Shown here piece by piece: positions 1 to 64,000 of a stretch of DNA of 64,000 nt. The stretch's first letter is position 1; each line of letters opens with the position of its first letter. The stretch covers positions 186,001 through 250,000 of the forward strand of contig JACQWY010000022.1 of NCBI GenBank assembly GCA_016209015.1, given 5' to 3'. The position numbers and the translations under genes are program-made. A model generated the notes under the pieces. It was not told the origin of the DNA. It saw only the letters and a program-made list of their open reading frames with translations, and made no database searches. The DNA comes from Gammaproteobacteria bacterium (lineage in GTDB: Bacteria > Pseudomonadota > Gammaproteobacteria > Ga0077536).

Positions 1-91
1 GTTGGTGTGCGGAAAAGCCGGCGCATAATCCCACAAGTCGGCGGGCACCGAAACCAGGGCGGCCGTGGGGTTTGTGAACGCGGTCGCGGCC

Positions 92-1900
92 TCAGGGTGC
101 CTCGCCCGCGGCGGGCTGGACGCCGGCGCGCCCCGCGGCCTGGAGGGAGATCGCCGGGAAGTAGCTGCCCACGGGCTCGCGCGTCCACCAGGCGCCATCC
201 TGCGCGCGCTGCGCTGGCGTCGTGAAACGATAGCGGTCGAGCCCGGCGCGCACGAAGCGCGGTACGTGGCCGGCGAACGGATCGCCGGCGAGCAGCGCGC
301 GCACATCGGGCGCGCCTTCGAGCAGGCGCACGAGGAAGTTTCCGAACCACGGATTCTGATCGGGACTGCCGAGGGCCGCGAACCACATCTGCCAGTCGAG
401 CCGCGGCTGGTGCGGCGCGACGAGCGTCGGGCGGCGCGCGGGATCGCCCGGCTTGTACCGGAATTCGTAGGCCAGCCAGCGGCGGCCGTCGTCCGAGCCC
501 TCGACGCGGATCTCGAGCCGCTCCGTCGTCATGACCGCGAAGACGCCGTAAGCATTCGAGATGCAGAACGGGGCGAGCGCCGCCATCAGGCGATCGAGCG
601 CGGCCGGCATGCCGACGCCGAACGGTGTGGCGACGTGACAGGCGTTCGCCAGCACGAGCGGCGCGCAGACCGCGGCGAACGCGAGGCGCGTGCGAGGCGG
701 CGGCGCCGCGAGCGCCGGCACGCGGCGCGGCCAGCGCGGCAGATCGCGATCCTCGAACGCGCACCCGCAGAGCAGCACCGTCAGGACGTTGAAGAAATTG
801 TAATTGCCGGTCAGCGCGATCGCGGCTTCGAGCACGATGATGCCCCAGGCCGCGACGAGCCGCGGCCGGCGCGGCGCGAACAGCAGGAACGGCAGCACGA
901 GCTCGATCGCGAACGTCGCGATCACGCCCGCACGATGCGCCACGGTCGGCAGGTGATGCACGTACCAGGCGAGCGGCGTCGGCAGCGGCTGCGTCTCGAA
1001 GTGGTAGTCGAGCGCGCCGAGGTTCGCCCAGTTCGGGTCGCCGCTCAGCAGCTTCACCGCGCCGCTGAGAAACATGAACTTGAACGCGAGCAGGCGCACG
1101 AGCCACGGCACGAGCGGCTGGCGCGTGCCCATGAGGCAGGCGAGGAAGCCCGCCTCGAGCAGCAGCAGATCCCATTGGAAGCTCATGAACGTCTGGCCCG
1201 CGTAGACGAGCGAGAGATAGAGCGCGAACGCGCCGGCGAGCGCGGGCGTGACGCAGCGGCCGGCCAGCGCGATCAGCGCCGCCAGCGCACCCGCGGCGCA
1301 GGCGCCGACGAGCACTGCATCGTCGGCGCTCAGCCAGAACAGCGTGGGCAGTCGTACATACGCCTTGCGACCGAGACCGGCACGCGCTGCCTCGAGATAG
1401 GGCGCGAGCGGCAGGATGCCGTCGCTGCCGGCGAGCGCGCGGATCTGCGGCAGCAGCGAGAGGAAGGCCATGAGATAGACGAGTGCAATGCCGCGCACGT
1501 AGTACCAGGCCGCGCGATCGTAGCGCGCCGGCACGCGTGCTCCGCCCCATAGCGCACGGGCCAGCGTCATCGCGGGGCCACGGTGCGCGGCGACCAGACG
1601 GTAGACGGCTTCGCTGAGCGCGGCGAAGAGCGGGATGTATCGATAACTCCACGCGAGCCCGGGCGAGCCTGCAATCGCGAGCACGCGGAACGCGGCGTCC
1701 GCACCCGAGTGGCGGCTGCCGTCCGGCAGCACGAGCCAGATCGCCGCGCGGCATTGTGCGGCAGTGAGCCCGGGGAACGCGGCGAGCGCTTCCTGGTAGG
1801 GCGCGTAACGCACGGCCGTGCCGGTCAGCAGACGCCAGTATGCGACCCAGTACTTGCAGAAGCCGCAGTCGCCGTCGAAGAGCAGCGTGGGCGTCGACAT
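92..1900 (-). CDS. DCC thiol-disulfide oxidoreductase domain fused to lipase maturation factor (LMF)-like membrane protein
   Basis: The first ~130 residues are a DCC (DUF393) thioredoxin-like domain with the family motif FDGDCGFC at residues 8-15, giving a CxxC redox pair at C12/C15. The rest is a polytopic membrane protein resembling lipase maturation factor, with many hydrophobic helices from about residue 145 to 430 and the LMF-type C-terminal signature DWQMWFAALG. LMF1 in animals helps fold secreted lipases in the ER; bacterial members are poorly characterised. The fusion suggests disulfide chemistry coupled to folding or export of an envelope protein, which is inference. It lies 79 bp downstream of the GGDEF-cupin gene on the same strand. 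No partner lipase is adjacent. Confidence is high for the two domains and low for the role. Confidence 0.85.
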   Translation of the reverse strand: MSTPTLLFDGDCGFCKYWVAYWRLLTGTAVRYAPYQEALAAFPGLTAAQCRAAIWLVLPDGSRHSGADAAFRVLAIAGSPGLAWSYRYIPLFAALSEAVYRLVAAHRGPAMTLARALWGGARVPARYDRAAWYYVRGIALVYLMAFLSLLPQIRALAGSDGILPLAPYLEAARAGLGRKAYVRLPTLFWLSADDAVLVGACAAGALAALIALAGRCVTPALAGAFALYLSLVYAGQTFMSFQWDLLLLEAGFLACLMGTRQPLVPWLVRLLAFKFMFLSGAVKLLSGDPNWANLGALDYHFETQPLPTPLAWYVHHLPTVAHRAGVIATFAIELVLPFLLFAPRRPRLVAAWGIIVLEAAIALTGNYNFFNVLTVLLCGCAFEDRDLPRWPRRVPALAAPPPRTRLAFAAVCAPLVLANACHVATPFGVGMPAALDRLMAALAPFCISNAYGVFAVMTTERLEIRVEGSDDGRRWLAYEFRYKPGDPARRPTLVAPHQPRLDWQMWFAALGSPDQNPWFGNFLVRLLEGAPDVRALLAGDPFAGHVPRFVRAGLDRYRFTTPAQRAQDGAWWTREPVGSYFPAISLQAAGRAGVQPAAGEAP

Positions 1901-1979
1901 GAACGATCAGCGTGCGGCGCGCCGGGTGAGATCCGGTGCGTCTGGAACGGTGAGGGCGCCGCGGCTCCTCACCCGGGGC

Positions 1980-3575
1980 TCACTTGTTCTTCACCGCCGT
2001 GAACTTGTGCACGGCGCGTTCGCCGACCACGTGGAGCGCTATTTCGACGCCCGCCGGGATGACCACGCAGTCGCCAGTTTTCACCATCATCGCATGGCCT
2101 TCGACCTCGATCTTGACCTCGCCGGTGAGCAGGGCGATGACTTTCTCGTGCTCGGTCATCTCGGCGACCGGCGGCGTGCCCGGCTTGAGCGTTTCCTTGC
2201 TGGTGTCGTAGCCCCACACGAGCAGCTTCTGGATCAGCGACTGCTCGGTCAGTGGTCCGTCGTTCACCATGTCCCAGTGCTCGAGCTTGAGCTTGCTGAG
2301 CGGCTGATAGGCGACGACGCGGTTGCCGCCCTGGAACTGCGCTTCGTAGAGCGCGGCGTCCATGCGCTTCAGCAATTCACCGGGTGGCAGATGACGCGAG
2401 GGCTTCATGGTCGCGACGCCGATGTGCACGGTCATCACTTCCCGATTCGTCGCCTTCGCATGCGGAATCTTCAATGCCTCGACGCGCTTGCGCAGCGCGT
2501 CGGCGATGCGCGCGCCGTTGCGCGCGTCGCAGCCGGGCAGGAGCAGCGTGATCTTCGATTCGTCGTAGCGGCCCGCGGCGTCGCCGGGCCGGCGGCCGAA
2601 ACCCTTCACCGTCTGCGCGACACGCTTGAGCAGCGTGTCGGCGGACTGCCGGCCGTAGGCCTCGACATATTCCTGGTACTCGTCCATGTCGACGACGATC
2701 ATCGTCACCGGCGTGCCTTCGCGCCCCGCGCGCCGCCATTCGTTGTCGATCTGCTGATCGAAATGCCGGCGGTTCGACAGCCCCGTGACCTGGCAGAGCG
2801 GCGAGATGCGTTCCAGCGTGTCCGCGAGCGCCTTCGCCTTGCCCTGGGCGAGACCGAGATCCGCAGCCGTGCGGCGCAGCGTGACTTCGGCCTGTTCGTG
2901 TTTCGCCTGGGTGGTCTTGAGCGCGACGTTCAGTTTCTCGACCTGGATGCGGCGCTGATCGAGATGGCCCGTGAGGTGCTCGGTCTCGCGCTGCATGACT
3001 GCGGATTCCCAGAACAGGCGCTGCAGTTGGCGACCGCCGGCAGCGGCCGCGACGACTACGAGCACCGCTGCGGCAGCGGCCGCGAAGCCCGCGTTGTCGA
3101 GCTGCATGGCGAAAATCGCGGCAGGCGGCAGCAGGGCTGCGGCCGCGCAGCCCACGGTCGCGCGTACCGAGCCCGCATGGAGCGCGACGGCCGCGAGCGC
3201 GGCGGCGCAGGCGAGCAGGAGCACTGGGGTGGCGGCGACGAGCGAGACGTCGTGGAGTAGATAGGCGCCGAACAGGCCCCAGGCGAGCCCCGTCGCCATG
3301 GCGGAGACATCGTAGATGCCGAGCCAGGTGCCGAGCGCGGCGTTCGGCGGATTCAACTTGCGGTAGAGGCGCCCCAGGACGAGACGCAGCGCATAGAGCG
3401 CGATGCCGCAGGCGGCCCATACGAGCAGCGTATTCAGCGGCACGAGTCCTAGGCAGGCGACGACGCCGAGTGACGTGGCGCTCACGCCGAGCACGAACTC
3501 CGTCGGACTGTTGCTGAACAGCCGGTCGAGTTCCTTGCCCCGGATGTTGATGGCGAGTGTTTCGCTTAGATCCAT
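1980..3575 (-). CDS. Membrane protein with degenerate GGDEF domain and C-terminal cupin (probable c-di-GMP receptor)
   Basis: The 531-residue protein has about six hydrophobic segments (residues ~27-180), a short coiled-coil linker (~195-255), a GGDEF-fold domain (~258-425) and a cupin (~455-531). The diguanylate cyclase signature is destroyed: the position of GG(D/E)EF reads DESKI (338-342). An RxxD motif, RPGD at 329-332, sits exactly five residues upstream, where the inhibitory c-di-GMP-binding I-site lies in active cyclases. In known families, loss of the A-site with a kept I-site marks c-di-GMP effectors rather than enzymes. The cupin resembles the frameshifted cupin next door (shared WGY...PGT pattern and glycine spacing) but has fewer metal-binding histidines. 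A sensory or output role for the cupin is inferred. Confidence 0.85.
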   Translation of the reverse strand: MDLSETLAINIRGKELDRLFSNSPTEFVLGVSATSLGVVACLGLVPLNTLLVWAACGIALYALRLVLGRLYRKLNPPNAALGTWLGIYDVSAMATGLAWGLFGAYLLHDVSLVAATPVLLLACAAALAAVALHAGSVRATVGCAAAALLPPAAIFAMQLDNAGFAAAAAAVLVVVAAAAGGRQLQRLFWESAVMQRETEHLTGHLDQRRIQVEKLNVALKTTQAKHEQAEVTLRRTAADLGLAQGKAKALADTLERISPLCQVTGLSNRRHFDQQIDNEWRRAGREGTPVTMIVVDMDEYQEYVEAYGRQSADTLLKRVAQTVKGFGRRPGDAAGRYDESKITLLLPGCDARNGARIADALRKRVEALKIPHAKATNREVMTVHIGVATMKPSRHLPPGELLKRMDAALYEAQFQGGNRVVAYQPLSKLKLEHWDMVNDGPLTEQSLIQKLLVWGYDTSKETLKPGTPPVAEMTEHEKVIALLTGEVKIEVEGHAMMVKTGDCVVIPAGVEIALHVVGERAVHKFTAVKNK

Positions 3576-3774
3576 GGTTCGTATCTGATTCGGATGTCCG
3601 CACCGCGCTCAGGCGCGGTGCCGCGTCCTCGCATTTCGCCCGACGAGTCGGACGCCGTCGTGAGCCGGCCTCGGAGGGGTCCGGCCGGGACTCAGTCTGC
3701 GGGTAGTATAGTTGCAATTACAAGCGGTTACGACCCACAGCACAGAATCTACTCCCATTTGGGTTGCCAAGCCA

Positions 3775-4102
3775 TTAAAACCGTTGATCTGCGAGCCCAT
3801 CGAGGCTCACCACCGGCGCCGCTCCGAGGACTTCCGCGGAATGCGCCGTCCCGCGCCGGATGAACACACTGTCGCCCGCCTCGAGGACACTTCGGACTCA
3901 CCCATGACGAGCTTGAAACGGCCGGAGACGAGGGCGTCGCACTTGTCCACGGGTGCGTGTGCGGCCGGAAGTACGTGCCGGGCGGGTAGACGCAGCGCGT
4001 CGCCCGGTAGCCCCAGGCCGCGAGCCGGGCGCGCAGTGCCGCCTCGCTCGGCGCTCCCGCCGCCGGATCCCAGCGTTCGACGCGACCGGGCGCCTCAGCC
4101 AC
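3775..4102 (-). pseudogene. Cupin-domain protein broken by two single-base frameshifts
   Basis: A GTG start overlaps the stop of the upstream DUF2946-like gene. The first ~50 codons read as a cupin N-terminus ending in the metal-binding motif YFRPHTHP. The frame then breaks: one base appears missing after HTHP (near 3957), where the next frame continues VDKCDALVSGRFKLVMGES, and another near 3890, after which LEAGDSVFIRRGTAHSAEV resumes and runs to TAA at 3775-3777. Restoring both bases gives an intact protein of about 109 residues homologous to the cupin at the end of the neighbouring GGDEF protein. Both breaks lie in short GC runs, so either recent decay or assembly error is possible. Confidence 0.7.
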
Positions 4103-4691
4103 GGTCGGCGTCCGGATCGCGCGGTGTCGGCACGAAACCGTAGCGCGCGGGCAAGTCGGCGGACGCGATGCGCCGGAACGCCGGCCTCGCGGTATACCAG
4201 CGCAAGCATTCCGGGGCGACGGCCGAGGTGTCGAGCAGGCGCTCGAGCAGCGCGTCGCCGGAGTCGGGTCCTGCGCCGAGCGCGGCAGTGAAGCGCATCA
4301 GGTCCCGGTCGTCGAGTACGGCCGGGCCGTGTTCCGTGACGAGCACGAGATCGTGGTCTTCGAGCGCGACCACCTCGGCGAGCGTGGCGACACCGGTGCC
4401 CGTGTGCAGGGCGAGCCGTCCCGGCGCGATTTCCCGGCACACGAAGGGCGTGCAGGCGAGATCGACGAACACGCGCTGGGGCCCGTTCTGGACGTACCAC
4501 CGGCCTTCCGGCGTCGAGGTGTAATGGCGGTTCAGGAACGCGACGGCGCGGGCGTGCGATATGACCTCGCCCTGCAGCCGCCACTGGCCGCGCCGGTCCA
4601 GCGACAGCCAGCCGTAGCAGTCCGGTACGTCCGGCCACTTCGCCATGGCCTTCAGGACGAGCGGATCGAAATCGGGATGCGGCTCGGCCAT
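4095..4691 (-). CDS. DUF2946-like protein with C-terminal extension
   Basis: Residues ~10-95 match what I recall of small proteobacterial DUF2946-type proteins: KAMAKWPDVPDCYGWLSLD, a short beta stretch (GQWRLQGE), FLNRHY and the conserved WYVQNGPQRVFVDL. Those relatives are usually about 95-110 residues. This one has ~100 extra C-terminal residues (GTGVATLAEVVALEDHDLVLV onward) that I do not recognise. No signal peptide, transmembrane segment or catalytic motif is evident. It starts 7 bp after the Lrp-type regulator stops, and its stop overlaps the GTG of the cupin gene, so the three are probably cotranscribed. Function is unknown and the family name is from memory. Confidence 0.65.
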   Translation of the reverse strand: MAEPHPDFDPLVLKAMAKWPDVPDCYGWLSLDRRGQWRLQGEVISHARAVAFLNRHYTSTPEGRWYVQNGPQRVFVDLACTPFVCREIAPGRLALHTGTGVATLAEVVALEDHDLVLVTEHGPAVLDDRDLMRFTAALGAGPDSGDALLERLLDTSAVAPECLRWYTARPAFRRIASADLPARYGFVPTPRDPDADRG

Positions 4692-4698
4692 GCCAGGA

Positions 4699-5175
4699 TC
4701 AGGGGGGCGTGGCGCTGCGGATCGGCACTTCGCTCTTCTTCACGACGGTGCGCAGCGAGAAGCTCGAGCGCACGCGGGCCACGCCCGGCAGGCGCGTGAG
4801 AATGCGGGTGTGGATGCGTTCGAAATCCGCGGCGTCGGACGCGACGACCCGCAGCAGGTAATCCGCGTCGCCGGTCATGAGGTAGCACTCCATCACCTCC
4901 GGGACGTCGCGGACCGCGGCCTCGAATTTCTCGAGGTCCTCACCCTGCTGCCGGTGCAGGCTGATCTGGACGAACACGTCGCTCGGGTAGCCGACCTTCG
5001 CCTGATCGACCAGCATCGCGTAACCGGCGATCACGCCGGCTTCCTCCAACTGGCGGACCCGGCGCAGGACCGCGGATTCCGAGAGATTCACTTTCGTCGC
5101 GAGAGCGACGTTGCTGAGGCGCCCGTCGCTTTGCAGGGCGTGGAGGATGGCGCGATCGATGCGGTCGAAGATCAT
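4699..5175 (-). CDS. Lrp/AsnC-family transcriptional regulator
   Basis: The 158-residue protein has the Lrp/AsnC layout: an N-terminal AsnC-type helix-turn-helix (residues ~1-55, including LQSDGRLSNVALATKVNLSE and AVLRRVRQLEEAGVI) followed by an alpha/beta RAM effector domain (~70-150) with the usual VTGDADYLLRV loop. It is transcribed divergently from ald across an AT-rich 161-bp spacer. In many bacteria an adjacent, divergent Lrp-type protein (AldR-like) controls alanine dehydrogenase in response to alanine. By that precedent it probably regulates ald and itself, and perhaps the cotranscribed DUF2946-like and cupin genes. Identity is secure; the target is inferred from position. Confidence 0.93.
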   Translation of the reverse strand: MIFDRIDRAILHALQSDGRLSNVALATKVNLSESAVLRRVRQLEEAGVIAGYAMLVDQAKVGYPSDVFVQISLHRQQGEDLEKFEAAVRDVPEVMECYLMTGDADYLLRVVASDAADFERIHTRILTRLPGVARVRSSFSLRTVVKKSEVPIRSATPP

Positions 5176-5336
5176 GGGTGCATAAAATTGTTGTTGATGG
5201 ATTCTGAGCGACAGATTATTGCTAATTTAAAGACATCAAAGAAGACTTATCAAGGTAATTGTCCGGCTAGCCCCTTATTCTTGCACCCGACGGCGCCTGC
5301 GCCGGACCGCACAATGCAAACCTCAGGAGCTCCGCC
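5176..5336. promoter_or_regulatory. Divergent AT-rich control region between Lrp-type regulator and ald
   Basis: The stretch around 5176-5260 is markedly AT-rich compared with the surrounding GC-rich genome (for example ATTATTGCTAATTTAAAG near 5214-5231), as expected for promoters and Lrp-type binding sites. The ald ribosome-binding site is AGGAG at about 5326-5330. A weak promoter pair (TTGATG at 5194-5199 and TATTGC at 5217-5222) can be drawn, but it is not convincing by eye. Confidence 0.5.
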
Positions 5337-6458
5337 ATGAAGATCGGTGTCCCGAAAGAAATCAAAGCGAACGAATACCGCGTCGGCATGACCCCGGGCG
5401 GCGTCCGCGAGCTCGTGTCGCACGGCCATCAACTCGTCGTCGAGACCGGCGCCGGCCACGGCATCAATGCCTCCGACGAACATTATCGTCAGGCCGGGGC
5501 CGAAATCGCAGCTTCCGCCGCTGCCGTGTTCGCCGCCGCCGAGCTGATCGTCAAGGTCAAGGAGCCCCAGCCCGTCGAATGCGGCATGCTCCGGCCCGGC
5601 CAGGTGCTGTTCACGTATCTCCATCTCGCGGCGGACGCGAAGCTCACGCACGCCCTCGCCGCCACCGGCGCTACCGGCATCGCTTATGAAACCGTCACCG
5701 CCGACGACGGCTCCCTGCCGCTGCTCGCACCGATGAGCGAAGTCGCGGGACGCCTGTCGATTCAGGCCGGCGCGCGCTGCCTCGAGCGCGAGGCGGGCGG
5801 GGCCGGCATGCTGCTCGGCGGCGTGCCCGGCGTCGCGCCCGCGGAAGTGCTCGTGATCGGCGGCGGCGTCGTCGGCACGAACGCCATCCAGATGGCGCTC
5901 GGGCTCGAAGCACGTGTCACGGTGCTCGACAAGTCGCTGCCGCGGCTGCGCGATCTCGAGGCCCGTTTCGGCGGCCAGTTGAACACGATCTTCGCGACCC
6001 GCGACGCGCTCGAGCATCATCTCGCGCGCGCCGATCTCGTCGTCGGTGCGGTGCTCGTGCCCGGCGCGGCCGCGCCCAAGCTCATCTCGCGCGAACTGCT
6101 GAAGCGCATGAAGCCGCGCTCGGTGATCGTCGACGTCGCGATCGATCAGGGCGGCTGCGCGGAGACGAGCCGGCCGACGACCCATGCCGAACCGACGTTC
6201 GTGGTGGACGACGTCGTGCACTACTGCGTCGCGAACATGCCGGGTGCGGTGCCGCGGACGTCGACGTACGCGCTCACGAATGCGACGCTGCCCTATGTGC
6301 TCAGGATCGCGGATCTCGGTGCGGTACGGGCGATGGCCGACGATCGTCATCTGCGCAACGGTCTGAACGTCTACGACGGGAAGATCACGCACGAAGTCGT
6401 CGCGGCCGCAGTGGGCGCGCAGTATGCGCCGATCGAGCTCGTGCGCTCGGCCGCCTAG
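5337..6458 (+). CDS. ald: Alanine dehydrogenase
   Basis: Catalyses reversible NAD-dependent oxidative deamination of L-alanine to pyruvate and ammonium in the cytoplasm. At 373 residues the protein matches the family length. It begins [20 protein letters not shown], which is the AlaDH/PNT N-terminal signature. The catalytic-histidine segment TYLHLAAD follows, then a Rossmann motif ([13 protein letters not shown], from ~residue 170) and the second signature [20 protein letters not shown]. The start is an ATG with AGGAG 6-7 bases upstream. It is divergent from an Lrp-type regulator. Its TAG stop overlaps the stop of convergent bioA by two bases. Assignment is firm. Confidence 0.97.
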
Positions 6459-7741
6459 AACGTCGCGACCACCTCGCACATCGCCGCGGTCAGCGCGGCG
6501 ACGTCCGCCGGGGCCATCACGTAGGCCGGCATGACATAGACGAGCCGGCCGAAAGGTCTCACCCACACGCCGCGTTCGACGAATGCCCGGGGCGCGATCC
6601 GCATGTCGACCGGCATCGCGAGCTCGATGACCCCGATGCCGCCGAGACAGCGCACGTCGACGACCTGCTGCAAAGCGCGCGCCGGGGCGAGGCCCGTTTC
6701 GAGCGCCTGCTCGAGCGCCGCGATCCGTTCGGCCCACGGTCCGCCGAGCAGCAATTCCACGCTCGCGAGCGCCGCGGCGCAGGCGAGCGGATTCGCCATG
6801 AACGTCGGACCGTGCATGAAAACGCCCGGATCCCCGCGACTGATCGTTTCCGCCACCTCGCGCGTCGCGAGCGTCGCGGCGAGCGTCATGTAGCCGCCGG
6901 TCAGCGCCTTGCCGAGACACATCAGATCCGGCGCGATGCCCGCATGCTCGCAGGCGAAGAGCCGGCCCGTGCGGCCGAAGCCGGTCGCGATCTCGTCGAG
7001 GATCAGGAGCACGCCGTGGGCATCGCAGAGCTCGCGGACGCGCCGAAGGTATTCCGGTGCGTAGAACCACATGCCGCCCGCGCCCTGCACGACGGGCTCG
7101 AGGATCACCGCCGCGATCTCCTCGCGATGCACTTCGAGCAGGCGCGCGAGCTCCGCGATGTCCGATTCGTCCCAGCGGGCGCCATAGCGGATCGCAGGCC
7201 GCGGCGCGAAGAACTGCTGCGCCAGCGTCTGCTGGAAGAGCCTGTGCATGCCGGTCACGGGATCGCATACCGACATCGCGGCGAACGTGTCGCCGTGATA
7301 GCCGCCGCGCACGGTGAGCAGGCGCTGCTTCCCCGGCTTGCCGCGCGCGGCCCAGTACTGGATCGCCATCTTGATCGCGACCTCCACGGACACGGAGCCC
7401 GAGTCCGCGAAGAACACGGCATCGAGCGGCGCCGGGGTGATCGCGACGAGCTGCGCGGCGAGCGCGACGGCGGGTGCATGCGTGAGACCGCCGAACATGA
7501 CGTGCGCCATGCGCTCGAGCTGCGCACGCACGGCCGCGTTCAGCCCGGGATGGTTGTAGCCGTGGATCACCGACCACCACGAGGCCATGCCGTCGATGAG
7601 CTCGCGCCCGTCGGCGAGGCGGAGGCGTACGCCGGACGCCGACTCGACGGCGAAGACGGACGGCGGATCGACGAGCGTCGAGTAAGGATGCCAGACGTGC
7701 GCGCGGTCGAGCGCGAGCAGGGGCTCCGGCATCACGCTCAT
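6455..7741 (-). CDS. bioA: Adenosylmethionine-8-amino-7-oxononanoate aminotransferase (DAPA aminotransferase)
   Basis: PLP enzyme that transaminates 7-keto-8-aminopelargonate to 7,8-diaminopelargonate in biotin synthesis, using S-adenosylmethionine as amino donor. Class-III aminotransferase features are clear: HVWHPYSTL near the N-terminus, [28 protein letters not shown], the PLP-contacting [14 protein letters not shown] and the PLP lysine in [10 protein letters not shown]. The chosen ATG gives 428 residues, the usual BioA size. It overlaps the stop of upstream pyrC as ATGA, implying translational coupling. A second ATG three codons in is the alternative. No other bio gene is visible nearby, so this is an isolated bioA paired with a pyrimidine gene. 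Confidence 0.93.
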
Positions 7742-8778
7742 GTCACGCGCCAGCGCAGCGCGCCGGCGGGACGGAACACGCGGACCGCTTCGCCGTCCAC
7801 CGGCAGATCCGGCGTGGCGAAATCCTCGCAGCATTCCAGCGTCACGCGCCGTTCGTTCGGCGGCAGACCGTAGAACGCAGGACCGTTCAACGACGCAAAC
7901 GCCTCCAGGCGATCGAGCGCTCTTTCCTCGGCGAACACCTGCGCGTAACAGGCGAGCGCGGACGGCGCATTGAAGACCCCGGCGCAGCCGCAGTCGTGCT
8001 CCTTGAGGCTGCGCAGGTGCGGTGCCGAGTCCGTGCCGAGGAAGAAGCGCGGATCGCCCGAGCACGCGGCCTCGCGCAGTGCCAGACGGTGGATCTCGCG
8101 TTTCGCGACCGGCAGGCAATACATGTGCGGCCGGATCCCGCCCGCGAACATCGCGTTGCGGTTGATCAGGAGGTGATGCGGCGTGATGGTCGCGCCGACC
8201 GGCCCGGCGGCCTCGCGCACGAACGCCACGCCTTCACGCGTCGTGACGTGCTCCAGCACGATCTTCAGCGCCGGATGGCGGCCGCGCAGCGGTGCCAGCA
8301 CGCGCTCGATGAAGACCGCCTCGCGATCGAAGACGTCGACCGCGCCGTCGACGACCTCGCCGTGCACGAGGAGCGGCATGCCGATCGCTTCCATCGTCTC
8401 GAGCACGCGGGCGATGCGCGCGAGCTCGGTGACGCCGGCCTCGGAGTTCGTCGTCGCGCCGGCGGGATAGAGCTTCGCCGCCGTGAAGACGCCGTCCGCG
8501 TGGCCGGCACGCAGGTCTGCGGGATCCACGGTGTCCGTGAGATAGCAGGTCATGAGCGGCGTGAAGTCGCAATCCGACGGCACGAGTGCGCGGATGCGTT
8601 CGCGATAGGCGGCGGCGAGCGCCGCGGTCGTCACCGGAGGTTTCAGGTTCGGCATGACGATCGCACGGCTGAAATCGCGCGCAGTCGCCGCGATCACCGC
8701 CGCGAGCATGGCGCCGTCGCGCAGGTGCACGTGCCAGTCGTCGGGGCGGCGCAGGGTGAGGCTCGAGGGGGTATTCAT
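7738..8778 (-). CDS. pyrC: Dihydroorotase (class II, PyrC type)
   Basis: Zinc amidohydrolase that cyclises N-carbamoyl-aspartate to dihydroorotate in pyrimidine synthesis. With the ATG at MNTPSSLTL the protein is 346 residues, close to E. coli PyrC (~348). Metal and active-site motifs appear in order: [10 protein letters not shown] near the N-terminus, [13 protein letters not shown] containing the lysine that is carbamylated in the family, [24 protein letters not shown] and the C-terminal FLGTDSAPH. Longer in-frame starts upstream lack coding character and run into the divergent gene's leader. Stop overlaps the bioA start by four bases. Confidence 0.95.
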
Positions 8779-8923
8779 GGCGCGGATTCTACACGCTCGG
8801 CGCCGGCTTCCGGCGGGCCGGGGTGACATCCCGGGCGCGGGCGGTACAATCGCCGTGCCGCCCGGCGCTGCCGGCGGCCATGTCCGTTCGAAATTGTCCC
8901 AGAGTGCTCCGGGAGGACGCGCG

Positions 8924-10555
8924 ATGTTCGGCCTGATGATGGATTTGCCCCTGCTCGTCACGAGAATCATGCGTCATGCGGAGCGCAACCATCCCCGCCA
9001 GGAGGTCGTGGCGATTACGGCGGACATGCCGTCCTTCCGCTACACCTACGCGGACTGCTTCGCACGCGTCCGCAAGCTCGCGAACGCGCTCGACGCGCTC
9101 GGCACCCCGGCGGATGCGCGCGTCGGCACGCTCGCCTGGAACGATCACCGCCATCTCGAGCTCTACTTCGCGATCGCCTGCAGCGGACGGGTGTGTCACA
9201 CCATCAATCCGCGGCTCTTCGACGAACAGCTCCTCTACATCATCAACCACGCCGAGGACGAATGGCTGTTCGTCGATCCGGCGTTCGTGCCGAAGCTCGA
9301 GGAACTCTCCTCGCAGTGCCCGAAGGTCAAAGGCTATATCGTGCTGACCGACGCCGCGCACATGCCGAACACGACGCTGCCGAACGCGATGTGCTACGAA
9401 GAGTTGCTCGCGCCGCACGCCACGACCTACGAGTGGCCCGCGCTCGACGAACGCACGGCCTGCGGTCTGTGTTACACCTCGGGCACGACCGGCAACCCGA
9501 AAGGCGTGCTCTACAACCATCGCAGCACGATGCTGCTCGCCTATGCCCAGGCGATGCCCGATGTCTCGAACCTCTCGGCGCGCGATTGCGTGATGCCGAT
9601 CGTGCCGATGTTCCACGTCAACGCCTGGGCCTATCCGTTCGCCGTGACGAACGTCGGCGGCAAGCTCGTCTTCCCGGGTCAGCGTCTCGGCGATGCCGCG
9701 CAGCTCACGCGCCTCGTCAACGAGGAGGGCGTAACGGTCACCGCCGCGGTGCCGACGGTCGCGCTCGCCATCCTGAACCATGCGCGCGAGCCCGGTCGCA
9801 CGCTCGCACCCCTCAAGCGCTTCGCCATCGGCGGCTCGGCCTGCCCCCTCACGGTGATCGAGGAGTTCCGCGATCGCCATGGAGTGGAAGTGCTCCACGC
9901 CTGGGGCATGACGGAGATGAGCCCGCTCGGCACGCTCAACCAGCACACGATGCTCACGGCGAAATACGAAGGCGAGCGGCTGCGTGAGCATCTGCAGAGC
10001 GCGGGCCGCGCGATCCCGGGTGTGGAGCTCAAGATCACGGACGACGACGACAAGGAGCTGCCATGGGACGGCAAGGCCTTCGGCTCGCTGAAGGTGCGCG
10101 GCCTGTGGGTGTGCCGCGACTATTACAAGCTCGAGGGCAGCGGCGGCTCGCACGCCGACGGCTGGTTCACGACGGGTGACGTCGCGAGCATCGACGAGCA
10201 CGGATTCATGCGCATCACGGACCGCGCGAAGGACGTGATCAAATCGGGCGGGGAGTGGATAAGCTCCATCGATCTCGAGAACGCCGCCGTCGCGCATCCC
10301 ATGGTCGCCGAGGCCGCCGTGATCGGCGTCACGCATCCGACCTGGCAGGAGCGGCCGCTGCTCGTCATCGTCCCGGAGCGCGGCATGCAACCGACGCGCG
10401 AGGAGCTGCTCGCCTGGTTCGAGGGCAAGGTCGCGAAGTGGTGGATCCCGGACGACGTCGTCTTCGTGGAGAATCTGCCGCATACCGCGACGGGCAAAAT
10501 CAGCAAGCTCGAGCTCAGGAAGCGCCTGCAGGACTATCGCTTTCCGAGCGCGTGA
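8924..10555 (+). CDS. Fatty-acyl-CoA synthetase, AlkK-like (AMP-forming)
   Basis: Adenylate-forming ligase that activates carboxylic acids to CoA thioesters via an acyl-AMP. The 543-residue protein has the P-loop-like motif [12 protein letters not shown], the [12 protein letters not shown] motif, the [13 protein letters not shown] motif and the C-terminal catalytic lysine region [14 protein letters not shown]. Overall it resembles medium-chain AlkK-type synthetases, though the exact chain length cannot be read from sequence. Start is the ATG preceded by GGGAGGA; the frame upstream of it overlaps the pyrC leader and is not used. It converges with the racemase gene across a small GC hairpin. 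Presumably feeds beta-oxidation together with the thiolase and SDR further downstream. Confidence 0.88.
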
Positions 10556-10573
10556 GCGGACGGCGCGTCCGCT
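10555..10573. terminator. Bidirectional GC hairpin between convergent genes
   Basis: AGCGGAC/GTCCGCT forms a 7-bp stem with a 5-base loop directly after the acyl-CoA synthetase stop and just beyond the convergent racemase stop. No clear T-tract follows on either strand, so termination is only suggested. Confidence 0.35.
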
Positions 10574-10579
10574 GCACTC

Positions 10580-11743
10580 TCAGAATATCCCGTCCGCCTC
10601 CATCTGCGCGATTTCCGCGCCCGTGAAGCCGAACGCCTCGAGCACCTCGCGACTGTTCTCGCCGGCTTCCGGTGGGCGGCCCGGCACCGCGGGCGCGGTG
10701 CGGCTGAAGCGCGGCGCGGGCGCCGGCTGCGTGACGCCGTCGATCTGCACGAACGCATTGCGCGCGACGTTGTGCGGATGCTTCGGCGCCTCCTCGAAAT
10801 CGAGCACCGGCGCGTAGCACGCGTCCGTGCCCTCGAGGATCGCCGTCCACTCGTCGCGTGTCTTCTGTCTGAACACCGCCTCGAAGCGCGCCTTGAACTC
10901 GGGCCAGCGCTCCGGATCCATGCGGTTCTTGCGGATGTCCTCGTCGTCGATGCCGATGAGCTGCAGCAGCAACTCGTAGAACTGCGGCTCGGCCGGCGCG
11001 ATCGTGATGTACTTGCCGTCCTTCGTCTCGTAGGTGTCGTAGAAGTGCGCGCCGCCGTCGATGCGGTTCTTGCCCTTCGGCAGCCACGAGCCCTGGGCCC
11101 ACATGCCGTACATCATCGTCGCGAGGATCGCCGAGCCTTCCGTCATCGCGCAGTCGATCACCTGGCCCCGGCCGGAGCCGCGCTGCTCGAAGAGTGCACA
11201 CGCGATGCCGAACGCGAGCATGCACGCGCCGCCGCCGTAGTCGCCGACGTAGTTGATGGGCGGGATGGGCTTCTCGCCGGGGCGCCCGATGATGTGCAGC
11301 GCGCCGGAGAGTCCGATGTAGTTCGCATCGTGGCCCGCGGCGTGCGCGAGCGGGCCGGTCTGGCCGAAGCCCGTCATGCGGCCGAAGACGAGGCGCGGAT
11401 TCGCGGCGAGACAGACGTCAGGGCCGAGACCGAGGCGCTCCATCACACCCGGACGGAAGGGATCGATCAGCGCATCGGCCTGCGCGACGAGCTTCAACGC
11501 GGTGGCGACGCCCTCCGGCTTCTTGAGCTCGAGCGTGATGGATTTCTTGCCGCGGTTCAGCACGCCGAAGCGCCCCGGATTGTAGGAATCGAATTTCTGC
11601 CCGGCGTAATGCCTGACGGGAACCTTGCGATCGATGCGGACGACGTCCGCACCCATGTCGGCGAGCATCATGCCGCACAGCGGTCCTGGACCGATGCCGG
11701 CGAACTCGATGATCTTGGCGCCTTTGAGCGGGCCGCTGCCCAT
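10580..11743 (-). CDS. Alpha-methylacyl-CoA racemase (family III CoA-transferase fold)
   Basis: Interconverts (2R)- and (2S)-methylacyl-CoA esters, a step needed to degrade methyl-branched chains such as sterol side chains or isoprenoids. The 387-residue protein has the CaiB/BaiF fold with the racemase catalytic pair in its expected context: H138 in AHAAGHDANYIGLSG and D168 in NYVGDYGGGACM. These align with His126/Asp156 of the mycobacterial racemase, with the same 30-residue spacing. Formyl-CoA transferases instead carry a catalytic aspartate in a different context. Transcribed divergently from the oxidoreductase gene across 116 bp. The substrate is not identifiable from sequence. Confidence 0.88.
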   Translation of the reverse strand: MGSGPLKGAKIIEFAGIGPGPLCGMMLADMGADVVRIDRKVPVRHYAGQKFDSYNPGRFGVLNRGKKSITLELKKPEGVATALKLVAQADALIDPFRPGVMERLGLGPDVCLAANPRLVFGRMTGFGQTGPLAHAAGHDANYIGLSGALHIIGRPGEKPIPPINYVGDYGGGACMLAFGIACALFEQRGSGRGQVIDCAMTEGSAILATMMYGMWAQGSWLPKGKNRIDGGAHFYDTYETKDGKYITIAPAEPQFYELLLQLIGIDDEDIRKNRMDPERWPEFKARFEAVFRQKTRDEWTAILEGTDACYAPVLDFEEAPKHPHNVARNAFVQIDGVTQPAPAPRFSRTAPAVPGRPPEAGENSREVLEAFGFTGAEIAQMEADGIF

Positions 11744-11859
11744 GGGAAAACCTCCTGCCGCGAGGGCTGATGTGTCGTGGTCTGCGTGGTATATCTTGTT
11801 GGGTCGCGGTGCAAATTGCTAGGTTGCAGGGCGCCGGTTCAGCAAGCGGAGTGGAGTCG

Positions 11860-14800
11860 ATGACGTTGCCCGATGTTTCATTGGAAGACAAGTACACGCA
11901 GCAGTCTGGCCGCGTGTTCCTGTCGGGAACGCATGCCCTCGTGCGACTCGTGCTCGAGCAGCGCCGACGTGATGCGGCGCGCGGCTGGAACACGGCGGGC
12001 TATGTCACGGGTTATCGCGGCTCGCCGCTCGGCGCCTTCGATCAGCAGATGAGTCGCGCGAAGCGCCATCTCGAAGCGCAGCGCATCGTCTTCCAGCCGG
12101 CGGTCAACGAGGATCTCGCGGCGACCGCATTGTGGGGCACGCAGCAACTCGGGCTCTTCGATGGCGCGAGCGTGGACGGCGTGTTCGGTGTCTGGTACGG
12201 CAAGGGACCGGGCGTCGATCGATCGGGCGACGTGCTGCGCCACGCGAATCTCGCCGGCACCGCACCGCGCGGCGGCGTGCTCGCGCTCGCGGGCGACGAT
12301 CACGCGGCGAAATCCTCGACCGTCGCCTGCCAGAGCGAGCTCTCGCTCATCGATCTGCAGATGCCGGTGCTCTACCCGGCGACGGTCGGTGAAATCATCG
12401 AGTACGGGCTCTACGGCATCGCGCTGTCGCGCTACGCGGCGCTCTGGACCGCGCTCAAAATCCTGCCGGAGACCGCGGATCTCTCCTCGACTCTCGTCCT
12501 GCCCGACGATCGGGTGGAGTATCGCGTTCCCGGCTTCGATCTGCCGCCGGACGGGCTCCACCTGCGCTGGCCGGATCCGGCACTCGAGCAGGAAGCGCGT
12601 CTGCACCGCTACCGGCTGCCCGCAGCGCGCGCGTTCCTGGCCGCGAATCCGCTGGACCGTGTCGTCGTCGGCGGGCCCGCGCCGCGCTTCGGCATCGTGA
12701 CGAGCGGCAAGAGCCATCCCGATGTCATGCAGGCGCTCGCGACGCTCGGCATCCTGCCTGCGGAAGCGCAGCGGCTCGGCCTCGCGCTGTACAAGGTCGG
12801 TGCGCTGTGGCCGCTCGAGGAGGAGGGGTTGCGGCGCTTCGCGCGCGGCCTCACCGAGCTCTTCGTCATCGAGGAGAAGCGCGCGGTGCTGGAGCCGCAG
12901 ATCAAGGAAGCGCTCTACAACCTGCCCGCGGGCGAACGCCCGCAGGTCGTCGGCAAGCGCGACGAGCGGGGTGCGCCGCTCGTGCCGAGCGAAGGCGATC
13001 TCTCGCCGGAGCGCATCGCACGCTTCGTCGCGGCCCGGCTCGCGGGACTCACGGGCGATACCCGCCTCAAACTGCGCCTCGCCGCGCTCGAGCAGGCGCC
13101 CGCTTCAGTACCGACCGGTCCCGCCGTGGAGCGCATCCCGCATTTCTGCTCGGGTTGCCCGCACAACAGCTCGACCGTCGTCCCCGAGGGCAGCCGCGCG
13201 CTCGCCGGCATCGGCTGTCACTACATGGCGCAGTGGATGGATCGCAACACGGCGACGTTCACGCACATGGGCGGCGAGGGCGCGAGCTGGATCGGCCAGC
13301 AGCCGTTCACGACGACGCCGCACGTATTCGTGAATCTCGGCGACGGCACCTACAACCACTCGGGTCTGCTCGCGATCCGCGCGGCGGTGGCCGCGGGCGT
13401 GAACGTGACCTACAAGCTCCTCTACAACGACGCGGTCGCGATGACCGGCGGCCAGCAGGTCGACGGTCATCCCTCGGTCGCGCAGATCACGCACCAACTG
13501 CACGGTGAAGGCGTGCGGCGCATCGTGATCGTGACCGACGAGCCGGCACGCTACGCGGATCGCTCGGCGCTCGCCGCGGGCGTGACGGTACACGAGCGCC
13601 ACGCGCTCGACGCCGTGCAGCGCGAGCTGCGCGAAATCCCCGGCGTCACGGTGCTCGTCTACGAACAGACCTGCGGTACCGAGAAGCGCCGCCGCCGCAA
13701 ACGTGGATTACTCGCCGATCCCGCACGGCGCACGTTCATCCATCCGCTCGTCTGCGAAGGTTGCGGCGATTGCGGCGTGCAGTCGAACTGCCTCGCGGTG
13801 CTGCCGCTCGAGACCGAGTTCGGACGCAAGCGGCAGATCGATCAATCCGCCTGCAACAAGGATTTCCGCTGCGTCGACGGCTTGTGTCCGAGCTTCGTGA
13901 CCGTGCACGGAGGCGAGTTGCGCCAGCCGCAGGCGATCGCCGCCGACCTGTCGTTTCCCGAACTGCCGGAGCCGGAGCCCGCCGCGGAGACCGACGTGTA
14001 TTCCATCCTCGTGACCGGCGTCGGCGGCACCGGCGTCGTGACGATCGGCGCCTTGCTCGGCATGGCCGCGCACCTCGACGGCCGGCATTGCCAGGTGCTC
14101 GATCAGACGGGCCTCGCGCAGAAGTTCGGCGCCGTGATGTCGCACATCCAGATCTCCGCGCGCCCCGATCGGCTGCATGCCGGCAGGATCGCCGAAGGGG
14201 GCGCGGATCTCGTGCTCGGTGCCGACCTCGTGACGGCCGCGACGCCGGATGCGCTGAAGCGGTTCCATCCCGAACGCACGCACGCGCTCCTGAATACGCA
14301 CACGACCGTCGTCTCGGGCTTCACGCGCAATGCGGATCTCGATTTCCAGACGGCGCAGCTCCTGCGCCGCGTCGCGACTGCGACGGGCGGCAGGCACGTC
14401 ACGACGATCGACGCGACCGGGCTCGCGACCGCGCTGCTCGGCGACTCGATCGCGACGAACCTCTTCCTCGTCGGTCATGCCTGGCAGCGCGGGCTCGTGC
14501 CGCTCTCGGCCGCGGCCATCGAACGCGCAATCGAGCTGAACGGCGTCGGCGTCGAATTGAACCGCCGCGCGTTCCTGTGGGGACGGCGCGCCGCGCACGA
14601 TCTCGGGGCCGTGACGTGGATCGTGCATCCCGCGGACCCGCTGCCGCCGGTCCAGGATCTCGACGGCATGATCGCGCGGCGCATGGCGTTCCTCACGGAC
14701 TACCAGGACGCGGCCTACGCTGCGCGCTACGCGGCGCTCGTCGCCCGCGTGCGCGACGCCGAGGCGCGCATGACGCCGGGCCGCGACGGACTCGCGGCCG

Positions 14801-15312
14801 CAGCGGCACGCGCCTACTTCAAGCTCCTCGCCTGCAAGGACGAGTACGAAGTCGCACGGCTGTTCGTCGAATCGGACTTCCTGGCGGCGACCGCGGCGCG
14901 CTTCACCGGCGACCATCGCATCCATTTCCACCTCGCCCCGCCTCTCTTCGCGCGCCGCGATCCGGCGAACGGGCGGCAGCAGAAGCGCGAATACGGTCCG
15001 TGGCTCCTGCGGTTCCTCCGCCTGCTGCGCCACGGCAAACGGCTGCGCGGCACCGCGTTCGACGTCTTCGGCTACACGCGGGAACGGCGCATGGAGCGGC
15101 AGCTCGTCACGGACTACGAAGCGCTCGTCGCGAAGGTGATCGCGAGTCTCGATCACGACACGCATGACACGGCCGTCGCGCTGCTCGCATTGCCGGAGCG
15201 GGTCCGGGGCTATGGGCTCGTGAAGGAGCGCGCGATCGCCGACATGCGCGAGCAGGAACGCGCGCTGCTCGCGGCGCTCGCGGCACCGGCGGCACTGCAG
15301 GCAGCGGGATGA
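11860..15312 (+). CDS. Fused indolepyruvate/2-oxoacid ferredoxin oxidoreductase
   Basis: TPP- and iron-sulfur-dependent enzyme that oxidatively decarboxylates 2-oxo acids to acyl-CoA with ferredoxin as acceptor. The 1150-residue chain carries several functional parts in one protein: an N-terminal pyrimidine-binding region (YVTGYRGSPLGAFDQQM), a cysteine motif FCSGCPHN (~residue 428), the TPP-binding GDGTYNHSG (~493), a cysteine cluster CEGCGDCGVQSNC (~631) followed by further cysteines, and a C-terminal gamma-type domain starting near residue 715 (VTGVGGTGVVTIG). This is the long fused IOR type common in proteobacteria. The ATG at MTLPDVSLED is preceded by GGAGTGGAG. Adjacent to the divergent racemase; probable role in amino-acid-derived or branched oxo-acid catabolism. 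Confidence 0.92.
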   Translation: MTLPDVSLEDKYTQQSGRVFLSGTHALVRLVLEQRRRDAARGWNTAGYVTGYRGSPLGAFDQQMSRAKRHLEAQRIVFQPAVNEDLAATALWGTQQLGLFDGASVDGVFGVWYGKGPGVDRSGDVLRHANLAGTAPRGGVLALAGDDHAAKSSTVACQSELSLIDLQMPVLYPATVGEIIEYGLYGIALSRYAALWTALKILPETADLSSTLVLPDDRVEYRVPGFDLPPDGLHLRWPDPALEQEARLHRYRLPAARAFLAANPLDRVVVGGPAPRFGIVTSGKSHPDVMQALATLGILPAEAQRLGLALYKVGALWPLEEEGLRRFARGLTELFVIEEKRAVLEPQIKEALYNLPAGERPQVVGKRDERGAPLVPSEGDLSPERIARFVAARLAGLTGDTRLKLRLAALEQAPASVPTGPAVERIPHFCSGCPHNSSTVVPEGSRALAGIGCHYMAQWMDRNTATFTHMGGEGASWIGQQPFTTTPHVFVNLGDGTYNHSGLLAIRAAVAAGVNVTYKLLYNDAVAMTGGQQVDGHPSVAQITHQLHGEGVRRIVIVTDEPARYADRSALAAGVTVHERHALDAVQRELREIPGVTVLVYEQTCGTEKRRRRKRGLLADPARRTFIHPLVCEGCGDCGVQSNCLAVLPLETEFGRKRQIDQSACNKDFRCVDGLCPSFVTVHGGELRQPQAIAADLSFPELPEPEPAAETDVYSILVTGVGGTGVVTIGALLGMAAHLDGRHCQVLDQTGLAQKFGAVMSHIQISARPDRLHAGRIAEGGADLVLGADLVTAATPDALKRFHPERTHALLNTHTTVVSGFTRNADLDFQTAQLLRRVATATGGRHVTTIDATGLATALLGDSIATNLFLVGHAWQRGLVPLSAAAIERAIELNGVGVELNRRAFLWGRRAAHDLGAVTWIVHPADPLPPVQDLDGMIARRMAFLTDYQDAAYAARYAALVARVRDAEARMTPGRDGLAAAAARAYFKLLACKDEYEVARLFVESDFLAATAARFTGDHRIHFHLAPPLFARRDPANGRQQKREYGPWLLRFLRLLRHGKRLRGTAFDVFGYTRERRMERQLVTDYEALVAKVIASLDHDTHDTAVALLALPERVRGYGLVKERAIADMREQERALLAALAAPAALQAAG

Positions 15313-15659
15313 AGCGCGCGAGAATGCCGGGGCGGGCGTCTACACTGAAGGCATGCGCAGCCACGCCACCGAGCGGAGCATGCAGCCGCTTGTCGTCCCC
15401 GCGTCGCCAGATGTAGGCGGCGCGCCGACGCCGGCCCACGGCGCCGTCTGCTCCAGCAGCGGGAGGCGGCGCTTATACCACAGTTTCCGAGCACCGGATC
15501 GCGCCCGCGCAGAGGCCATATTTTTTTACGTCCGCCCGGTAACTCTCGCTCCGGCCTTCTTGTATGATCGCGGCCCTGACCACAGCCGGAGGCGTCTGCG
15601 AGCCATCCAGCCCCTGACCGCGAAGATCGCGTGGCGAGCTAGACGGTGCAAGATCCGCA
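15313..15659. other. Intergenic spacer, no gene seen
   Basis: The 347-bp spacer before the 318-residue protein gene shows no convincing coding frame. It contains a T-run (near 15531) and an isolated -10-like TATGAT at 15563-15568. No good -35 element is visible at the right distance. The AT-richer segment around 15470-15580 is the most likely promoter location for the downstream gene. Confidence 0.4.
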
Positions 15660-16616
15660 ATGAACATGACTGAACCGCAAGTACCCATTGATCTGCAGGA
15701 TCAGCGGGCGCGGGTACCGGAGAACGGTACGACGCGAGAGATCAACGGCAAGACCTGCATCTACTACGACGGATACTGGATCCGCTACTACGAAGTCCCC
15801 GCCAACGAAGCCGCCGCCAGGCGCGAACTCATCGACCAGCTCACCAAGCGCGTTTTTCATCACACCGAATCCGGCATCAACACTCCCGGCTACCGCCTCC
15901 AGGAGGCTCGTCTGGCGTACAACCGCCAGCAGGAACCGCACCGTCGTCGGGTGAATGCGGCAATGCTCGCCGGCGCGCTGCTGAATCGCGGGTCGGACAT
16001 CTTCACGATGATTTTCGAATTGAAGCAGCGGGGCATCAACGTCGCGCTCGACAACGAGCTGCTCCGCGAGTGCGAAGCGTGTTTCCTCGAAGCCTTCGAG
16101 CTCGGCAAACAGGTCAAGCATTACAGCGGCGAGGAAGGGCTGGACGAGCTGTGGGGCGAGCCCCTGAAAGCGTTCTACATGCCCATCACGGACTTCTACG
16201 AATCCCGTTACATCAAGATCGCGCTCACCATGGCGGCGATCGATCAAATCGCCGGCAAGCTCATTTCGAGCTTCGGACACCTCGCTTCGTTCCAGGGGGT
16301 CGTCGAGAAGGTGGAGAGCTTCGCACAGGCGGCGAAGCTCGAGGCCGAGACGATGAAGACGGACCACGCGATCTTCCAGGTCTGGCCCGAGTTCATCGCG
16401 GCCGGCGACGAGCTCTATCATTTCCTGCCGGATCTGCAGCGCGCCGGCGGCGTCGAGAATCCCGACATCACGCTCGGACTGGAAATCATCCGCGAAGGCA
16501 AGAAGATCATCGAATGGATCGCCTTCGCCCGCGTGCCGATGCCGAAGACGACGCGCAACTTCATCGGCCGCTGCGACGAATTCGCGGCGCACCACCGCGG
16601 CAGTCAAGCCGCCTGA
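15660..16616 (+). CDS. Uncharacterised 318-residue, mainly helical soluble protein
   Basis: I do not recognise this family. The protein has no signal peptide, transmembrane segment or known catalytic motif. It opens with a short beta-rich part containing NGKTCIYYDGYWIRYYEVP (residues ~25-45). The remainder is probably all alpha-helical with amphipathic stretches (for example DIFTMIFELKQRGINVALDN and ESRYIKIALTMAAIDQIAGK). Composition is charged and rich in Glu/Ala/Tyr. Codon usage looks like the neighbours and the ATG is well separated from the upstream gene. The FAD-linked oxidase begins two bases after its stop, so the two are almost certainly cotranscribed. That makes an accessory role to the dehydrogenase possible but unproven. 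Confidence 0.75.
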   Translation: MNMTEPQVPIDLQDQRARVPENGTTREINGKTCIYYDGYWIRYYEVPANEAAARRELIDQLTKRVFHHTESGINTPGYRLQEARLAYNRQQEPHRRRVNAAMLAGALLNRGSDIFTMIFELKQRGINVALDNELLRECEACFLEAFELGKQVKHYSGEEGLDELWGEPLKAFYMPITDFYESRYIKIALTMAAIDQIAGKLISSFGHLASFQGVVEKVESFAQAAKLEAETMKTDHAIFQVWPEFIAAGDELYHFLPDLQRAGGVENPDITLGLEIIREGKKIIEWIAFARVPMPKTTRNFIGRCDEFAAHHRGSQAA

Positions 16617-16618
16617 CG

Positions 16619-18028
16619 GTGGATGCCGGCCTGCGGGAGCGGCTCCTCGGGATCGTCGGGCCCCAAGGTCTCGTCGACGACGCGGCCGCGGAACGCTATC
16701 TCACCGACGAACGCAATCGGTACCACGGCCGCGCCGCGGCCGTCGTGCTGCCCGGCTCCACGCGGGAGCTCGCTGCGGTCATGGCGCTCTGCCACGCGGC
16801 GGACGTCGGCATGGTGCCGCAGGGCGGCAACACCGGATACTGCGGCGGCGCGACGCCGAATGCGTCGGGTGAGGAGGTACTGATCGTCCTCTCGCGCCTG
16901 AACCGCGTGCGGGCGGTCGATCCCCTCAGCGGCACGATCACGGTGGAGGCGGGCGTCGTGCTCGCGGACGCGCAGCGCGCCGCCGCGGAGCACGGCCTCC
17001 TCCTGCCGCTCAGCATGGGCTCGGAGGGCTCGTGCCAGATCGGCGGCAATCTCTCGACGAACGCAGGCGGCCTCGCGGTGCTCCGCTACGGCACGGCGCG
17101 CGAGCTCGTGCTCGGCCTCGAGGTCGTCCTGCCGGACGGGCGGATCTGGGATGGCCTGACGGCCTTGCGGAAAGACAATACGGGATACGATCTCAAGCAG
17201 CTCTTCCTCGGTGCGGAGGGCACGCTCGGCATCATCTCGGCGGCGGTGCTGAAGCTCTTCCCCATGCCCGCCGCGCGCGAGACGGCCTGGCTCGCGGTGC
17301 GCGATCTCGAGGCGGCCTGCGCGCTGCTCCGTCTCGCGCGGCAGGTGGTCGGCGACGTCGTCACCTCGTTCGAATATGTCACGCGGCCCTCGCTCGAGCT
17401 CGCGCTCGCCGCCATGTCACGGCTGCGCGATCCGCTGGACGCGGCCTACGAGCACTACGTACTGCTCGAATGCTCGGCGAGCGGCGCGACCGGCGCGCTC
17501 GGTGAAGCCGTGTCGGGGCTCTTCGAATCCGCGCTCGAGGCGGGACTCGCCGAGGACGGCGTGATCGCCGCCACCGGCGTGCATCGCGCAGCCCTGTGGG
17601 CGCTGCGCGAGAACGTGCCGGCCGGCGAGAAGGCTGCGGGCGGCTCCGTGAAGCACGACGTCTCGGTCGCGATCGCGCGCCTGCCCGAGCTCGCCGCACG
17701 TGCCGCGGCCGCAGTAGCGGCGGTCGCGCCCGCTGCGCGGCTGTCGGTCTATGGGCACATCGGCGACGGCAATCTGCACTTCAACGTGCTCGCGCCGGCA
17801 GGCGCGGATCCCGAAGCGTTCCGCGCCGCCCACGGTGAGGCCGTCTCGGCGGCGGTGCACGGCGCGGCGGCCGCACTCGCCGGCAGCTTCAGCGCCGAGC
17901 ACGGCGTCGGTCAGTTGAAGCGCGACCTGCTCGCGGCGACCGAGAGCTCGTTGGCTCTCGAGATCATGCGCGGCATCAAGCACGTGCTCGACCCGAAGGG
18001 CGTGATGAACCCCGGCAAGGTGTTGTGA
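16619..18028 (+). CDS. FAD-linked 2-hydroxyacid dehydrogenase (GlcD/D-2-hydroxyglutarate dehydrogenase-like)
   Basis: VAO/PCMH-family flavoenzyme that oxidises a 2-hydroxyacid such as D-lactate, glycolate or D-2-hydroxyglutarate to the 2-oxo acid. The 469-residue protein has the FAD-binding PQGGNTGYCGG, GGNLSTNAGG and KDNTGYDLKQLFLGAEGTLG motifs, and the C-terminal signature YGHIGDGNLHFN followed by AEHGVGQLKRD. The GTG start lies two bases after the preceding stop; no ATG is available at the right place and homologues begin at about this point. Cotranscribed with the unknown 318-residue gene. The layout is nearest the D-2-hydroxyglutarate/D-lactate group; the substrate cannot be fixed by eye. 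Confidence 0.88.
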   Translation: MDAGLRERLLGIVGPQGLVDDAAAERYLTDERNRYHGRAAAVVLPGSTRELAAVMALCHAADVGMVPQGGNTGYCGGATPNASGEEVLIVLSRLNRVRAVDPLSGTITVEAGVVLADAQRAAAEHGLLLPLSMGSEGSCQIGGNLSTNAGGLAVLRYGTARELVLGLEVVLPDGRIWDGLTALRKDNTGYDLKQLFLGAEGTLGIISAAVLKLFPMPAARETAWLAVRDLEAACALLRLARQVVGDVVTSFEYVTRPSLELALAAMSRLRDPLDAAYEHYVLLECSASGATGALGEAVSGLFESALEAGLAEDGVIAATGVHRAALWALRENVPAGEKAAGGSVKHDVSVAIARLPELAARAAAAVAAVAPAARLSVYGHIGDGNLHFNVLAPAGADPEAFRAAHGEAVSAAVHGAAAALAGSFSAEHGVGQLKRDLLAATESSLALEIMRGIKHVLDPKGVMNPGKVL

Positions 18029-18038
18029 GCGGACGCGT

Positions 18039-18653
18039 TCAGCGTTTCGGCAGGAAACCCCGAGCGTCCAGATAAGCCACGACTTCGTCGGCGAGCTGTT
18101 CCGGATCCCGCGCGTTCGCGTCGAGCACGAGCTCCGCGGCGAGAGGCGGCTCGTAAGGATCGTCGATGCCGGTGAAACCCTTGATCTCGCCGGCACGCGC
18201 TTTCTTGTAGAGCCCTTTCGGATCGCGCTCCTCGCACGTCGCGAGCGAGGCATCGACGTGGATCTCGACGAATTCGTCCGCGGCGAGCAGGTGGCGCACG
18301 CGATCGCGATCGTCGCGGTAGGGTGAGATGAACGCCGTCACCGCGAACACGCCCGCGTCGACGAAGAGCTTCGCGACCTCACCGATGCGCCGGATGTTCT
18401 CGTGGCGGTCCGCGGCCGAGAAGCCGAGGTTCTCGTTCAGTCCGTGGCGGATGTTGTCGCCGTCGAGGACGTAGCTCGCGATGCCGCGGTCGTGGAGCCG
18501 CCAGTCGACGAGATTCGCCACCGTGCTCTTGCCGGCGCCGCTCAGGCCCGTGAACCACAACACGGCGCTGTGATGGCCGCGGCCGGCGCGGCGTTCCGCG
18601 CGGCCGACGTGGGGCCGGTGCCAGACGATGTTCGTGCCCTTGGCGTGCGACAT
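18039..18653 (-). CDS. cysC: Adenylylsulfate kinase (APS kinase)
   Basis: Phosphorylates adenosine 5'-phosphosulfate to PAPS with ATP in sulfate assimilation or sulfation. The 204-residue protein begins with the typical NIVWHRPHV lead-in and has the Walker A motif GLSGAGKS (residues 36-43). The family segments DGDNIRHGLNENLGFS and FISPYRDDRDRVR follow, then GLYKKARAGEIKGFTGIDDP. It stands alone here: cysN/cysD and the reductases are not in the window. It converges with the flavoenzyme gene and is divergent from gabD. Confidence 0.95.
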   Translation of the reverse strand: MSHAKGTNIVWHRPHVGRAERRAGRGHHSAVLWFTGLSGAGKSTVANLVDWRLHDRGIASYVLDGDNIRHGLNENLGFSAADRHENIRRIGEVAKLFVDAGVFAVTAFISPYRDDRDRVRHLLAADEFVEIHVDASLATCEERDPKGLYKKARAGEIKGFTGIDDPYEPPLAAELVLDANARDPEQLADEVVAYLDARGFLPKR

Positions 18654-18787
18654 GTCGCGTTTCCAGTACGTTGAAAGGTCGTCGATTCTAGCAGGCTGCG
18701 ACGGTTCACGGCCGCGGCGAATCGTGCCAAGATTCGCGCTGCTTCGGCCGCCGCTGGGCGGCGTTCACTCATCCAGGAGATCCCACC

Positions 18788-20260
18788 ATGGCGTTTTCGC
18801 AATTAAAGGACCCGTCGCTCGTCAAGCAGCTCGCTTACATCGACGGGGCGTGGCAGAAAGCCGACTCCGGCCGCACGTTCGCGGTCACGAATCCGGCGAC
18901 GGGCGAGCGCCTCGCCGACGTGCCCGACATGGGCGTGGCGGAGACCCGCCGGGCGATCGAAGCCGCGAATGCGGCGTTCAAGACCTGGCGCGCGAAGACC
19001 GCGAAGGAACGCGCCGGACTGCTGCGCAAGTGGTTCGATCTCATCATGGCGAATCAGGAGGATCTCGCCCGTCTCATGACCATCGAGCAGGGCAAGCCGC
19101 TCACCGAGTCGCGCGGGGAAATCGCCTACGGCGCGGCATTCATCGAGTGGTATGCGGAAGAGGCGAAGCGCATCTACGGCGACGTCATCCCGTCCACGAT
19201 GCCGAACAAGCGCATGCTGGTCCTCAAGCAGCCGATCGGGGTCGTCGGCACGATCACGCCCTGGAACTTCCCGAACGCGATGATCACGCGCAAGTGCGCG
19301 CCGGCGATCGCGGCAGGGTGCACCGTCGTCATCAAGCCCGCGGAAGAGACGCCGCTCTCGGCGCTCGCGCTCGCCGAGCTCGCCGAGCGCGCCGGCATTC
19401 CGAAGGGTGTCATCAACATCATCACCACGCTCGACGCCCCGGCGGTCGGCGTCGAATTGACGACGAACCCGCTCGTCCGGAAGTTCTCGTTCACGGGCTC
19501 GACGCCCGTCGGCAAGCTGCTCATGCAGCAATGCGCGAGCACGGTGAAGAAGGTCTCGCTCGAGCTCGGCGGCAACGCGCCGTTCATCGTCTTCGACGAC
19601 GCGGACGTGGATGCCGCGGTGGTGGGTGCCATCGCCTCGAAGTTCCGCAACGCCGGCCAGACCTGCGTCTGCGCGAACCGGATCTACGTGCAGGCCGGCA
19701 TCTATGACGAATTCGCGAAACGCTTCGCGCAGGCCGTCGCCGCGCTCAAGGTCGGCAACGGCCTCGAGGACGGCGTGGCGATCGGACCGCTGATCAACGA
19801 CGACGCGGTCGCGAAGGTCGAACGCATCCTCGCCGATGCGAAAGCGAAGGGCGCGCAGATTGCGACCGGCGGCGAGAAGGCGCCGACGGCGGGCAGCCTG
19901 TTCTTCCAGCCGACGGTGCTGACGGGCGTGACCGACAACATGGTGATGGCGCAGGAAGAGATCTTCGGACCGCTCGCGCCGCTCTACCGTTTCGAGACCG
20001 AGCAGGAGATCTGCGCCCGCGCCAACGCCGTGCCCTTCGGCCTCGCGGCCTACTTCTATACCCGCGACATCGGTCGCGTGTGGCGTGTCTCCGAAGAGCT
20101 CGAATTCGGCATCGTCAGCATCAACGAAGGCATCTTCTCGACCGAGGTCGCGCCGTTCGGCGGCGTGAAGGAATCCGGCATCGGTCGCGAGGGCTCGAAG
20201 TACGGCGTCGACGACTTCATCGAGATCAAATACGTCCTGCACGGCGGCCTCGGCACCTGA
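18788..20260 (+). CDS. gabD: NAD(P)-dependent succinate-semialdehyde dehydrogenase
   Basis: Oxidises succinate semialdehyde to succinate, the last step of GABA breakdown. The 490-residue aldehyde dehydrogenase has PWNFPNAMITRK, the glutamate motif ELGGNAPFIVFDD and the catalytic cysteine in GQTCVCANR. The CVC arrangement and the ESRGEIAYGAAFIEWYAEEAK segment are typical of GabD. C-terminal SGIGREGSKYGVDDF also fits. The ATG is preceded by AGGAG. No GABA aminotransferase is adjacent. A small hairpin (20271-20294) follows the stop. Confidence 0.92.
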   Translation: MAFSQLKDPSLVKQLAYIDGAWQKADSGRTFAVTNPATGERLADVPDMGVAETRRAIEAANAAFKTWRAKTAKERAGLLRKWFDLIMANQEDLARLMTIEQGKPLTESRGEIAYGAAFIEWYAEEAKRIYGDVIPSTMPNKRMLVLKQPIGVVGTITPWNFPNAMITRKCAPAIAAGCTVVIKPAEETPLSALALAELAERAGIPKGVINIITTLDAPAVGVELTTNPLVRKFSFTGSTPVGKLLMQQCASTVKKVSLELGGNAPFIVFDDADVDAAVVGAIASKFRNAGQTCVCANRIYVQAGIYDEFAKRFAQAVAALKVGNGLEDGVAIGPLINDDAVAKVERILADAKAKGAQIATGGEKAPTAGSLFFQPTVLTGVTDNMVMAQEEIFGPLAPLYRFETEQEICARANAVPFGLAAYFYTRDIGRVWRVSEELEFGIVSINEGIFSTEVAPFGGVKESGIGREGSKYGVDDFIEIKYVLHGGLGT

Positions 20261-20270
20261 GTCCGTCTCG

Positions 20271-20294
20271 GCCCGCCGGTGCACGCCGGCGGGC
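20271..20294 (+). terminator. GC hairpin downstream of gabD
   Basis: GCCCGCCGG pairs with CCGGCGGGC across a short loop, 10 bases after the gabD stop. There is no T-tract, so this may be a weak or factor-dependent terminator or a 3'-stabilising hairpin. Confidence 0.4.
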
Positions 20295-20398
20295 TCGGCC
20301 TCCCCTTCCCGCGCTGACCCACCCCGGCGAGTCGTTCATTCCCGCCCGGGCGTGGAGTAAACTCCCGGGCCTGATTCATTTTCCGATGGAGCCTCGAA

Positions 20399-21580
20399 AT
20401 GGCCGAAAGTATCGTTATCGCGGGTCTCGCACGCACGCCGATGGGCGGCATGCAGGGCGATCTGTCCTCCGTTGCCGCGCCCCAGCTCGGCGCCGTGGCC
20501 ATCAAGGCCGCGCTCGAGCGTGCCGGCGTCCGCCCGGAACAGGTCGAGGAGACGATCATGGGCTGCGTGCTGCCGGCCGGCCTCGGCCAGGCGCCCGCCC
20601 GCCAGGCCTCGCGCGGCGCCGGCATCCCGGATGCCGCGGGCTGCACCACGGTCAACAAAATGTGCGGTTCCGGCATGAAGGCCGTGATGTTCGCGCACGA
20701 CGGCCTGCTCGCGGGCTCCGCGAACATCACCGTCGCGGGCGGCATGGAGAGCATGACGAACGCACCGTACATCCTGCCGAAGGTCCGCGGCGGCATGCGC
20801 CTCGGCCACGGTGAGGTGCTCGACCACATGTTCTTCGACGGCCTCGAAGACGCCTACGAGCGCGGCCGTCTGATGGGCACGTTCGCCGAAGAGTGCGCGC
20901 GCCACTACAAGTTCTCGCGCGAGTCGCAGGACGAGTTCGCGATCAGCTCCCTGCTGCGCGCGCAGAAGGCGATCACTTCCGGCGCGTTCAAGGCCGAGAT
21001 CGTCGGCGTGCCCGTGACCGCGGGCAAGGAGGCGAAGATCGTGGAGATCGACGAGCAGCCCGGCAAGGCGAAGATCGACAAGATCCCGCAGCTCCGTCCG
21101 GCATTCGCGAAGGACGGCACGGTGACGGCCGCGAATTCGAGCTCGATTTCCGACGGCGCGGCGGCGCTCGTACTGACGACTGGTTCGAATGCCGCGACGC
21201 TCGGCCTGAAGCCCGTCGCACGCATCCTCGCGCACGCGACGCATGCCCAGGAGCCGGGCTGGTTCACGACCGCGCCGATCCAGGCCGTGAAGAAGGTGCT
21301 GGCGAAAGTGGGCTGGAAGACGACCGACGTCGACCTCTTCGAGATCAACGAGGCGTTCGCGGTCGTCGCGATGGCGGCGATGCGCGATCTCGATCTCCCT
21401 CACGACAAAGTCAACATCCGCGGCGGCGCGTGCGCGCTCGGCCATCCGATCGGTGCTTCCGGCGCGCGCATCATCGTGACGCTCGTGCACGCACTGAAGG
21501 ACCTCGGCAAGACGCGCGGCGTCGCGAGCCTCTGCATCGGCGGCGGCGAAGCGACGGCGCTCGCGATAGAGCTCATCTGA
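20399..21580 (+). CDS. Acetyl-CoA acetyltransferase (thiolase)
   Basis: Condenses or cleaves acyl-CoA at the 3-oxo position. The 393-residue protein has the nucleophilic cysteine C89 in [15 protein letters not shown]. It also has the histidine motif [10 protein letters not shown] and the C-terminal [17 protein letters not shown] with CIGGGEA for the acid/base cysteine. Length and motifs fit biosynthetic-type acetoacetyl-CoA thiolases (AtoB/PhaA group), but short-chain beta-oxidation is equally possible. It precedes an HSD10-like 3-hydroxyacyl-CoA dehydrogenase by 110 bp, and the two together could perform the last two steps of a beta-oxidation round. Confidence 0.93.
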
Positions 21581-21583
21581 AGG

Positions 21584-21616
21584 GCGCCGCCGGCTCCCGC
21601 GCGGAGCCGGCGGCGC
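21584..21616 (+). terminator. Perfect 14-bp GC stem between thiolase and SDR genes
   Basis: Arms at 21584-21597 and 21603-21616 are perfectly complementary with a 5-base loop, directly after the thiolase stop. A second near-perfect GC stem (about 21634-21663) follows before the SDR ribosome-binding site. Neither has a T-tract. They may act as RNA stability or attenuation structures within one transcript rather than as intrinsic terminators. Confidence 0.4.
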
Positions 21617-21690
21617 ATCCCGATAAAACGACACCGGCCGCCCGCGACGCGCGGGCGGGCCGGCGCTGCACGACGACAACTGGAGGACCG

Positions 21691-22461
21691 ATGGAGATCA
21701 AGGGCAAGGTGGCGATAGTCACGGGCGGGGCCTCGGGCCTGGGCCGCGCGACGGTCGAAGCGCTGGTAAAGGCCGGCGCGAAGGTTTCGATTTTCGACGT
21801 CAACGATCAGCTCGGCGAAGCGCTCGCGAAGGAGCTCGGCACTGCGGTCGCCTATCACCGCGTGAACGTGACGGACGAGAACGACGTCAAGGCCGCGATC
21901 GCGAAGACCGTCGGCGCGTTCGGCTCGATCAGCGTCTGTGTGAACTGCGCGGGCGTGGGTGGCGCGGCGAAGACCGTCAGCCGGGGCGAACCCTATCCGC
22001 TCGAGCAGTTCGCGCGGATCATCAACATCAATCTCGTCGGCAGCTTCAACGTGCTGCGCCTCGCGGCCGTCGAGATGACGAAGAACGCGCCCGAGGGCGA
22101 GGCCGGCGAGCGCGGCGTGATCGTCAATACCGCGTCGATCGCGGCGTGGGACGGCCAGATGGGCCAGGCCGCGTACGCGGCGAGCAAGGGCGGCATCGTG
22201 AGCCTCGCACTGCCGGTGGCCCGCGACCTCGCGCGCGACGGCATCCGAATCAATACGATCGCCCCGGGTGTATTCGAGACGCCGATGATGCAGTCGCTGC
22301 CCGAGAAGGTTCGCGAAGGCATCCTGATGCAGATCGAATACCCGAAGCGCTTCGGTCTCCCGACCGACTACGCGAAGCTCGTTCTGCACATGATCGACAA
22401 CGCCTATCTCAACGGCGAGTGCGTGCGGCTCGACGCGGCCTCGCGTCTCCCGCCGCGCTGA
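21691..22461 (+). CDS. 3-hydroxyacyl-CoA dehydrogenase type II (HSD10-like SDR)
   Basis: The 256-residue classical short-chain dehydrogenase has the NAD-binding TGGASGLG near the N-terminus, NCAG, a catalytic serine in NTASIAAW and the YAASKGG catalytic Tyr-Lys. The long loop after NCAG ([20 protein letters not shown]) and [14 protein letters not shown] are characteristic of the 17-beta-HSD10/3-hydroxy-2-methylacyl-CoA dehydrogenase group. That group oxidises short and branched 3-hydroxyacyl-CoAs and, in some hosts, steroids. The ATG follows TGGAGGA. Its partner thiolase is immediately upstream and an MBL hydrolase begins 13 bp downstream. Confidence 0.88.
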
Positions 22462-22474
22462 CGCGCGCGGGAGC

Positions 22475-23524
22475 GTGCGCGCCAATCACGACGGGGCGGC
22501 GGCGGACGCGCTGAGCTATCCGCCGCTGCCGATTCCCGAGCCCGGACGCGGCGTGGAGATCACGCCGGAGCTGCACTGGCTGCGGCTGCCCCTGCCATCG
22601 CGGCTCAACCACATCAACGTCTGGCTGCTCGGCGACGCCGCGGGCTGGACGCTCGTCGACACCGGCATCCGCAGCGACGAGCTCGCCGCGATCTGGGAGG
22701 ATCTCGCCGCCGCGTATTTCGCGGAACGGCCGCTGCGCCGCGTTCTCGTCACCCACCATCACCCGGATCATTTCGGTCTGGCCGGCACGCTCTCGCGCCG
22801 GCACGGCGTGCCGGTCTTCATGAGCGCGCTCGCGGCGCGCCGCGCCCGTCAGTTGACGTGCGGGGAGGACATGCCGACGGACGACGAGGTGGCGGCGTTC
22901 TATGGCCGTCATGGCCTCGCCGACACGGCACGCATGGTCGCCGTCGCGGGCGGCCGCAGTTATGGAAGAGTCGTGGATGCGCCGCCGTCCGAGCTGCACG
23001 TGCTCGCGGCCGACGAAGTGATCGATATCGGCGCCCGGCGCTGGCGCTGCCTCGAGATGCACGGGCACGCCGACGGCCACATCGCGCTGTACTGCGAATC
23101 GCTCGGCGTGCTGATCGCGGGCGATCAGGTGCTGCCGCAGATCACGCCGAACATCAGCGTCTTCGCGCTCGACCCGGAGGCGAATCCGCTGGCCGCTTAC
23201 CTGGCCTCGCTGGAGCGCCTGGCGGCCCTGCCTGCCTCGACGCTCGTGCTGCCCTCGCACGGCCGCGTCTTCCACGGGCTCAGGCTGCGGATCGAAGCCC
23301 TGCGCGCGCATCACGAGACGCTCTGCAGGAAGGCGCTCGCATGTTGCGTCGGTGGCGCGACCGTCGCCGACGTCTTGCCGGCACTGTTCCCGAGAGAGCT
23401 CGACGATCTGAACTTCATGCTCGCGTTCGGCGAGACCCTCGCGCATCTGCGTTACATGAGCTCCGTGGGCCGGCTGCATGCCGACGCGGGCGACCCGGTG
23501 CGCTTCCACGCGGAGGCAAAGTGA
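22475..23524 (+). CDS. MBL-fold metallo-hydrolase
   Basis: The 349-residue metallo-beta-lactamase-fold protein has the dinuclear metal motif THHHPDHFG, then [21 protein letters not shown] and the C-terminal PSHGRVF. These supply the expected His/Asp ligands. A helical C-terminal domain (~250-349) resembles the winged-helix tail of LACTB2-like hydrolases. The substrate is unknown; thioesters and glutathione conjugates are typical for relatives. A GTG start 13 bp after the SDR stop is used. Its stop overlaps the tag start (TGATG), so SDR-MBL-tag form one translational unit. Confidence 0.88.
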
Positions 23525-24114
23525 TGGGGACACCCAGGACACGGTGTGGCTGGGCGGACGATCCCGCGAAACCCGAAATGACCGTCTACCACGACGCGGA
23601 GTGGGGCGTGCCGGTGCACGACGACCGCGTGCTGTTCGAGTTCCTGACGCTCGAAGCGGCACAGGCGGGTCTGAGCTGGTACACGGTGTTGCGCAAGCGC
23701 GAGAACTACCGGCGGCTCTTCGCCGGTTTCGATCCGGAGCAGGTCGCCCGCTTCGACACGCGGCGCGTCGAGAAGCTCCTGCTCGATCCCGGCATCATCC
23801 GCAATCGTGCGAAAGTGGAGGCGGCCGTGCACAACGCGCAGCGCTTCCTCGAGACGCGCTCGGAATTCGGCAGCTTTGCGGGCTATCTCTGGGGCTTCGT
23901 CGAGGGCAGGCCGGTGAGCGCGAAGCGGCGCACGCTGGCCGACGTGCCGGCGACGACGCCGGTATCGGATGCGCTCGCGAAGGATCTGAAGAAACGCGGC
24001 TTCAAATTCCTCGGCTCGACGGTCGTCTATGCGCACATGCAGGCGACCGGCATGGTCAACGATCATCTGCAGAGCTGTTTTCGTCACGCGGCGTGCGCGA
24101 AGCGCGCGCGCTGA
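23524..24114 (+). CDS. tag: DNA-3-methyladenine glycosylase I
   Basis: Removes 3-methyladenine from alkylated DNA in base-excision repair. The 196-residue protein has the family's zinc ligands: Cys in RCGWA and His in YHDAEWG near the N-terminus, then His and Cys in NDHLQSCFRH at the C-terminus. The substrate-pocket segment LEAAQAGLSWYTVLRKRENY matches Tag. The start overlaps the previous stop by one base. It is placed in a metabolic operon, which is probably coincidental. Converges with the Nudix-MBL gene six bases away. Confidence 0.95.
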   Translation: MGTPRTRCGWADDPAKPEMTVYHDAEWGVPVHDDRVLFEFLTLEAAQAGLSWYTVLRKRENYRRLFAGFDPEQVARFDTRRVEKLLLDPGIIRNRAKVEAAVHNAQRFLETRSEFGSFAGYLWGFVEGRPVSAKRRTLADVPATTPVSDALAKDLKKRGFKFLGSTVVYAHMQATGMVNDHLQSCFRHAACAKRAR

Positions 24115-24120
24115 GGCGCC

Positions 24121-25608
24121 TCAGGCGAGACACCAGCCCTCGCCCGCACGACGCGCCGCGCCGTCCTCGGCGAGCTTCTCGAGCCCTGCGAGCAGGGAAC
24201 GCAGGGCGACCGGCCGGGCTTCCTCCGCGACGTCACCGTAGGCCTGCGGCAGGATCGCGGCGAGCGACTGCGGCGCGGCTGCGAGTGATTTCAGGATCAT
24301 CTGCTCGCGCTGACGGCGGTGCGTGAGGTAGTGGCGGACGAGTTGCGCGCCGTCGCGGAAGGCCGGGCCGTGCGCGGGATACAGCATGCCGATGTTCAGC
24401 GACTGCAGGCGCTCGAGACTCTTCAGGTAGGTCGCCATGTGACCCTCGGGCGGATCGATCACGATCGTCGAGACGGTCGACAGCATGTCGCCGACCACCG
24501 CCGCGCGGTAGCGGTTCTCCATGAAACAGAGATGTCCGGGGGCGTGACCCGGCGTGTAGAGCGTTTCGAGCTGCCAGCCGGGCGTGCCGTCGGGCGCGGT
24601 GCCGAGCTCGAGCACGTCGCCGTCCTCCAAGGTCGGGCCGGGCTCGATGTCGGTGTGCGCGAGCCGCTCGAACGTCGCGGCGTGCGCACGCACCGGCACC
24701 CCGAAACGGCGCGCGAGCAGGCCCGCCGAGCCGAAGTGATCGCGATGGTGATGGGTGAGCAGGATCGCGTCGATCCGCGCCCCGGACGCGACGAGCCGCT
24801 CGAGGTGTCGCGTGATTTTCGTCTGGCCTTCCTCGGCGATCGCCGCGGGGTCGATCACGTAGAGCCGGTCGGTACCGACGATGAGACAGTTCGTGGCGCG
24901 CGCCGGCGGCAGCGTCGGGGAGGCCAGCGGCGCGATGAAGATGCCGGGCGAGAAGCGCGCGGGATGGAAATCGCCCTGCTCGAAGCGCGCGGCGCGCTCC
25001 GCGGCGACGGCGCGAAAATTCCCGAGGCCGTGGGTGGCGAGGATTTCGAGCAGGAACAGCACGGGCGGCGCAATCAGTTGTCGGCCGTCGACCCAGTTGC
25101 GCACCGCTTCCGAGGGTTTGACGAAACGACCCTGCACGATCTCGTGCGCGTTGAACCGGAACGGCTCGTCGGCTTCCAGCGTCAGGTGAACGAACTCCGT
25201 CGCGAAGCGGATGGGGGCGAATTCCGGGGTCGTGATGCGGCAGACGGGCTGGATCTCCTCGCGAAGGCGCGTCCAGGACGCATCGAGTATCGCGGACCAC
25301 TCGGCGACGGCGCCCGCGTCCTCGTGCAGGCGTTCGCTGAGGTCGCGGAGCCGCGCCGAATCTCCCGCGAGGCCGCGACAGCGCAATCCCGTTTCCTCGA
25401 CCAACTCACGTACGGCGCAGCGCCGCGCGGTGTTCCAGAGGTCCTGATCGCCCGGGCGATCGTCGATCGTCTCGGTCGCACCACCCGGGAACGCCCAGTA
25501 GCCGCCGAAGAAACGCAGCCGCGGCGAGCGCTCGATCAGGAGCACTTCGAGATCTTCTCCGGTACCGCGGGTGACCAGGATGGAAGCCGAGGAGCGGGGT
25601 TCTGACAT
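24121..25608 (-). CDS. Nudix hydrolase fused to MBL-fold hydrolase
   Basis: Residues ~5-215 form a Nudix domain whose box is split by an insertion (GGATETIDDRP, then CAVRELVEETGL). This is the long-box style of NUDT7/NUDT19-type CoA or acyl-CoA pyrophosphatases. Residues ~235-495 form an MBL domain with LLTHHHRDHFGSAG, YTPGHAPGHLCF, VVGDMLS, YPAHGP and a winged-helix C-terminus, much like LACTB2. The MBL part is similar to the neighbouring 349-residue hydrolase. The chain could act on CoA derivatives at both the diphosphate and thioester or ester bonds, but this is inference. The start at MSEPRSSAS is the only good one. Confidence 0.88.
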   Translation of the reverse strand: MSEPRSSASILVTRGTGEDLEVLLIERSPRLRFFGGYWAFPGGATETIDDRPGDQDLWNTARRCAVRELVEETGLRCRGLAGDSARLRDLSERLHEDAGAVAEWSAILDASWTRLREEIQPVCRITTPEFAPIRFATEFVHLTLEADEPFRFNAHEIVQGRFVKPSEAVRNWVDGRQLIAPPVLFLLEILATHGLGNFRAVAAERAARFEQGDFHPARFSPGIFIAPLASPTLPPARATNCLIVGTDRLYVIDPAAIAEEGQTKITRHLERLVASGARIDAILLTHHHRDHFGSAGLLARRFGVPVRAHAATFERLAHTDIEPGPTLEDGDVLELGTAPDGTPGWQLETLYTPGHAPGHLCFMENRYRAAVVGDMLSTVSTIVIDPPEGHMATYLKSLERLQSLNIGMLYPAHGPAFRDGAQLVRHYLTHRRQREQMILKSLAAAPQSLAAILPQAYGDVAEEARPVALRSLLAGLEKLAEDGAARRAGEGWCLA

Positions 25609-25716
25609 GGGCTGATCTCCGGGAGCGTGAACGCGAGGCGCGCGATGCGTCAGGCAAGCTTATGACGTCGGCGGGGGCGCGTCATCGACGGCGGCGATGT
25701 TTCCCGCCGCACCCCG

Positions 25717-25748
25717 AAAACGACGGCGGCGCCACGAAGGCGCCGCCG
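25717..25748 (-). terminator. Rho-independent terminator of the YCF48-like gene
   Basis: On the minus strand a 10-bp GC stem (25739-25748 with 25724-25733, 5-base loop) is followed by GTCGTTTTC. It lies about 35 bases beyond the YCF48-like stop. A second short stem (25755-25770) sits between the stop and this terminator. Confidence 0.7.
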
Positions 25749-25782
25749 CTGTGGGCTCCCCGACGGGAGCGGAACGCAGGTC

Positions 25783-27033
25783 TTACTTGACCGTGACCGG
25801 GATGCGCATCCAGGCGCCGTCCTTGTACAGGATGGCCGTGGAGCGGCCGCCCAGTACCACGAGCGTTCCGTCCGGCATCTCGACCGGAGTCTTCAACCAG
25901 GACAGCAGGTTCAACTCCGTACGGTCGGCGGTCTTCCACTTGTCGTTGTCGAGCACGCCGATGAGACCCACGGCGCCGGCGATGACCGGCTGGCCGCCGC
26001 TCGTCAGCGTCATCCCGAAAATGCCTTCCGTGCCGGACGAGGGCGCCGGCGTCCAGGTCACGCCGCGGTCGTGGCTCGAGCGGCTGACACCGGCGGCGCC
26101 GGCGAGCCAGATCGTTTCGCCATGATGCACACCCGTCAGCCAGTAGGCCGGCTCGGGTTCCTTCGGCGACAGGATGGTGTCGCGACGGACCCAGGTCTTG
26201 CCCGCGTCCGTGCTCTGCAGAACCATGCCGAACTCGCCCGCCAGCGTGATCGTGTCGCCTTCGGCGAGCACGACGTTCCAGGAGACGTCGCCCGCGCGGA
26301 ATGCCGGGCCCGGATTGAAGCTGAACGTGATCGAGGGCGCCGGATCCGCATCGAGATCCTTGTTGAGCTGAATGTAGCCCTCGTCGGGATACAGCGTGTA
26401 ATCCTGTTCGTTGACCACCGGACGGCCGCCGGCGTTGGCGACGAACTTGACCGTTTCGGTAATCACGTTGCTGACGCCGAAGTACCACTCGCCCTGCTTG
26501 CCGTCCGGCAGATTCACGACGGGCTGGTCGACGTTCTTGATATCGACCTTCTCCCACTTCTTGCCGTCCGCGCTGTGTGCGACGAGGCCGCGCGCGCCGA
26601 CTGCCCACGCACCGCTCGAGGCGGTGACGATGTCGAGCACCGGCTCTTCGAATTCGGACAGCGACGCGACTTCCGTCACCTTGCTGCCGTCGTAGAGGTA
26701 AATCTTGCCCTTCGCGCTGCCGAGCAGAACCTCGGTGTCGGAGAGCCTGTGAATTGCCGTGAAGTCCACGTTCGGAACGCCGGAGACTTTTTCTAGCGTC
26801 GCGGCATCGCCATTGATCGTGAGCTTGCCCACGAGTCCGAATGCGCCGGATACGATGATCGCTTTCGGTCCCGGCAGGTACGTGCCGCCGAGGAAATCGA
26901 TGACGAGCGGCGTACGCCGATCGACGAGCTTGTCCATGTCACTCGCTGCATTGGCGTTGACGCCGACGAAGCCGAGCGCGAGCAGGCCATACGCCCATTG
27001 CCTGAGCGGAGTGCGAAGCCGATGTTTATTCAT
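25783..27033 (-). CDS. Secreted YCF48-like/BNR-repeat beta-propeller protein
   Basis: The 416-residue protein has an N-terminal signal peptide (positive MNKHRLRTPLRQ, a hydrophobic core, cleavage near ANAAS). It has several Asp-box-like repeats (HSADGKKWEKVD, STDAGKTWVRRD, SSHDRGVTWTP), the hallmark of YCF48/sialidase-type propellers. YCF48 in cyanobacteria is a photosystem II assembly factor. In heterotrophic proteobacteria, homologues recurrently neighbour MMPL/RND transporters and DUF1302/DUF1329 genes, as here, which suggests a periplasmic accessory of that system. The start chosen is the ATG giving a clean signal peptide; longer starts upstream add non-signal sequence. Confidence 0.82.
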   Translation of the reverse strand: MNKHRLRTPLRQWAYGLLALGFVGVNANAASDMDKLVDRRTPLVIDFLGGTYLPGPKAIIVSGAFGLVGKLTINGDAATLEKVSGVPNVDFTAIHRLSDTEVLLGSAKGKIYLYDGSKVTEVASLSEFEEPVLDIVTASSGAWAVGARGLVAHSADGKKWEKVDIKNVDQPVVNLPDGKQGEWYFGVSNVITETVKFVANAGGRPVVNEQDYTLYPDEGYIQLNKDLDADPAPSITFSFNPGPAFRAGDVSWNVVLAEGDTITLAGEFGMVLQSTDAGKTWVRRDTILSPKEPEPAYWLTGVHHGETIWLAGAAGVSRSSHDRGVTWTPAPSSGTEGIFGMTLTSGGQPVIAGAVGLIGVLDNDKWKTADRTELNLLSWLKTPVEMPDGTLVVLGGRSTAILYKDGAWMRIPVTVK

Positions 27034-27211
27034 GCATGAAGCCTTGTGTTGTGATTTACGCGATTGATCTGCGAAACCGCAGGACGGTCGTTCTGGATGC
27101 CGCGAGACCGCGTGCACGACCGCCACCTCCCCCATACTGTGGAGTACGTAACATACCAATAACGCTGCGGGGCAGACAAGATGTAACGGTGTGTCCGGAC
27201 GAGCCCTTTTT

Positions 27212-27700
27212 TCAGGGCGCGAGCGCCGCGTAACGGCCGCGGTAATAGAGCAGCGGCTGCGCCGTCTCGTCCGGATCGACGTCGATGTTCTTGACCTCGC
27301 CGACGAAGATTTTGTGATCCCCCGCCTCGTGGTAGGCGGTGACGTGGCACTCGACGGCCATGAGACGGCCGGTGAGCAGCGGAGCTCCCGTCACACCACG
27401 CTCGTAGCTCACGCCGCCGAACTTGTCGTCGCCCTTCTTCGCGAATGCATTGCTCACGTTCTGCTGTGCCGCCGCGAGCACGTTGATGCAGAACACGCCG
27501 CTGCGGCGTATCGGCTCCAGCGTATCGGAGCGATTGTCCACGCAGATGAGGAAGAGCGGGGGATTGAGCGACAGCGAGGTCACGGCATTCATGGTCAGTC
27601 CATACGGTTTGCCGTCGACGTCGGAGGTCGTGACCACCGAAACGCCGGTCGTCCAGTTGCCGCTAGCTTTGCGAAAGAGTTCGGGAGTGATGTCGTTCAT
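27212..27700 (-). CDS. Flavin reductase-like FMN-binding protein
   Basis: The 162-residue protein has the flavin-reductase-like (HpaC/two-component monooxygenase reductase) fold: GNWTTGVSVVTT, YGLTMNAVTSLSLNPPLFLICV with flavin-contacting residues, FCINVLA, and GDHKIFVGEVKNI. It would supply reduced FMN/FAD to a partner monooxygenase, but none is adjacent. The ATG at MNDITPELF is the natural start; the frame upstream is not conserved-looking. A small hairpin overlapping the stop (GCCCT...AGGGC with an A/T loop) may terminate it. Divergent from the RND transporter gene. Confidence 0.88.
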   Translation of the reverse strand: MNDITPELFRKASGNWTTGVSVVTTSDVDGKPYGLTMNAVTSLSLNPPLFLICVDNRSDTLEPIRRSGVFCINVLAAAQQNVSNAFAKKGDDKFGGVSYERGVTGAPLLTGRLMAVECHVTAYHEAGDHKIFVGEVKNIDVDPDETAQPLLYYRGRYAALAP

Positions 27701-28288
27701 GGCGATGGTTCTGTCTTCGTCCTGTCTTATGGAATGCGATTGTCCGGAACGGGCCGCGCGGGTGGCGCCGAGCGGCGGAGTATAGCCCAGCACGCCGTGC
27801 TGTCGACGCGGCCCGGAGGGGCGCGGTTCCCCCGGACCACGCGCGACCGTCTTGCCGTCGGCTGACGACCCGACCCGTCCGCGACGGTCCTGGTACGGGT
27901 GAACCGTCGAGCCTTCGGCGACACGTGTTCCTCACGGCCGGTGCCAGCCGCGCGGTAAACGCGAAGCGCTCCGGTTCGCACCGTCTGGGGCGGCCGTCCG
28001 GCGGCTCCGAATTTCCTGCCTTCAGTCGGAAATCTGCACGGGCTTCACAAGCCCGGATACGCTGGCGTACGCTTCGAATCCTCCGGGTTTAGGGGCGCTC
28101 GTGCGCGCCAGCCCGGCGGAATCGGCTCGAGTGAAGGAATGGTGCGTTTGTTGTCAGCAGGCAACAAAACCGGCCTGAATGCATCACTATGTTTACTCTC
28201 CGCAACAGCTATGGCAGACTCCGCGCGACACCGACCGAACCGGACCGGGCGCGGTTTGCTATAAAGAACTGAACCTTGAGGGGGAATT
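27701..28288. promoter_or_regulatory. 588-bp divergent control region upstream of the RND transporter
   Basis: No gene is seen in this spacer. The segment from about 28130 to 28260 is less GC-rich. It contains an inverted repeat GTTTGTTG...CAACAAAAC (28146-28170) that could be an operator, and a GAGGGGG ribosome-binding site at 28278-28284. Assignment as promoter or operator is by position only. Confidence 0.4.
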
Positions 28289-30727
28289 TTGGAAAAGAAG
28301 CACCCGCCAGCAATGAAGGAGACGCGCGGTCAAGCCATCGCCAACTGGCTGATGGACCGCAAGTGGATTTCCTTCATGATCATTTGCGTGCCCACGCTCA
28401 TGCTCGCGTTGCACATCCCGAAAATCGAAGTCTATTCGCGCTTTGCGGACCTCCTGCCCGCCAAGCATGACTACATCGTGACCTACAACCGCATGAAGCA
28501 GACCTTCGGCGGCGCGAACGTGGTCACGATGGCCCTGGAAACGACTGACAAGAACAGTGACATCTTCACGACCGACACGCTGAACAAGGTGCGCCGCCTG
28601 ACCGAGGAGATCGACCTCATCCAGGGGGTGAATCACTATCAGGTGGCGAGCATCGCCCATCCCAAGATCCGTCGCGTCCGCACGACCGCCGGCGGCATGA
28701 TCAAGTCCGAGCCCGTGTTGCCCAAGCAGATCCCGACCGACGCGGCGGGCTTGAAGCAGTTGCGCGAAGAGTCGTTCAACAACGACATCGTGTACGGCAC
28801 GTACATCTCGGCAGACGGCCGTTCCGCGCTGATCCTCGCGGGCTTCGACGAAGAGCGCCTCAACTACGTCCAGATTCACACCCGCCTGCAGCAACTGAAG
28901 GCCGAGGTCGAGAAGGACGGCAAGACGAAGCTCTTCATCGCCGGCGAGCCGATGCTCAAGGGCTGGATCTACTTCTACTCCAAGGAGCTCAAGGTCATCT
29001 TCGGCGTGACCCTGCTCGTCATGGTCGCGCTGTTGTGGATACACTTCGGCTCGATCACCGGCGTCGTGGTGCCTTCGCTCGGTACAGGTCTGTCCGCAAT
29101 CTGGGGCCTCGGCTTCGTGGGCTGGATGGGCTACAACCTCGACCCGCTGATTCTCGTGGTGCCGATTCTGATTTCGTCTCGAACGGCGAGTCACTGCGTG
29201 CAGATGATGGAACGCTACTACGACGAAATCCGGCTCGGGCGCGAGCGCGAAGCGGCGGTCCGCGTCGCGATGGGCGAGCTGATTCTTCCGGCATCGCTCG
29301 GCATCCTCGCCGACGCTTTCGGTCTTCTCGTGCTCGCGCTGTCGTCGATGCCGATGATCGCGAAGCTCGGTTACTACTGCGCGTTCTGGGGGACCAGCAA
29401 CCTCGTGACGGTGGCCATTCTCGTGCCGCTCGTCATGTCGCTGCTGCCGACGCCGACCGTGACGCGGCAGGAAGAGCACAAGCACCTGCCGTCGCGCATC
29501 ATGCATACCATGGGCGTGTTCCTGGTCGGTGAGAAGGCGACTTACACCGTATTCGGGTTCTCCGCGCTGCTCGCCGTCTGGGCGTTCTACTACGGCTGGA
29601 CGGTACAGATCGGCGAGAGCAAACCCGGATCGCCGATTCTGTTCCCGGATTCCGAGTACAACGTCGCGGCCGCACACATCGCGGACCAGTTCGCGGGCGC
29701 GAACCAGCTCAGCATCTTCTTCGAGGGCGATGCGCCCCACAAGATGAAGGATCCGGAAGTCGTCGCGACCATGGAGGAGTTCGGACGTTACATGTCGAAC
29801 ACCTTCAACTACGGTGGCACGCGTTCGATCCCGCATCTGGTGCGTTCGATCAATCGTCTGTATCACTACGACGATCCGCGCTGGTCGCTGATTCCGGCGA
29901 CCCAGAAGGACATCGGCAACACGCTGTTCATGTACGAGGCCGGCGCCGCGGTGCCGGGCGTCATTCTCGAGTACATGGACCTCGAAGGCCGCACGGCGAA
30001 CTTCGTCATCTTCTACAAGGACGCGACGGGCAGGACCGTGCACGAGGCGATTGCCGCCGCGAAGTCGTTCCTGGACAAGCACCCGCTGAAGGGCGTCACG
30101 CCTCGTTTCGCGGGCGGCATCATCGGCACGACGGCAGCCGCGAACGAAGAGACGGAAGCGTCCGATCTCAAGATGACGACGTCGATCATCGTCCTGGTGA
30201 CGATCTCGATCATCGTGGCCTATCGCTCGCTGTTCGCCGGTCTGATGGTGTTCATCGTTCTCATCCTCTGCGTGATGACGAACCGTGCCTTCATGACGAT
30301 GCGCGACATCGGCCTGAACGTGAACACGCTGCCGGTGACCTCGGTCGGTATCGGTGTCGGCGTCGACTACACGATTTACATGCTCGACCGTCTGAAGGAA
30401 GAGGTCCGCCACCGTTCGCTCATCGACGGCATCATCACCTCGATGCGTACGACCGGCGCGGCGATTCTCTTCACCGCGGTCACGGTGCTCGCGGGCATCG
30501 TGTACTGGATTCCGGGGTCCTCGCTGCGTTTCAACAGCGAAATGGCCCTGCTTCTGTGTTTGCTGTTGACGAGCAACATGATCGGCGCCATTACGCTGAT
30601 TCCGCTGTTCGTGCGTATTTTCAAGCCCGGATTCGTGATGGAGTCGCACATCGACGACGCCGACACGAAGATGGACCAGTCGGTCGGCGGCTGGCAGGCC
30701 GACGCGATCAGTAAGCAGCATGCTTAG
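28289..30727 (+). CDS. MMPL-type RND superfamily transporter
   Basis: The 812-residue inner-membrane protein has the duplicated RND architecture. Each half has one TM helix, a large periplasmic domain and a five-helix block (first block ~residues 225-430, second ~620-800). The MMPL/HpnN signature VGIGVGVDYTIYMLDRLKEE-like segment and its first-half counterpart (LVVPILISSRTASHCVQMM) are visible. HpnN and MmpL relatives move lipids (hopanoids, mycolates) from the inner membrane. The TTG at 28289 is chosen because GAGGGGG lies five bases upstream; an in-frame ATG at 28313 has no ribosome-binding site. Followed by the DUF1302 barrel gene after 72 bp. Substrate unknown; hydrophobic lipid or sterol-like cargo inferred. 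Confidence 0.9.
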   Translation: MEKKHPPAMKETRGQAIANWLMDRKWISFMIICVPTLMLALHIPKIEVYSRFADLLPAKHDYIVTYNRMKQTFGGANVVTMALETTDKNSDIFTTDTLNKVRRLTEEIDLIQGVNHYQVASIAHPKIRRVRTTAGGMIKSEPVLPKQIPTDAAGLKQLREESFNNDIVYGTYISADGRSALILAGFDEERLNYVQIHTRLQQLKAEVEKDGKTKLFIAGEPMLKGWIYFYSKELKVIFGVTLLVMVALLWIHFGSITGVVVPSLGTGLSAIWGLGFVGWMGYNLDPLILVVPILISSRTASHCVQMMERYYDEIRLGREREAAVRVAMGELILPASLGILADAFGLLVLALSSMPMIAKLGYYCAFWGTSNLVTVAILVPLVMSLLPTPTVTRQEEHKHLPSRIMHTMGVFLVGEKATYTVFGFSALLAVWAFYYGWTVQIGESKPGSPILFPDSEYNVAAAHIADQFAGANQLSIFFEGDAPHKMKDPEVVATMEEFGRYMSNTFNYGGTRSIPHLVRSINRLYHYDDPRWSLIPATQKDIGNTLFMYEAGAAVPGVILEYMDLEGRTANFVIFYKDATGRTVHEAIAAAKSFLDKHPLKGVTPRFAGGIIGTTAAANEETEASDLKMTTSIIVLVTISIIVAYRSLFAGLMVFIVLILCVMTNRAFMTMRDIGLNVNTLPVTSVGIGVGVDYTIYMLDRLKEEVRHRSLIDGIITSMRTTGAAILFTAVTVLAGIVYWIPGSSLRFNSEMALLLCLLLTSNMIGAITLIPLFVRIFKPGFVMESHIDDADTKMDQSVGGWQADAISKQHA

Positions 30728-30799
30728 GGTTTCTGGAGCTCACCAGTAGCTTTTAGAAAGTGGTTGTTTTGTATGGGGGAAATGATGGGAGATAGCACG

Positions 30800-33388
30800 A
30801 TGAAAAGCACGCTACGCGCTTTGTCATTGCCTATGTTCGCATTGGGTTCAGCACTGGTGGTTTCAGTGCCTGCTCACGCGCGAATCGTGGTGGAAGGCCT
30901 GGGCGGCGAAGTCGAAGTCAAGGGTTACCTGTCGACTGAGGCTCGCGCCCGTATGGGTTCGGAGAAATACCTGACCCAGTGGTTGAACCGTCTGGAGATC
31001 AACGGTTCGGTCAAATACAAGGACGTCGGTCCGTTCCGTGAATTGAGCCTGGTGACGATCATCCGGCCGGAATACGACGTTGCGCAGGACTACGGTTCGT
31101 CCCTCACGGACGGCCGCGTGGGCCGCGACGCCGACAAGCCGTCCTACCTCGGCAACCCGTTCAACTACAACACCGACGGCGTCGGCTTCGGCGGCTTCGA
31201 TCCGTTCCCGGCCTGGGGCGGTCAGCTCGGCGCGACCGGTACCGGCGGCTTGTGGAAGAACGTCACGAACGGGATCTGGGATCCCGCGAAGATGAACCAG
31301 TTCGAGACGATCCTGAATCACAACGCCGTCGGCGGTGTCTATACGAACAATGGCAACGTGAATCGGTCGTTGATGTCCGCGTTCCCGCTCGTCGCGGCGA
31401 TCGGCAACACGCATCTCAACTGCCAGAACTGCCAGGACGTGAACAACAGCTTCCTGGACACGGCGATGAACAACACGGATTCAAGCGGGCGTCTCTACCC
31501 GTTCCGTGAATTGTTCGTGGATGCCGTCACCGACAACTGGTGGTTCCGTATCGGCAAGCAGCAGGTGGTGTGGGGCAAGGCGGACTTCTTCCGCATGCAG
31601 GACATCGTCAACCCGGTGGACTTCGGCCAGCACTTCTTCTTCGACTCGTTCGAGGACATCCGCATTCCGCAGTGGATCGCGAACGTCCAGTACAAGGCCG
31701 GCGACATCGGCTTCCTGACGGACAACGCGTTCACGGTGGTGTGGAACTTCGACCGCTTCCAGCGCGTCGGCCTCGGCAGCTCGACTGCGGCCTGGGCGCA
31801 TCCGTTTTCGAAGGACCTCTCGGTGTTCGCGAACTTCAACACCTACTTCTCCGTCGATCCGTGCTTGAGCGCGGCGAACGAGCAGTTGCGTGCGGCGAAC
31901 TTCGCGGCGGCGGGCGGCACGGGCCTCGGTGCGACGTTCCAGGCGAGCCACGTCTGCGGCGCGCAGGGTCCGCACGATCCGCGTCTGCCGTCAGGCTTCG
32001 GCCAGCCGGTCGGTACGGCATACGAGAAGATCCCGGAGTGGAGCCTCGAGAACACCCAGGGTGGTGGTCGTTGGGAATTCCGTGCGGGCGAGCTGCACAT
32101 GGCGCTGTCCTACTACAACCACTTCCAGGACACGCCGGTGTTCCGCTTCCACACGATCAACATGCTGCAGGATTTCGGCATGTTCGGTGGCAACTCGGCG
32201 CTGGCGACGGCGAACCTCGGCGCTAACGGCAAGGTCATTGCCGACCTCGCCGGCGGCGCGCTCAATGCGGCGGGTGGCGTTGCCAACCCCAGCGTGTTCG
32301 GTATTAACGGCACGGGCACGGGTCTCATCAACGCCCTGAACGGCCCCGGGGGTCTGTCCGGCGTTGGCGCGAACCTCTGCCAGCAGTATCAGGGTGCGGA
32401 GTGCTTCCGTCTGCGTATCGTGGAGCCGAAGCAGGCCTTCGCGTTCCTGGCAGCGGGCAATCCTGCGACCTCTCTGGGCCTGACCGATCCGCTCCAGAAC
32501 GTGCCCCTGACTCTGCGAAAGATGCTTTCGCGCGGCAAGGCGACGAACGTCTTCAACGGTCAGAACCTGGACCGTCAGGCGACGTACGCGGACGCCGCGA
32601 AATACGCGCTGGCGACCAAGGACGCGACCCAGTTCTACCGCTACTCGGCTAGCGCCGGCAGCGGCCTGACGGGCGGCCAGACTGACATCATGTACGAGAA
32701 GGAACACACCGTCGGTCTGTCCTTCGACTACTTCGAAGGCTGGTCGGGCGTCGTGCTCCGCGTCGAATCCTCGTTCACGCCGAACTCGCTCGTGACGGAC
32801 ACGATGGAGCCTGACTGGGTCGGCCACAGCGACATCCTGCGGTGGAGCATGGGCTTCGACCGTCCGACGTTCATCAAGCTGCTGAACAAGGACCGCACGT
32901 TCTTCCTGTCGGCGCAGATCTTCGACACCTACTACCTCGATTACCACACGGGCGTAGGTTCTGACGAAGGCCACACCGGCATGCTCACGAACGAGCACAA
33001 CTACATCACGACGTTCTTCTTCCAGACCCACTACATGCGGGACAAGATCATTCCGCTGGGCTTCCTGGTGTGGGAAGAATCGTCGAATGCCTGGGTCGGA
33101 GGCTTCAACACCGAGTGGCTGATCGACAACCACTGGTCGATCAAGGGCGGCTTCCACATCATTTCGGGCGATGGCACCATCGGTACGCATGATGCGGGTC
33201 CGTTCACGGCCTTTATCCAGCCAGTTGGATTGAGCAATAGCCGCAACCCGAATCAAGTGAGCGGTTGGAACCGCCCGGCCGGCAGCTTCGACTACCTGCA
33301 GCAGGGCCCGCTCGGCGTGGCGCACGAGGGCATCGCCGCTCTCGACGCGAACGACGAAGTGTTCTTCCAGGTCAAGTACCAGTTCTGA
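30800..33388 (+). CDS. DUF1302 outer-membrane beta-barrel protein
   Basis: The 862-residue precursor has a classic signal peptide (MKSTLRALSLPMFALGSALV, cleavage at AHA-R). It continues as an aromatic- and glycine-rich sequence with alternating beta-strands and a C-terminal aromatic residue (FFQVKYQF), as expected for an outer-membrane barrel. It matches the DUF1302 pattern: an N-terminal WLNRLEINGSVKYKDVGPF strand region, the WFRIGKQQVVWGKADFFRMQ motif and IVNPVDFG. The ATG at 30800 has GGGAGA seven bases upstream; earlier in-frame starts would spoil the signal peptide. It is probably cotranscribed with the RND transporter and ends at a strong terminator. Likely the outer-membrane conduit of the locus. 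Confidence 0.9.
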   Translation: MKSTLRALSLPMFALGSALVVSVPAHARIVVEGLGGEVEVKGYLSTEARARMGSEKYLTQWLNRLEINGSVKYKDVGPFRELSLVTIIRPEYDVAQDYGSSLTDGRVGRDADKPSYLGNPFNYNTDGVGFGGFDPFPAWGGQLGATGTGGLWKNVTNGIWDPAKMNQFETILNHNAVGGVYTNNGNVNRSLMSAFPLVAAIGNTHLNCQNCQDVNNSFLDTAMNNTDSSGRLYPFRELFVDAVTDNWWFRIGKQQVVWGKADFFRMQDIVNPVDFGQHFFFDSFEDIRIPQWIANVQYKAGDIGFLTDNAFTVVWNFDRFQRVGLGSSTAAWAHPFSKDLSVFANFNTYFSVDPCLSAANEQLRAANFAAAGGTGLGATFQASHVCGAQGPHDPRLPSGFGQPVGTAYEKIPEWSLENTQGGGRWEFRAGELHMALSYYNHFQDTPVFRFHTINMLQDFGMFGGNSALATANLGANGKVIADLAGGALNAAGGVANPSVFGINGTGTGLINALNGPGGLSGVGANLCQQYQGAECFRLRIVEPKQAFAFLAAGNPATSLGLTDPLQNVPLTLRKMLSRGKATNVFNGQNLDRQATYADAAKYALATKDATQFYRYSASAGSGLTGGQTDIMYEKEHTVGLSFDYFEGWSGVVLRVESSFTPNSLVTDTMEPDWVGHSDILRWSMGFDRPTFIKLLNKDRTFFLSAQIFDTYYLDYHTGVGSDEGHTGMLTNEHNYITTFFFQTHYMRDKIIPLGFLVWEESSNAWVGGFNTEWLIDNHWSIKGGFHIISGDGTIGTHDAGPFTAFIQPVGLSNSRNPNQVSGWNRPAGSFDYLQQGPLGVAHEGIAALDANDEVFFQVKYQF

Positions 33389-33404
33389 GCTGACGCTTTC
33401 GTCG

Positions 33405-33430
33405 CCCGCGGCTCCGCACGGAGCCGCGGG
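33405..33430 (+). terminator. GC hairpin after DUF1302 gene
   Basis: CCCGCGGCTC and GAGCCGCGGG form a perfect 10-bp stem with a 6-base loop, 16 bases after the stop. It lacks a T-tract and precedes the stronger terminator at 33451. Confidence 0.5.
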
Positions 33431-33450
33431 CCGACGCGAGAACCTTCAAC

Positions 33451-33478
33451 GGGGAGCTTCGGCTCCCCGTTTTCTTTT
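33451..33478 (+). terminator. Rho-independent terminator of the RND-DUF1302 unit
   Basis: GGGGAGC-TTCG-GCTCCCC (7-bp stem with a stable TTCG tetraloop) is followed by GTTTTCTTTT. This is a textbook intrinsic terminator and separates the transporter/barrel unit from the downstream DUF1329 gene. Confidence 0.88.
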
Positions 33479-34110
33479 CCGGTGTGCGGAGGGGCCGGGA
33501 CCTCGCCCCGGGCAGGGCCGCTCCAGCGATGTATCCGGGGACACGCGTTGCGCTTCGTGTCCGTGTGACGGGACCGAAGTTGGATCCCGGAATTGCGGCG
33601 TGCCTGAAGGGGACGCCGAATGGTGCGGCCTCGCATCGGATGTGCCGCGGATGTAGGGCGTCGAGCGCGCCTTCGAGAACGGGGCGAGCGGGAGACGTCT
33701 CCCGGCCGAAATCTCTTCGCGATTTGAAATCAGATTCCGGACCCGGCCCGCATGGTGCGATGTGCGCGTGCGGCGCCTGCGTTGTTCGTTCGACTCTCGA
33801 TCCGACCTCGATTCCGTCGCCGCTCCTCGTCGCGGAGGATCAGCGCTGCTCATTCCGGACTCCGTCGATCGTGTGCGTGCCGCGACGTCTCGGTGTTCGA
33901 TGCACCCGGCGCGCATCGCCTACCGCACTCCATTCCCTGCGGGATCGCACGCGCGCATCGCAGTGGCATAGGTAGACGCGATGAGAGCCATATGAAAATC
34001 GTATGTTCGGGATGCGTGCCCATGCGCGAGATCAAGCGCGTCGCCGCTTTTCGACAGCAGTCGCGCGAGTGCTCATGCGCGCGTCCGGATCTGACACGAC
34101 GGGAGCAAAT

Positions 34111-34198
34111 ATTTGGTTCTTCTCCAGACTGAGGGGTCAGTCGACGCATTCCGCCTCGGCTCATGCCTGTCGCCCTCGCGCAGGCGAGGTTCCAGTCG
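34111..34198 (+). repeat. ~90-bp repeat, left copy of inverted pair
   Basis: Two blocks are shared with the copy at 34306-34398 in opposite orientation. ATTTGGTTCTTCTCC at 34111-34125 (block to 34134) differs by a few bases and a 2-base gap. A 31-base block at 34168-34198 has only two mismatches. The second block contains its own palindrome, CCTCGCGCAGGCGAGG. No open frame explains it. Confidence 0.75.
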
Positions 34199-34305
34199 GT
34201 GACCCAGGGCACGCGCAGTGAACCTCGGACTTTCGAGAGCGCCGTTCCGCTCCGCGCTCGTCTTCTGCGCTGGCCCTGCGGTTCGACCTCGGCGCCGAGG
34301 CTGAA

Positions 34306-34398
34306 CGACTGGGCCCTCGCCTGCGCGAGGGCGACACGTGGGAAATACGCGCCGCGGCGTGCCGAGGAACAGCCTCACAGTTCGGAGAAGAGCCAAAT
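34306..34398 (-). repeat. ~90-bp repeat, right copy of inverted pair
   Basis: Reverse-oriented copy of the 34111-34198 repeat: the 31-base palindromic block lies at 34306-34336 and the GGAGAAGAGCCAAAT block at 34373-34398. The spacing between blocks is about the same in both copies (33 and 36 bases), so the whole unit was duplicated. The two copies could fold into a long imperfect hairpin enclosing ~105 bp. Confidence 0.75.
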
Positions 34399-34626
34399 AG
34401 TTGCCGGCGTGAAGGCGCGAAAATACGCATGATCGACGCGCAAAATAATGGTGAAGCGCCGCATCGCTGCACGTATAATCGAACGCTGAGGTCTGCGCGG
34501 TTGCGTCGACATGACGCGCCGGTGATTTCCCGTTTCAGCAATTGGCGGGTCGGCAAACTTCGAAACGATTAGACGAACATCTCGCCTAATCTGCATTGCA
34601 GTAGAGGATTAGAGGAGCGTAAATTT

Positions 34627-35988
34627 ATGAAGAAGCGTATTCATTACGCATTGCTTGCTGCTTTTGCCGCGGCGCCATTCGCGACGAACGCATTTTCTCC
34701 TGAAGACCACATCGCCTGGGTCAAAGCGAACGAGGCCGCGAAGCCGCAGTTCGTGGACGGCGATACCATCACCTTCGACAAAGCCGAACTGGTCAAGCCG
34801 TTCATTCCGGCGGAGTTCCAGAGCGAGCTCGTGTTCGACGGCATGGAGATGAAGATCAAGGATGCCGGCGACATCTCGCCGCCGCAGGCCTACCAGGACG
34901 CGACTGCGAAGTTCGCCGGTCAGGCGAAGCTCGGCGCCGACGGTGCGATCGAGAACTACACGGCGGGTCGCCCGTTCGATCCGGCGACGTTCACGCCGGG
35001 CAGCAAGGAAGACGGCTTCAAGGCGATCTGGAACTTCGGCTACCGCTGGCAGTACAACGGTCTGAACATCAACGAAATCCACTGGGTGTGGGTCCGCAAG
35101 GGCGGCAACCACGACGGTCATGAAGTGATGAGCGACCGCTACAAGGACTACTACAAGGGCGGCGGCACGTTCGAGCGCGTCCTGACGGGTCCTTATCAGC
35201 GCGTGTACTTCTCGCACCGTGCGGATCTCGTGGACACCGCCTACAAGGTTCCGGAGAAGTTCGCCGACGGTACGGAGTTCCGCGAGTACACGGGCTTCAC
35301 CTCGCCGTTCGACATCGCCGGCACGGCCTTCCTGATCCTGCGCTACGACGACCCCCGCAAGACCGACGACTCCTGGGCCTACATCCCGTCGCTCCGTCGC
35401 GTCCGCCGCATCTCGGTGGAAGTGAAGTCGGACTCGCTGCTCGGCACGGACCATACGCTGGAAGATTTCTATTGCTTCTCCGGCCGTCCGCTCGAGCACA
35501 ACTGGGAATACATCGGCTCGGCGAACGTGTTGGCCGTCGCGCGCTCGCGCAACACCGACACGGTCTACTACGGCCCGAACGGCATGGTGCCGCTGGATGA
35601 CTGGGCGCTGCGCCTGACGGACGTCGTCCGCCAGACCCCGAAGCGCGACAACCATCCGTACTCCACGAAGTTCCTCTACATCGATCGCCAGTCAGGCGAG
35701 TGCTACTACGCGAACGCGTTCGACCGCGGCGGCAAGCTGTGGAAAGTGTGGCAGCTCTCGAAGGCCTTTACGGACGATCCGCAGTACAAGGCGCAGACCG
35801 GCAAGTTCAAGGGCGACGTGACTCCGGAAGGCATCCGCGTGAGCTCGTTCCAGAGCATCAACGTGATCGACCTGCAGAACAGCCGCGGCACGCTCGTGCC
35901 CTGCCGTGGCGACAGCTACCCGCAGACGAAGATCGCGGACGTGAAGCGCGTCCTCGACGTGAACTACCTGACCGAAGGTCGCCGCTGA
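34627..35988 (+). CDS. DUF1329 periplasmic protein (LolA/LolB-like fold), copy A
   Basis: The 453-residue precursor has a signal peptide (MKKRIHYALLAAFAAAPFATNA). The DUF1329 pattern follows: NYTAGRPFDP, WNFGYRWQYNG, DSWAYIPSLRRVRRIS, a glycine-rich LLGTDHTLEDFYCFSGRP segment and KFLYIDRQSGECYYANAFDR. DUF1329 belongs structurally with the LolA/LolB lipoprotein-carrier clan, so a periplasmic chaperone for a hydrophobic molecule is likely. DUF1329 and DUF1302 genes recurrently occur as a pair in proteobacteria, usually near RND transporters. The start ATG follows AGAGGAG. A strong terminator lies 40 bases after the stop. It is only moderately similar to copy B at 38796. Confidence 0.92.
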   Translation: MKKRIHYALLAAFAAAPFATNAFSPEDHIAWVKANEAAKPQFVDGDTITFDKAELVKPFIPAEFQSELVFDGMEMKIKDAGDISPPQAYQDATAKFAGQAKLGADGAIENYTAGRPFDPATFTPGSKEDGFKAIWNFGYRWQYNGLNINEIHWVWVRKGGNHDGHEVMSDRYKDYYKGGGTFERVLTGPYQRVYFSHRADLVDTAYKVPEKFADGTEFREYTGFTSPFDIAGTAFLILRYDDPRKTDDSWAYIPSLRRVRRISVEVKSDSLLGTDHTLEDFYCFSGRPLEHNWEYIGSANVLAVARSRNTDTVYYGPNGMVPLDDWALRLTDVVRQTPKRDNHPYSTKFLYIDRQSGECYYANAFDRGGKLWKVWQLSKAFTDDPQYKAQTGKFKGDVTPEGIRVSSFQSINVIDLQNSRGTLVPCRGDSYPQTKIADVKRVLDVNYLTEGRR

Positions 35989-36027
35989 GCGAACGTCGCG
36001 TCGGATTCCCCGCAATGGGGGTGCATG

Positions 36028-36057
36028 CAACGGGCCGCACTGCGGCCCGTTGTTTTT
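36028..36057 (+). terminator. Rho-independent terminator after DUF1329 copy A
   Basis: CAACGGGCCGCA pairs with TGCGGCCCGTTG (12-bp stem) and is followed by TTTTT. Confidence 0.88.
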
Positions 36058-36640
36058 GCGAGGGACGACCTTTCAATTCGCGAGAAGCCGTCGACGCCGA
36101 AATTGTTTGAACCATCCCTGCCCACGCCGGAACAGACGCTTGCACACCCGCCGTCGCGTTCGCGGTGCCGCAGCCTGCGGCAGCCCGGGCCTCGTAATCG
36201 ATGACCGGCGTGCGGCCGCTGTCGACGTTGGAGTATGCGTCTTCCGCGGTGGAGAAGAGGAAGAGAGGAGCGATCCAACAGGGGACGCCACGGCGCTGCC
36301 GCGGCCGCAACCCTTCCGCCCGTCCAGGGCGACTCCACGGGCCGCATCGCGGCCCGTGCTTTTCGCCTCCTGCGCAGTGAACCGCCCGCCGTGGTGCAAG
36401 TCCGTCCTTAGCGCTCCGACTCGTTCGTCGCGCGCCGCGCGGCGTGAACCGCGCCCCCGTCGGCGCGGACGAACTCTGCGTGTGACCCCGAGCGCCGCTA
36501 CGCGGGGAGGCAGCGCCGCGACCTGCCCGTCGCCGGGGACCCGCTCGGTCACTCCGTTCCGCACGCGCGGGACGCGCCCGTCATTCCAGCATTCGAGAGG
36601 AGGGCAAGCCCAGGAAGCATTCATTGCGCGTCGCGGTGTC
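36058..36640. other. 583-bp spacer with a second terminator-like hairpin
   Basis: No gene is convincing here. It contains a hairpin (36336-36358, CACGGGCCGC...GCGGCCCGTG then CTTTT) that closely resembles the terminator after DUF1329 copy A. Together with the DUF1329 remnant downstream, this suggests an old duplication of the DUF1329 gene 3' region followed by decay. Confidence 0.5.
36336..36363 (+). terminator. Orphan terminator-like hairpin
   Basis: A 10-bp stem CACGGGCCGC/GCGGCCCGTG with a 3-base loop is followed by CTTTT. The stem core matches the copy A terminator (CGGGCCGC/GCGGCCCG). It does not follow any intact gene. Confidence 0.55.
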
Positions 36641-36815
36641 GTGGCGACGCCGCCCGGGACGCGTATGAGCTCGTTCCAGAGCATCGACGTCGTCGACGTC
36701 CGGAACGCGCGGGGAACGCGCGAGCCCTGCCGCGGCATCGGCTATCCGAACACGAGGAGCGAGGACTTCGAACGTGTCCTGGAGGTGAACCATCTGACCG
36801 CAGGCCTGCGCCGAG
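36641..36815 (+). pseudogene. C-terminal remnant of a third DUF1329 gene
   Basis: In one frame the codons read VATPPGTRMSSFQSIDVVDV, then NARGTREPCRGIGYPNT, then FERVLEVNHLTAGLRR. This is clearly homologous to the last ~55 residues of DUF1329 copy A (TPEGIRVSSFQSINVIDLQN, then SRGTLVPCRGDSYPQT, then VKRVLDVNYLTEGRR). No upstream part of the gene is recognisable and no start codon or ribosome-binding site is in place. The frame runs past the homologous end to a stop near 36898. A strong 15-bp hairpin (36849-36883) follows. I read this as the decayed tail of a duplicated gene. Confidence 0.8.
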
Positions 36816-36848
36816 TCGCCTTTCGCGGCCGGAGCCCCGATAATAGGC

Positions 36849-36883
36849 GGCGCGCGGCGGACCCGGCCGGTCCGCCGCGCGCC
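36849..36883 (+). terminator. Strong 15-bp GC hairpin after the DUF1329 remnant
   Basis: Arms 36849-36863 and 36869-36883 are perfectly complementary with a 5-base loop, followed shortly by AATTTTAG. It probably terminated the lost DUF1329 gene and now insulates the HEAT-repeat gene, which starts 38 bases later. Confidence 0.55.
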
Positions 36884-36921
36884 GTTCCGGAATTTTAGCC
36901 CAGTTCGAGGGTCACACCGTC

Positions 36922-38097
36922 ATGACTAAGCCCAGCTCCTGGTTTGCCCGCCTCGCGGCAGGCGTCACGCTCGCCCTGACTCTGAACGCCCCGGCTCCGG
37001 CCGGCGAAGCGGCTCCGGCCCCGAGCAAGATACTGCTCGATGCCGTGAAGGTTGCCCGCGAGCTGTCCGGCTCCCGCAATGTCTACGACCGCATGCTCGG
37101 TGCCGGCGCGCTCGTGGAAGCCGGCGATCCGAAAGCGCTCGAGATCATCGCTGCTTACATCAAATCCGATGACATCGTCGTCCGCCGCTCGGCAATCGAC
37201 ACGCTGCTGAACGTCAATCATCCGAGCAGCACGAACCTCCTCTATCGTATTGCCTCCGAGGATCCGCAGGTCCTCGACCTGATGATCGAATCGCTGGCCA
37301 CGCTGCCGCGCGAAGACATGAGTGACCTCCTCGTCGGCGCGCTGCGCGTGCCGAATCTCCGCCTCCAGAAGAACGCGCTGCAGGCGCTCGCGCCGATCAT
37401 GACAGGCAGCCAGGAAAAGGATCTGCGTGAGCTCATCAAGGACCCGCAGAGCGCCAACCTCGTCCGCGCCTATGCCTACTACGTGCTCGTGCGATTCAGC
37501 CACGGCACGGCGGACATCGAGCAGGTGCTGCAGATCGCGAAGTCCGACGATCTCGATCAGCGCGAAGTCGCCGCGGTCACGCTCGGCGCGATCGATTCCG
37601 CGGCGTCGAAGACCGCGCTCGCAGTGCTCGCGAAGGAGCAGGAGGAACGCGTGTCGATCGCCGCAGTGGCGAGTAACGCCGGGCTCGGCGACGACAAGGC
37701 GATCGCCCAGATGATCCAGCTCATCGCTTACGGCAAGCCGATGCAGGCGACCGTCGCCGCCGGCGCGCTGAAGCGCATGCCGGCGAATCTCGCGGGCCAG
37801 ATCACCGCCACGCTGCTCAAGTGCTGCCAGCTCAAGCCGGATGCCGCGACGCGGCTCATCGAGTCCTGGGGCTCGATCACCGCGAATCCGGATTCGATCT
37901 TCAAGTGGGGACTCGCGAACGCCGACGCCGACATCCGTCTGCAGACGCTGCAGGTCATCGGACGGCGCCGCGACAAGAACGTCCTGGAGCAGGTGGCCGG
38001 TTTCCTCGCCGACGAGGATCCGGCGATCCGCGGCATGGCGGCCTGGGCCATCATCCACACCGTGGGCGACGGGACCGTCGCGGGCGTCGAGACCTGA
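36922..38097 (+). CDS. Secreted HEAT-repeat protein
   Basis: The 391-residue protein has a signal peptide (MTKPSSWFARLAAGVTLALT, cleavage near PAPAGEA). It then consists of repeated helical pairs of HEAT/PBS-lyase type, for example VRRSAIDTLLNV, LQKNALQALAPIM, QREVAAVTLGAID, IRLQTLQVIGRR and IRGMAAWAIIHT. HEAT solenoids are scaffolds for protein interactions; no catalytic motif is visible. It sits between the DUF1329 genes and 37 bp ahead of a Nudix gene, so a periplasmic scaffold role in the RND/DUF1302/DUF1329 locus is plausible. That is an inference from position. Confidence 0.8.
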   Translation: MTKPSSWFARLAAGVTLALTLNAPAPAGEAAPAPSKILLDAVKVARELSGSRNVYDRMLGAGALVEAGDPKALEIIAAYIKSDDIVVRRSAIDTLLNVNHPSSTNLLYRIASEDPQVLDLMIESLATLPREDMSDLLVGALRVPNLRLQKNALQALAPIMTGSQEKDLRELIKDPQSANLVRAYAYYVLVRFSHGTADIEQVLQIAKSDDLDQREVAAVTLGAIDSAASKTALAVLAKEQEERVSIAAVASNAGLGDDKAIAQMIQLIAYGKPMQATVAAGALKRMPANLAGQITATLLKCCQLKPDAATRLIESWGSITANPDSIFKWGLANADADIRLQTLQVIGRRRDKNVLEQVAGFLADEDPAIRGMAAWAIIHTVGDGTVAGVET

Positions 38098-38134
38098 CAC
38101 CCGCTTGCCGGGAGGCGCGCGAGGGCGCGGCAGC

Positions 38135-38737
38135 ATGGCTCAGCGTAAGGACGAGCAGGGCGATCCGGCAGGCTGGGAAGTTCTGAGCTCGGACGAGCTC
38201 TTCAGCCACGCCTTCTTCCGATTCCGCAAGGATCGTTGCGCGCTGCCGAACGATCGCATCATGCCCGCGTACTACGTCATGGAGTTCGTGGACTGGGTGA
38301 ACGTCGTGCCGCTGACCGACAGCGGCCAGATTGTCCTCGTCGATCAGTATCGCCACGCCGCGCGCAAGCGCTTCTACGAATTTCCGGGAGGCACGCTCGA
38401 AGCGAAGCTCGAGGAATCGCCGGAAGAGGCCGCGCGGCGCGAGCTGCTCGAGGAGACGGGCTACGCGCCCGGCAGGATGTCGTACCTCGGGCTGCACTAT
38501 CCGAATCCCGGGCTTCAGGACAATCGCATGCACGTCTTCCTCGCGACGGGCTGCACGAAGGTGTCGGAGCCCGCGCTCGACGCATACGAGGATCTCGAGG
38601 TCGAGCTCGTACCCGTTGCCGATTTTCTGCGCTACATCGAACAGGGACGTCCCATGCACTCGCTGATGATGGCGTCATTCGTGCTCGCGCTGCCGGCGAT
38701 CAACAAACATCTCGCGGAGCCTGCTACCGTAGGCTGA
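38135..38737 (+). CDS. Nudix hydrolase, ADP-sugar pyrophosphatase-like
   Basis: The 200-residue protein has a canonical Nudix box: GGTLEAKLEESPEEAARREL followed by LEETGY. It is preceded by the IVLVDQYRHAARKRFYEFPGG lead-in typical of ADP-ribose/ADP-sugar pyrophosphatases of the NudF type. It would hydrolyse a nucleoside diphosphate linked to another moiety, using Mg2+. It is cytoplasmic (no signal), in contrast to both neighbours, which are secreted. It lies 37 bp after the HEAT gene and 58 bp before DUF1329 copy B and is probably cotranscribed. Start is the ATG at MAQRKDEQG. Confidence 0.9.
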   Translation: MAQRKDEQGDPAGWEVLSSDELFSHAFFRFRKDRCALPNDRIMPAYYVMEFVDWVNVVPLTDSGQIVLVDQYRHAARKRFYEFPGGTLEAKLEESPEEAARRELLEETGYAPGRMSYLGLHYPNPGLQDNRMHVFLATGCTKVSEPALDAYEDLEVELVPVADFLRYIEQGRPMHSLMMASFVLALPAINKHLAEPATVG

Positions 38738-38795
38738 ACAGGCGCACCGCGCCCCGCGGGAGCCGACGAATTCATTCATATCCAGAGCCAAAATC

Positions 38796-40121
38796 ATGTT
38801 TCACAGCTTCCAGGCGCGGCCCCGCCGCGCACCCGCGTCCGTCGCGAGCCTCCTGTCCGCCACGGCCCTTGCACTCGTGCTGTCCGCGGGCGTGCGCGCT
38901 GGGACGTTCGATCTCGACATGGCGCAGATCCAGGAGACCTCGCCCGCACCGGGCACGGTGATCGGCACTGATAACGCGGATCAGTTCCACCAGATCCTCG
39001 ACGCCGATCTCATCGCGCTCATCAAGCAGGGTTGGCTCACGATCAAGGTGGGCGAGCCCTTGTCCTTCGAACCGCACAAGGCGTATATCGCGGCGACGGA
39101 TCAGTACGGCGGCCAGACGAAGCTCGGCGACGCGCCGGGCGTGCTGCTCGATTACACCGCCGGCCGGCCGTTCCCCGTCGAGCCCTCGACCGACGACCCG
39201 CGCGCCGGCGAGAAGATCGCCTGGAACACGCGCTATACGTTCACGGGCGACACGGGCTCGGTGCCGGAGATGTACTGGCAGTATCGCGACATGCGCGGCC
39301 AGAACGTCGAACGCGAGCTCGAATTCGAAGCGAACTCCATGCGCTTCATGTATCGCCACTTCATCGATCCGAAACCGAACGTGCCGCAGAACCCGTACAA
39401 GATCTACAGTGCGCTCACTTTGAAGGCACTCGAGCCCGGCGACGTCGCCGGCACGAAGCTCCTCATCATGTACAACAGCGACGATCGCGAGGACGAGCAG
39501 GGCTGGACCTACGTGCCGCTGCTGCGCCGCGTGCGCCGGATCGCGACGACCGCGCGCACCGACAGCTTCCTCGGCAGCGACGTCAGCGTCGAGGATTTCC
39601 TCGGCTACAGCGGCCGCATCATGGACATGACCTGGGCCTACAAGGGCACGACCTACGTGCTGTTGCCGATGTACGCGCACGACAAGGTCGAGATCTCGTC
39701 CCGCAAGGCGCGCAACTACGACTATCACTTCGTGGACTTCGAAGGCCATTCCGGCTGCTTCCCGAAGGTCACCTGGCAGCTCCGCAAGGTCTATGTCGTC
39801 GAAGGCCGTCCGGTGCGCGAGGATCATCCGCTCTCCCGGCGCCTGTTCTACGTCGATGCGCAGACGAGCTGGCCGATCATGGCGAAGCTCTACGATCGCG
39901 CAGGGGTACTGTGGAAGATCCTGCTCGGCGGCATCTCGCACCCGGATTCCCACATGCCGGAGAACCGCGGCACGGGCGTGCCGATGTTCGATTCCTCGTC
40001 CGCGATCGATCTGCAGAACAAACACTGCACGACGATTCAGGCGCTCACGCTGATCAACCCGCCGGACGTGAATCAGCGCGAGTTCGAACCCTCGACGCTG
40101 GAGGTCGGTGCGCATCGCTGA
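38796..40121 (+). CDS. DUF1329 periplasmic protein (LolA/LolB-like fold), copy B
   Basis: The 441-residue precursor has a signal peptide with a basic start (MFHSFQARPRRAP), a hydrophobic core ALALVLSAGV and cleavage near VRAG. DUF1329 features are present: LLDYTAGRPFPVEP, IAWNTRYTFTGDTG, GWTYVPLLRRVRRIAT, SFLGSDVSVEDFLGYSGR and RRLFYVDAQTSWPIMAKLYDR. It is clearly a distant paralogue of copy A rather than a recent duplicate. The presence of two diverged carriers may mean two cargo forms or sequential relay steps. It ends 272 bp before an esterase gene. Confidence 0.9.
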   Translation: MFHSFQARPRRAPASVASLLSATALALVLSAGVRAGTFDLDMAQIQETSPAPGTVIGTDNADQFHQILDADLIALIKQGWLTIKVGEPLSFEPHKAYIAATDQYGGQTKLGDAPGVLLDYTAGRPFPVEPSTDDPRAGEKIAWNTRYTFTGDTGSVPEMYWQYRDMRGQNVERELEFEANSMRFMYRHFIDPKPNVPQNPYKIYSALTLKALEPGDVAGTKLLIMYNSDDREDEQGWTYVPLLRRVRRIATTARTDSFLGSDVSVEDFLGYSGRIMDMTWAYKGTTYVLLPMYAHDKVEISSRKARNYDYHFVDFEGHSGCFPKVTWQLRKVYVVEGRPVREDHPLSRRLFYVDAQTSWPIMAKLYDRAGVLWKILLGGISHPDSHMPENRGTGVPMFDSSSAIDLQNKHCTTIQALTLINPPDVNQREFEPSTLEVGAHR

Positions 40122-40132
40122 GTCGCGACCCG

Positions 40133-40152
40133 GTCCAGGATGGACTTATTCG
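40133..40152 (-). repeat. Short relic of the hairpin-element tip
   Basis: GTCCAGGATGGACTTATTC here is the exact reverse complement of 19 bases inside the left arm of the 152-bp element at 52820-52971. Flanking bases are only partly similar (CGGGGC in place of AGAGC). It sits just after the DUF1329 copy B stop. Confidence 0.6.
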
Positions 40153-40393
40153 GGGCTTGCAATACACTTGACCCACTGCCGGCCGGGCGCTCTGTCCGGC
40201 CGCAGCCGGCTCCGGCATCCCGCCGCGCCACGCGGCCGCGGGAATCGCCATCGCCACCCTGTCTCCCTCGGCCAGCCCGGGTGAGCGGAGACGACAGGGC
40301 CATCGTGTCGCGGGCCTCGACCCGGACCGGTAGCTCCCGCATCGGGCCCGCCCGAGCACTCATGACGCCAATGCAAGTAGCTGGAGGTCGAAA

Positions 40394-41299
40394 ATGGCAA
40401 GTCCGCAAGCGCAAGCGCTGATAGATCTGTACAAGAACTGGGGGGCCGCGATGGCTGCGAATCCCTCAATGGGCATCGAGGAGATCCGCGAGATCTTCGA
40501 TCACTGGGGCGATGTGACCGGCGAGCCGGGCGGCGTCGACTATCTCGAGGTGGATGCCGCGGGCGTGCCCTGCCTCTGGGCCGTGCCGAAGGGCTGCGCC
40601 ATGGACCGCGTGCTCGTCTGCACGCACGGCGGCGGCTACGCCGTCGGCTCGATGTATTCGCATCGCAAGATGTTCGGCCACATCGCGAAGGCCGTCGGCT
40701 GCCGCGCGATCATCCTCAACTACCGCCGTTCGCCCGAGTTCCCGCATCCGGCACAGAACGAGGATGCAGTCGCGGTCTACAAGTGGCTGCTCGACCAGGG
40801 CATCAAGCCCAACCACATCGCGACGACCGGCGACTCCGCGGGCGGCGCGCTCTGCACGTCGATGGTTCTCGGCGCGCGCAGCAAGGGCCTGCCGCTGCCG
40901 GCCGCGATCATGCCGCAGTCGCCGTGGTACGACATGGAGGCGAAGGGCGCGACGCTGAAGTCGAATGCGGCGGTCGACGCGCTCGTCCAGGAGCCGATTC
41001 TGCAGGGCATGGTCAGCATGTTCCTCGGCGAACAGTCGAAACAGGATCCGCTCGCGAATCCGCTCTACGCGGACCTGAAGGGCCTGCCGCCGATCTACAT
41101 CCAGGTGGGCGGTGACGAGACGCTGCTCGACGATTCGCTGCGCTTCGTCGAGAAGGCGAAGGCCGCGGGCGTCGACGTGAAGTGCGACGTCTATCCCGAG
41201 ATGCAGCACGTCTTCCACTTCCTCGCCGGCAAGGCGCCGGAAGCGGATAAGGCGATCAAGCAGTACGCCGACTGGGTGAAGCCCAAGCTCGGACTCTGA
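40394..41299 (+). CDS. HSL-family alpha/beta-hydrolase (esterase/lipase)
   Basis: The 301-residue protein has the hormone-sensitive-lipase family oxyanion motif HGGGY, the nucleophile elbow GDSAGG, a catalytic aspartate in VGGDETLLDD and a catalytic histidine in MQHVFH. It is a cytoplasmic carboxylesterase, probably acting on short to medium acyl esters. The start follows GGAGG (TGGAGGTCGAAA-ATG). A terminator follows the stop, so it is probably expressed on its own from a promoter in the 272-bp upstream spacer. Confidence 0.9.
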   Translation: MASPQAQALIDLYKNWGAAMAANPSMGIEEIREIFDHWGDVTGEPGGVDYLEVDAAGVPCLWAVPKGCAMDRVLVCTHGGGYAVGSMYSHRKMFGHIAKAVGCRAIILNYRRSPEFPHPAQNEDAVAVYKWLLDQGIKPNHIATTGDSAGGALCTSMVLGARSKGLPLPAAIMPQSPWYDMEAKGATLKSNAAVDALVQEPILQGMVSMFLGEQSKQDPLANPLYADLKGLPPIYIQVGGDETLLDDSLRFVEKAKAAGVDVKCDVYPEMQHVFHFLAGKAPEADKAIKQYADWVKPKLGL

Positions 41300-41322
41300 G
41301 GCACGCCGTAGCGCGAGCGCGG

Positions 41323-41353
41323 AACCGGCCGGCAATGCCGGCCGGTTTCGTTT
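41323..41353 (+). terminator. Terminator after the HSL esterase
   Basis: AACCGGCCGGCA and TGCCGGCCGGTT form an extended GC stem, followed by TCGTTTG. The run of T is short, so efficiency is uncertain. Confidence 0.6.
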
Positions 41354-41426
41354 GCGGCGCGCCGCGTGTCCGACGTATCCATCGAGCCGCGCCGCTGGCG
41401 CGATCCAGGCGAGGTCCTCAGCACCG

Positions 41427-42209
41427 ATGAACGATCCGAAGTCCTTTCTCGCGAACCTCTACGATCTCTCCGGCAAGCACGTGCTCCTGACCGGTGCTTC
41501 GAGCGGACTCGGCCGGCATTTCGCGCGCACGCTGACGCGTGCCGGCGCCCGCGTCGCGCTCGCCGCGCGCGGCGTGGACAAGCTGCGCGGCCTCGCCGCC
41601 GAGATTGCGGCGGAGGGGGGGCGCTGCGACGTCTATGCCCTCGACGTCCGCGATCGCGACAACTGCCGCGCCTGCATCGCCGCAACCGAGGCGATCGCAG
41701 CCGTGAACGTGCTCGTGAACAATGCCGGCATCGCGATTCCCAAAGCCTCCGAGAAGCTCACCGACGACGAATGGGATCAGGTCTACGAGACGAATCTGCG
41801 CGGCCCCTGGACGCTCGCCCAGGAGCTCGTGAAACGCCGCCTCGCCGACGGCGGCGGGCTCTCCGTCATCAACATCGCCTCCGTGCTCGGCATCCGTGCC
41901 ATCGGCCATCTCGCGCCGTATGCGGCGGCGAAGGCCGGCCTCATCAATCTCGGCCGCGACATGTGCGTCGACTATGCCGTCAACGGCATCCGTGTGAATG
42001 CGCTCGCGCCGGGCTATTTCTCGACGGAAATGAACGAGCAATGGTTGAAGTCGCCGGCCGGCGAACGCCTGCGCAATCGCATTCCGGCGAAGCGCTTCGG
42101 CGATCCGAGCGAGCTCGACGGCGCGCTGATCTACCTCGCCTCCGACGCCTCGCGTTTCATGAACGGCAACCTGATGACCGTCGACGGCGGCCACACGGCT
42201 GCGGTCTGA
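41427..42209 (+). CDS. Short-chain dehydrogenase/reductase
   Basis: The 260-residue classical SDR has the cofactor motif TGASSGLG (~residues 23-30), NNAG, a catalytic serine in NIASVLG, the catalytic YAAAKAG and the C-terminal VDGGHTAAV typical of NAD(P)-dependent oxidoreductases. The arginine-containing AARG at the end of beta-2 hints at NADP preference. The substrate is not identifiable. ComB begins 16 bp downstream, so the two form a pair. Confidence 0.88.
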   Translation: MNDPKSFLANLYDLSGKHVLLTGASSGLGRHFARTLTRAGARVALAARGVDKLRGLAAEIAAEGGRCDVYALDVRDRDNCRACIAATEAIAAVNVLVNNAGIAIPKASEKLTDDEWDQVYETNLRGPWTLAQELVKRRLADGGGLSVINIASVLGIRAIGHLAPYAAAKAGLINLGRDMCVDYAVNGIRVNALAPGYFSTEMNEQWLKSPAGERLRNRIPAKRFGDPSELDGALIYLASDASRFMNGNLMTVDGGHTAAV

Positions 42210-42225
42210 GCGGAGTCGCGAGCCC

Positions 42226-42954
42226 ATGCGCAGACTCCACGTCCTCTTCCGCTGGCAGGATCTCGACGTCCGGCGCATCGCCGACAAGACGGTCGTCGTC
42301 CTCGACATCCTGTTCGCGACGAGCACGATCGTCGCGACTTTCGGGCAGGGCGTGCGAGCCGTGATCCCGGCGCGCCATGCCGCGCACGCCCGCGCGCTCG
42401 CCGCGGGCCGCGATCCGGATTCCTGTCTGCTCGCGGGCGAGCTCAACATCGAGAACATCGAGGGCTTCGGTCCGCCGACGCCGATCGCGCTCGCGGCCTA
42501 TCCGCTCGCCGGACGCACGCTGATCTTCAGCACGACGAACGGCACGGTGGCGCTCGACGCTGCGGCACAGGCGAAGCGCGTGCTCGTCGGCTCGCTGCTG
42601 AACGCCTCGGCTGTCGCCGATCGCATCTGCGACGGCAACGACACGAACAGCGTGGTCGTGATCTGCGCGGGCAGCGTCGGCTCGTTCAACCTCGAGGACT
42701 GCTACGGCGCAGGCTGCATCGTCTCGCGCCTGCTCGCCCAGCCCGGATCGGATTGGGATCTCACGGACTCCGCACGCGCGGCGCTGCAAATCTTCTCGAC
42801 GTGGTCGGCGGAGGCGTGCCTGTTCGAGTCCTATGTCGGCCACGTGATCCGGCGCCACGGGCTGGAAGAGGAGCTGCGCTACGCGGCGCGGATCGATACC
42901 TCGACGATCGTGCCGGAGTATGCGGGTGGGGAGATTACTGCCGCCGGGGGCTGA
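42226..42954 (+). CDS. comB: 2-phosphosulfolactate phosphatase-like protein (ComB family)
   Basis: ComB hydrolyses 2-phosphosulfolactate to sulfolactate in coenzyme M synthesis. The 242-residue protein has the family's acidic motif VVLDILFATSTIVA, the STTNGTVAL segment (phosphate-binding), ICAGSVGSFNLEDCYGAG and the C-terminal SAEACLFESYVGHVI. ComB homologues are common in bacteria that make no coenzyme M and may process other phosphosulfolactate-like or sulfonate compounds. No comA or comC is nearby. It is cotranscribed with an SDR, which could act on a sulfolactate-like alcohol, but this is speculative. Confidence 0.85.
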   Translation: MRRLHVLFRWQDLDVRRIADKTVVVLDILFATSTIVATFGQGVRAVIPARHAAHARALAAGRDPDSCLLAGELNIENIEGFGPPTPIALAAYPLAGRTLIFSTTNGTVALDAAAQAKRVLVGSLLNASAVADRICDGNDTNSVVVICAGSVGSFNLEDCYGAGCIVSRLLAQPGSDWDLTDSARAALQIFSTWSAEACLFESYVGHVIRRHGLEEELRYAARIDTSTIVPEYAGGEITAAGG

Positions 42955-42966
42955 CGCGTGTGGGGC

Positions 42967-43174
42967 GGGGTCAGACCCCGGCTTCCAGAGCGTCGAGCGT
43001 AGGGATATTCAGCGCATTCGATCAAGACCACGATCGATGCGCCTCCTGAATCGGCACATCCTATATAGAACGGCATCGTGCGCGAAGCGTCCGATTACGT
43101 CTTCGGCGTGCGGACCGATGAAGATCCACGCCGCTCCGTAGGTCCATTGATTAGCGCAGCGCAATCGGACGTTC
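42967..43174 (+). repeat. Composite intergenic repeat, left copy
   Basis: Between the convergent comB and MaoC genes lie, in order, GGGGTCAGACCCC (42967-42979), CGATCGATGCGCCTCCT (43031-43047) with TCGGCACATCCTAT after it, an inverted GTCCGATTACG (43089-43099), and the imperfect palindrome GTAGGTCCATTGATTAGC...AATCGGACG (43138-43174). The same blocks in the same order occur at 52647-53092. No gene is seen in this spacer. Confidence 0.8.
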
Positions 43175-43206
43175 CGCGCACAGGATGCGGACTTCCGAAG
43201 CGGGAT

Positions 43207-44226
43207 CTATGCCCCCCACACCAGGATCTTCTGCAGCAGCACCTTCTCCTGCTTCAGCTCCTTCGACTCCGCATCGAAGCGGCCCGCGAAGGCCTCGAGC
43301 TCGAGGTCGTAGATGCGTCCGCCGACCGGTGCGGCGATCACGTCCCTCACGAGCGCGCGCGTGCCGATGATGTCGTCCTCGAGCACGGGGCCGAGATGAT
43401 CGCAGCCGCGCCAGGCGACGACGGTCAGGAGATTCGGCAGCGCGCGCGTCAGCTGCGAGAGCGCGAAGGCGATCGTGTGGCCGCCGTAGACGAGACGCCT
43501 GCCGAGATAGCTGCGCGAGGCGTCGGTGTGCGTGTAGGCGATGTTCAGCGTCATGCGCACGAGCTCGGGCGCGCAGGTGACGGTGTCGCGCGGACCGATC
43601 TCGATCTCGTCGCCGGGCTTCACGTCCGGCGTCAGCAGCGGCACGTGCTTCGCGGCCATGTGCTGGAGGTTCCAGCCGCGCGGCAGGGCGGCGAAGAGCT
43701 CGTCCTGCGTGAAGCTGTCCTTGATCCAGGAGAAATCGTCGTCGCTGCCGGTCTCGGCCTGCGGGTCGCGGCAGGGAATCATCGGGCAGCGCCAGAACTG
43801 CAGGACTTCCTCGCCGTCCTGGTTGTGGGTCACCATCTCGAGCGCGACCATGCCGGTCGCATCGCGGCCGGGCTTGCTCTTGTTCTGCTTCAGCCCGACG
43901 ACCTTCGTCGTCGTGTAGAGCGAGTCGCCGATGTAGACCGGGCGTTTCAGCAGCAGCCCGCGGTAGAAGAGATTGCCCTTGACGTACTGCGAGGCATACG
44001 TCGTCTGGCCGGCGACGAGGCTGATCACGAGGTTGCCGTGCGCGAGCGGGCGCGGATCGCCCGTCACACGATGCGAGAGATGGCGATCGAGCGGCAGGCG
44101 CATGCGATCCGCGACGAGCGCGGAATAGAAGGTCGCGTGCGCGTCGGTTACCGTGACTGAGGGCGCGGAGAATTCCTGCCCGACCGTGAAGTCCTCGAAA
44201 TAGGGACCGTCGACTACATGCTTCAT
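43207..44226 (-). CDS. MaoC-like double-hotdog acyl-CoA hydratase/dehydratase
   Basis: The 339-residue protein contains two hotdog-fold halves. The N-terminal half (FEDFTVGQEF, then LAHGNLVISLVAGQTTYASQ) and the C-terminal half (NIAYTHTDASRSYLGRRLVYGGHTIAFAL) both resemble MaoC domains. Such tandem enzymes hydrate enoyl-CoA or act like mesaconyl-CoA hydratase. It is the last gene of the seven-gene minus-strand module and lies 26 bp after a CoA-transferase. With the acyl-CoA dehydrogenase upstream it could perform successive beta-oxidation steps on an unusual acyl-CoA. The substrate cannot be read from sequence. Confidence 0.88.
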   Translation of the reverse strand: MKHVVDGPYFEDFTVGQEFSAPSVTVTDAHATFYSALVADRMRLPLDRHLSHRVTGDPRPLAHGNLVISLVAGQTTYASQYVKGNLFYRGLLLKRPVYIGDSLYTTTKVVGLKQNKSKPGRDATGMVALEMVTHNQDGEEVLQFWRCPMIPCRDPQAETGSDDDFSWIKDSFTQDELFAALPRGWNLQHMAAKHVPLLTPDVKPGDEIEIGPRDTVTCAPELVRMTLNIAYTHTDASRSYLGRRLVYGGHTIAFALSQLTRALPNLLTVVAWRGCDHLGPVLEDDIIGTRALVRDVIAAPVGGRIYDLELEAFAGRFDAESKELKQEKVLLQKILVWGA

Positions 44227-44252
44227 AGTGGCTCCGTGTCTGTCCGTGCGCT

Positions 44253-45365
44253 TCAGCCGGCCGCGAACTCGCGCTTGAGCGCTTCGGAATGTGCGCCGAG
44301 CTTCGGCACCGAGCGCGTCACCGTGCCGTCGTCGCCCGGACGGCGCGTGAACGTGATCAGATGCCCGTTCAATTCGACCTGCTTCGTCTTCAGTTGCGGA
44401 TGATCCCAGACCTCGTCAGGCCGGTTGATGCGGCCGTAGGCGATGTCCGCGGACTCGAGCAGCTTCGCGAGCTCGGTGCGCGGATGGCGCTTGAAGACGG
44501 TCTCGATCTCGGCGATCAGCGCCTCGCGGTTCGCGACGCGATCGACGTTGGTCTTGAAGCGCGGATCGGTGGCGAGTGCCGCGTTGCCGAGCACGAGCTC
44601 GCAGAGCTTGAACCATTCGCGCTGGTTCTGGATGGCGATGATGATGAGGCCGTCCGCGGTCTCGTGCGCGCCGTAGGGCGCGATCTGCGTGTGATGGAGT
44701 CCGGTGCCGGTCAGCACCTTGCCGGCGTACTTCGCGTAAGCCAGAGGCACGCCCATCCATTCCGCCATGACGTCGAAGAGCGAGACCTCGACGTGACGGC
44801 CGCGGCCGCTGCCGGATCGTTCGAGCAGCGCGCGCAGAATTTCCGAGTAGGCGGTCAGCCCCGTCGAGATGTCGCAGACGGAGACGCCGACGCGTGCCGG
44901 CCAATCCTGCGTGCCGGTGACCGCGCAGAGCCCGCTTTCGGCCTGCACGAGGAAATCGTAGGCCTTGAGCTCGGACAGTGCGCCGCCCTCGCCATAGCCC
45001 GAGATGCTGCACATCACGAGCCCGGGATTCGCCGCACTGAGCGATTCGTAATCGAGCCCGAGGCGCGCGCAAGCGCCCGGGCGGAGGTTCTGCAGAAAGA
45101 CGTCCGCGCGCGCGAGCATGTTCATCAGGACGGCCATGTCCCCGGCTTTCTTCACGTCGAGGACGATCGATTCCTTGCCGGCATTGAGCCAGACGAAGTA
45201 GGCGCTCTCGCCCTCGATCGTCTGATCGTAGTCGCGGGCGAAATCGCCTTCCTCGCGCTCGATCTTCACGACCCGCGCGCCGCCCTCGGCGAGCAGGCGG
45301 CTCGCGTAGGGCGCGGCGACGGCCTGTTCCAACGCCACCACCAGCATTCCGGATAACACGCTCAC
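44253..45365 (-). CDS. Family III CoA-transferase (CaiB/BaiF)
   Basis: The 370-residue protein has the CaiB/BaiF fold. It starts VVALEQAVAAPYASRLLAEG, continues with ARVVKIEREEGDFARDYD (the catalytic aspartate is expected near this stretch or after NAGKESI), then VFLQNLRPGACARLGL and CSISGYGEGG. This is the classic formyl-CoA/succinyl-CoA transferase pattern, unlike the racemase at 10580. It likely activates the pathway acid by transferring CoA from another thioester. A GTG start follows GGGAGG. It lies 19 bp after the alcohol dehydrogenase and 26 bp before MaoC, within the module. Confidence 0.88.
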   Translation of the reverse strand: MSVLSGMLVVALEQAVAAPYASRLLAEGGARVVKIEREEGDFARDYDQTIEGESAYFVWLNAGKESIVLDVKKAGDMAVLMNMLARADVFLQNLRPGACARLGLDYESLSAANPGLVMCSISGYGEGGALSELKAYDFLVQAESGLCAVTGTQDWPARVGVSVCDISTGLTAYSEILRALLERSGSGRGRHVEVSLFDVMAEWMGVPLAYAKYAGKVLTGTGLHHTQIAPYGAHETADGLIIIAIQNQREWFKLCELVLGNAALATDPRFKTNVDRVANREALIAEIETVFKRHPRTELAKLLESADIAYGRINRPDEVWDHPQLKTKQVELNGHLITFTRRPGDDGTVTRSVPKLGAHSEALKREFAAG

Positions 45366-45384
45366 GCGCGGGAACCTCCCGTCC

Positions 45385-46473
45385 TTACTTCGGCATCACG
45401 ATGGATGCGCGCTTGACCTTGCGGGCCGCGGATTCGTCGAGGGCGTCGACGATCCTGTCCATCTTGAAATCCTTGTCGAGCAGCGCGTCGAAGGGATACT
45501 TCCCCTTGTTCGCCGACAGGAAGTCCATGGACTTCTTGAGATACGGGCCGTTGTAGCGCAGCGCCGTGACCGTCGTGATGCCGCGACGCACGGAGTAGGC
45601 CGGATCGTAGGGGATCGTCTTGCCGGGCGTGACCGTTCCCATGGAGATCATCTTGCCGCCCGCGCGCACCATCTTCATGCCTTCGGGGAAGGCTTCGAGC
45701 ACGCCCGCGACTTCCATGACGTAATCGGCACCGCGGCCGCCGGTGAGCTTGTTCACCGCCTCGACACGCGCTTCGACGGTCGGATGATCGGCCATGCTGA
45801 TCGTGTGGTGCGCGCCGAACTTCTTCGCTTCCTCGAGACGCAGCGGGACGGCGTCGACCATGATGACCTCGGCGCCCTTCTCGTGCGCGATCGCCGCGGC
45901 GTTCAGACCGAGACCGCCCGCGCCCTGGATGACGAGGCTGTCGCCGTAGGTGATGCCGGAGAGATCGAGGCCGAAGTAGACCTGGCTCTGCGCGCAGTTC
46001 GCGCTCGCCGCGGCCTGATCGGACACGTTGTCCGGCACCTTGTAGAACATCTGCTCGGGATGGATGTACCAGTGCGTCGCGAACGTCGCGTGGAAGTGCG
46101 GATCCACCTCGGGCTGCAGGCCCCAGAACCTGTAGGCGTTGTCGCAGAGGTAGAACTGGCCCTTCTGGCAGGGATAGCAGCGGCGGCAGTGGATGAAATA
46201 GGTCGAGACGATGCGATCCCCTTCCTTGATCGGCTGGCCGGCGAAGTCGTGCGTGACGCCCGCGCCGAGCTTCTCGACGACCGCGACGGTCTCGTGGCCG
46301 AGGCCGCCCGAGCGCTTCGCCGGGTGGTGGCCGCACCAGATGTGCACTTCGGTGCCGCAGACGTTGCTGCGCAGGATGCGGGCGATGATCGCGCCCGGCT
46401 CCGGATCCGGCACGGTGTATTCCTGGTAGGTGAGCTTGCCCGGCTCGGTCATGACCGCGATCTGGCCTTTCAT
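45385..46473 (-). CDS. Zinc-dependent alcohol dehydrogenase (MDR family)
   Basis: The 362-residue medium-chain dehydrogenase has catalytic zinc ligands in NVCGTEVHIW and GLGHETVAVVE. It has a complete structural-zinc cluster CRRCYPCQKGQFYLC (C-x2-C-x2-C-x7-C) and the Rossmann motif GAGGLGLNAAAIA. It oxidises an alcohol or hydroxyacyl intermediate with NAD(P). The cluster setting recalls alicyclic or aromatic acyl-CoA degradation dehydrogenases, but identity at that level is not provable by eye. Start ATG is preceded by AGGAGCACGAT. It lies downstream of the aldehyde dehydrogenase, so alcohol to aldehyde to acid is a reasonable reaction order. Confidence 0.9.
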   Translation of the reverse strand: MKGQIAVMTEPGKLTYQEYTVPDPEPGAIIARILRSNVCGTEVHIWCGHHPAKRSGGLGHETVAVVEKLGAGVTHDFAGQPIKEGDRIVSTYFIHCRRCYPCQKGQFYLCDNAYRFWGLQPEVDPHFHATFATHWYIHPEQMFYKVPDNVSDQAAASANCAQSQVYFGLDLSGITYGDSLVIQGAGGLGLNAAAIAHEKGAEVIMVDAVPLRLEEAKKFGAHHTISMADHPTVEARVEAVNKLTGGRGADYVMEVAGVLEAFPEGMKMVRAGGKMISMGTVTPGKTIPYDPAYSVRRGITTVTALRYNGPYLKKSMDFLSANKGKYPFDALLDKDFKMDRIVDALDESAARKVKRASIVMPK

Positions 46474-46545
46474 ATCGTGCTCCTCGTGCTGGGTGACCGC
46501 GCTGTCGTGTCCGCGCGCGGCTGGAAAAATCACTGACGATGCGCC

Positions 46546-46574
46546 CGGACGCGGCGGGGCCGCCGCCGCGTCCG
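46546..46574 (-). terminator. GC hairpin between aldehyde and alcohol dehydrogenase genes
   Basis: Perfect 12-bp arms (46546-46557 and 46563-46574) lie just after the aldehyde dehydrogenase stop on the minus strand. A GATTTTTCC run follows about 14 bases further. This could give partial termination inside the module. Confidence 0.45.
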
Positions 46575-46581
46575 CACGCGA

Positions 46582-48072
46582 TCAACGCATCACGAACGGG
46601 TTCGGGACGTCGTTCGCGGTCGAGATCCAGACGCTCTTCGTCTGCAGAAACTCGCGAATAGACTCGATGCCGTTCTCGCGGCCGAGACCGCTCTTCTTGT
46701 AGCCGCCGAACGGCGACATGTAGGACAGCGAACGGTAGGTGTTGACCCAGACCGTTCCGGCGCGGACCGCCGCGGACACCTTGAGCGCACGCTTGATCGA
46801 CTGCGTCCAGATCCCGGCCGCGAGGCCGAAGGCGATGTCGTTCGCGATTTCGACGGCTTCCTCGTCCGTCTTGAAGCGGATGATCGACAGCACCGGTCCG
46901 AACACTTCTTCCTGCGCGATGCGCATCGTGTTCGTCACGCCGCCGAAGATCGTCGGCTGCACGAACCACGGGCTGTCGCCGGTTTCCGGACCGCTCGCCG
47001 GACCGCCGCCGAGCAGGCACTGCGCGCCTTCCTTCTTCGCGACGTCGATGTAGGAGAGGATCTTCTGGTACTGCGGCGGCGTCGTGACGGGACCGACCTG
47101 GGTCGCGGTGTCCATCGGGTTGCCCATGCGCGCGGTCTTCGCGAATTCGACGAGCTTCGCGACGAACTCGTCGTAGATGCCGTCCTGCACGAGGAGGCGC
47201 GAGCCCGCGATGCAGGTCTGGCCGGTCGCCGCGAAGATGCCGGAGATGGCACCCTTCACGGCGTCATCGATCACCGCATCGTCGAAGACGATGTTCGGGG
47301 ATTTGCCGCCGAGCTCGAGCGTGCAGCCTTTGAGACCTTTGGCCGCGGCCTGGTAGACCATGGCACCCGATTCCGTGCCGCCCGTGAAGCAGACCTTCGC
47401 GACCTTCGCGTGATCGACGAGCGCGCTGCCGACTTCGGCGCCGAAGCCCGTGACGACATTGACCACACCTCTCGGGAAGCCCGCCTTCTCGACGAGCTCC
47501 ATGAGCTTCAGCGTCGAGGTCGAGGTGAACTCCGAGGGCTTGATGACGACGGTGTTGCCCGCGGCGAGCGCCGGCGCGAGCTTGAACGCGAGCAGCAGCA
47601 GGGGCGAGTTCCAGGGCGTGATGCAGAGAATGACGCCGAGCGGCTCGTGGCGCGTGAAGTTGAACATCTCCGCCTTGTCGATCGGGATGACCGAGCCTTC
47701 GATCTTGTCCGCGAGTCCGCCGTAGTAATAGAACCACTGCGGGATGTACTTGCACTGCACGAGCATCTCGTTGATGAGCTTGCCGTTGTCGCGCACTTCG
47801 TACTCGGCGAGCTCCTGCGCGTTCTCGGCAATCAGATCGCCGAGCTTGCGGAGCAGGGCGCCGCGCCCGGTGGCATTGATCTTCGGCCAGTCGCCGGTCG
47901 TGAAGGCCTTCCACGCCGCTTCCACTGCGGCATTGGCGTCGGAGGCGTCGCAGCGGGCGACCTCGGCCCACACCTTCGCGGTGTAAGGGTTGACCGTTTC
48001 GAAGTACTGGCCGGTGGCGGGCGGCACCGATTCGCCGTTGATGTATGGATTGAAGCGCGGTAGGCCTGACAT
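46582..48072 (-). CDS. Aldehyde dehydrogenase
   Basis: The 496-residue NAD(P)-dependent aldehyde dehydrogenase has ITPWNSPLLLLAFKLAPALA, the glutamate motif ELGGKSPNIVFDD, the catalytic cysteine in GQTCIAGSR and EEVFGPVLSIIRF. It is distinct from gabD at 18788 and from the aldehyde dehydrogenase at 54245 (PWNFP in both of those, PWNSP here). In the module it would oxidise an aldehyde produced by the neighbouring zinc alcohol dehydrogenase. Hairpins flank it on both sides, so it may have its own transcript ends. Confidence 0.93.
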   Translation of the reverse strand: MSGLPRFNPYINGESVPPATGQYFETVNPYTAKVWAEVARCDASDANAAVEAAWKAFTTGDWPKINATGRGALLRKLGDLIAENAQELAEYEVRDNGKLINEMLVQCKYIPQWFYYYGGLADKIEGSVIPIDKAEMFNFTRHEPLGVILCITPWNSPLLLLAFKLAPALAAGNTVVIKPSEFTSTSTLKLMELVEKAGFPRGVVNVVTGFGAEVGSALVDHAKVAKVCFTGGTESGAMVYQAAAKGLKGCTLELGGKSPNIVFDDAVIDDAVKGAISGIFAATGQTCIAGSRLLVQDGIYDEFVAKLVEFAKTARMGNPMDTATQVGPVTTPPQYQKILSYIDVAKKEGAQCLLGGGPASGPETGDSPWFVQPTIFGGVTNTMRIAQEEVFGPVLSIIRFKTDEEAVEIANDIAFGLAAGIWTQSIKRALKVSAAVRAGTVWVNTYRSLSYMSPFGGYKKSGLGRENGIESIREFLQTKSVWISTANDVPNPFVMR

Positions 48073-48276
48073 CTTGATTTACTCCTCGAGAGACTTTGAC
48101 GCTCGAACCCGGCACGCGGCGGACGGACCGCCGGACCGGGCGCGTTCGGGATGAAGAAACACGGCCGCGGCGTGCAGAGCCGGCCCGCGGGCCGGCGGGT
48201 GGCGCGGGCGCGGGGCCCGCGAATTCGATTTCGACCGGAGCTGATGCACGGACTCGCCTCGCACGCCGGACCGCGC

Positions 48277-49467
48277 TCAATACGACCTCGGCATCTTCAG
48301 CTCGTGCTCGCCGATGTAGGACAGGATGAGGTTCGTCGAGATGGGCGCGATCTGGTAGAGACGCGCCTCGCGGAACTTGCGTTCGATGTCGTACTCCTCC
48401 GCGATCGCGAAGCCGCCGAAGGTCTGCATGCAATTGTCCGCCGCATACCACGAAGCTTCCGAAGCGAGCAGCTTCGCGAGGTTCGCCTGCGTGCCGCAGT
48501 CCTCGCCGCGATCGTAGCGATGGGCGGCGTCCTCGGTGACGAGATTCGCGGCCGTCATCTGGGCGTAGGCACGCGCGATCGGGAACTGGATGCCCTGGTT
48601 CTGGCCGATCGGACGGCCGAAGACCTTGCGCTCGCAGGCATAGTCGCGTGCCTTCTTGATGAAGTAACGCGCATCGCCGATGCACTCCGAGGCGATGAGG
48701 ATGCGCTCGGCGTTCATGCCCGAGAGGATGTACTTCATGCCCTTGCCCTCGTCGCCGACGAGCGCGCTCGCGGGGATTTCGAGGTTGTCGAAGAACACTT
48801 CGGTCGTCGAGTGGTTCACCATCGTGCGGATGGGCTTGATCGTCATGCCGTGGCCCTTCGCCTCGCGCATGTCGACGAGGAAGACCGAGAGACCATCGGA
48901 GCGCTTCTTGACCTGGTCCTTCGGCGTCGTGCGCACGAGCAGCACCATGAGGTCGGAGTACTCGGCGCGCGAGGTCCACACCTTCTGGCCGTTGACGACG
49001 TACTTGTCGCCCTTGCGTACCGCCATCGTCGAGATGTTCGTGGTGTCCGAACCCGCCGTCGGCTCGGTCACGCCGAAGGCCTGCAACCGCAGCTCGCCGG
49101 TCGCGATCTTCGGCAGGTAGAGCTCCTTCTGTTCTTTCGTGCCGTGACGCAGGACCGTGCCCATCGTGTACATCTGCGCGTGGCAGGCGCCGGCGTTGCC
49201 CCCGAATTCGTGGATCGCCTTCAGGATTTCCGCGCCGACCGACAGCGGCAGGCCGCTGCCGCCGTATTCTTCCGGGATGAGCGAGGCGAGGAGGCCGAGA
49301 TCCGTCAGCGCCTGCACGAACTCCGAGGGATACTGCCGTGCGCGATCCTTCTCGCGCCAGTATTCACCGGGGAAGTCGTCGCAGACTTTCTTCACGGTGT
49401 CGCGCAGTTGGGAAATCGTATCTGCGTGTTCGTGACTGCTGTGATGGCTGTGATGAGGGCTCGTCAT
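48277..49467 (-). CDS. Acyl-CoA dehydrogenase with histidine-rich N-terminus
   Basis: FAD enzyme introducing an alpha,beta double bond into an acyl-CoA. The 396-residue protein has FGVTEPTAGSDTTNI, the second signature region around MQTFGGFAIAEEYDIERKFREAR and a catalytic-base region typical of the short/branched-chain group. The N-terminus is unusual: MTSPHHSHHSSHEH has six histidines in 14 residues before the ordinary dehydrogenase fold begins at about residue 18. The ATG chosen follows a GCACAGCC leader with no strong ribosome-binding site; an ATG seven codons upstream is an alternative. It is the first oxidative enzyme in the minus-strand module. Confidence 0.9.
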   Translation of the reverse strand: MTSPHHSHHSSHEHADTISQLRDTVKKVCDDFPGEYWREKDRARQYPSEFVQALTDLGLLASLIPEEYGGSGLPLSVGAEILKAIHEFGGNAGACHAQMYTMGTVLRHGTKEQKELYLPKIATGELRLQAFGVTEPTAGSDTTNISTMAVRKGDKYVVNGQKVWTSRAEYSDLMVLLVRTTPKDQVKKRSDGLSVFLVDMREAKGHGMTIKPIRTMVNHSTTEVFFDNLEIPASALVGDEGKGMKYILSGMNAERILIASECIGDARYFIKKARDYACERKVFGRPIGQNQGIQFPIARAYAQMTAANLVTEDAAHRYDRGEDCGTQANLAKLLASEASWYAADNCMQTFGGFAIAEEYDIERKFREARLYQIAPISTNLILSYIGEHELKMPRSY

Positions 49468-49707
49468 GGCTGTGCCTTCCGGATGCATTGGGGGAGCTCG
49501 TGGGCCAGGGAATTCGACGGCGCGGCGTCCGGTCGTGGCCCGTGATCCTAGCAAATTCCGGCCCGGCATGCGCCCGCGCGCGGGTGCATGCCGCGAGTCG
49601 ACGAGGCGGGATGATAGAAGCTCGGAATGCCGCGCACCAATACGATTATCGCTTGGCTGGCATACGGAAAACCTATGCCGGCCGGCGTTCGCGAGCGCGC
49701 GGGAGCA

Positions 49708-49736
49708 CGACCTTCCCCGCGGCGCGGGGAAGGTCG
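49708..49736 (-). terminator. Perfect 13-bp hairpin after the alpha/beta hydrolase
   Basis: CGACCTTCCCCGC and its complement flank a 3-base loop, 9 bases beyond the hydrolase stop on the minus strand. No T-tract follows. Together with the 278-bp gap it may separate the SCP2-hydrolase pair from the dehydrogenase genes. Confidence 0.45.
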
Positions 49737-49745
49737 GGACGGGCC

Positions 49746-50594
49746 TTACTTGAGGGCCAGGATCTTGTCGAGAACGGGGTAGAGGTAGCGGTTGAAGACC
49801 TCGGGATTCTCGCTCATGGGGAAGTGTCCGATCTCCTCCATGATGATGCATTCGGCGTTCTTGGTGTTCCGCGCCGCTTCTTCGGTCATCTCCGGCGTGC
49901 AGGCGAAGTCGTAGACGCCGGTCATGTAGTACATCGGCACCTTGCCCGACAGCTTCTGCGTCTTGCCGCGGAAGTCGTGGTTGAAGCTGTAGAAGTACAG
50001 ATCGCCCTTGAAGATCCCGGGGCCGCCCTGCGAGTAGTACCACCAGGTCTCCCAGCGATACTTGTCGGGGCTCTGCGGGGCCATCAGACCGAATACGGAA
50101 GTCGCGCAGACTTCGCCGCCGTGGATGTGCGCATGACTCAGCCAGTCGAGGTGCCAGCCCGGCGACCACTCGCAGGCTTCCACCGGAATGAGCGCGAGCA
50201 GGTCGTTCTCGTAGCGCTCGGCGAGGTGCAGGCAGATGTTGCCGCCCATCGAGCTGCCCATGATGACCGTCTTCTCGAGACCGAGCGCCTTGCAGAACGC
50301 CATCACGATGCCCGCATAGAACGTCGAGGTGAGCTTGTATTCCTCTGCCTCCTTGTACCAGTCGTAGGGCGGAATCGACTTGCCGTGGCGGGGCAGGTCG
50401 AGGGCGATGACGCGGAAATTCTTGTTGATCTTCGGATCGCAGAGCTGGTGCCGCCACTCGCGACCATCGGTGCCGGCCGTGTGCAGGCACACCAACGGGA
50501 TGCCCTGTCCGGCTTCCTCGAAGTAGATGCGGTATTCGGTGCCCTCGTAGGGGACCCAGACGTAGCGTCCGGTGATTGGTTCAATGTTTGCCAT
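49746..50594 (-). CDS. Alpha/beta-hydrolase, paralogue A
   Basis: The 282-residue alpha/beta-hydrolase has the oxyanion segment LVCLHTAGTDGREW, DLPRHGKS, the nucleophile elbow GSSMGG, an acid position around TGVYDFACTPE and the catalytic histidine in IGHFPMSENPEVF. It is paralogous to the plus-strand hydrolase at 51827 (shared CxHTAG and IGH(F/Y)PMxExP). Candidate activities are C-C bond hydrolase, lactonase or thioesterase; none can be chosen. It follows the SCP2-like gene by 30 bp and the pair is mirrored across the divergent promoter region. Confidence 0.88.
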   Translation of the reverse strand: MANIEPITGRYVWVPYEGTEYRIYFEEAGQGIPLVCLHTAGTDGREWRHQLCDPKINKNFRVIALDLPRHGKSIPPYDWYKEAEEYKLTSTFYAGIVMAFCKALGLEKTVIMGSSMGGNICLHLAERYENDLLALIPVEACEWSPGWHLDWLSHAHIHGGEVCATSVFGLMAPQSPDKYRWETWWYYSQGGPGIFKGDLYFYSFNHDFRGKTQKLSGKVPMYYMTGVYDFACTPEMTEEAARNTKNAECIIMEEIGHFPMSENPEVFNRYLYPVLDKILALK

Positions 50595-50624
50595 TGGCTG
50601 TTCTCCGTTGTGCCCGTCTCGGTT

Positions 50625-51002
50625 CTACACTTCGCGCATGCGGTCGAGGGCCCAGAAGAACGCGCGCATGTTCTGCCACAGGACCTTCTGATCGCCTTCC
50701 ATGGTCACGCGACCATGCAGCGGATGGGCCATGGCCCAGAGGTCGTTGTACATCGGCGGCGGAACCTTCTGCACGAATTTCTTCCAACTCTCCGCGGGAC
50801 CGCGAATCGCGAGCTGGTAGCACGTTTCGGGACCGATCTGGTCGGTGACGTTGACCAGCTTTCCCTTGTTGAACGACACGACGAAGTTCTTGTCGCCGAA
50901 GCCCAGCAGGAAATCGGCGGTGAAGTGCTTGCCGATCCAGTTCATGGGGCCGTTGGCGTTCACCGCGTCCTGCCATCGCTTCATCCAGGACATGTCGAAC
51001 AT
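50625..51002 (-). CDS. SCP2-like sterol-carrier-type protein, paralogue A
   Basis: The 125-residue cytoplasmic protein shows the SCP2/alkyl-sulfatase-C-terminal pattern: a helix, an antiparallel sheet (FLLGFGDKNFVVSFNKGKLV), a GPETCYQLAIRGPAESWKKF segment and a C-terminal helical part with HGRVTMEGD. Such domains bind hydrophobic ligands such as fatty acyl-CoA or sterols. It is the first gene of the minus-strand module and is paralogous to the protein at 51366. The ATG is preceded by GGGAGGTAACCC. Confidence 0.75.
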   Translation of the reverse strand: MFDMSWMKRWQDAVNANGPMNWIGKHFTADFLLGFGDKNFVVSFNKGKLVNVTDQIGPETCYQLAIRGPAESWKKFVQKVPPPMYNDLWAMAHPLHGRVTMEGDQKVLWQNMRAFFWALDRMREV

Positions 51003-51365
51003 GGGTTACCTCCCTTTGTTGAAGGCATGGTGGTGGGTGGGGTGCGCGGCAGTAAACCTCACGTCATTGACACTGTCAACCGCGGCGCCGGCAGCGCATT
51101 CGCGCCGCGGCGCGGTACGACGGAGGCCCTCGCCGGTGGTGGGAATTCACGGCCGTGCGCCTGCACGCGCGTGCGAACGCGTATTGAATTGGAAAGGCAC
51201 GGGCGTAAGATTGCCCGCGCGATGCGGCGCGCCGGCGCCGCGCATATCCCGGCCCGGAGGCGGGCACCGCACGTGTCACGACGTGCCGTGCCGCAGCCGG
51301 TCGTATCGGACTCGGGCGACGGCCGCGCGGAGGGTCACCCGCCCATCATCTACGTCGAGGCAATT
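51003..51365. promoter_or_regulatory. Divergent promoter region of the catabolic module
   Basis: The 363-bp spacer separates the two divergent SCP2-like genes. It contains the perfect palindrome TTGACA-C-TGTCAA at 51067-51079, just upstream of the minus-strand module. No regulator gene is present in the spacer or in the module. Near the plus-strand gene the sequence is AT-richer. Confidence 0.6.
51067..51079. promoter_or_regulatory. Perfect palindrome TTGACACTGTCAA, candidate operator
   Basis: Six-base arms TTGACA and TGTCAA around a central C form a perfect 13-bp inverted repeat 65 bases upstream of the minus-strand start. This is the size and symmetry of many TetR-family operators. I saw no second copy in the window. 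Confidence 0.6.
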
Positions 51366-51791
51366 ATGTCTTTTCTTGCTAATGCTGCTCTACAGAAGAA
51401 GTTCGTCAAGGCGCTGAACGCCAACGAGCGCTTCGCCGAACAGGCGTTGTGGTTCGACGGCTCCGTCCTGCTCGAATGCGACAGCGACAGGCTGTGGCTG
51501 AAGATCTACAAAGGCCAGGTGATCGACCTGCAGACGGCCGTGCCGCCTTTCGGTTACACCTTCAAGTTCTCCGGACCCGAAGCGGCCTGGAAAGCCCTCA
51601 CCAGCGGCAAACGCCTGTGGGCCGACCTGACGTTCCCCGGCACACGCAATTTCGAGAACGACCCGAAGCTCGAGACGGCCGGTGCGTTCCACGTCGATAT
51701 CGCGACCGAAGGAAACATGCTCGAAGCGTCCCGCCTCACCGAGGCGATGTTCGAGCTTGCCTACACATTGCGCGACGTCTGCGCGAAATAA
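51366..51791 (+). CDS. SCP2-like sterol-carrier-type protein, paralogue B
   Basis: The 141-residue protein shares the arrangement of the minus-strand SCP2-like protein: a strand-rich centre (SVLLECDSDRLWLKIYKGQV), a FKFSGPEAAWKAL segment matching the other's IRGPAESWKKF, and a C-terminal part with AGAFHVDIATEGNMLEA. It probably binds a hydrophobic ligand or acyl-CoA. It is the first gene of the plus-strand pair, 35 bp before the second hydrolase. The ATG at MSFLANAALQ was chosen; longer frames upstream overlap the promoter region and have no support. Confidence 0.72.
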   Translation: MSFLANAALQKKFVKALNANERFAEQALWFDGSVLLECDSDRLWLKIYKGQVIDLQTAVPPFGYTFKFSGPEAAWKALTSGKRLWADLTFPGTRNFENDPKLETAGAFHVDIATEGNMLEASRLTEAMFELAYTLRDVCAK

Positions 51792-51826
51792 TCGCTCTCA
51801 GCGCCGGAATTCGGAGTAAAAATCAC

Positions 51827-52639
51827 ATGGCGACACCGGAAGACATCAACGGCCATTACGTCAAGGTCAACGGCACGCGGACCTTCTACGACGAGATCGG
51901 CGAAGGCCAGCCCATCGTCTGCGTCCACACCGCGGGCGCCTGCTCGCTCGAATACACCTACATTCTGCCGCTCTTCGCGGAGCTCGGCTTCCACGCCTAT
52001 GCGCTCGACCTGCCGGGCCACATGCGTTCCTATCCCGTGAAGTGGCAGCAGCACCGCTCGATCCACGAGCATGCGGAGTTCGTGCATGCCTTCACGAAGA
52101 AGCTCGGCTTGAAGAAGCCCGTCATCATCGGCTGCTCGATCGGCGGCGACATCACGCTCGACTACGCGGGCCATCACTCGAAGGAAATGGCGGCGGGCAT
52201 TCCGATGGAAGGCCTCGCGCGCTCGCCGACCTTCCCGCTGCCCGCGGGCTCGATCCATCCGTCGTGGTGCCCGGGCTGGCAGGACCTCATGGAGCGCGCG
52301 GCGATCGAATCGCTGAACCGCAAGTGCCCGGCCGAGAAGATCCAGGAGCTGCGCTGGCAGCACCGCGGCTCGCAGGTCGCGGCAGTCGGCGATCTCGAGG
52401 CCTGGGCGACGCACGACGTGCGCGCGCTGATGCCGAAGGTCGAGTGCCCGATGCTCGTCATCCGTGGTGAAGACGATTTCTGGGTCCCGCGCGAGTTGAC
52501 GGACGAGACGGCGAACCTGCTGCCGAAAGGCGAGGCGCTGCACCTGAAGAACATCGGCCACTACCCGATGTTCGAAGATCCGAAGCTCATCGCGAACATC
52601 GTCGCGGACTTCTGCCGGAAGCACAAAATCGTCAAGTGA
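51827..52639 (+). CDS. Alpha/beta-hydrolase, paralogue B
   Basis: The 270-residue hydrolase has IVCVHTAGACSLEY (oxyanion), DLPGHMRS, the nucleophile elbow GCSIGG, an aspartate in VIRGEDDFWVP and the catalytic histidine in IGHYPMFEDP. It is paralogous to the hydrolase at 49746, but the elbow differs (GCSIGG versus GSSMGG). It is cotranscribed with SCP2-like paralogue B. The stop codon is followed after 7 bases by a 26-bp-arm hairpin (52647-52703). Substrate unknown. Confidence 0.9.
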   Translation: MATPEDINGHYVKVNGTRTFYDEIGEGQPIVCVHTAGACSLEYTYILPLFAELGFHAYALDLPGHMRSYPVKWQQHRSIHEHAEFVHAFTKKLGLKKPVIIGCSIGGDITLDYAGHHSKEMAAGIPMEGLARSPTFPLPAGSIHPSWCPGWQDLMERAAIESLNRKCPAEKIQELRWQHRGSQVAAVGDLEAWATHDVRALMPKVECPMLVIRGEDDFWVPRELTDETANLLPKGEALHLKNIGHYPMFEDPKLIANIVADFCRKHKIVK

Positions 52640-52646
52640 CGACGTT

Positions 52647-52703
52647 GGGGTCAGACCCGCGTGGATAGCTCGCTGCGCGAGTTATCCACGCGGGTCTGAC
52701 CCC
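52647..52703 (+). repeat. 26-bp-arm hairpin carrying GGGGTCAGACCC termini
   Basis: Arms at 52647-52672 and 52678-52703 pair over all 26 positions (one G-U if transcribed) around a CTGCG loop. Each arm begins or ends with GGGGTCAGACCC, the same motif as at 42967. It starts 7 bases after the hydrolase stop. No T-tract follows. It is the first block of the right composite repeat. Confidence 0.85.
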
Positions 52704-53108
52704 GATTTCGGGTCCAACGAAGGGATCCCGAGGGGCACCCCCAATACCGCGATCGATGCGCCTCCTTCGTCGGCGCATCCTATGGTGACAACCCTTCCGT
52801 CCGTAGGTCCGTTGATTAGGGAAGCTCTGAATAAGTCCATCCTGGACTTTTCAGAGCACGGTCGGCAAGAAGCATGGTTCTTGCCGAGCTTACGTGAACA
52901 ATGGCTTACGCCACTGTTCACGGCGGCACATCCCTGTGCCGCCGGAAGCTCTGAACTTGTTCAGAGCGTCCTTAGCGCAGCGTAATCGGACGCTCGTCGT
53001 CATCGTCGCGCCTTCGCGCGATCGTCGGGAAGGCTACGGGGTGCTCCTGTAACGAATGTCCGATTACGCCTGCGGCTAATCAATGGACCTACGAGACGCA
53101 AACCCGCC
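52704..53108. repeat. Composite intergenic repeat, right copy (interrupted), between convergent genes
   Basis: After the hairpin come CGATCGATGCGCCTCCT (52750-52766) with TCGGCGCATCCTAT after it, and then the palindrome GTAGGTCCGTTGATTAG (52803-52819). That palindrome continues as CGCAGCGTAATCGGACG (52976-52992) beyond an inserted element. A reverse-oriented copy of the palindrome follows at 53054-53092. Block order matches the left copy at 42967-43174. No gene is seen. Confidence 0.8.
52820..52971 (+). mobile_element. 152-bp MITE-like element of five hairpins with IS5-like ends and TTAG duplication
   Basis: Terminal inverted repeats GGAAGCTCTGAA (52820-52831) and TTCAGAGCGTCC (52960-52971) match at 11 of 12 positions. 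They are flanked by TTAG on both sides (52816-52819 and 52972-52975). Removing the element and one TTAG restores the palindrome seen intact at 43138. Inside are five consecutive hairpins: 52824-52857, 52863-52886, 52894-52921, 52921-52944 and 52948-52967. There is no open frame. Ends beginning GGAA...GAATAAG and a YTAR-type target duplication recall IS5-family elements (recalled, not searched). Confidence 0.75.
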
Positions 53109-53429
53109 TCAGCCCTTCGACAATTCCTTCAACTGCTCGGCCCAGTTCGCGTAGGGGCGCAGGATCGTCCACGTGATGTCCTTCGCGATGTGCGCATAGC
53201 CGAGCTTCCAGATCGGCAGGGCGTGAACGGCCGCATCGAGGTCGTCCCCTTCGGTGATGTCGAGCACCGCGATGACCTCGAACTTGCCGGCCACCTTCCA
53301 GATGTTCTTGATCACGCCCGCCTTCACCGCTTCCAGCGCCGCGACGGATTCCTGCCGCCAGACCTCGAAGAAATCCTTGTTGCTCGTCTCGGCAGGCTTC
53401 TCGATCTTCACCCACAGCATTACTTCCAT
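53109..53429 (-). CDS. Muconolactone delta-isomerase-like protein
   Basis: The 106-residue protein matches the small muconolactone isomerase family (usual length ~95-105). It starts MEVMLWVKIEKP and contains GKFEVIAVLDI and the aspartate-rich loop DLDAAVHALPIWKLG, then the C-terminal ITWTILRPYANW. In the beta-ketoadipate pathway this enzyme isomerises muconolactone to 3-oxoadipate enol-lactone. No other ortho-cleavage gene (catA, catB, pcaD) is nearby, so the substrate may be a different lactone. It faces the composite repeat and lies just outside the module. Confidence 0.82.
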   Translation of the reverse strand: MEVMLWVKIEKPAETSNKDFFEVWRQESVAALEAVKAGVIKNIWKVAGKFEVIAVLDITEGDDLDAAVHALPIWKLGYAHIAKDITWTILRPYANWAEQLKELSKG

Positions 53430-53550
53430 CGTTCGCTCCTCGCTATTCTGTTTTCATCGTATTGTCGCGCCGCCGGAGGACGGCAATCGAGCCGGCCCGG
53501 CGGCCGGGAAGGCAAGCATAATCGGCACCCGGGAGAATGGAAACGTCGGC

Positions 53551-54054
53551 TCAGGCGCGCAGGGAAGCGAGCAGTTCGCGATGTTTCGCAGCACGCTCCG
53601 CGTCGGGATCGCGGCATGCCGCGACGGCTGCGATCGACGCCACATAAGACGCCGGAAAGCCATGGTGCCGCGCGCCCGCGACCACGATCTCGCGATACCA
53701 GTCGAAAGGCACGAGCGTCGGATCGAGCGCGGAGCCCGACGCGACGTACAACGCGACTGCGCCGAGCTCCGGCACAATGAGCTCGCGTTCGCCGTAGCCC
53801 TTGCCGAGTCCCTCGATCGCATCGAGCGTCGCTTTCGCCGCGGGGTCGAGCGCGTAGACCGCGCCCCATGCGCAATCCCCTGCCATCCCTGTGTGTTTCA
53901 GATCGCACTTCGCGGAGCCGTCCGCCCCGCGTTTGTCGAACGTGAGCCGCCAGCCGGGCAACGCCGTCGTACCGAGGAAGCCCTCGATTGCGATGCGCGC
54001 GCCGAGGCGTCCGGGATGGAGGTTGGAACCGTAGGCGAGGTAGCGCAGGCTCAT
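53551..54054 (-). CDS. Gamma-glutamylcyclotransferase-family protein
   Basis: The 167-residue protein has the family's substrate-binding motif YGSNL at residues 8-12. It continues with PGWRLTFDKRG, WGAVYALDP and a catalytic glutamate in ATLDAIEGLGKGY. Family enzymes release 5-oxoproline from gamma-glutamyl peptides or act as AIG2-like amidotransferases. No linked glutathione gene is present. It ends 121 bp from the muconolactone-isomerase-like start. Confidence 0.9.
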   Translation of the reverse strand: MSLRYLAYGSNLHPGRLGARIAIEGFLGTTALPGWRLTFDKRGADGSAKCDLKHTGMAGDCAWGAVYALDPAAKATLDAIEGLGKGYGERELIVPELGAVALYVASGSALDPTLVPFDWYREIVVAGARHHGFPASYVASIAAVAACRDPDAERAAKHRELLASLRA

Positions 54055-54116
54055 GGAGAAAATCTTACACGCGGAGGCTGCCCGCGCTACGCACGATCGT
54101 CACTCGTTCGAACATG

Positions 54117-54150
54117 CGATCGATGCGCCTCCTGCGTCGGCACATCCTGT
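54117..54150 (+). repeat. Third copy of the CGATCGATGCGCCTCCT block
   Basis: CGATCGATGCGCCTCCT at 54117-54133 is followed by GCGTCGGCACATCCTGTAG, matching the blocks at 43031 and 52750 (all followed by TCGGC-CATCCT). Here it is solitary, without the GGGGTCAGACC or GTAGGTCC blocks. It lies between the gamma-glutamylcyclotransferase-like and aldehyde dehydrogenase genes. Confidence 0.75.
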
Positions 54151-54244
54151 AGAACTTCCTGTGAAGACCGCCGGCGGGAGACGAGGCCGCTGGCGCGGCG
54201 CGGAGAGGACCGGCGCCCGCGACGCGGACGCCGGCCGAATCAGA

Positions 54245-55663
54245 CTAGAGCTGCAGCGACTTCACTTCGAGGAATTCCTCGAGGCCGAATTTGCCGGCTT
54301 CACGGCCGAGGCCCGACTGCTTGTAGCCGCCGAACGGGGCGAGGGGATTGTAGCGGCCGCCGTTGACCGAGATCTGGCCGGTGCGGATCTTCTTCGCGAC
54401 CGCGGTCGCGTGTTCCTTCGTGCCCGCCCAGACGTTGCCGCCGAGGCCGTAGATCGTGTCGTTCGCGATACGGATCGCGTCTTCCTCGGTGTCGTAGGGA
54501 ATGATGGCGAGCACCGGTCCGAAGATCTCCTCGCGCGCGATCGTCATGTCGTTGTTCACGTCGGCGAAGACCGTCGGCTTCACGTAATAGCCCTTGTCGA
54601 GACCTTCCGGCACTTCGGCGCCGCCCGTGACGAGGCGCGCGCCTTCGGCCACGCCCTTCTTGATGAAGTCGCGGACGCGATCGCGCTGCACGGCGGAGAT
54701 CAGCGGTCCGAGCTTCACGTCGCCGTTGATGGGATCGCCGACCGTGAAGCTCTCGGCCGCCTTCTTCGCGAGCGCCACGACTTCCTCGTACTTCGAACGC
54801 GGTGCGAGCATGCGCGAGGGCGCGATGCAGGCCTGTCCGGAGTTCAGATAGCACTCGTTGACGCCGGCTTTCACGGCTTTCTCGAGATCCGCGTCTTCGC
54901 AGATGACGTGCGGCGACTTGCCGCCGAGCTCGAGCGCGACGCGCTTGATCGTGCCCGCGGCGAGCTCCGCGACGCGGCGGCCGGCACGGGTCGAGCCCGT
55001 GAACGATACCATGTCGACCTCGGGGTGCGAGGCCAGCACTTCACCGACGACCGGGCCGTAGCCCGTGACGAGATTGAAGACGCCGGCCGGCAGCTTCAGC
55101 TCGTCGATGATTTCCGCGAGGATGAAGGCGGTCGTCGGCGCGACTTCGCTCGGCTTCAGGATGACGGTGCAGCCGGCGGCGAGCGCGGGCGCGACCTTCA
55201 GCATGATCTGGTTGATCGGGAAGTTCCAGGGCGTGATGCAGGCCACGACGCCGATCGCCTCGCGCACGACGAGCGAGGTGCCGACGGTCTCTTCGAACGC
55301 GTAGTTCTTGACGAGCTCGGCGTAGGTCTTCGCCGCGACGATCGGCAGGCTCGCCTGGATCGCGTTCGCCATCTTGATCGGCATGCCGACTTCGGTCGCG
55401 ATCGCGAGCGCGACGTCCTTCTGGCGCGCTTCCATGCCTGCGGCGAGCCTGGCGAGGTATTCGGAACGCACGGCGACGGGCGTGTTCGACCAGCCTTCGA
55501 AAGCGGCACGGGCGGCGGCGACGGCACGTTCGGCGTCCTCCTTCACGCCCTCGGGAATGCGGGTCACGACTTCTTCGGTCGAGGCGCAGCGCGCGTCGAT
55601 GGTGCCGGTGCCGACGGGCTTCACCCAGGCGCCATTGATGTATAGTTTGTCGTAGGTTTTCAT
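54245..55663 (-). CDS. Aldehyde dehydrogenase
   Basis: The 472-residue enzyme has [39 protein letters not shown], the catalytic cysteine in [11 protein letters not shown] and [15 protein letters not shown]. The subgroup with GQAC and [15 protein letters not shown] is widespread in aromatic and aliphatic aldehyde oxidation. It is divergent from the dioxygenase gene across 176 bp. The start ATG was chosen at [13 protein letters not shown]; a longer upstream frame overlaps the promoter and lacks homology-like sequence. Confidence 0.92.
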
Positions 55664-55839
55664 GCTTACTCCGTAGGGGATGGTGGCTCGCGGGGCGCCG
55701 GGCGCGCCGCTCGCACGGGCTCTGGATCGCGGCATATTAGACCGGATCTCGCCCCGACTTGCATCCCTTGCGGCTCATGCGCGCCGCTGACGGCACACAC
55801 GATGGGAAGCGGATTTCCCGCCACGGAGCCCAGACCGCG

Positions 55840-56628
55840 ATGAAACTTCCGAGCCTGTTCCTGTCTCACGGTGCACCGGATCTCATCCTGCACGATCTCC
55901 CGATCCGCGATTTTCTCGCCGGGCTCGGCGCGACACTGCCGCGTCCGCGCGCGGTGCTCGTCGCGTCCGCGCACTACACCGCGTCGATCGCCGGCGTGAC
56001 CGCGGCCGGCGCACCGCGCACGATCCACGACTTCGGCGGTTTCGATCCGAGCCTCTACACGATGCAGTACGCCGCGCCGGGCGATCCCGCGCTCGCCGCG
56101 CGCATCGTCGCACTGCTCGAAGCCGCGCGCATACCCGCCCGGCTCGACGAGCAGTGGGGATTCGATCACGGCGCGTGGATTCCGCTGTCGCTCGTCTATC
56201 CGACGGCCGACCTCCCGGTGCTCGAGCTCGCGGTGAATCCCCACGCCGGAGCCGAATATCATCTCGCGCTCGGCCGCGCGCTCGCGCCGCTCCGTGACGA
56301 GGGCGTGCTCGTGGTCGGCTCCGGCGCGATGACGCACAACCTCTACGAGATCGCGCCGCCCGCCGGCAACGATCGTGCGCCGCCGTGGGTGCATGCCTTC
56401 GCCGACTGGGTGGGCCTGAGGCTCGAAGCGGGCGACGAAGCCGGATTGCGCGACTGGCTCGCCGGCGCGCCGCATGCGCGCGACAACCACCCGAGCACGG
56501 AACACTTCCTGCCGCTGTTCGTCGCGCTCGGCGCGGCCGGCGCGAGCTGGCAGGCCGCGCGGCTGCACGCGAGCGTGAATTACCGCGCGCTGCGCATGGA
56601 CGCCTGGCGCTTCGACGCCGCCGCGTGA
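55840..56628 (+). CDS. DODA-type extradiol aromatic ring-opening dioxygenase
   Basis: Class III (LigB-type) dioxygenase fold. The 262-residue protein has metal-ligand histidines in LFLSHGAPD and VASAHYT. It also has QWGFDHGAWIPLSLVYP and VVGSGAMTHNLYEI, the pattern of the YgiD/4,5-DOPA-dioxygenase group. Relatives cleave catechol-like rings or have unassigned activity in E. coli. ATG chosen at MKLPSLF. Its stop overlaps the GTG start of the enolase-superfamily gene by four bases (GTGA), so the two are translationally coupled and may act on successive intermediates. Confidence 0.9.
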   Translation: MKLPSLFLSHGAPDLILHDLPIRDFLAGLGATLPRPRAVLVASAHYTASIAGVTAAGAPRTIHDFGGFDPSLYTMQYAAPGDPALAARIVALLEAARIPARLDEQWGFDHGAWIPLSLVYPTADLPVLELAVNPHAGAEYHLALGRALAPLRDEGVLVVGSGAMTHNLYEIAPPAGNDRAPPWVHAFADWVGLRLEAGDEAGLRDWLAGAPHARDNHPSTEHFLPLFVALGAAGASWQAARLHASVNYRALRMDAWRFDAAA

Positions 56629-57776
56629 GTCGCGCCGTCCGCATCGTCGAAGTCCGCGCGATCCCGCTCTCGGCACCGACGCCGCCCGCAGCGCAGATCA
56701 GTCTCGGCATCGGCAAATCCGTGAAGCGCGACGCGGTGCTCGTGCGCGTCGCGACGGAGGATGGTCTCGTGGGATGGGGCGAGGCGCATGCGGCGCGCGC
56801 GCCGACCGCGATCGCCGAGCTCCTCGGCACGACGATCCGCCAGCTCGTGCTCGGCATGAATGCCGCGGACATCACCGGTGTGTGGGAACGCGTCTATCGC
56901 ATGCAACTCGCGAGTCACGGCATGGGCGCGGCCGCGGCGATTGCACTCTCCGGACTCGACATGGCGTTGTGGGATCTGCGCGGCAAGCGCGAAGGCAGGC
57001 CGCTGTACGCGCTGCTCGGCGGCCGCCCCAGAGCGATGCCCGCGTATGCCGGCGGCATCTCCTTCGGCTTCCAGCCGGAAGACGCGCTCGTCGCTGAAGC
57101 GCGCACGGCCGTCGCGGCCGGTTATCGCGCGCTGAAGCTGAGGCTGGGGGCGTCGGTCGAGGCGGACCTCGCCGCGGTGCGCGCGGTACGTGCAGCGCTC
57201 GGACCCGCGATCGACATTCTCGCCGATGCGAACTGCAGCTACTCGCCCGAGGTCGCCGCCGCCCTCCTGCCCGCGCTCGACGAGGTCGGCGTCGGCTGGC
57301 TCGAAGAGCCGTTTCCCGCACCCGACCATCGCGCCTACCGCGCCCTGCCGCGCAGCCACCGCACGCCGATCGCAGCCGGCGAGAACCATTATCTGCGCCA
57401 CGACTTCGAGCGCCTCGCCGACGACGGCGTCGTGAGCATCTGGCAACCGGATCTCTCGAAGTGCGGCGGCATCACCGAGGCGCTGCGCATCGCCGCGCTC
57501 GCCCGCGAGCACGGCATCGCAATCCATCCGCACACCTCGGTGACGGGCTTGAACGTCGCCGCCTCGCTGCACTTCCTCGCCGCGCTGCCGAACGCAGGCT
57601 ACTTCGAGGCCGATTACTCGATCTCCAATCCGCTGCGCACGGCGCTCTGCGCGCCGGTCGCGACGATCGGCGCAGACGGGGCGTTCCGGCCGCCGGAAGG
57701 TCCCGGCCTCGGGGTCGAAATCGACGAGGAGGAGCTGGCGCGCCACCCCGTGCGGGGCGGCGCGGGCTACGTCTGA
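56625..57776 (+). CDS. Mandelate racemase/muconate lactonizing enzyme-family protein (enolase superfamily)
   Basis: The 383-residue enolase-superfamily protein has metal ligands in ILADANCSY, WLEEPFPAPD and IAAGENHYLRHDF, and a catalytic histidine in IHPHTSVTGLN. The second-strand base motif reads ALKLRLG, so the usual KxK of MLE/MR enzymes is KxR here. Superfamily members abstract a proton alpha to a carboxylate (racemases, cycloisomerases, sugar-acid dehydratases). It is coupled to the ring-opening dioxygenase and converges with the CNB-GGDEF gene with a 10-bp overlap of the 3' ends. The substrate is unassigned. Confidence 0.88.
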   Translation: MSRAVRIVEVRAIPLSAPTPPAAQISLGIGKSVKRDAVLVRVATEDGLVGWGEAHAARAPTAIAELLGTTIRQLVLGMNAADITGVWERVYRMQLASHGMGAAAAIALSGLDMALWDLRGKREGRPLYALLGGRPRAMPAYAGGISFGFQPEDALVAEARTAVAAGYRALKLRLGASVEADLAAVRAVRAALGPAIDILADANCSYSPEVAAALLPALDEVGVGWLEEPFPAPDHRAYRALPRSHRTPIAAGENHYLRHDFERLADDGVVSIWQPDLSKCGGITEALRIAALAREHGIAIHPHTSVTGLNVAASLHFLAALPNAGYFEADYSISNPLRTALCAPVATIGADGAFRPPEGPGLGVEIDEEELARHPVRGGAGYV

Positions 57777-58753
57777 ACGTCGTCCGCCGTGACGACGCGA
57801 TTGCGGCCGGCGCGCTTCGCGGCGTAGAGCGCGACGTCGGCGGCATGGACGAGCGCTGCCGGCGTCATGCCGGGCAGATGCGCGCACAGGCCTATCGAGA
57901 CCGTCACCTGCATCTCGCCCTGTGTCGTCCTGAGCGGCATCGCGGCGATTTCCGCGCGCAGCCGCTCGGCGAGCTCGCGCGCGTCGTTCTCGTCGATGTC
58001 GTGCACGAGCACCGCGAACTCCTCGCCGCCGAAACGCGCCACGCAATCGCCGGCGCGCAGGGCGCGCTGCAGGAATGCGGCGACGGCGCGCAGGACCTCG
58101 TCGCCGACGAGATGACCGTGGTTGTCGTTGATGGGCTTGAACGCGTCGAGATCCGCCATGAGGAGTACGAGACCGGTGTCCTGACCGGCGTTCGCCGCGC
58201 AGTCGCGTTCGAGGCGGGTGTCGAGCCAGCGCCGGTTGTAGAGGCCCGTAAGCGGATCGAGCGAGGCTGCGAGCGCCGCACGCTCCTGCGCCGAGAGGCT
58301 CGCACGCAGGCGTTCGTTCGCGTCGCGCATGCGGCCGCTCAGCATGCCGAGCAGATTGCAGGCGAAGTCGTGACTGTCGCGGATCAAGGCCCACAGGTTG
58401 TCGTCGCTGATCGCGAGCAGCGTCGCTGCGCGGAGCGCCGTCACGCAGGCCGAGGCCGTGAGCTGGCTCAGGATCGACAGCTCGCCCACGCACACGCCCG
58501 GTTGCAGCGCGACGATCGGCGTGCCGCCGATGCTGACTTCGAGCTCGCCCGTGAGCAGCAGGTAGAGCGTGCTGTTCTCCGCGCCTTCCTCGAGCAGGAC
58601 GTGATGGGCGTCGACGTCGACCACGGCGCAGCGCTCGAGGAGATGTCGCACGCGTTCGAGATCGACGTTCCGGAAGAGCGAGAAAGTGCGCAGGGTGTCG
58701 ACGCAGATCGCCGGTTCGCCCTTCGCGAGGCGGATGTTCGAGGGAGGCGTCAT
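57767..58753 (-). CDS. Diguanylate cyclase with N-terminal cyclic-nucleotide-binding domain
   Basis: The 328-residue soluble protein has an N-terminal cyclic-nucleotide-binding-like domain (~20-135, including LLEEGAENSTLYLLLTGELE and GVCVGELSILS) followed by a GGDEF domain. The A-site is intact (RFGGEEFAVLV) and an I-site RAGD lies five residues upstream, so product inhibition is expected. It likely makes c-di-GMP in response to a ligand or redox signal bound by the CNB domain. This is the active counterpart, in this window, of the degenerate GGDEF at 1980. It lies 38 bp after the coiled-coil membrane protein gene. Confidence 0.93.
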   Translation of the reverse strand: MTPPSNIRLAKGEPAICVDTLRTFSLFRNVDLERVRHLLERCAVVDVDAHHVLLEEGAENSTLYLLLTGELEVSIGGTPIVALQPGVCVGELSILSQLTASACVTALRAATLLAISDDNLWALIRDSHDFACNLLGMLSGRMRDANERLRASLSAQERAALAASLDPLTGLYNRRWLDTRLERDCAANAGQDTGLVLLMADLDAFKPINDNHGHLVGDEVLRAVAAFLQRALRAGDCVARFGGEEFAVLVHDIDENDARELAERLRAEIAAMPLRTTQGEMQVTVSIGLCAHLPGMTPAALVHAADVALYAAKRAGRNRVVTADDVQT

Positions 58754-58791
58754 GCCGGATTCCGGTTCCGTGGAGCGCTACCTTAGCGCAT

Positions 58792-59844
58792 TCACGCCAC
58801 CTTGGGGTGATCGTCCGGGCCGTGATCGAGGCTTTCGATCAGCGCGTCGATGTCCGCTTCCGTCATGCGCGACATGTCTGCCGTGCCGCCGTCCGGCAGC
58901 ACGGCCGTCGGCGCGTCGGAGTCGTCGCCGATGTCGAAGTCGAGCCCGTGGTGGGCGGGCAGGGGCTCGGCCGCGGCGGCGGCGAGCTCGGCCTCGACGT
59001 CCGCGAGTTCCTGGACCTCGACGGCCGCGGGAGCCTGGACCTCGGGCACGGCCTCCGCGACGGCGGGCGCGGCCGGCACCGGCGGCAGCAGGTCGTCGAT
59101 GTCCTCGAGGTGGATCGCATCCGGATCCGCCGCCGCCCCGGGCTCCGGCTCGGCCTCGGCTTCCGCCGCAGCGGGCGCGGCTTCCTCTGCGATCGGCGCC
59201 GCGGCGGCCGGCGGCGCAGCCGGCTCGGGCGGCGGTGCGAAGTCGTCCATGCTGAGCAGGCCGTCGTCGGCGGCCGGCGCGGGCGGCGGTTGCGGTGCGG
59301 CCTCTGCCATCGTCAGCGGCTCTTCGCCCTTGCGGAACGCCGCGCTGTATTCCGCGAGCAGATCTTCCATCACGCGCTTCGTGTCGGCGAGCTCCGTCTC
59401 GAGCTTCGTCTTCTGCTCCGTGAGGTCGTTCTTCTCCTGCGTGAGATCGTCGATCTCGGCGTTCTTCTTCGGCGTGATGCGCAGCCAGGGCGCCACGACT
59501 TTTGCGAGCTCGTTCGGCACGTCGGTGAGCTTCTTGCCGCCGCGTCCGAGATGGACCGCGAGCAGGAAATTGTAAAACGCGCGTTCGCGTTCGACGAACT
59601 GGCTCACCGCCGTATCCGCCTCGTCGTCGTCGAACTTGTAGGTGTTCTTGAAAATCGTGGTGAGCGCTTCGCGGCGGCCGGAGTCGCTGACCTCGACCTT
59701 CTCGACGAGCGCGGTCGCCTCGGCCTCGACCTGCGCCTCCTTGCGACGCGCCTTGCGCATGAACACGAACAGCAGCACGAAGGCGAGGATCGCGAGCTCG
59801 GCCGCGAGGATCAGGAGCGCGAGCTCGAGTGAGGTTTCGATCAT
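58792..59844 (-). CDS. Membrane-anchored coiled-coil protein with Ala/Pro/Glu-rich region
   Basis: I do not recognise a named family. The 350-residue protein has one N-terminal transmembrane helix (~8-29), a basic stop-transfer (MRKARRKEA), a helical domain with FKNTYKFDDDEADTAVSQFV (~70-120) and a coiled coil (~128-165, NAEIDDLTQEKNDLTEQKTK). A long low-complexity Ala/Pro/Glu linker (~180-320) follows, with a conserved-looking acidic C-terminus (MTEADIDALIESLD). Most of it should be cytoplasmic. Its start overlaps the stop of the VWA gene (ATGA), so the two are coupled and probably work together. Confidence 0.75.
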   Translation of the reverse strand: MIETSLELALLILAAELAILAFVLLFVFMRKARRKEAQVEAEATALVEKVEVSDSGRREALTTIFKNTYKFDDDEADTAVSQFVERERAFYNFLLAVHLGRGGKKLTDVPNELAKVVAPWLRITPKKNAEIDDLTQEKNDLTEQKTKLETELADTKRVMEDLLAEYSAAFRKGEEPLTMAEAAPQPPPAPAADDGLLSMDDFAPPPEPAAPPAAAAPIAEEAAPAAAEAEAEPEPGAAADPDAIHLEDIDDLLPPVPAAPAVAEAVPEVQAPAAVEVQELADVEAELAAAAAEPLPAHHGLDFDIGDDSDAPTAVLPDGGTADMSRMTEADIDALIESLDHGPDDHPKVA

Positions 59845-61637
59845 GCGAGAGCCACCTTTTCGAGGTTCTGCTGACGCCGGCGCAGGACGAACCAGACGCC
59901 CCCGAGCAGTGCGCCGAGTATCGCATTGCCGGCGCCGAGCAGGATCGCCGTGCGACCGGGCTCGATCTCGTGCGCCGGTGGTGGCGGCGGGGCCGGCAGC
60001 TCGGCCTTCGGCGGCGGCGGGATGTCCGCGGTCGCGGTGACCGCTGCCGGGCGCAGGCGCAGCGTGCGCCCCGTGGTCGTGTCGACGACGAGCCAGGGCG
60101 CGACGCGCCAGACACCGCCGGTCGTGACGGGCACGGTCACCGTCGCGCGATTGCCGGTCGGTGCGGGCAGCTCGACGCCGTCGTGGCCGCTGTCCGGACG
60201 CCCGAGGAGGAGCGCGCCGCCGAGCGTCTCGGGACGCACGACCTCGGCATCCACTTCGATCGCGATCTCGAGGTCGGCTCCCTGGTCCGTCTTGCGGGCC
60301 GTCGCGGTCACCGTGACGGGCATGCCGAGCACGCGCAGGTGGTGATGTTTCTCGCGCACGAACGTCCCGCTGTCGACGCGGATCGTGACGTCGTAATCCC
60401 CGGCCGCGAGTCCTTCACCCGCGGCCGCCGCGAACTGCGGTGCGGCCGCGTCGAGCGCGAGCGGGATGCCCGGGGGGCCTGCCGCCGGTGCGGGCGCCGG
60501 CGCAGGCGTTGCTGGCGGCTCGGACGCGGCTGCGGGTGCCGGCGCCGCGCCCGGCGCGGCCGCGGCCTGCCCGCCGAACGCGACCTCACCCTTGACGAGT
60601 TGCAGGAAATCGCGGCGCTCGATCGGCCGTCCCTTCTCGGTCAGACGGGCGCGTACCGGCCAGGCGTCGCCGGTGATCGTGCTCGCCGGCAGCTCGTCCA
60701 CGGCGAGCTCGAGGTCGGAGACGATCAGCACCCGGTTGTCCGGATCCTCTTTCGCATTCAGATGCCACTTGCCGGCGGCGGGTGCGCCGATCGTCACGAG
60801 ATCGTAGCCGGCCTCGGCCTGCCAGTGCAGGTTCGCGGCCTCGTCCTTCGCGGTGCGCTTCTTGCCGGCCGGGTCGGTGAGCTCGAGCGGCTCGGCCTTC
60901 TCGGCGTGGAAGACGAGCACGGTCAGCTCGCGCACGCTCGCGTCGACCGTGAACTCGTTGCCCGTGATCGGCAGGCTGTCGGGTGCCGCGGTCTGCTCGA
61001 ACATGTGCAGGAACACGCGCTGCAGACTCGCGGCGTCGTCGACCTGCTCCGCCCAGCCCTCCGTCGCACTCGCGAGCTTCGCGAGCAATGCATGGTCGGC
61101 CGTCTTCGACAGCGCGATGGTATGGACGTGGATGCCCTGGGTCTCGAGCGTGTCGAGTACTTCGCCTTCGAGGCGTGCCTTCGAGGCCGTGCTCACCGCG
61201 GCGTCCTTCGCGACGTCGACCATGCCGTCGGTGAGGAGGATCAGGTGACGCTTGATCTTCGGATCGGACGGCCAGTCCGCGATCGCCGTCTTCACGCCTT
61301 GTTCGATGTCCGTGAACTGTCCTCGCGAATGGATGCGCGAAGCCGACTCGCGCGCGAGCTTCTTCCACTTCGCATCGACCGTCGCCGGGGTGAGCAGGGG
61401 CTCGACGGTCTCGCAGAACAGCCACGCCGCGGTGCGCGTGCCTTCGGGCAGCAACTGGCCGAGCAGGCGCAGCGCGGGGACGCGCAGATTGTTCGGATCG
61501 GTGTGCTTCATGCTGCCGGACACGTCGACGAGCACGCGCACGTCGGTCGTTTCGGCGTGGAGGGGCAGGGCGAGTGCCGCGCACAGCATCCCCAGCAACA
61601 AAGCGATGGGCCCAGGATGCCGGCGTGTCTGTGTCAT
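59841..61637 (-). CDS. Secreted/membrane VWA-domain protein
   Basis: The 598-residue protein has a signal peptide (MTQTRRHPGPIALLLGMLCA, cleavage near LHAE) and a von Willebrand A domain with the MIDAS motif DVSGSM (from D38) and LLTDGMVDV. Beta-sandwich-like segments and an Ala/Pro-rich linker (~370-420) follow. A C-terminal transmembrane helix (~565-585) then runs into RRRQQNLEK. The bulk is therefore periplasmic and membrane-anchored. VWA proteins of this kind are found in envelope assemblies and chaperone complexes with MoxR ATPases; no MoxR is present here. It is coupled by ATGA overlap to the coiled-coil membrane protein. Confidence 0.85.
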   Translation of the reverse strand: MTQTRRHPGPIALLLGMLCAALALPLHAETTDVRVLVDVSGSMKHTDPNNLRVPALRLLGQLLPEGTRTAAWLFCETVEPLLTPATVDAKWKKLARESASRIHSRGQFTDIEQGVKTAIADWPSDPKIKRHLILLTDGMVDVAKDAAVSTASKARLEGEVLDTLETQGIHVHTIALSKTADHALLAKLASATEGWAEQVDDAASLQRVFLHMFEQTAAPDSLPITGNEFTVDASVRELTVLVFHAEKAEPLELTDPAGKKRTAKDEAANLHWQAEAGYDLVTIGAPAAGKWHLNAKEDPDNRVLIVSDLELAVDELPASTITGDAWPVRARLTEKGRPIERRDFLQLVKGEVAFGGQAAAAPGAAPAPAAASEPPATPAPAPAPAAGPPGIPLALDAAAPQFAAAAGEGLAAGDYDVTIRVDSGTFVREKHHHLRVLGMPVTVTATARKTDQGADLEIAIEVDAEVVRPETLGGALLLGRPDSGHDGVELPAPTGNRATVTVPVTTGGVWRVAPWLVVDTTTGRTLRLRPAAVTATADIPPPPKAELPAPPPPPAHEIEPGRTAILLGAGNAILGALLGGVWFVLRRRQQNLEKVALA

Positions 61638-61954
61638 GCGGAGAATCTGCTGGAGGATCGTTGAACTTTACGGCCGTCGCGGGGGATCCTTTAGCGTGCC
61701 GTCGCGGAACCTTTCGTGTGTCGATGCAGCCGCGCGAGCGCGACGGAAATTAACGTCGGGACGGGACGCATTGCACGAATTCCGCGGGTCTGTCGCTTAT
61801 ACTCGCCGCCAGCCACGCCCGGGATGGCACCTCGGTTCCGGCCCGGTCCGCGCGTCCAGCCCGCGGGCCCGGCTCTCCTCAAGGCACGTGGTCCCCGAAG
61901 TGGGCCGACTGCGCCGCCTCGCGCCCCTCATCGCATCGAAGACCGGAGATCGAC
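61638..61954. promoter_or_regulatory. Divergent spacer between VWA gene and corA
   Basis: The 317-bp region has no gene. A -10-like TATACT lies at 61798-61803 with TTGCAC at 61771-61776 (21-bp spacing, longer than ideal), pointing toward corA. That would leave a leader of about 145 nt for corA. Mg2+-sensing leaders are known upstream of some Mg transporters, but I see no specific riboswitch structure by eye. Confidence 0.35.
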
Positions 61955-62932
61955 ATGCTCGCGACTTACAGCCCGCTTGCGGAACGACTCGAACGCCGCG
62001 ACGACCTTCCCGACGCGCAGGCGCTGGGCCCGGTGACGTGGATCGACCTCTATCAGCCGACGCGCGAAGAGGAGCTCGGCGTCGAAGCCCTGCTCGGGCT
62101 CGACCTGCCGACGCGCGAGGAGATGAAGGAGATCGAGGATTCGAACCGGCTCTACCAGCAGGGCAGCGCGGTGTTCCTCACGGCGACGGTGATGGTCCAG
62201 TCCGAGTCGGAATACCCGCGCGCCGACGAGATCACGTTCGTCGTCGCCGGCAACCGGCTCGTCACCGTGCGCTACTCGGATCCGAAGGCCTTCCAGATCT
62301 TCAGGGGCCGCGCCGAGAAGCAGCCGGTGCTCTGCGCGAGCGGCGAGCGCACGCTGCTCGGGCTGCTCGAAGCGATCCTGCAGCGCGCCGCGGACGCGAT
62401 CGAGCGCGCGAGCACGGATCTCGACAATCTCGTGCACGCGGTGCTGAATCCGGAACACGGGGGCAAGCCGAAGCCGCGCGATCACGCCGCGCTGCTGCGC
62501 CGGCTCGAGCGCAATCAGGTGCTGGTGGCGCGCGCGCGCGTCAGCCTCATGAGCATGAACCGGCTGCTCGGCTTCCTGCTGCGCCCGACGCTCGAGCTGC
62601 CCGTCGGCAAGTCGTTCCGCTCGCAGGTCCAGACGCTCGTGCACGACACGCACTCGCTCATCGACTACACGGCGTTCCTCGCCACGAACATCAGCTTCGA
62701 GCTCGACGCCATCCTCGGCATGGTGAACATCGAGCAGAACGGCATCATCAAGATCTTTTCGGTCGCGGCGGTCGTGTTCCTGCCGCCGACCCTCGTCGCG
62801 AGCATCTACGGCATGAACTTCGATTACATCCCCGAGCTCAAGTGGCTGTTCGGCTACCCCTGGGCGCTGGTCCTGATGGTCGCCTCGGCGATCGTTCCCT
62901 ACTGGTACTTCAAACGCCGGGGGTGGCTGTGA
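61955..62932 (+). CDS. corA: CorA-family magnesium/cobalt transporter
   Basis: Pentameric inner-membrane divalent cation channel. The 325-residue protein has a large N-terminal cytoplasmic domain, a long helix and two C-terminal transmembrane helices. The family signature YGMNF lies at the end of the first (VAAVVFLPPTLVASIYGMNF) and a basic tail FKRRGWL follows the second. The GMN motif is essential for Mg2+ transport in the family. Its TGA overlaps the GTG of uppP (GTGA), indicating coupling. Confidence 0.95.
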   Translation: MLATYSPLAERLERRDDLPDAQALGPVTWIDLYQPTREEELGVEALLGLDLPTREEMKEIEDSNRLYQQGSAVFLTATVMVQSESEYPRADEITFVVAGNRLVTVRYSDPKAFQIFRGRAEKQPVLCASGERTLLGLLEAILQRAADAIERASTDLDNLVHAVLNPEHGGKPKPRDHAALLRRLERNQVLVARARVSLMSMNRLLGFLLRPTLELPVGKSFRSQVQTLVHDTHSLIDYTAFLATNISFELDAILGMVNIEQNGIIKIFSVAAVVFLPPTLVASIYGMNFDYIPELKWLFGYPWALVLMVASAIVPYWYFKRRGWL

Positions 62933-63750
62933 CCGAGGGCGAGGAGTTCACCTGGCTGACGGCATTGATCCTCGGCTGCGTCGAGGGCCTGACGGAATTC
63001 CTGCCGGTGTCGAGCACCGGGCATCTCATCCTCGTCGGCGACTGGCTCGGCTTCGAGGGCGAGAAGTCCGGGCTCGTCGAAATCGTGATCCAGGGCGCGG
63101 CGATCCTCGCCGTGTGCTGGGAGTACCGCCGCAAGCTGTTCGACACCGTGTGCGAGCTCGGCACGCGCAGCGAGGCGCGGCACTTCGCGTCGAACATCGC
63201 CGTCGCGTTCATGCCGCTCGCCATCGTCGGGCTCCTGTTCGGCAACGCGATCAAGGAAGCGCTGTTCAACCCCTATGCCGTCGCGGTCGCGCTGCTCGCC
63301 GGCGGCATCGTGATCCTGCTCGTCGATCGCGGCCACGGTTCACCGCGCATCCTCGAGACCGAACGCATGCCTCTGTGGGTGGCGGCGGCGCTCGGCTGCT
63401 TCCAGGCGCTCGCGCTCTTTCCCGGCACCTCGCGTTCGGCGGCGACGATCATCGGCGGCCGTCTGCTCGGCCTGTCGCGGATCTGCGCGACCGAATTCTC
63501 GTTCTTCCTCGCGATCCCGACGCTGCTCGCGGCGACGGGCTATTCGCTGTTCAAAGCGCGTCACGTGTTCGACGCCGGCGATCTCGGTCCGCTCGCGTTG
63601 TCGAGCGTCGCCGCGTTCCTCACGGCGCTCGTCGCGATCCGCGGCTTCATCCGCTTCGTGAGCACCCATACGTTCGCGGCGTTCGCGTGGTATCGCATCG
63701 CGCTCGGTGTGCTGGTGCTCGGTTGGGCGAAATTCGGCGGCTGGGTGTAA
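62929..63750 (+). CDS. uppP: Undecaprenyl-diphosphatase
   Basis: Dephosphorylates undecaprenyl diphosphate to recycle the lipid carrier for peptidoglycan and other envelope polymers. The 273-residue polytopic protein matches E. coli UppP in length. It has the two active-site motifs EGLTEFLPVSSTGHLIL (near the N-terminus) and FPGTSRSAATIIGG. The GTG start overlaps the corA stop by four bases; no better start exists. Confidence 0.95.
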   Translation: MTEGEEFTWLTALILGCVEGLTEFLPVSSTGHLILVGDWLGFEGEKSGLVEIVIQGAAILAVCWEYRRKLFDTVCELGTRSEARHFASNIAVAFMPLAIVGLLFGNAIKEALFNPYAVAVALLAGGIVILLVDRGHGSPRILETERMPLWVAAALGCFQALALFPGTSRSAATIIGGRLLGLSRICATEFSFFLAIPTLLAATGYSLFKARHVFDAGDLGPLALSSVAAFLTALVAIRGFIRFVSTHTFAAFAWYRIALGVLVLGWAKFGGWV

Positions 63751-63933
63751 GCCTGACGGCAGCGCGCGGAATTTTGATCCGGGGCCCGATCTTTCCCTAT
63801 GCTTGAAGCAGGCGCGGTTGCGATCCGCGCCACGTATGCGCGCCTGGCATGGGAGCTTCCGGCCGACTGCCCGCGTCGCCTCGCGCCCGATGGCGCCCCA
63901 CGGCGTACGCCTGGAACACAGGGGACTCCGCGT

Positions 63934-64000
63934 TTGAGCTGGCCCATCACGAGCAACGGCTACGCGCTGCGCGCCGCGGCGATCTACGCGGGATTCGCCG
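63934..64000 (+). CDS. Start of a gene running off the right edge (possible membrane transporter)
   Basis: A TTG codon at 63934, preceded by GGGGA at about the right distance, opens a frame reading LSWPITSNGYALRAAAIYAG to the window end. The basic, aromatic start followed by small hydrophobic residues would fit the first helix of an MFS-type transporter, but only 22 codons are visible. Both the start and the identity are tentative. Confidence 0.35.
   Translation, partial: MSWPITSNGYALRAAAIYAGFA

Follow-up and report, generated by a model that had tools for sequence, protein, structure and literature searches.

Within the window, i.e., the complete stretch of 64,000 nucleotides that was analyzed, genes for a YCF48 propeller and a flavin reductase are oriented divergently from a run of genes encoding an RND pump, a DUF1302 barrel, a first DUF1329 protein (DUF1329a), a HEAT-repeat solenoid and a second DUF1329 protein (DUF1329b), in this order (Table 1). 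The genes named in the first-pass annotation are present where it had placed them, and Pfam confirmed the families of the YCF48 protein (PF14870, marginally), the MMPL-type RND pump, the two DUF1329 proteins and the HEAT protein. The gene set that was delimited there as a locus spanning 25783-40121 is real, but the longer conserved gene cluster around it had been left out. This transport set represents the middle of that cluster, a catabolic island of 20-40 kb encoding a CoA ligase, a thiolase, SDRs, MaoC, CaiB and acyl-CoA dehydrogenase proteins and often also an HSL esterase and an ALDH.

Table 1. Features of the transport locus and the surrounding catabolic island (window coordinates).
Feature	Position	Strand	Details
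Upstream arm of the island	8654..22461	+	acyl-CoA ligase, 2-oxoacid oxidoreductase, protein 15660-16616, thiolase, SDR; CaiB-like gene on - strand
YCF48/COG4447-like secreted beta-propeller (AmeC-type)	25783..27033	-	PF14870 E 2.6e-6, 27.3 bits vs cut-off 27, marginal
Flavin reductase (HsaB/HpaC-like)	27212..27700	-	PF01613 8e-48; NCBIfam HsaB model 2.6e-45, below cut-off
Inner-membrane HAE3/MMPL-like RND pump (AmeD-type)	28289..30727	+	PF03176 MMPL 2.2e-28, over cut-off
DUF1302 outer-membrane barrel	30785..33388	+	C-terminus FFQVKYQF; family assigned via relatives
Intrinsic-terminator-like hairpin	33448..33471	+	10-pair stem, T-rich tail; after the RND-DUF1302 pair; pattern match only
DUF1329a, secreted LolA-like	34627..35988	+	PF07044 1.6e-39; PF17131 LolA_like 2.6e-18
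Secreted HEAT-repeat solenoid	36922..38097	+	PF13646 3.1e-22; family-specific extra component
NUDIX hydrolase	38135..38737	+	PF00293 1.3e-16; optional in cluster
DUF1329b, second secreted LolA-like	38796..40121	+	PF07044 1.1e-57; PF17131 LolA_like 1e-18
Hormone-sensitive-lipase-type (HSL) esterase	40394..41299	+	PF07859 3.4e-52; GESAG-HSL model 4.2e-77, below model cut-off
Short-chain dehydrogenase (SDR)	41427..42209	+	PF13561 1.4e-53
Conserved catabolic arm	43207..51002	-	MaoC, CaiB/CoA-transferase III, ADH, ALDH, acyl-CoA dehydrogenase, alpha/beta hydrolase, small protein

Where the contigs of relatives extend far enough, several genes of the upstream arm recur before the YCF48 gene, and the catabolic arm is collinear, with ADH and ALDH missing from some of them. 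The NUDIX gene is absent in many and the HSL-type esterase gene in some of the fetched relatives. Furthermore, a luciferase-like monooxygenase gene adjoins the flavin reductase gene in five fetched loci, two of which were checked with Pfam. The embedding of the transport genes in the catabolic island is conserved. No marker enzyme deciding between a steroid, a monoterpene and an alkane as cargo was found, and the lipid or sterol cargo proposed in the first-pass annotation found no specific support at the locus. The small proteins 50625-51002 and 51366-51788 were considered as SCP2/sterol-carrier domains and dropped, having no Pfam match at E 10. Downstream of the DUF1302 gene, the gene run of the window is split by the terminator-like hairpin and an insert of 1.2 kb; five terminator-like sites were found in the region as compared to 9.0 in shuffled sequences. 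An Rfam search of the window at gathering scores returned no match, and hence no known RNA family for the 1.2-kb gap.

Signal peptides and membrane stretches were called by means of a crude hydropathy script. Signal-peptide-like N-terminal stretches were detected in the YCF48, DUF1302, HEAT and both DUF1329 proteins; the script detected none in the flavin reductase, the HSL esterase, the SDR and the NUDIX hydrolase. The marginal YCF48 assignment is accompanied by matches of the family profile to YCF48 proteins whose genes adjoin RND genes in further cassettes, one in the same genome (E 2.4e-22) and two in two other genomes (5.2e-18 and 7.2e-18; loci L128, L169 and L168, respectively). Among solved structures, DUF1329a matched LolA-like proteins over 60-71 residues (3bk5, 9tp6, 4z48), besides one chance-like match.

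The RND pump matched the NCBIfam HAE3 model TIGR00921 with an E-value of 5.1e-38 and 130.6 bits, which is below the cut-off of 351.9, and showed weak PDB matches to HpnN (5khn, 4.9e-5; 6wu0, 6.1e-4). Ten candidate membrane stretches, not 12, were called by the hydropathy script, and one of these (624-674) could by its length comprise two. The motif G(V/I)DY occurs in the second repeat of all 28 aligned RND proteins, and none of these proteins carries an acidic residue at the equivalent site in the first repeat. Such a residue is usual in proton-coupled pumps, and its absence speaks against a proton-driven RND model. Moreover, neither a membrane fusion protein nor a TolC-type outer-membrane factor, i.e., the partners in a tripartite HAE1 pump, was found among the ten locus proteins scanned with Pfam and NCBIfam.

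For the DUF1302 protein, the family label given previously did not hold for the window protein alone, which has no Pfam match even at E 10, but is supported through relatives: nine of the 16 members of its alignment match PF06980 (best E-value 4.5e-24). The members other than the window protein are 44-54% identical to it. This alignment comprises the window protein and 15 of 22 fetched homologues; two cut by contig ends, one partial sequence and four with apparent stops were omitted. These in-frame stops are located upstream of the true start. The reported length of 862 residues is correct for the ATG at 30800, whereas 867 residues result from 30785 and 874 from the TTG at 30764. The structural model is of low confidence (pLDDT 53.5), and its Foldseek matches are outer-membrane barrels; solved relatives were not found at E 1.

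Regarding the HEAT gene, 21 loci from relatives were fetched, a 57-residue fragment of G010 (contig C94) being left out. In all 21, the contig carrying HEAT also carries DUF1302 upstream of it, and the fetched relatives have HEAT placed between DUF1302 and DUF1329 genes. In the window and in all 21 relatives, HEAT keeps the same slot, with DUF1302/DUF1329a on one side and DUF1329b on the other. DUF1329b follows HEAT, with the NUDIX gene optionally in between, in 20 of these loci, and the remaining one is cut by the contig end after HEAT. Among 36 genomes of the family, including that of the window, 21 possess HEAT together with a close RND gene (at least 61% identity), two HEAT only, four the RND gene only and nine neither (Fisher p 3e-4, uncorrected for kinship); the contigs of both HEAT-only genomes start in DUF1302. 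HEAT is tracked less well by the small protein 50625-51002, which served as island marker: 20 genomes encode both, three HEAT only, six the marker only and seven neither (p 0.018, likewise uncorrected for kinship). At class level, DUF1302 was present in 66 of 66 genomes with DUF1329. In at least 56 of these 66, the two genes are at most 1 kb apart, and none were within 1 kb in the remaining ten among the places compared, adjacency being taken from part of the tabulated places. The first-pass annotation had named missing co-conservation in related genomes as an outcome that would refute its transport reading; since the components are co-conserved, this half of its test left the reading standing, and there is good support for a trans-envelope system for hydrophobic compounds as the type to which the locus belongs.

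Within the family, HEAT is present in 23 genomes, including that of the window. Outside the family, the subfamily was found in none of 369 class and 398 phylum sample genomes, where at most three to five candidates were scored per genome, so that copy numbers are minimum values and a weakly similar HEAT protein could escape. At E 1e-25, two of the 369 class genomes were matched, both belonging to the family itself. No second copy was found in the window genome, its sole match at E 1e-8 being the gene of the window, and a HEAT profile found nothing at E 1e-4 in 15 further loci (12 stretches of the same genome around other DUF1329, RND or monooxygenase genes and three from other genomes). Catabolic islands can carry unrelated genes, and the NUDIX gene in the next slot comes and goes; HEAT could accordingly be a mere island neighbor unrelated to transport. 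However, this is improbable considering its constant slot, its signal-like N-terminus and its detection, at E 1e-25, in class genomes of this family only.

In 11 relatives, the RND gene is absent from the locus, and all 11 keep an RND gene of 75-82% identity elsewhere in the genome (in G034 as a fragment at a contig end). The loci of G012 and G029, which start within DUF1302, are outside this count. The RND tree was built from 20 close relatives, the window protein and seven paralogues. It includes eight of the 11 genomes with unlinked RND genes and leaves out the close RND genes of G017, G024, G031, G033, G034 and G035 as well as second copies in other genomes.

The core families are already known from the literature. 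The AmeABCD system of Castellaniella defragrans 65Phen likewise consists of DUF1302 (AmeA), DUF1329/LolA-superfamily (AmeB), COG4447 (AmeC) and HAE3 RND (AmeD) proteins and lies within a genomic island devoted to the breakdown of a hydrophobic compound, according to the available part of the report (PMC6394551). Corresponding features at the window locus are the DUF1302 protein (through relatives), the secreted DUF1329/LolA-superfamily proteins and the secreted COG4447/YCF48 protein (at the cut-off). As described there, deletion of ameABCD caused monoterpene sensitivity and impaired growth on the substrate, and the authors took a Nile Red result as export; the difference was slight, was obtained with CCCP present and was not seen in acetate-grown cells (PMC6394551). 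The earlier statement that no mechanism was established overlooked these deletion and Nile Red data. In contrast to AmeABCD, the YCF48 gene of the window is divergent from the RND-DUF1302 pair, a second DUF1329 and the HEAT gene are added, the RND gene is off-locus in the 11 relatives, and the DUF1302 protein is larger (about 862 vs. 605 residues; PMC6394551), the comparison being one of family assignments without Ame sequences. The A-B-C-D order of the four-gene Ame cassette was not found at the window locus. Speaking against an Ame-like system are this gene order and transcription unlike ameABCD, the separable RND gene and the hairpin with the 1.2-kb insert after DUF1302.

Moreover, the same four families form a Betaproteobacteria operon (COG4447-COG1033-PF07044-DUF1302) that is regulated by AphS/R/T within aromatic regulons and for which a role against toxic concentrations and in solvent stress was suggested; 'heat' is not mentioned there (PMC6449761). 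In Burkholderia sp. 383, this operon is located near genes for a flavin monooxygenase, a COG657 esterase and dehydrogenases (PMC6449761), an arrangement reminiscent of the island of the window. In addition, DUF1302 and DUF1329 proteins are present in Delftia nanopod preparations. Both observations would fit a solvent-stress or outer-membrane-vesicle module of the 'nanopod' type without defined cargo; this is very unlikely in view of the lineage-specific coupling to one catabolic enzyme set.

Partial counterparts are also known. Pseudomonas putida PP_0765, PP_0766, PP_2018 and PP_2019, comprising DUF1302, DUF1329, a periplasmic protein and a multidrug-efflux-type transporter, share a phenotype, being required for growth on Tween 20; in co-fold models, DUF1329 contacts were weak with both DUF1302 and the RND protein and the contact between the RND protein and periplasmic PP_2018 was strong (PMC10866462, as far as available). 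Judging from the locus numbers, the two pairs are unlinked, like the off-locus RND gene in the 11 genomes described above. PP_2018 is not equated here with YCF48, and the available part of that report mentions no HEAT protein. The 'Nanopod' cluster of Ca. Anaerobenzenivorax, associated with anaerobic benzene degradation, shares DUF1329, a YCF48-related protein, an MMPL transporter and a porin-like protein with the window; its authors think that benzene movement may be facilitated, and neither 'heat' nor 'solenoid' is mentioned (PMC13101534). New at the window locus are the HEAT subfamily, the second DUF1329, the embedding in this catabolic island and the RND gene that is off-locus in 11 relatives, yet kept.

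Based on these results, the locus is proposed to encode an Ame-like system that transports across the envelope a hydrophobic compound processed by the surrounding catabolic island (rough probability 0.55). We infer the transport steps, their direction, the role of HEAT and the cargo as follows. The RND pump, presumed to be proton-driven and with the YCF48 propeller docked on it, would extract either the substrate or a hydrophobic intermediate with toxic effects from the inner membrane or from the periplasmic leaflet of this membrane. The molecule may then be bound in a hydrophobic pocket of the LolA-like DUF1329 proteins and ferried by them through the periplasm to the DUF1302 barrel as the putative outer-membrane end of the path, and the HEAT solenoid could be a periplasmic scaffold or ring holding carrier and barrel parts together. 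Net transport would more likely be outward than inward, keeping the load on the membrane under control while a toxic substrate is used for growth.

The same machine might also work inward, with DUF1302 admitting a growth substrate, DUF1329 carrying it inward and RND loading it into the inner membrane, or passing it across, for use by the catabolic enzymes encoded nearby. This is consistent with the position of the transport genes within a conserved catabolic island, the P. putida phenotype, the benzene interpretation cited above and the impaired growth on phenanthrene after deletion of a Delftia DUF1329 gene (as reported in the available part of PMC13101534). Since the published AmeABCD and Delftia deletion phenotypes consist in poor growth on the substrate, they fit uptake as well as efflux. 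However, the direct transport data, namely the Nile Red result, were read as export, and outward transport is considered more likely, inward transport being a real but lesser possibility.

The YCF48, DUF1329 and HEAT proteins could instead be assembly or stability factors for the RND pump and the barrel rather than carriers. Chaperone-like or membrane-fusion roles were indeed proposed for AmeB and AmeC (PMC6394551, as far as available), and HEAT solenoids are generic protein-binding scaffolds, the PDB matches of the HEAT protein being mostly designed alphaReps, importins, PP2A and proteasome proteins. On the other hand, both DUF1329 proteins match the LolA_like family. Furthermore, no close relative of the window RND or DUF1302 was found in the 20-kb surroundings of three DUF1329a paralogues of the same genome, one of which (L133) has a distant RND gene about 4 kb away (profile E 1.6e-5). 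A pure assembly function is regarded as rather unlikely.

For the passage of hydrocarbons, terpenes and lipids across the Gram-negative envelope by a pump without the usual fusion protein and TolC, the same or overlapping families have been read differently in several papers, as efflux, solvent stress, growth on an ester or benzene movement. Through the conserved island, the proposed Ame-like system is linked to a single pathway across much of one bacterial family, and a component specific to this lineage is added. Genomes with and without HEAT, with linked or unlinked RND genes and with one or two DUF1329 genes offer a comparative handle on the essential parts and the cargo.

A further-reaching idea, and a highly speculative one, is that HEAT forms a periplasmic ring-shaped solenoid that would link the DUF1329 carriers with the DUF1302 barrel as a conduit or docking collar. 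The five families would then constitute a translocation machine for hydrophobic compounds confined to one uncultured gammaproteobacterial family, and the two DUF1329 proteins, where both are present, an inner- and outer-membrane-facing LolA/LolB-like relay. BstABC of Methylococcus capsulatus, which has a sterol cargo and a sterol-synthesis context, likewise combines an RND pump with periplasmic partners, and its BstC forms a ring built entirely of helices around a central pore; BstB (PhnD-like) and BstC (TRAP T-component) belong to other families than the partners of the window (PMC10942540, as far as available). Partners of the BstB and BstC types were not among the locus proteins in the Pfam scan, which showed DUF1329, YCF48 and HEAT instead, with DUF1302 assigned through relatives. 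HEAT resembles BstC by description, without alignment, only in being helical and perhaps ring-shaped, and the structural matches listed for HEAT do not include BstC, an absence that carries no weight. With a pLDDT of 90.7 and a pTM of 0.85, the HEAT model is confident; it comprises 22 helices. Among the matches listed, its best VIA-align rows were proteasome Rpn1/Rpn2 (Z 15.8, rmsd 6.3 over 339 residues), as compared to rmsd values of 13.8-18.9 for PP2A, designed-repeat and importin rows.

The transport locus is a real, conserved and functionally coherent unit, and its core is an already known but under-studied kind of system, of which the set in the window is a variant. All members named by the first-pass annotation (YCF48, RND, DUF1302, two DUF1329 and HEAT proteins) were recovered, DUF1302 by way of its relatives. 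On its own, the latter protein gave no Pfam match at E 10. In an alignment of 16 sequences, however, it is 44-54% identical to its 15 homologues, and since nine of the 16 aligned members matched PF06980 (best 4.5e-24), the DUF1302 label was assigned. Signal-like N-termini were found in the five presumed exported proteins, namely YCF48, DUF1302, DUF1329a (preceding HEAT), DUF1329b (following it) and HEAT, and were absent from the four enzymes compared (flavin reductase, HSL, SDR and NUDIX).

Features of the transport locus and its surroundings in the window
Feature	Position	Strand
Secreted YCF48/COG4447-like propeller	within 25783-40121	minus
Flavin reductase	within 25783-40121	minus
MMPL/HAE3-like RND pump	28289-30727	plus, divergent from YCF48 side
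Large DUF1302 barrel	within 25783-40121	plus
DUF1329a	within 25783-40121	plus
HEAT solenoid	within 25783-40121	plus
NUDIX	within 25783-40121	plus
DUF1329b	within 25783-40121	plus
Dispersed repeat, ~285 bp, between DUF1302 and DUF1329a	34112-34395	
Remnant of DUF1329a-type C-terminus, between DUF1329a and HEAT	36644-36811	
Island protein, no Pfam family above cut-off	15660-16616	
Island protein, no Pfam family above cut-off	50625-51002	
Island protein, no Pfam family above cut-off	51366-51788	

Within a class sample of 369 genomes searched at E 1e-8, DUF1302 was present in 90 and DUF1329 in 66. All 66 genomes with DUF1329 also possess DUF1302, within 1 kb of it in 56 of them; neither was matched in 14 control genomes at the same threshold. 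In contrast to this wide distribution, the HEAT subfamily was detected in only two of the 369 class genomes at E 1e-25, both belonging to the window's uncultured gammaproteobacterial family and one being the window's genome, and in one of 398 phylum genomes at E 1e-20, again the window's own. A search of 58 relatives (E 1e-8) included 22 genomes from other families, and HEAT was found in none of these; two further same-family genomes of the class sample (G007 and G015) also lacked it. The core is thus widespread, and HEAT is an addition specific to this lineage. AlphaFold2 modelling based on 22 HEAT sequences yielded a confident 22-helix solenoid (pLDDT 90.7, pTM 0.85). PDB sequence matches were mostly designed repeat proteins, and the Foldseek list comprised generic solenoids. 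The top VIA-align rows were proteasome Rpn1/Rpn2 repeats (up to Z 15.8, rmsd 6.3, 339 residues), high Z values being easily reached by repeat proteins, and the listed PP2A, designed-repeat and importin rows showed rmsd values of 13.8-18.9. Rpn1/Rpn2 repeats are closed toroids, and the alignment with them suggests a tight, ring-like curvature for the HEAT solenoid. H100, P101, E314, W316, W329 and W375 are among the positions that never vary across the aligned HEAT sequences.

Mapping of the window's genes onto fetched loci of same-family relatives revealed a conserved order over ~20 to 40 kb (genes in parentheses are absent from some loci whose contigs reach that far): acyl-CoA ligase, (CaiB-like), (2-oxoacid oxidoreductase), (protein 15660-16616), thiolase, (SDR); YCF48 and flavin reductase, both on the minus strand, (luciferase-like monooxygenase), (RND), DUF1302, (DUF1329a), HEAT, (NUDIX), DUF1329b; (HSL esterase), SDR; and, on the opposite strand, MaoC, CaiB, (ADH), (ALDH), acyl-CoA dehydrogenase, alpha/beta hydrolase and a small protein. 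All 21 fetched HEAT loci carry DUF1302 upstream of HEAT, with both genes on one contig; DUF1329b follows HEAT in 20, the remaining locus ending at a contig edge, and DUF1329a is present in 12 and missing from nine. Based on this retained order, a catabolic island is conserved in these relatives, and the transport genes occupy its centre. The span as first delimited left out the surrounding island. The three island proteins without a Pfam family recur in it; protein 50625-51002 was present in 26/36 family genomes and in 0/22 other-family genomes of the same search. The luciferase-like monooxygenase adjoins the flavin reductase in five fetched relatives (e.g., L095:15162-16568, L105:5109-6539). 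It is missing from the window's locus, a 65%-identical counterpart being located on contig C62 of the same 5.7 Mb genome, where this query gave 55 matches.

The RND gene resides inside the locus in the window and ten relatives and is absent in 11 relatives whose locus covers its place, two further relatives with contigs starting in DUF1302 being left out of this count. All 11 RND-less loci belong to genomes with an RND elsewhere, 75-82% identical to the window's (in G034, a contig-end fragment). The pump is separable from the locus yet kept. In a tree covering eight of the 11 unlinked genomes, linked and unlinked copies cluster together with support, to the exclusion of seven paralogues, indicating a single pump lineage that was moved, or duplicated and lost. 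At least two close RND copies occur in some genomes. Among 36 family genomes, 21 encode both HEAT and a close RND (61% identity or more), two HEAT alone, four RND alone and nine neither. The second repeat retains an Asp-Tyr pair, as GVDY or GIDY, in 28/28 aligned RND proteins. The equivalent position in the first repeat (residues about 293-303; ISARTASH in close relatives, ISSRTASH in the window) lacks an acidic residue across the aligned proteins (20 close relatives and seven paralogues); since the paralogues lack it too, this feature belongs to the RND lineage at large. In HpnN- and MmpL3-like pumps, each of the two repeats usually has an acidic residue, and a proton-driven pump without that of the first repeat seems unusual.

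The most similar RND proteins in named records originate from metagenome assemblies of Gammaproteobacteria, whose sources include groundwater and Lake Baikal. Public MAG contigs titled Klebsiella pneumoniae (CAMATU, CAMCQE, CAMAXW; loci L073, L079, L084, L091) encode RND proteins 69-82% identical to the window's; they look like members of the window's family, and their titles look wrong.

Several published systems are related. AmeABCD of Castellaniella defragrans combines the same four families (DUF1302, DUF1329, COG4447, HAE3 RND) in a monoterpene island and confers a tolerance phenotype; a slight Nile Red difference was interpreted as export by its authors (PMC6394551). In Betaproteobacteria, an operon of these four families is controlled by AphS, AphR and AphT and was suggested to act against solvent stress and aromatics at toxic levels; one such operon has genes for a COG657 esterase and a flavin monooxygenase nearby (PMC6449761). 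Overlapping family sets comprise the Tween-20 genes of P. putida, whose DUF1302/DUF1329 genes and transporter pair share a phenotype despite distant locus numbers (PMC10866462), recalling the unlinked RND described here, and a 'Nanopod' cluster that benzene degraders express strongly (PMC13101534). Deletion of a Delftia DUF1329 gene impaired growth on phenanthrene (as cited in PMC13101534), and Delftia nanopod preparations contain DUF1302 and DUF1329 proteins (PMC3110197). In the passages covered, these open-access papers do not mention a HEAT partner, and the word 'heat' is absent from the texts of PMC6449761 and PMC13101534. New here are the HEAT solenoid, which is specific to the lineage, and conservation across the whole island. 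The window's locus shares three family features with AmeABCD (DUF1302, DUF1329, YCF48/COG4447), but its RND scored below the curated cut-off for an HAE3 assignment and its genes do not follow the fixed cassette order A-B-C-D; hence it was not classed as an AmeABCD member.

The locus most likely works like AmeABCD. With modest confidence, the RND would relieve membrane load outward, with DUF1329 as carrier. The main rival, in which the transport set serves uptake for the adjacent pathway, fits the catabolic setting, but the sole direct transport data found in print point outward, and this direction is accordingly favoured.

The DUF1302-DUF1329a gap measures ~100 bp in relatives possessing both genes; in the window, this interval holds the dispersed repeat, for which Rfam gave no match. 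It has 122 genome matches, a total that includes the query and short self-complementary hits. Dozens are nearly full-length copies (84-94% identity); some matches are arranged in tandem and many lie at contig ends. The remnant between DUF1329a and HEAT (59% identity over 56 residues, E 2e-16) is probably a decayed tandem duplicate of DUF1329a. Three DUF1329a paralogues in the window's genome (contigs C28, C36 and C55; loci L132, L133 and L134) are 71-75% identical to the window's. Close relatives of the RND and DUF1302 encoded in the locus are absent from the surrounding 20-kb stretches, and a distant RND lies ~4 kb from the L133 paralogue. In total, this genome has 11 DUF1329 matches. A second cassette of this genome, in which no HEAT match was found (L128, contig C24), encodes RND, YCF48 and DUF1302 consecutively, with a DUF1329 ~5 kb further.
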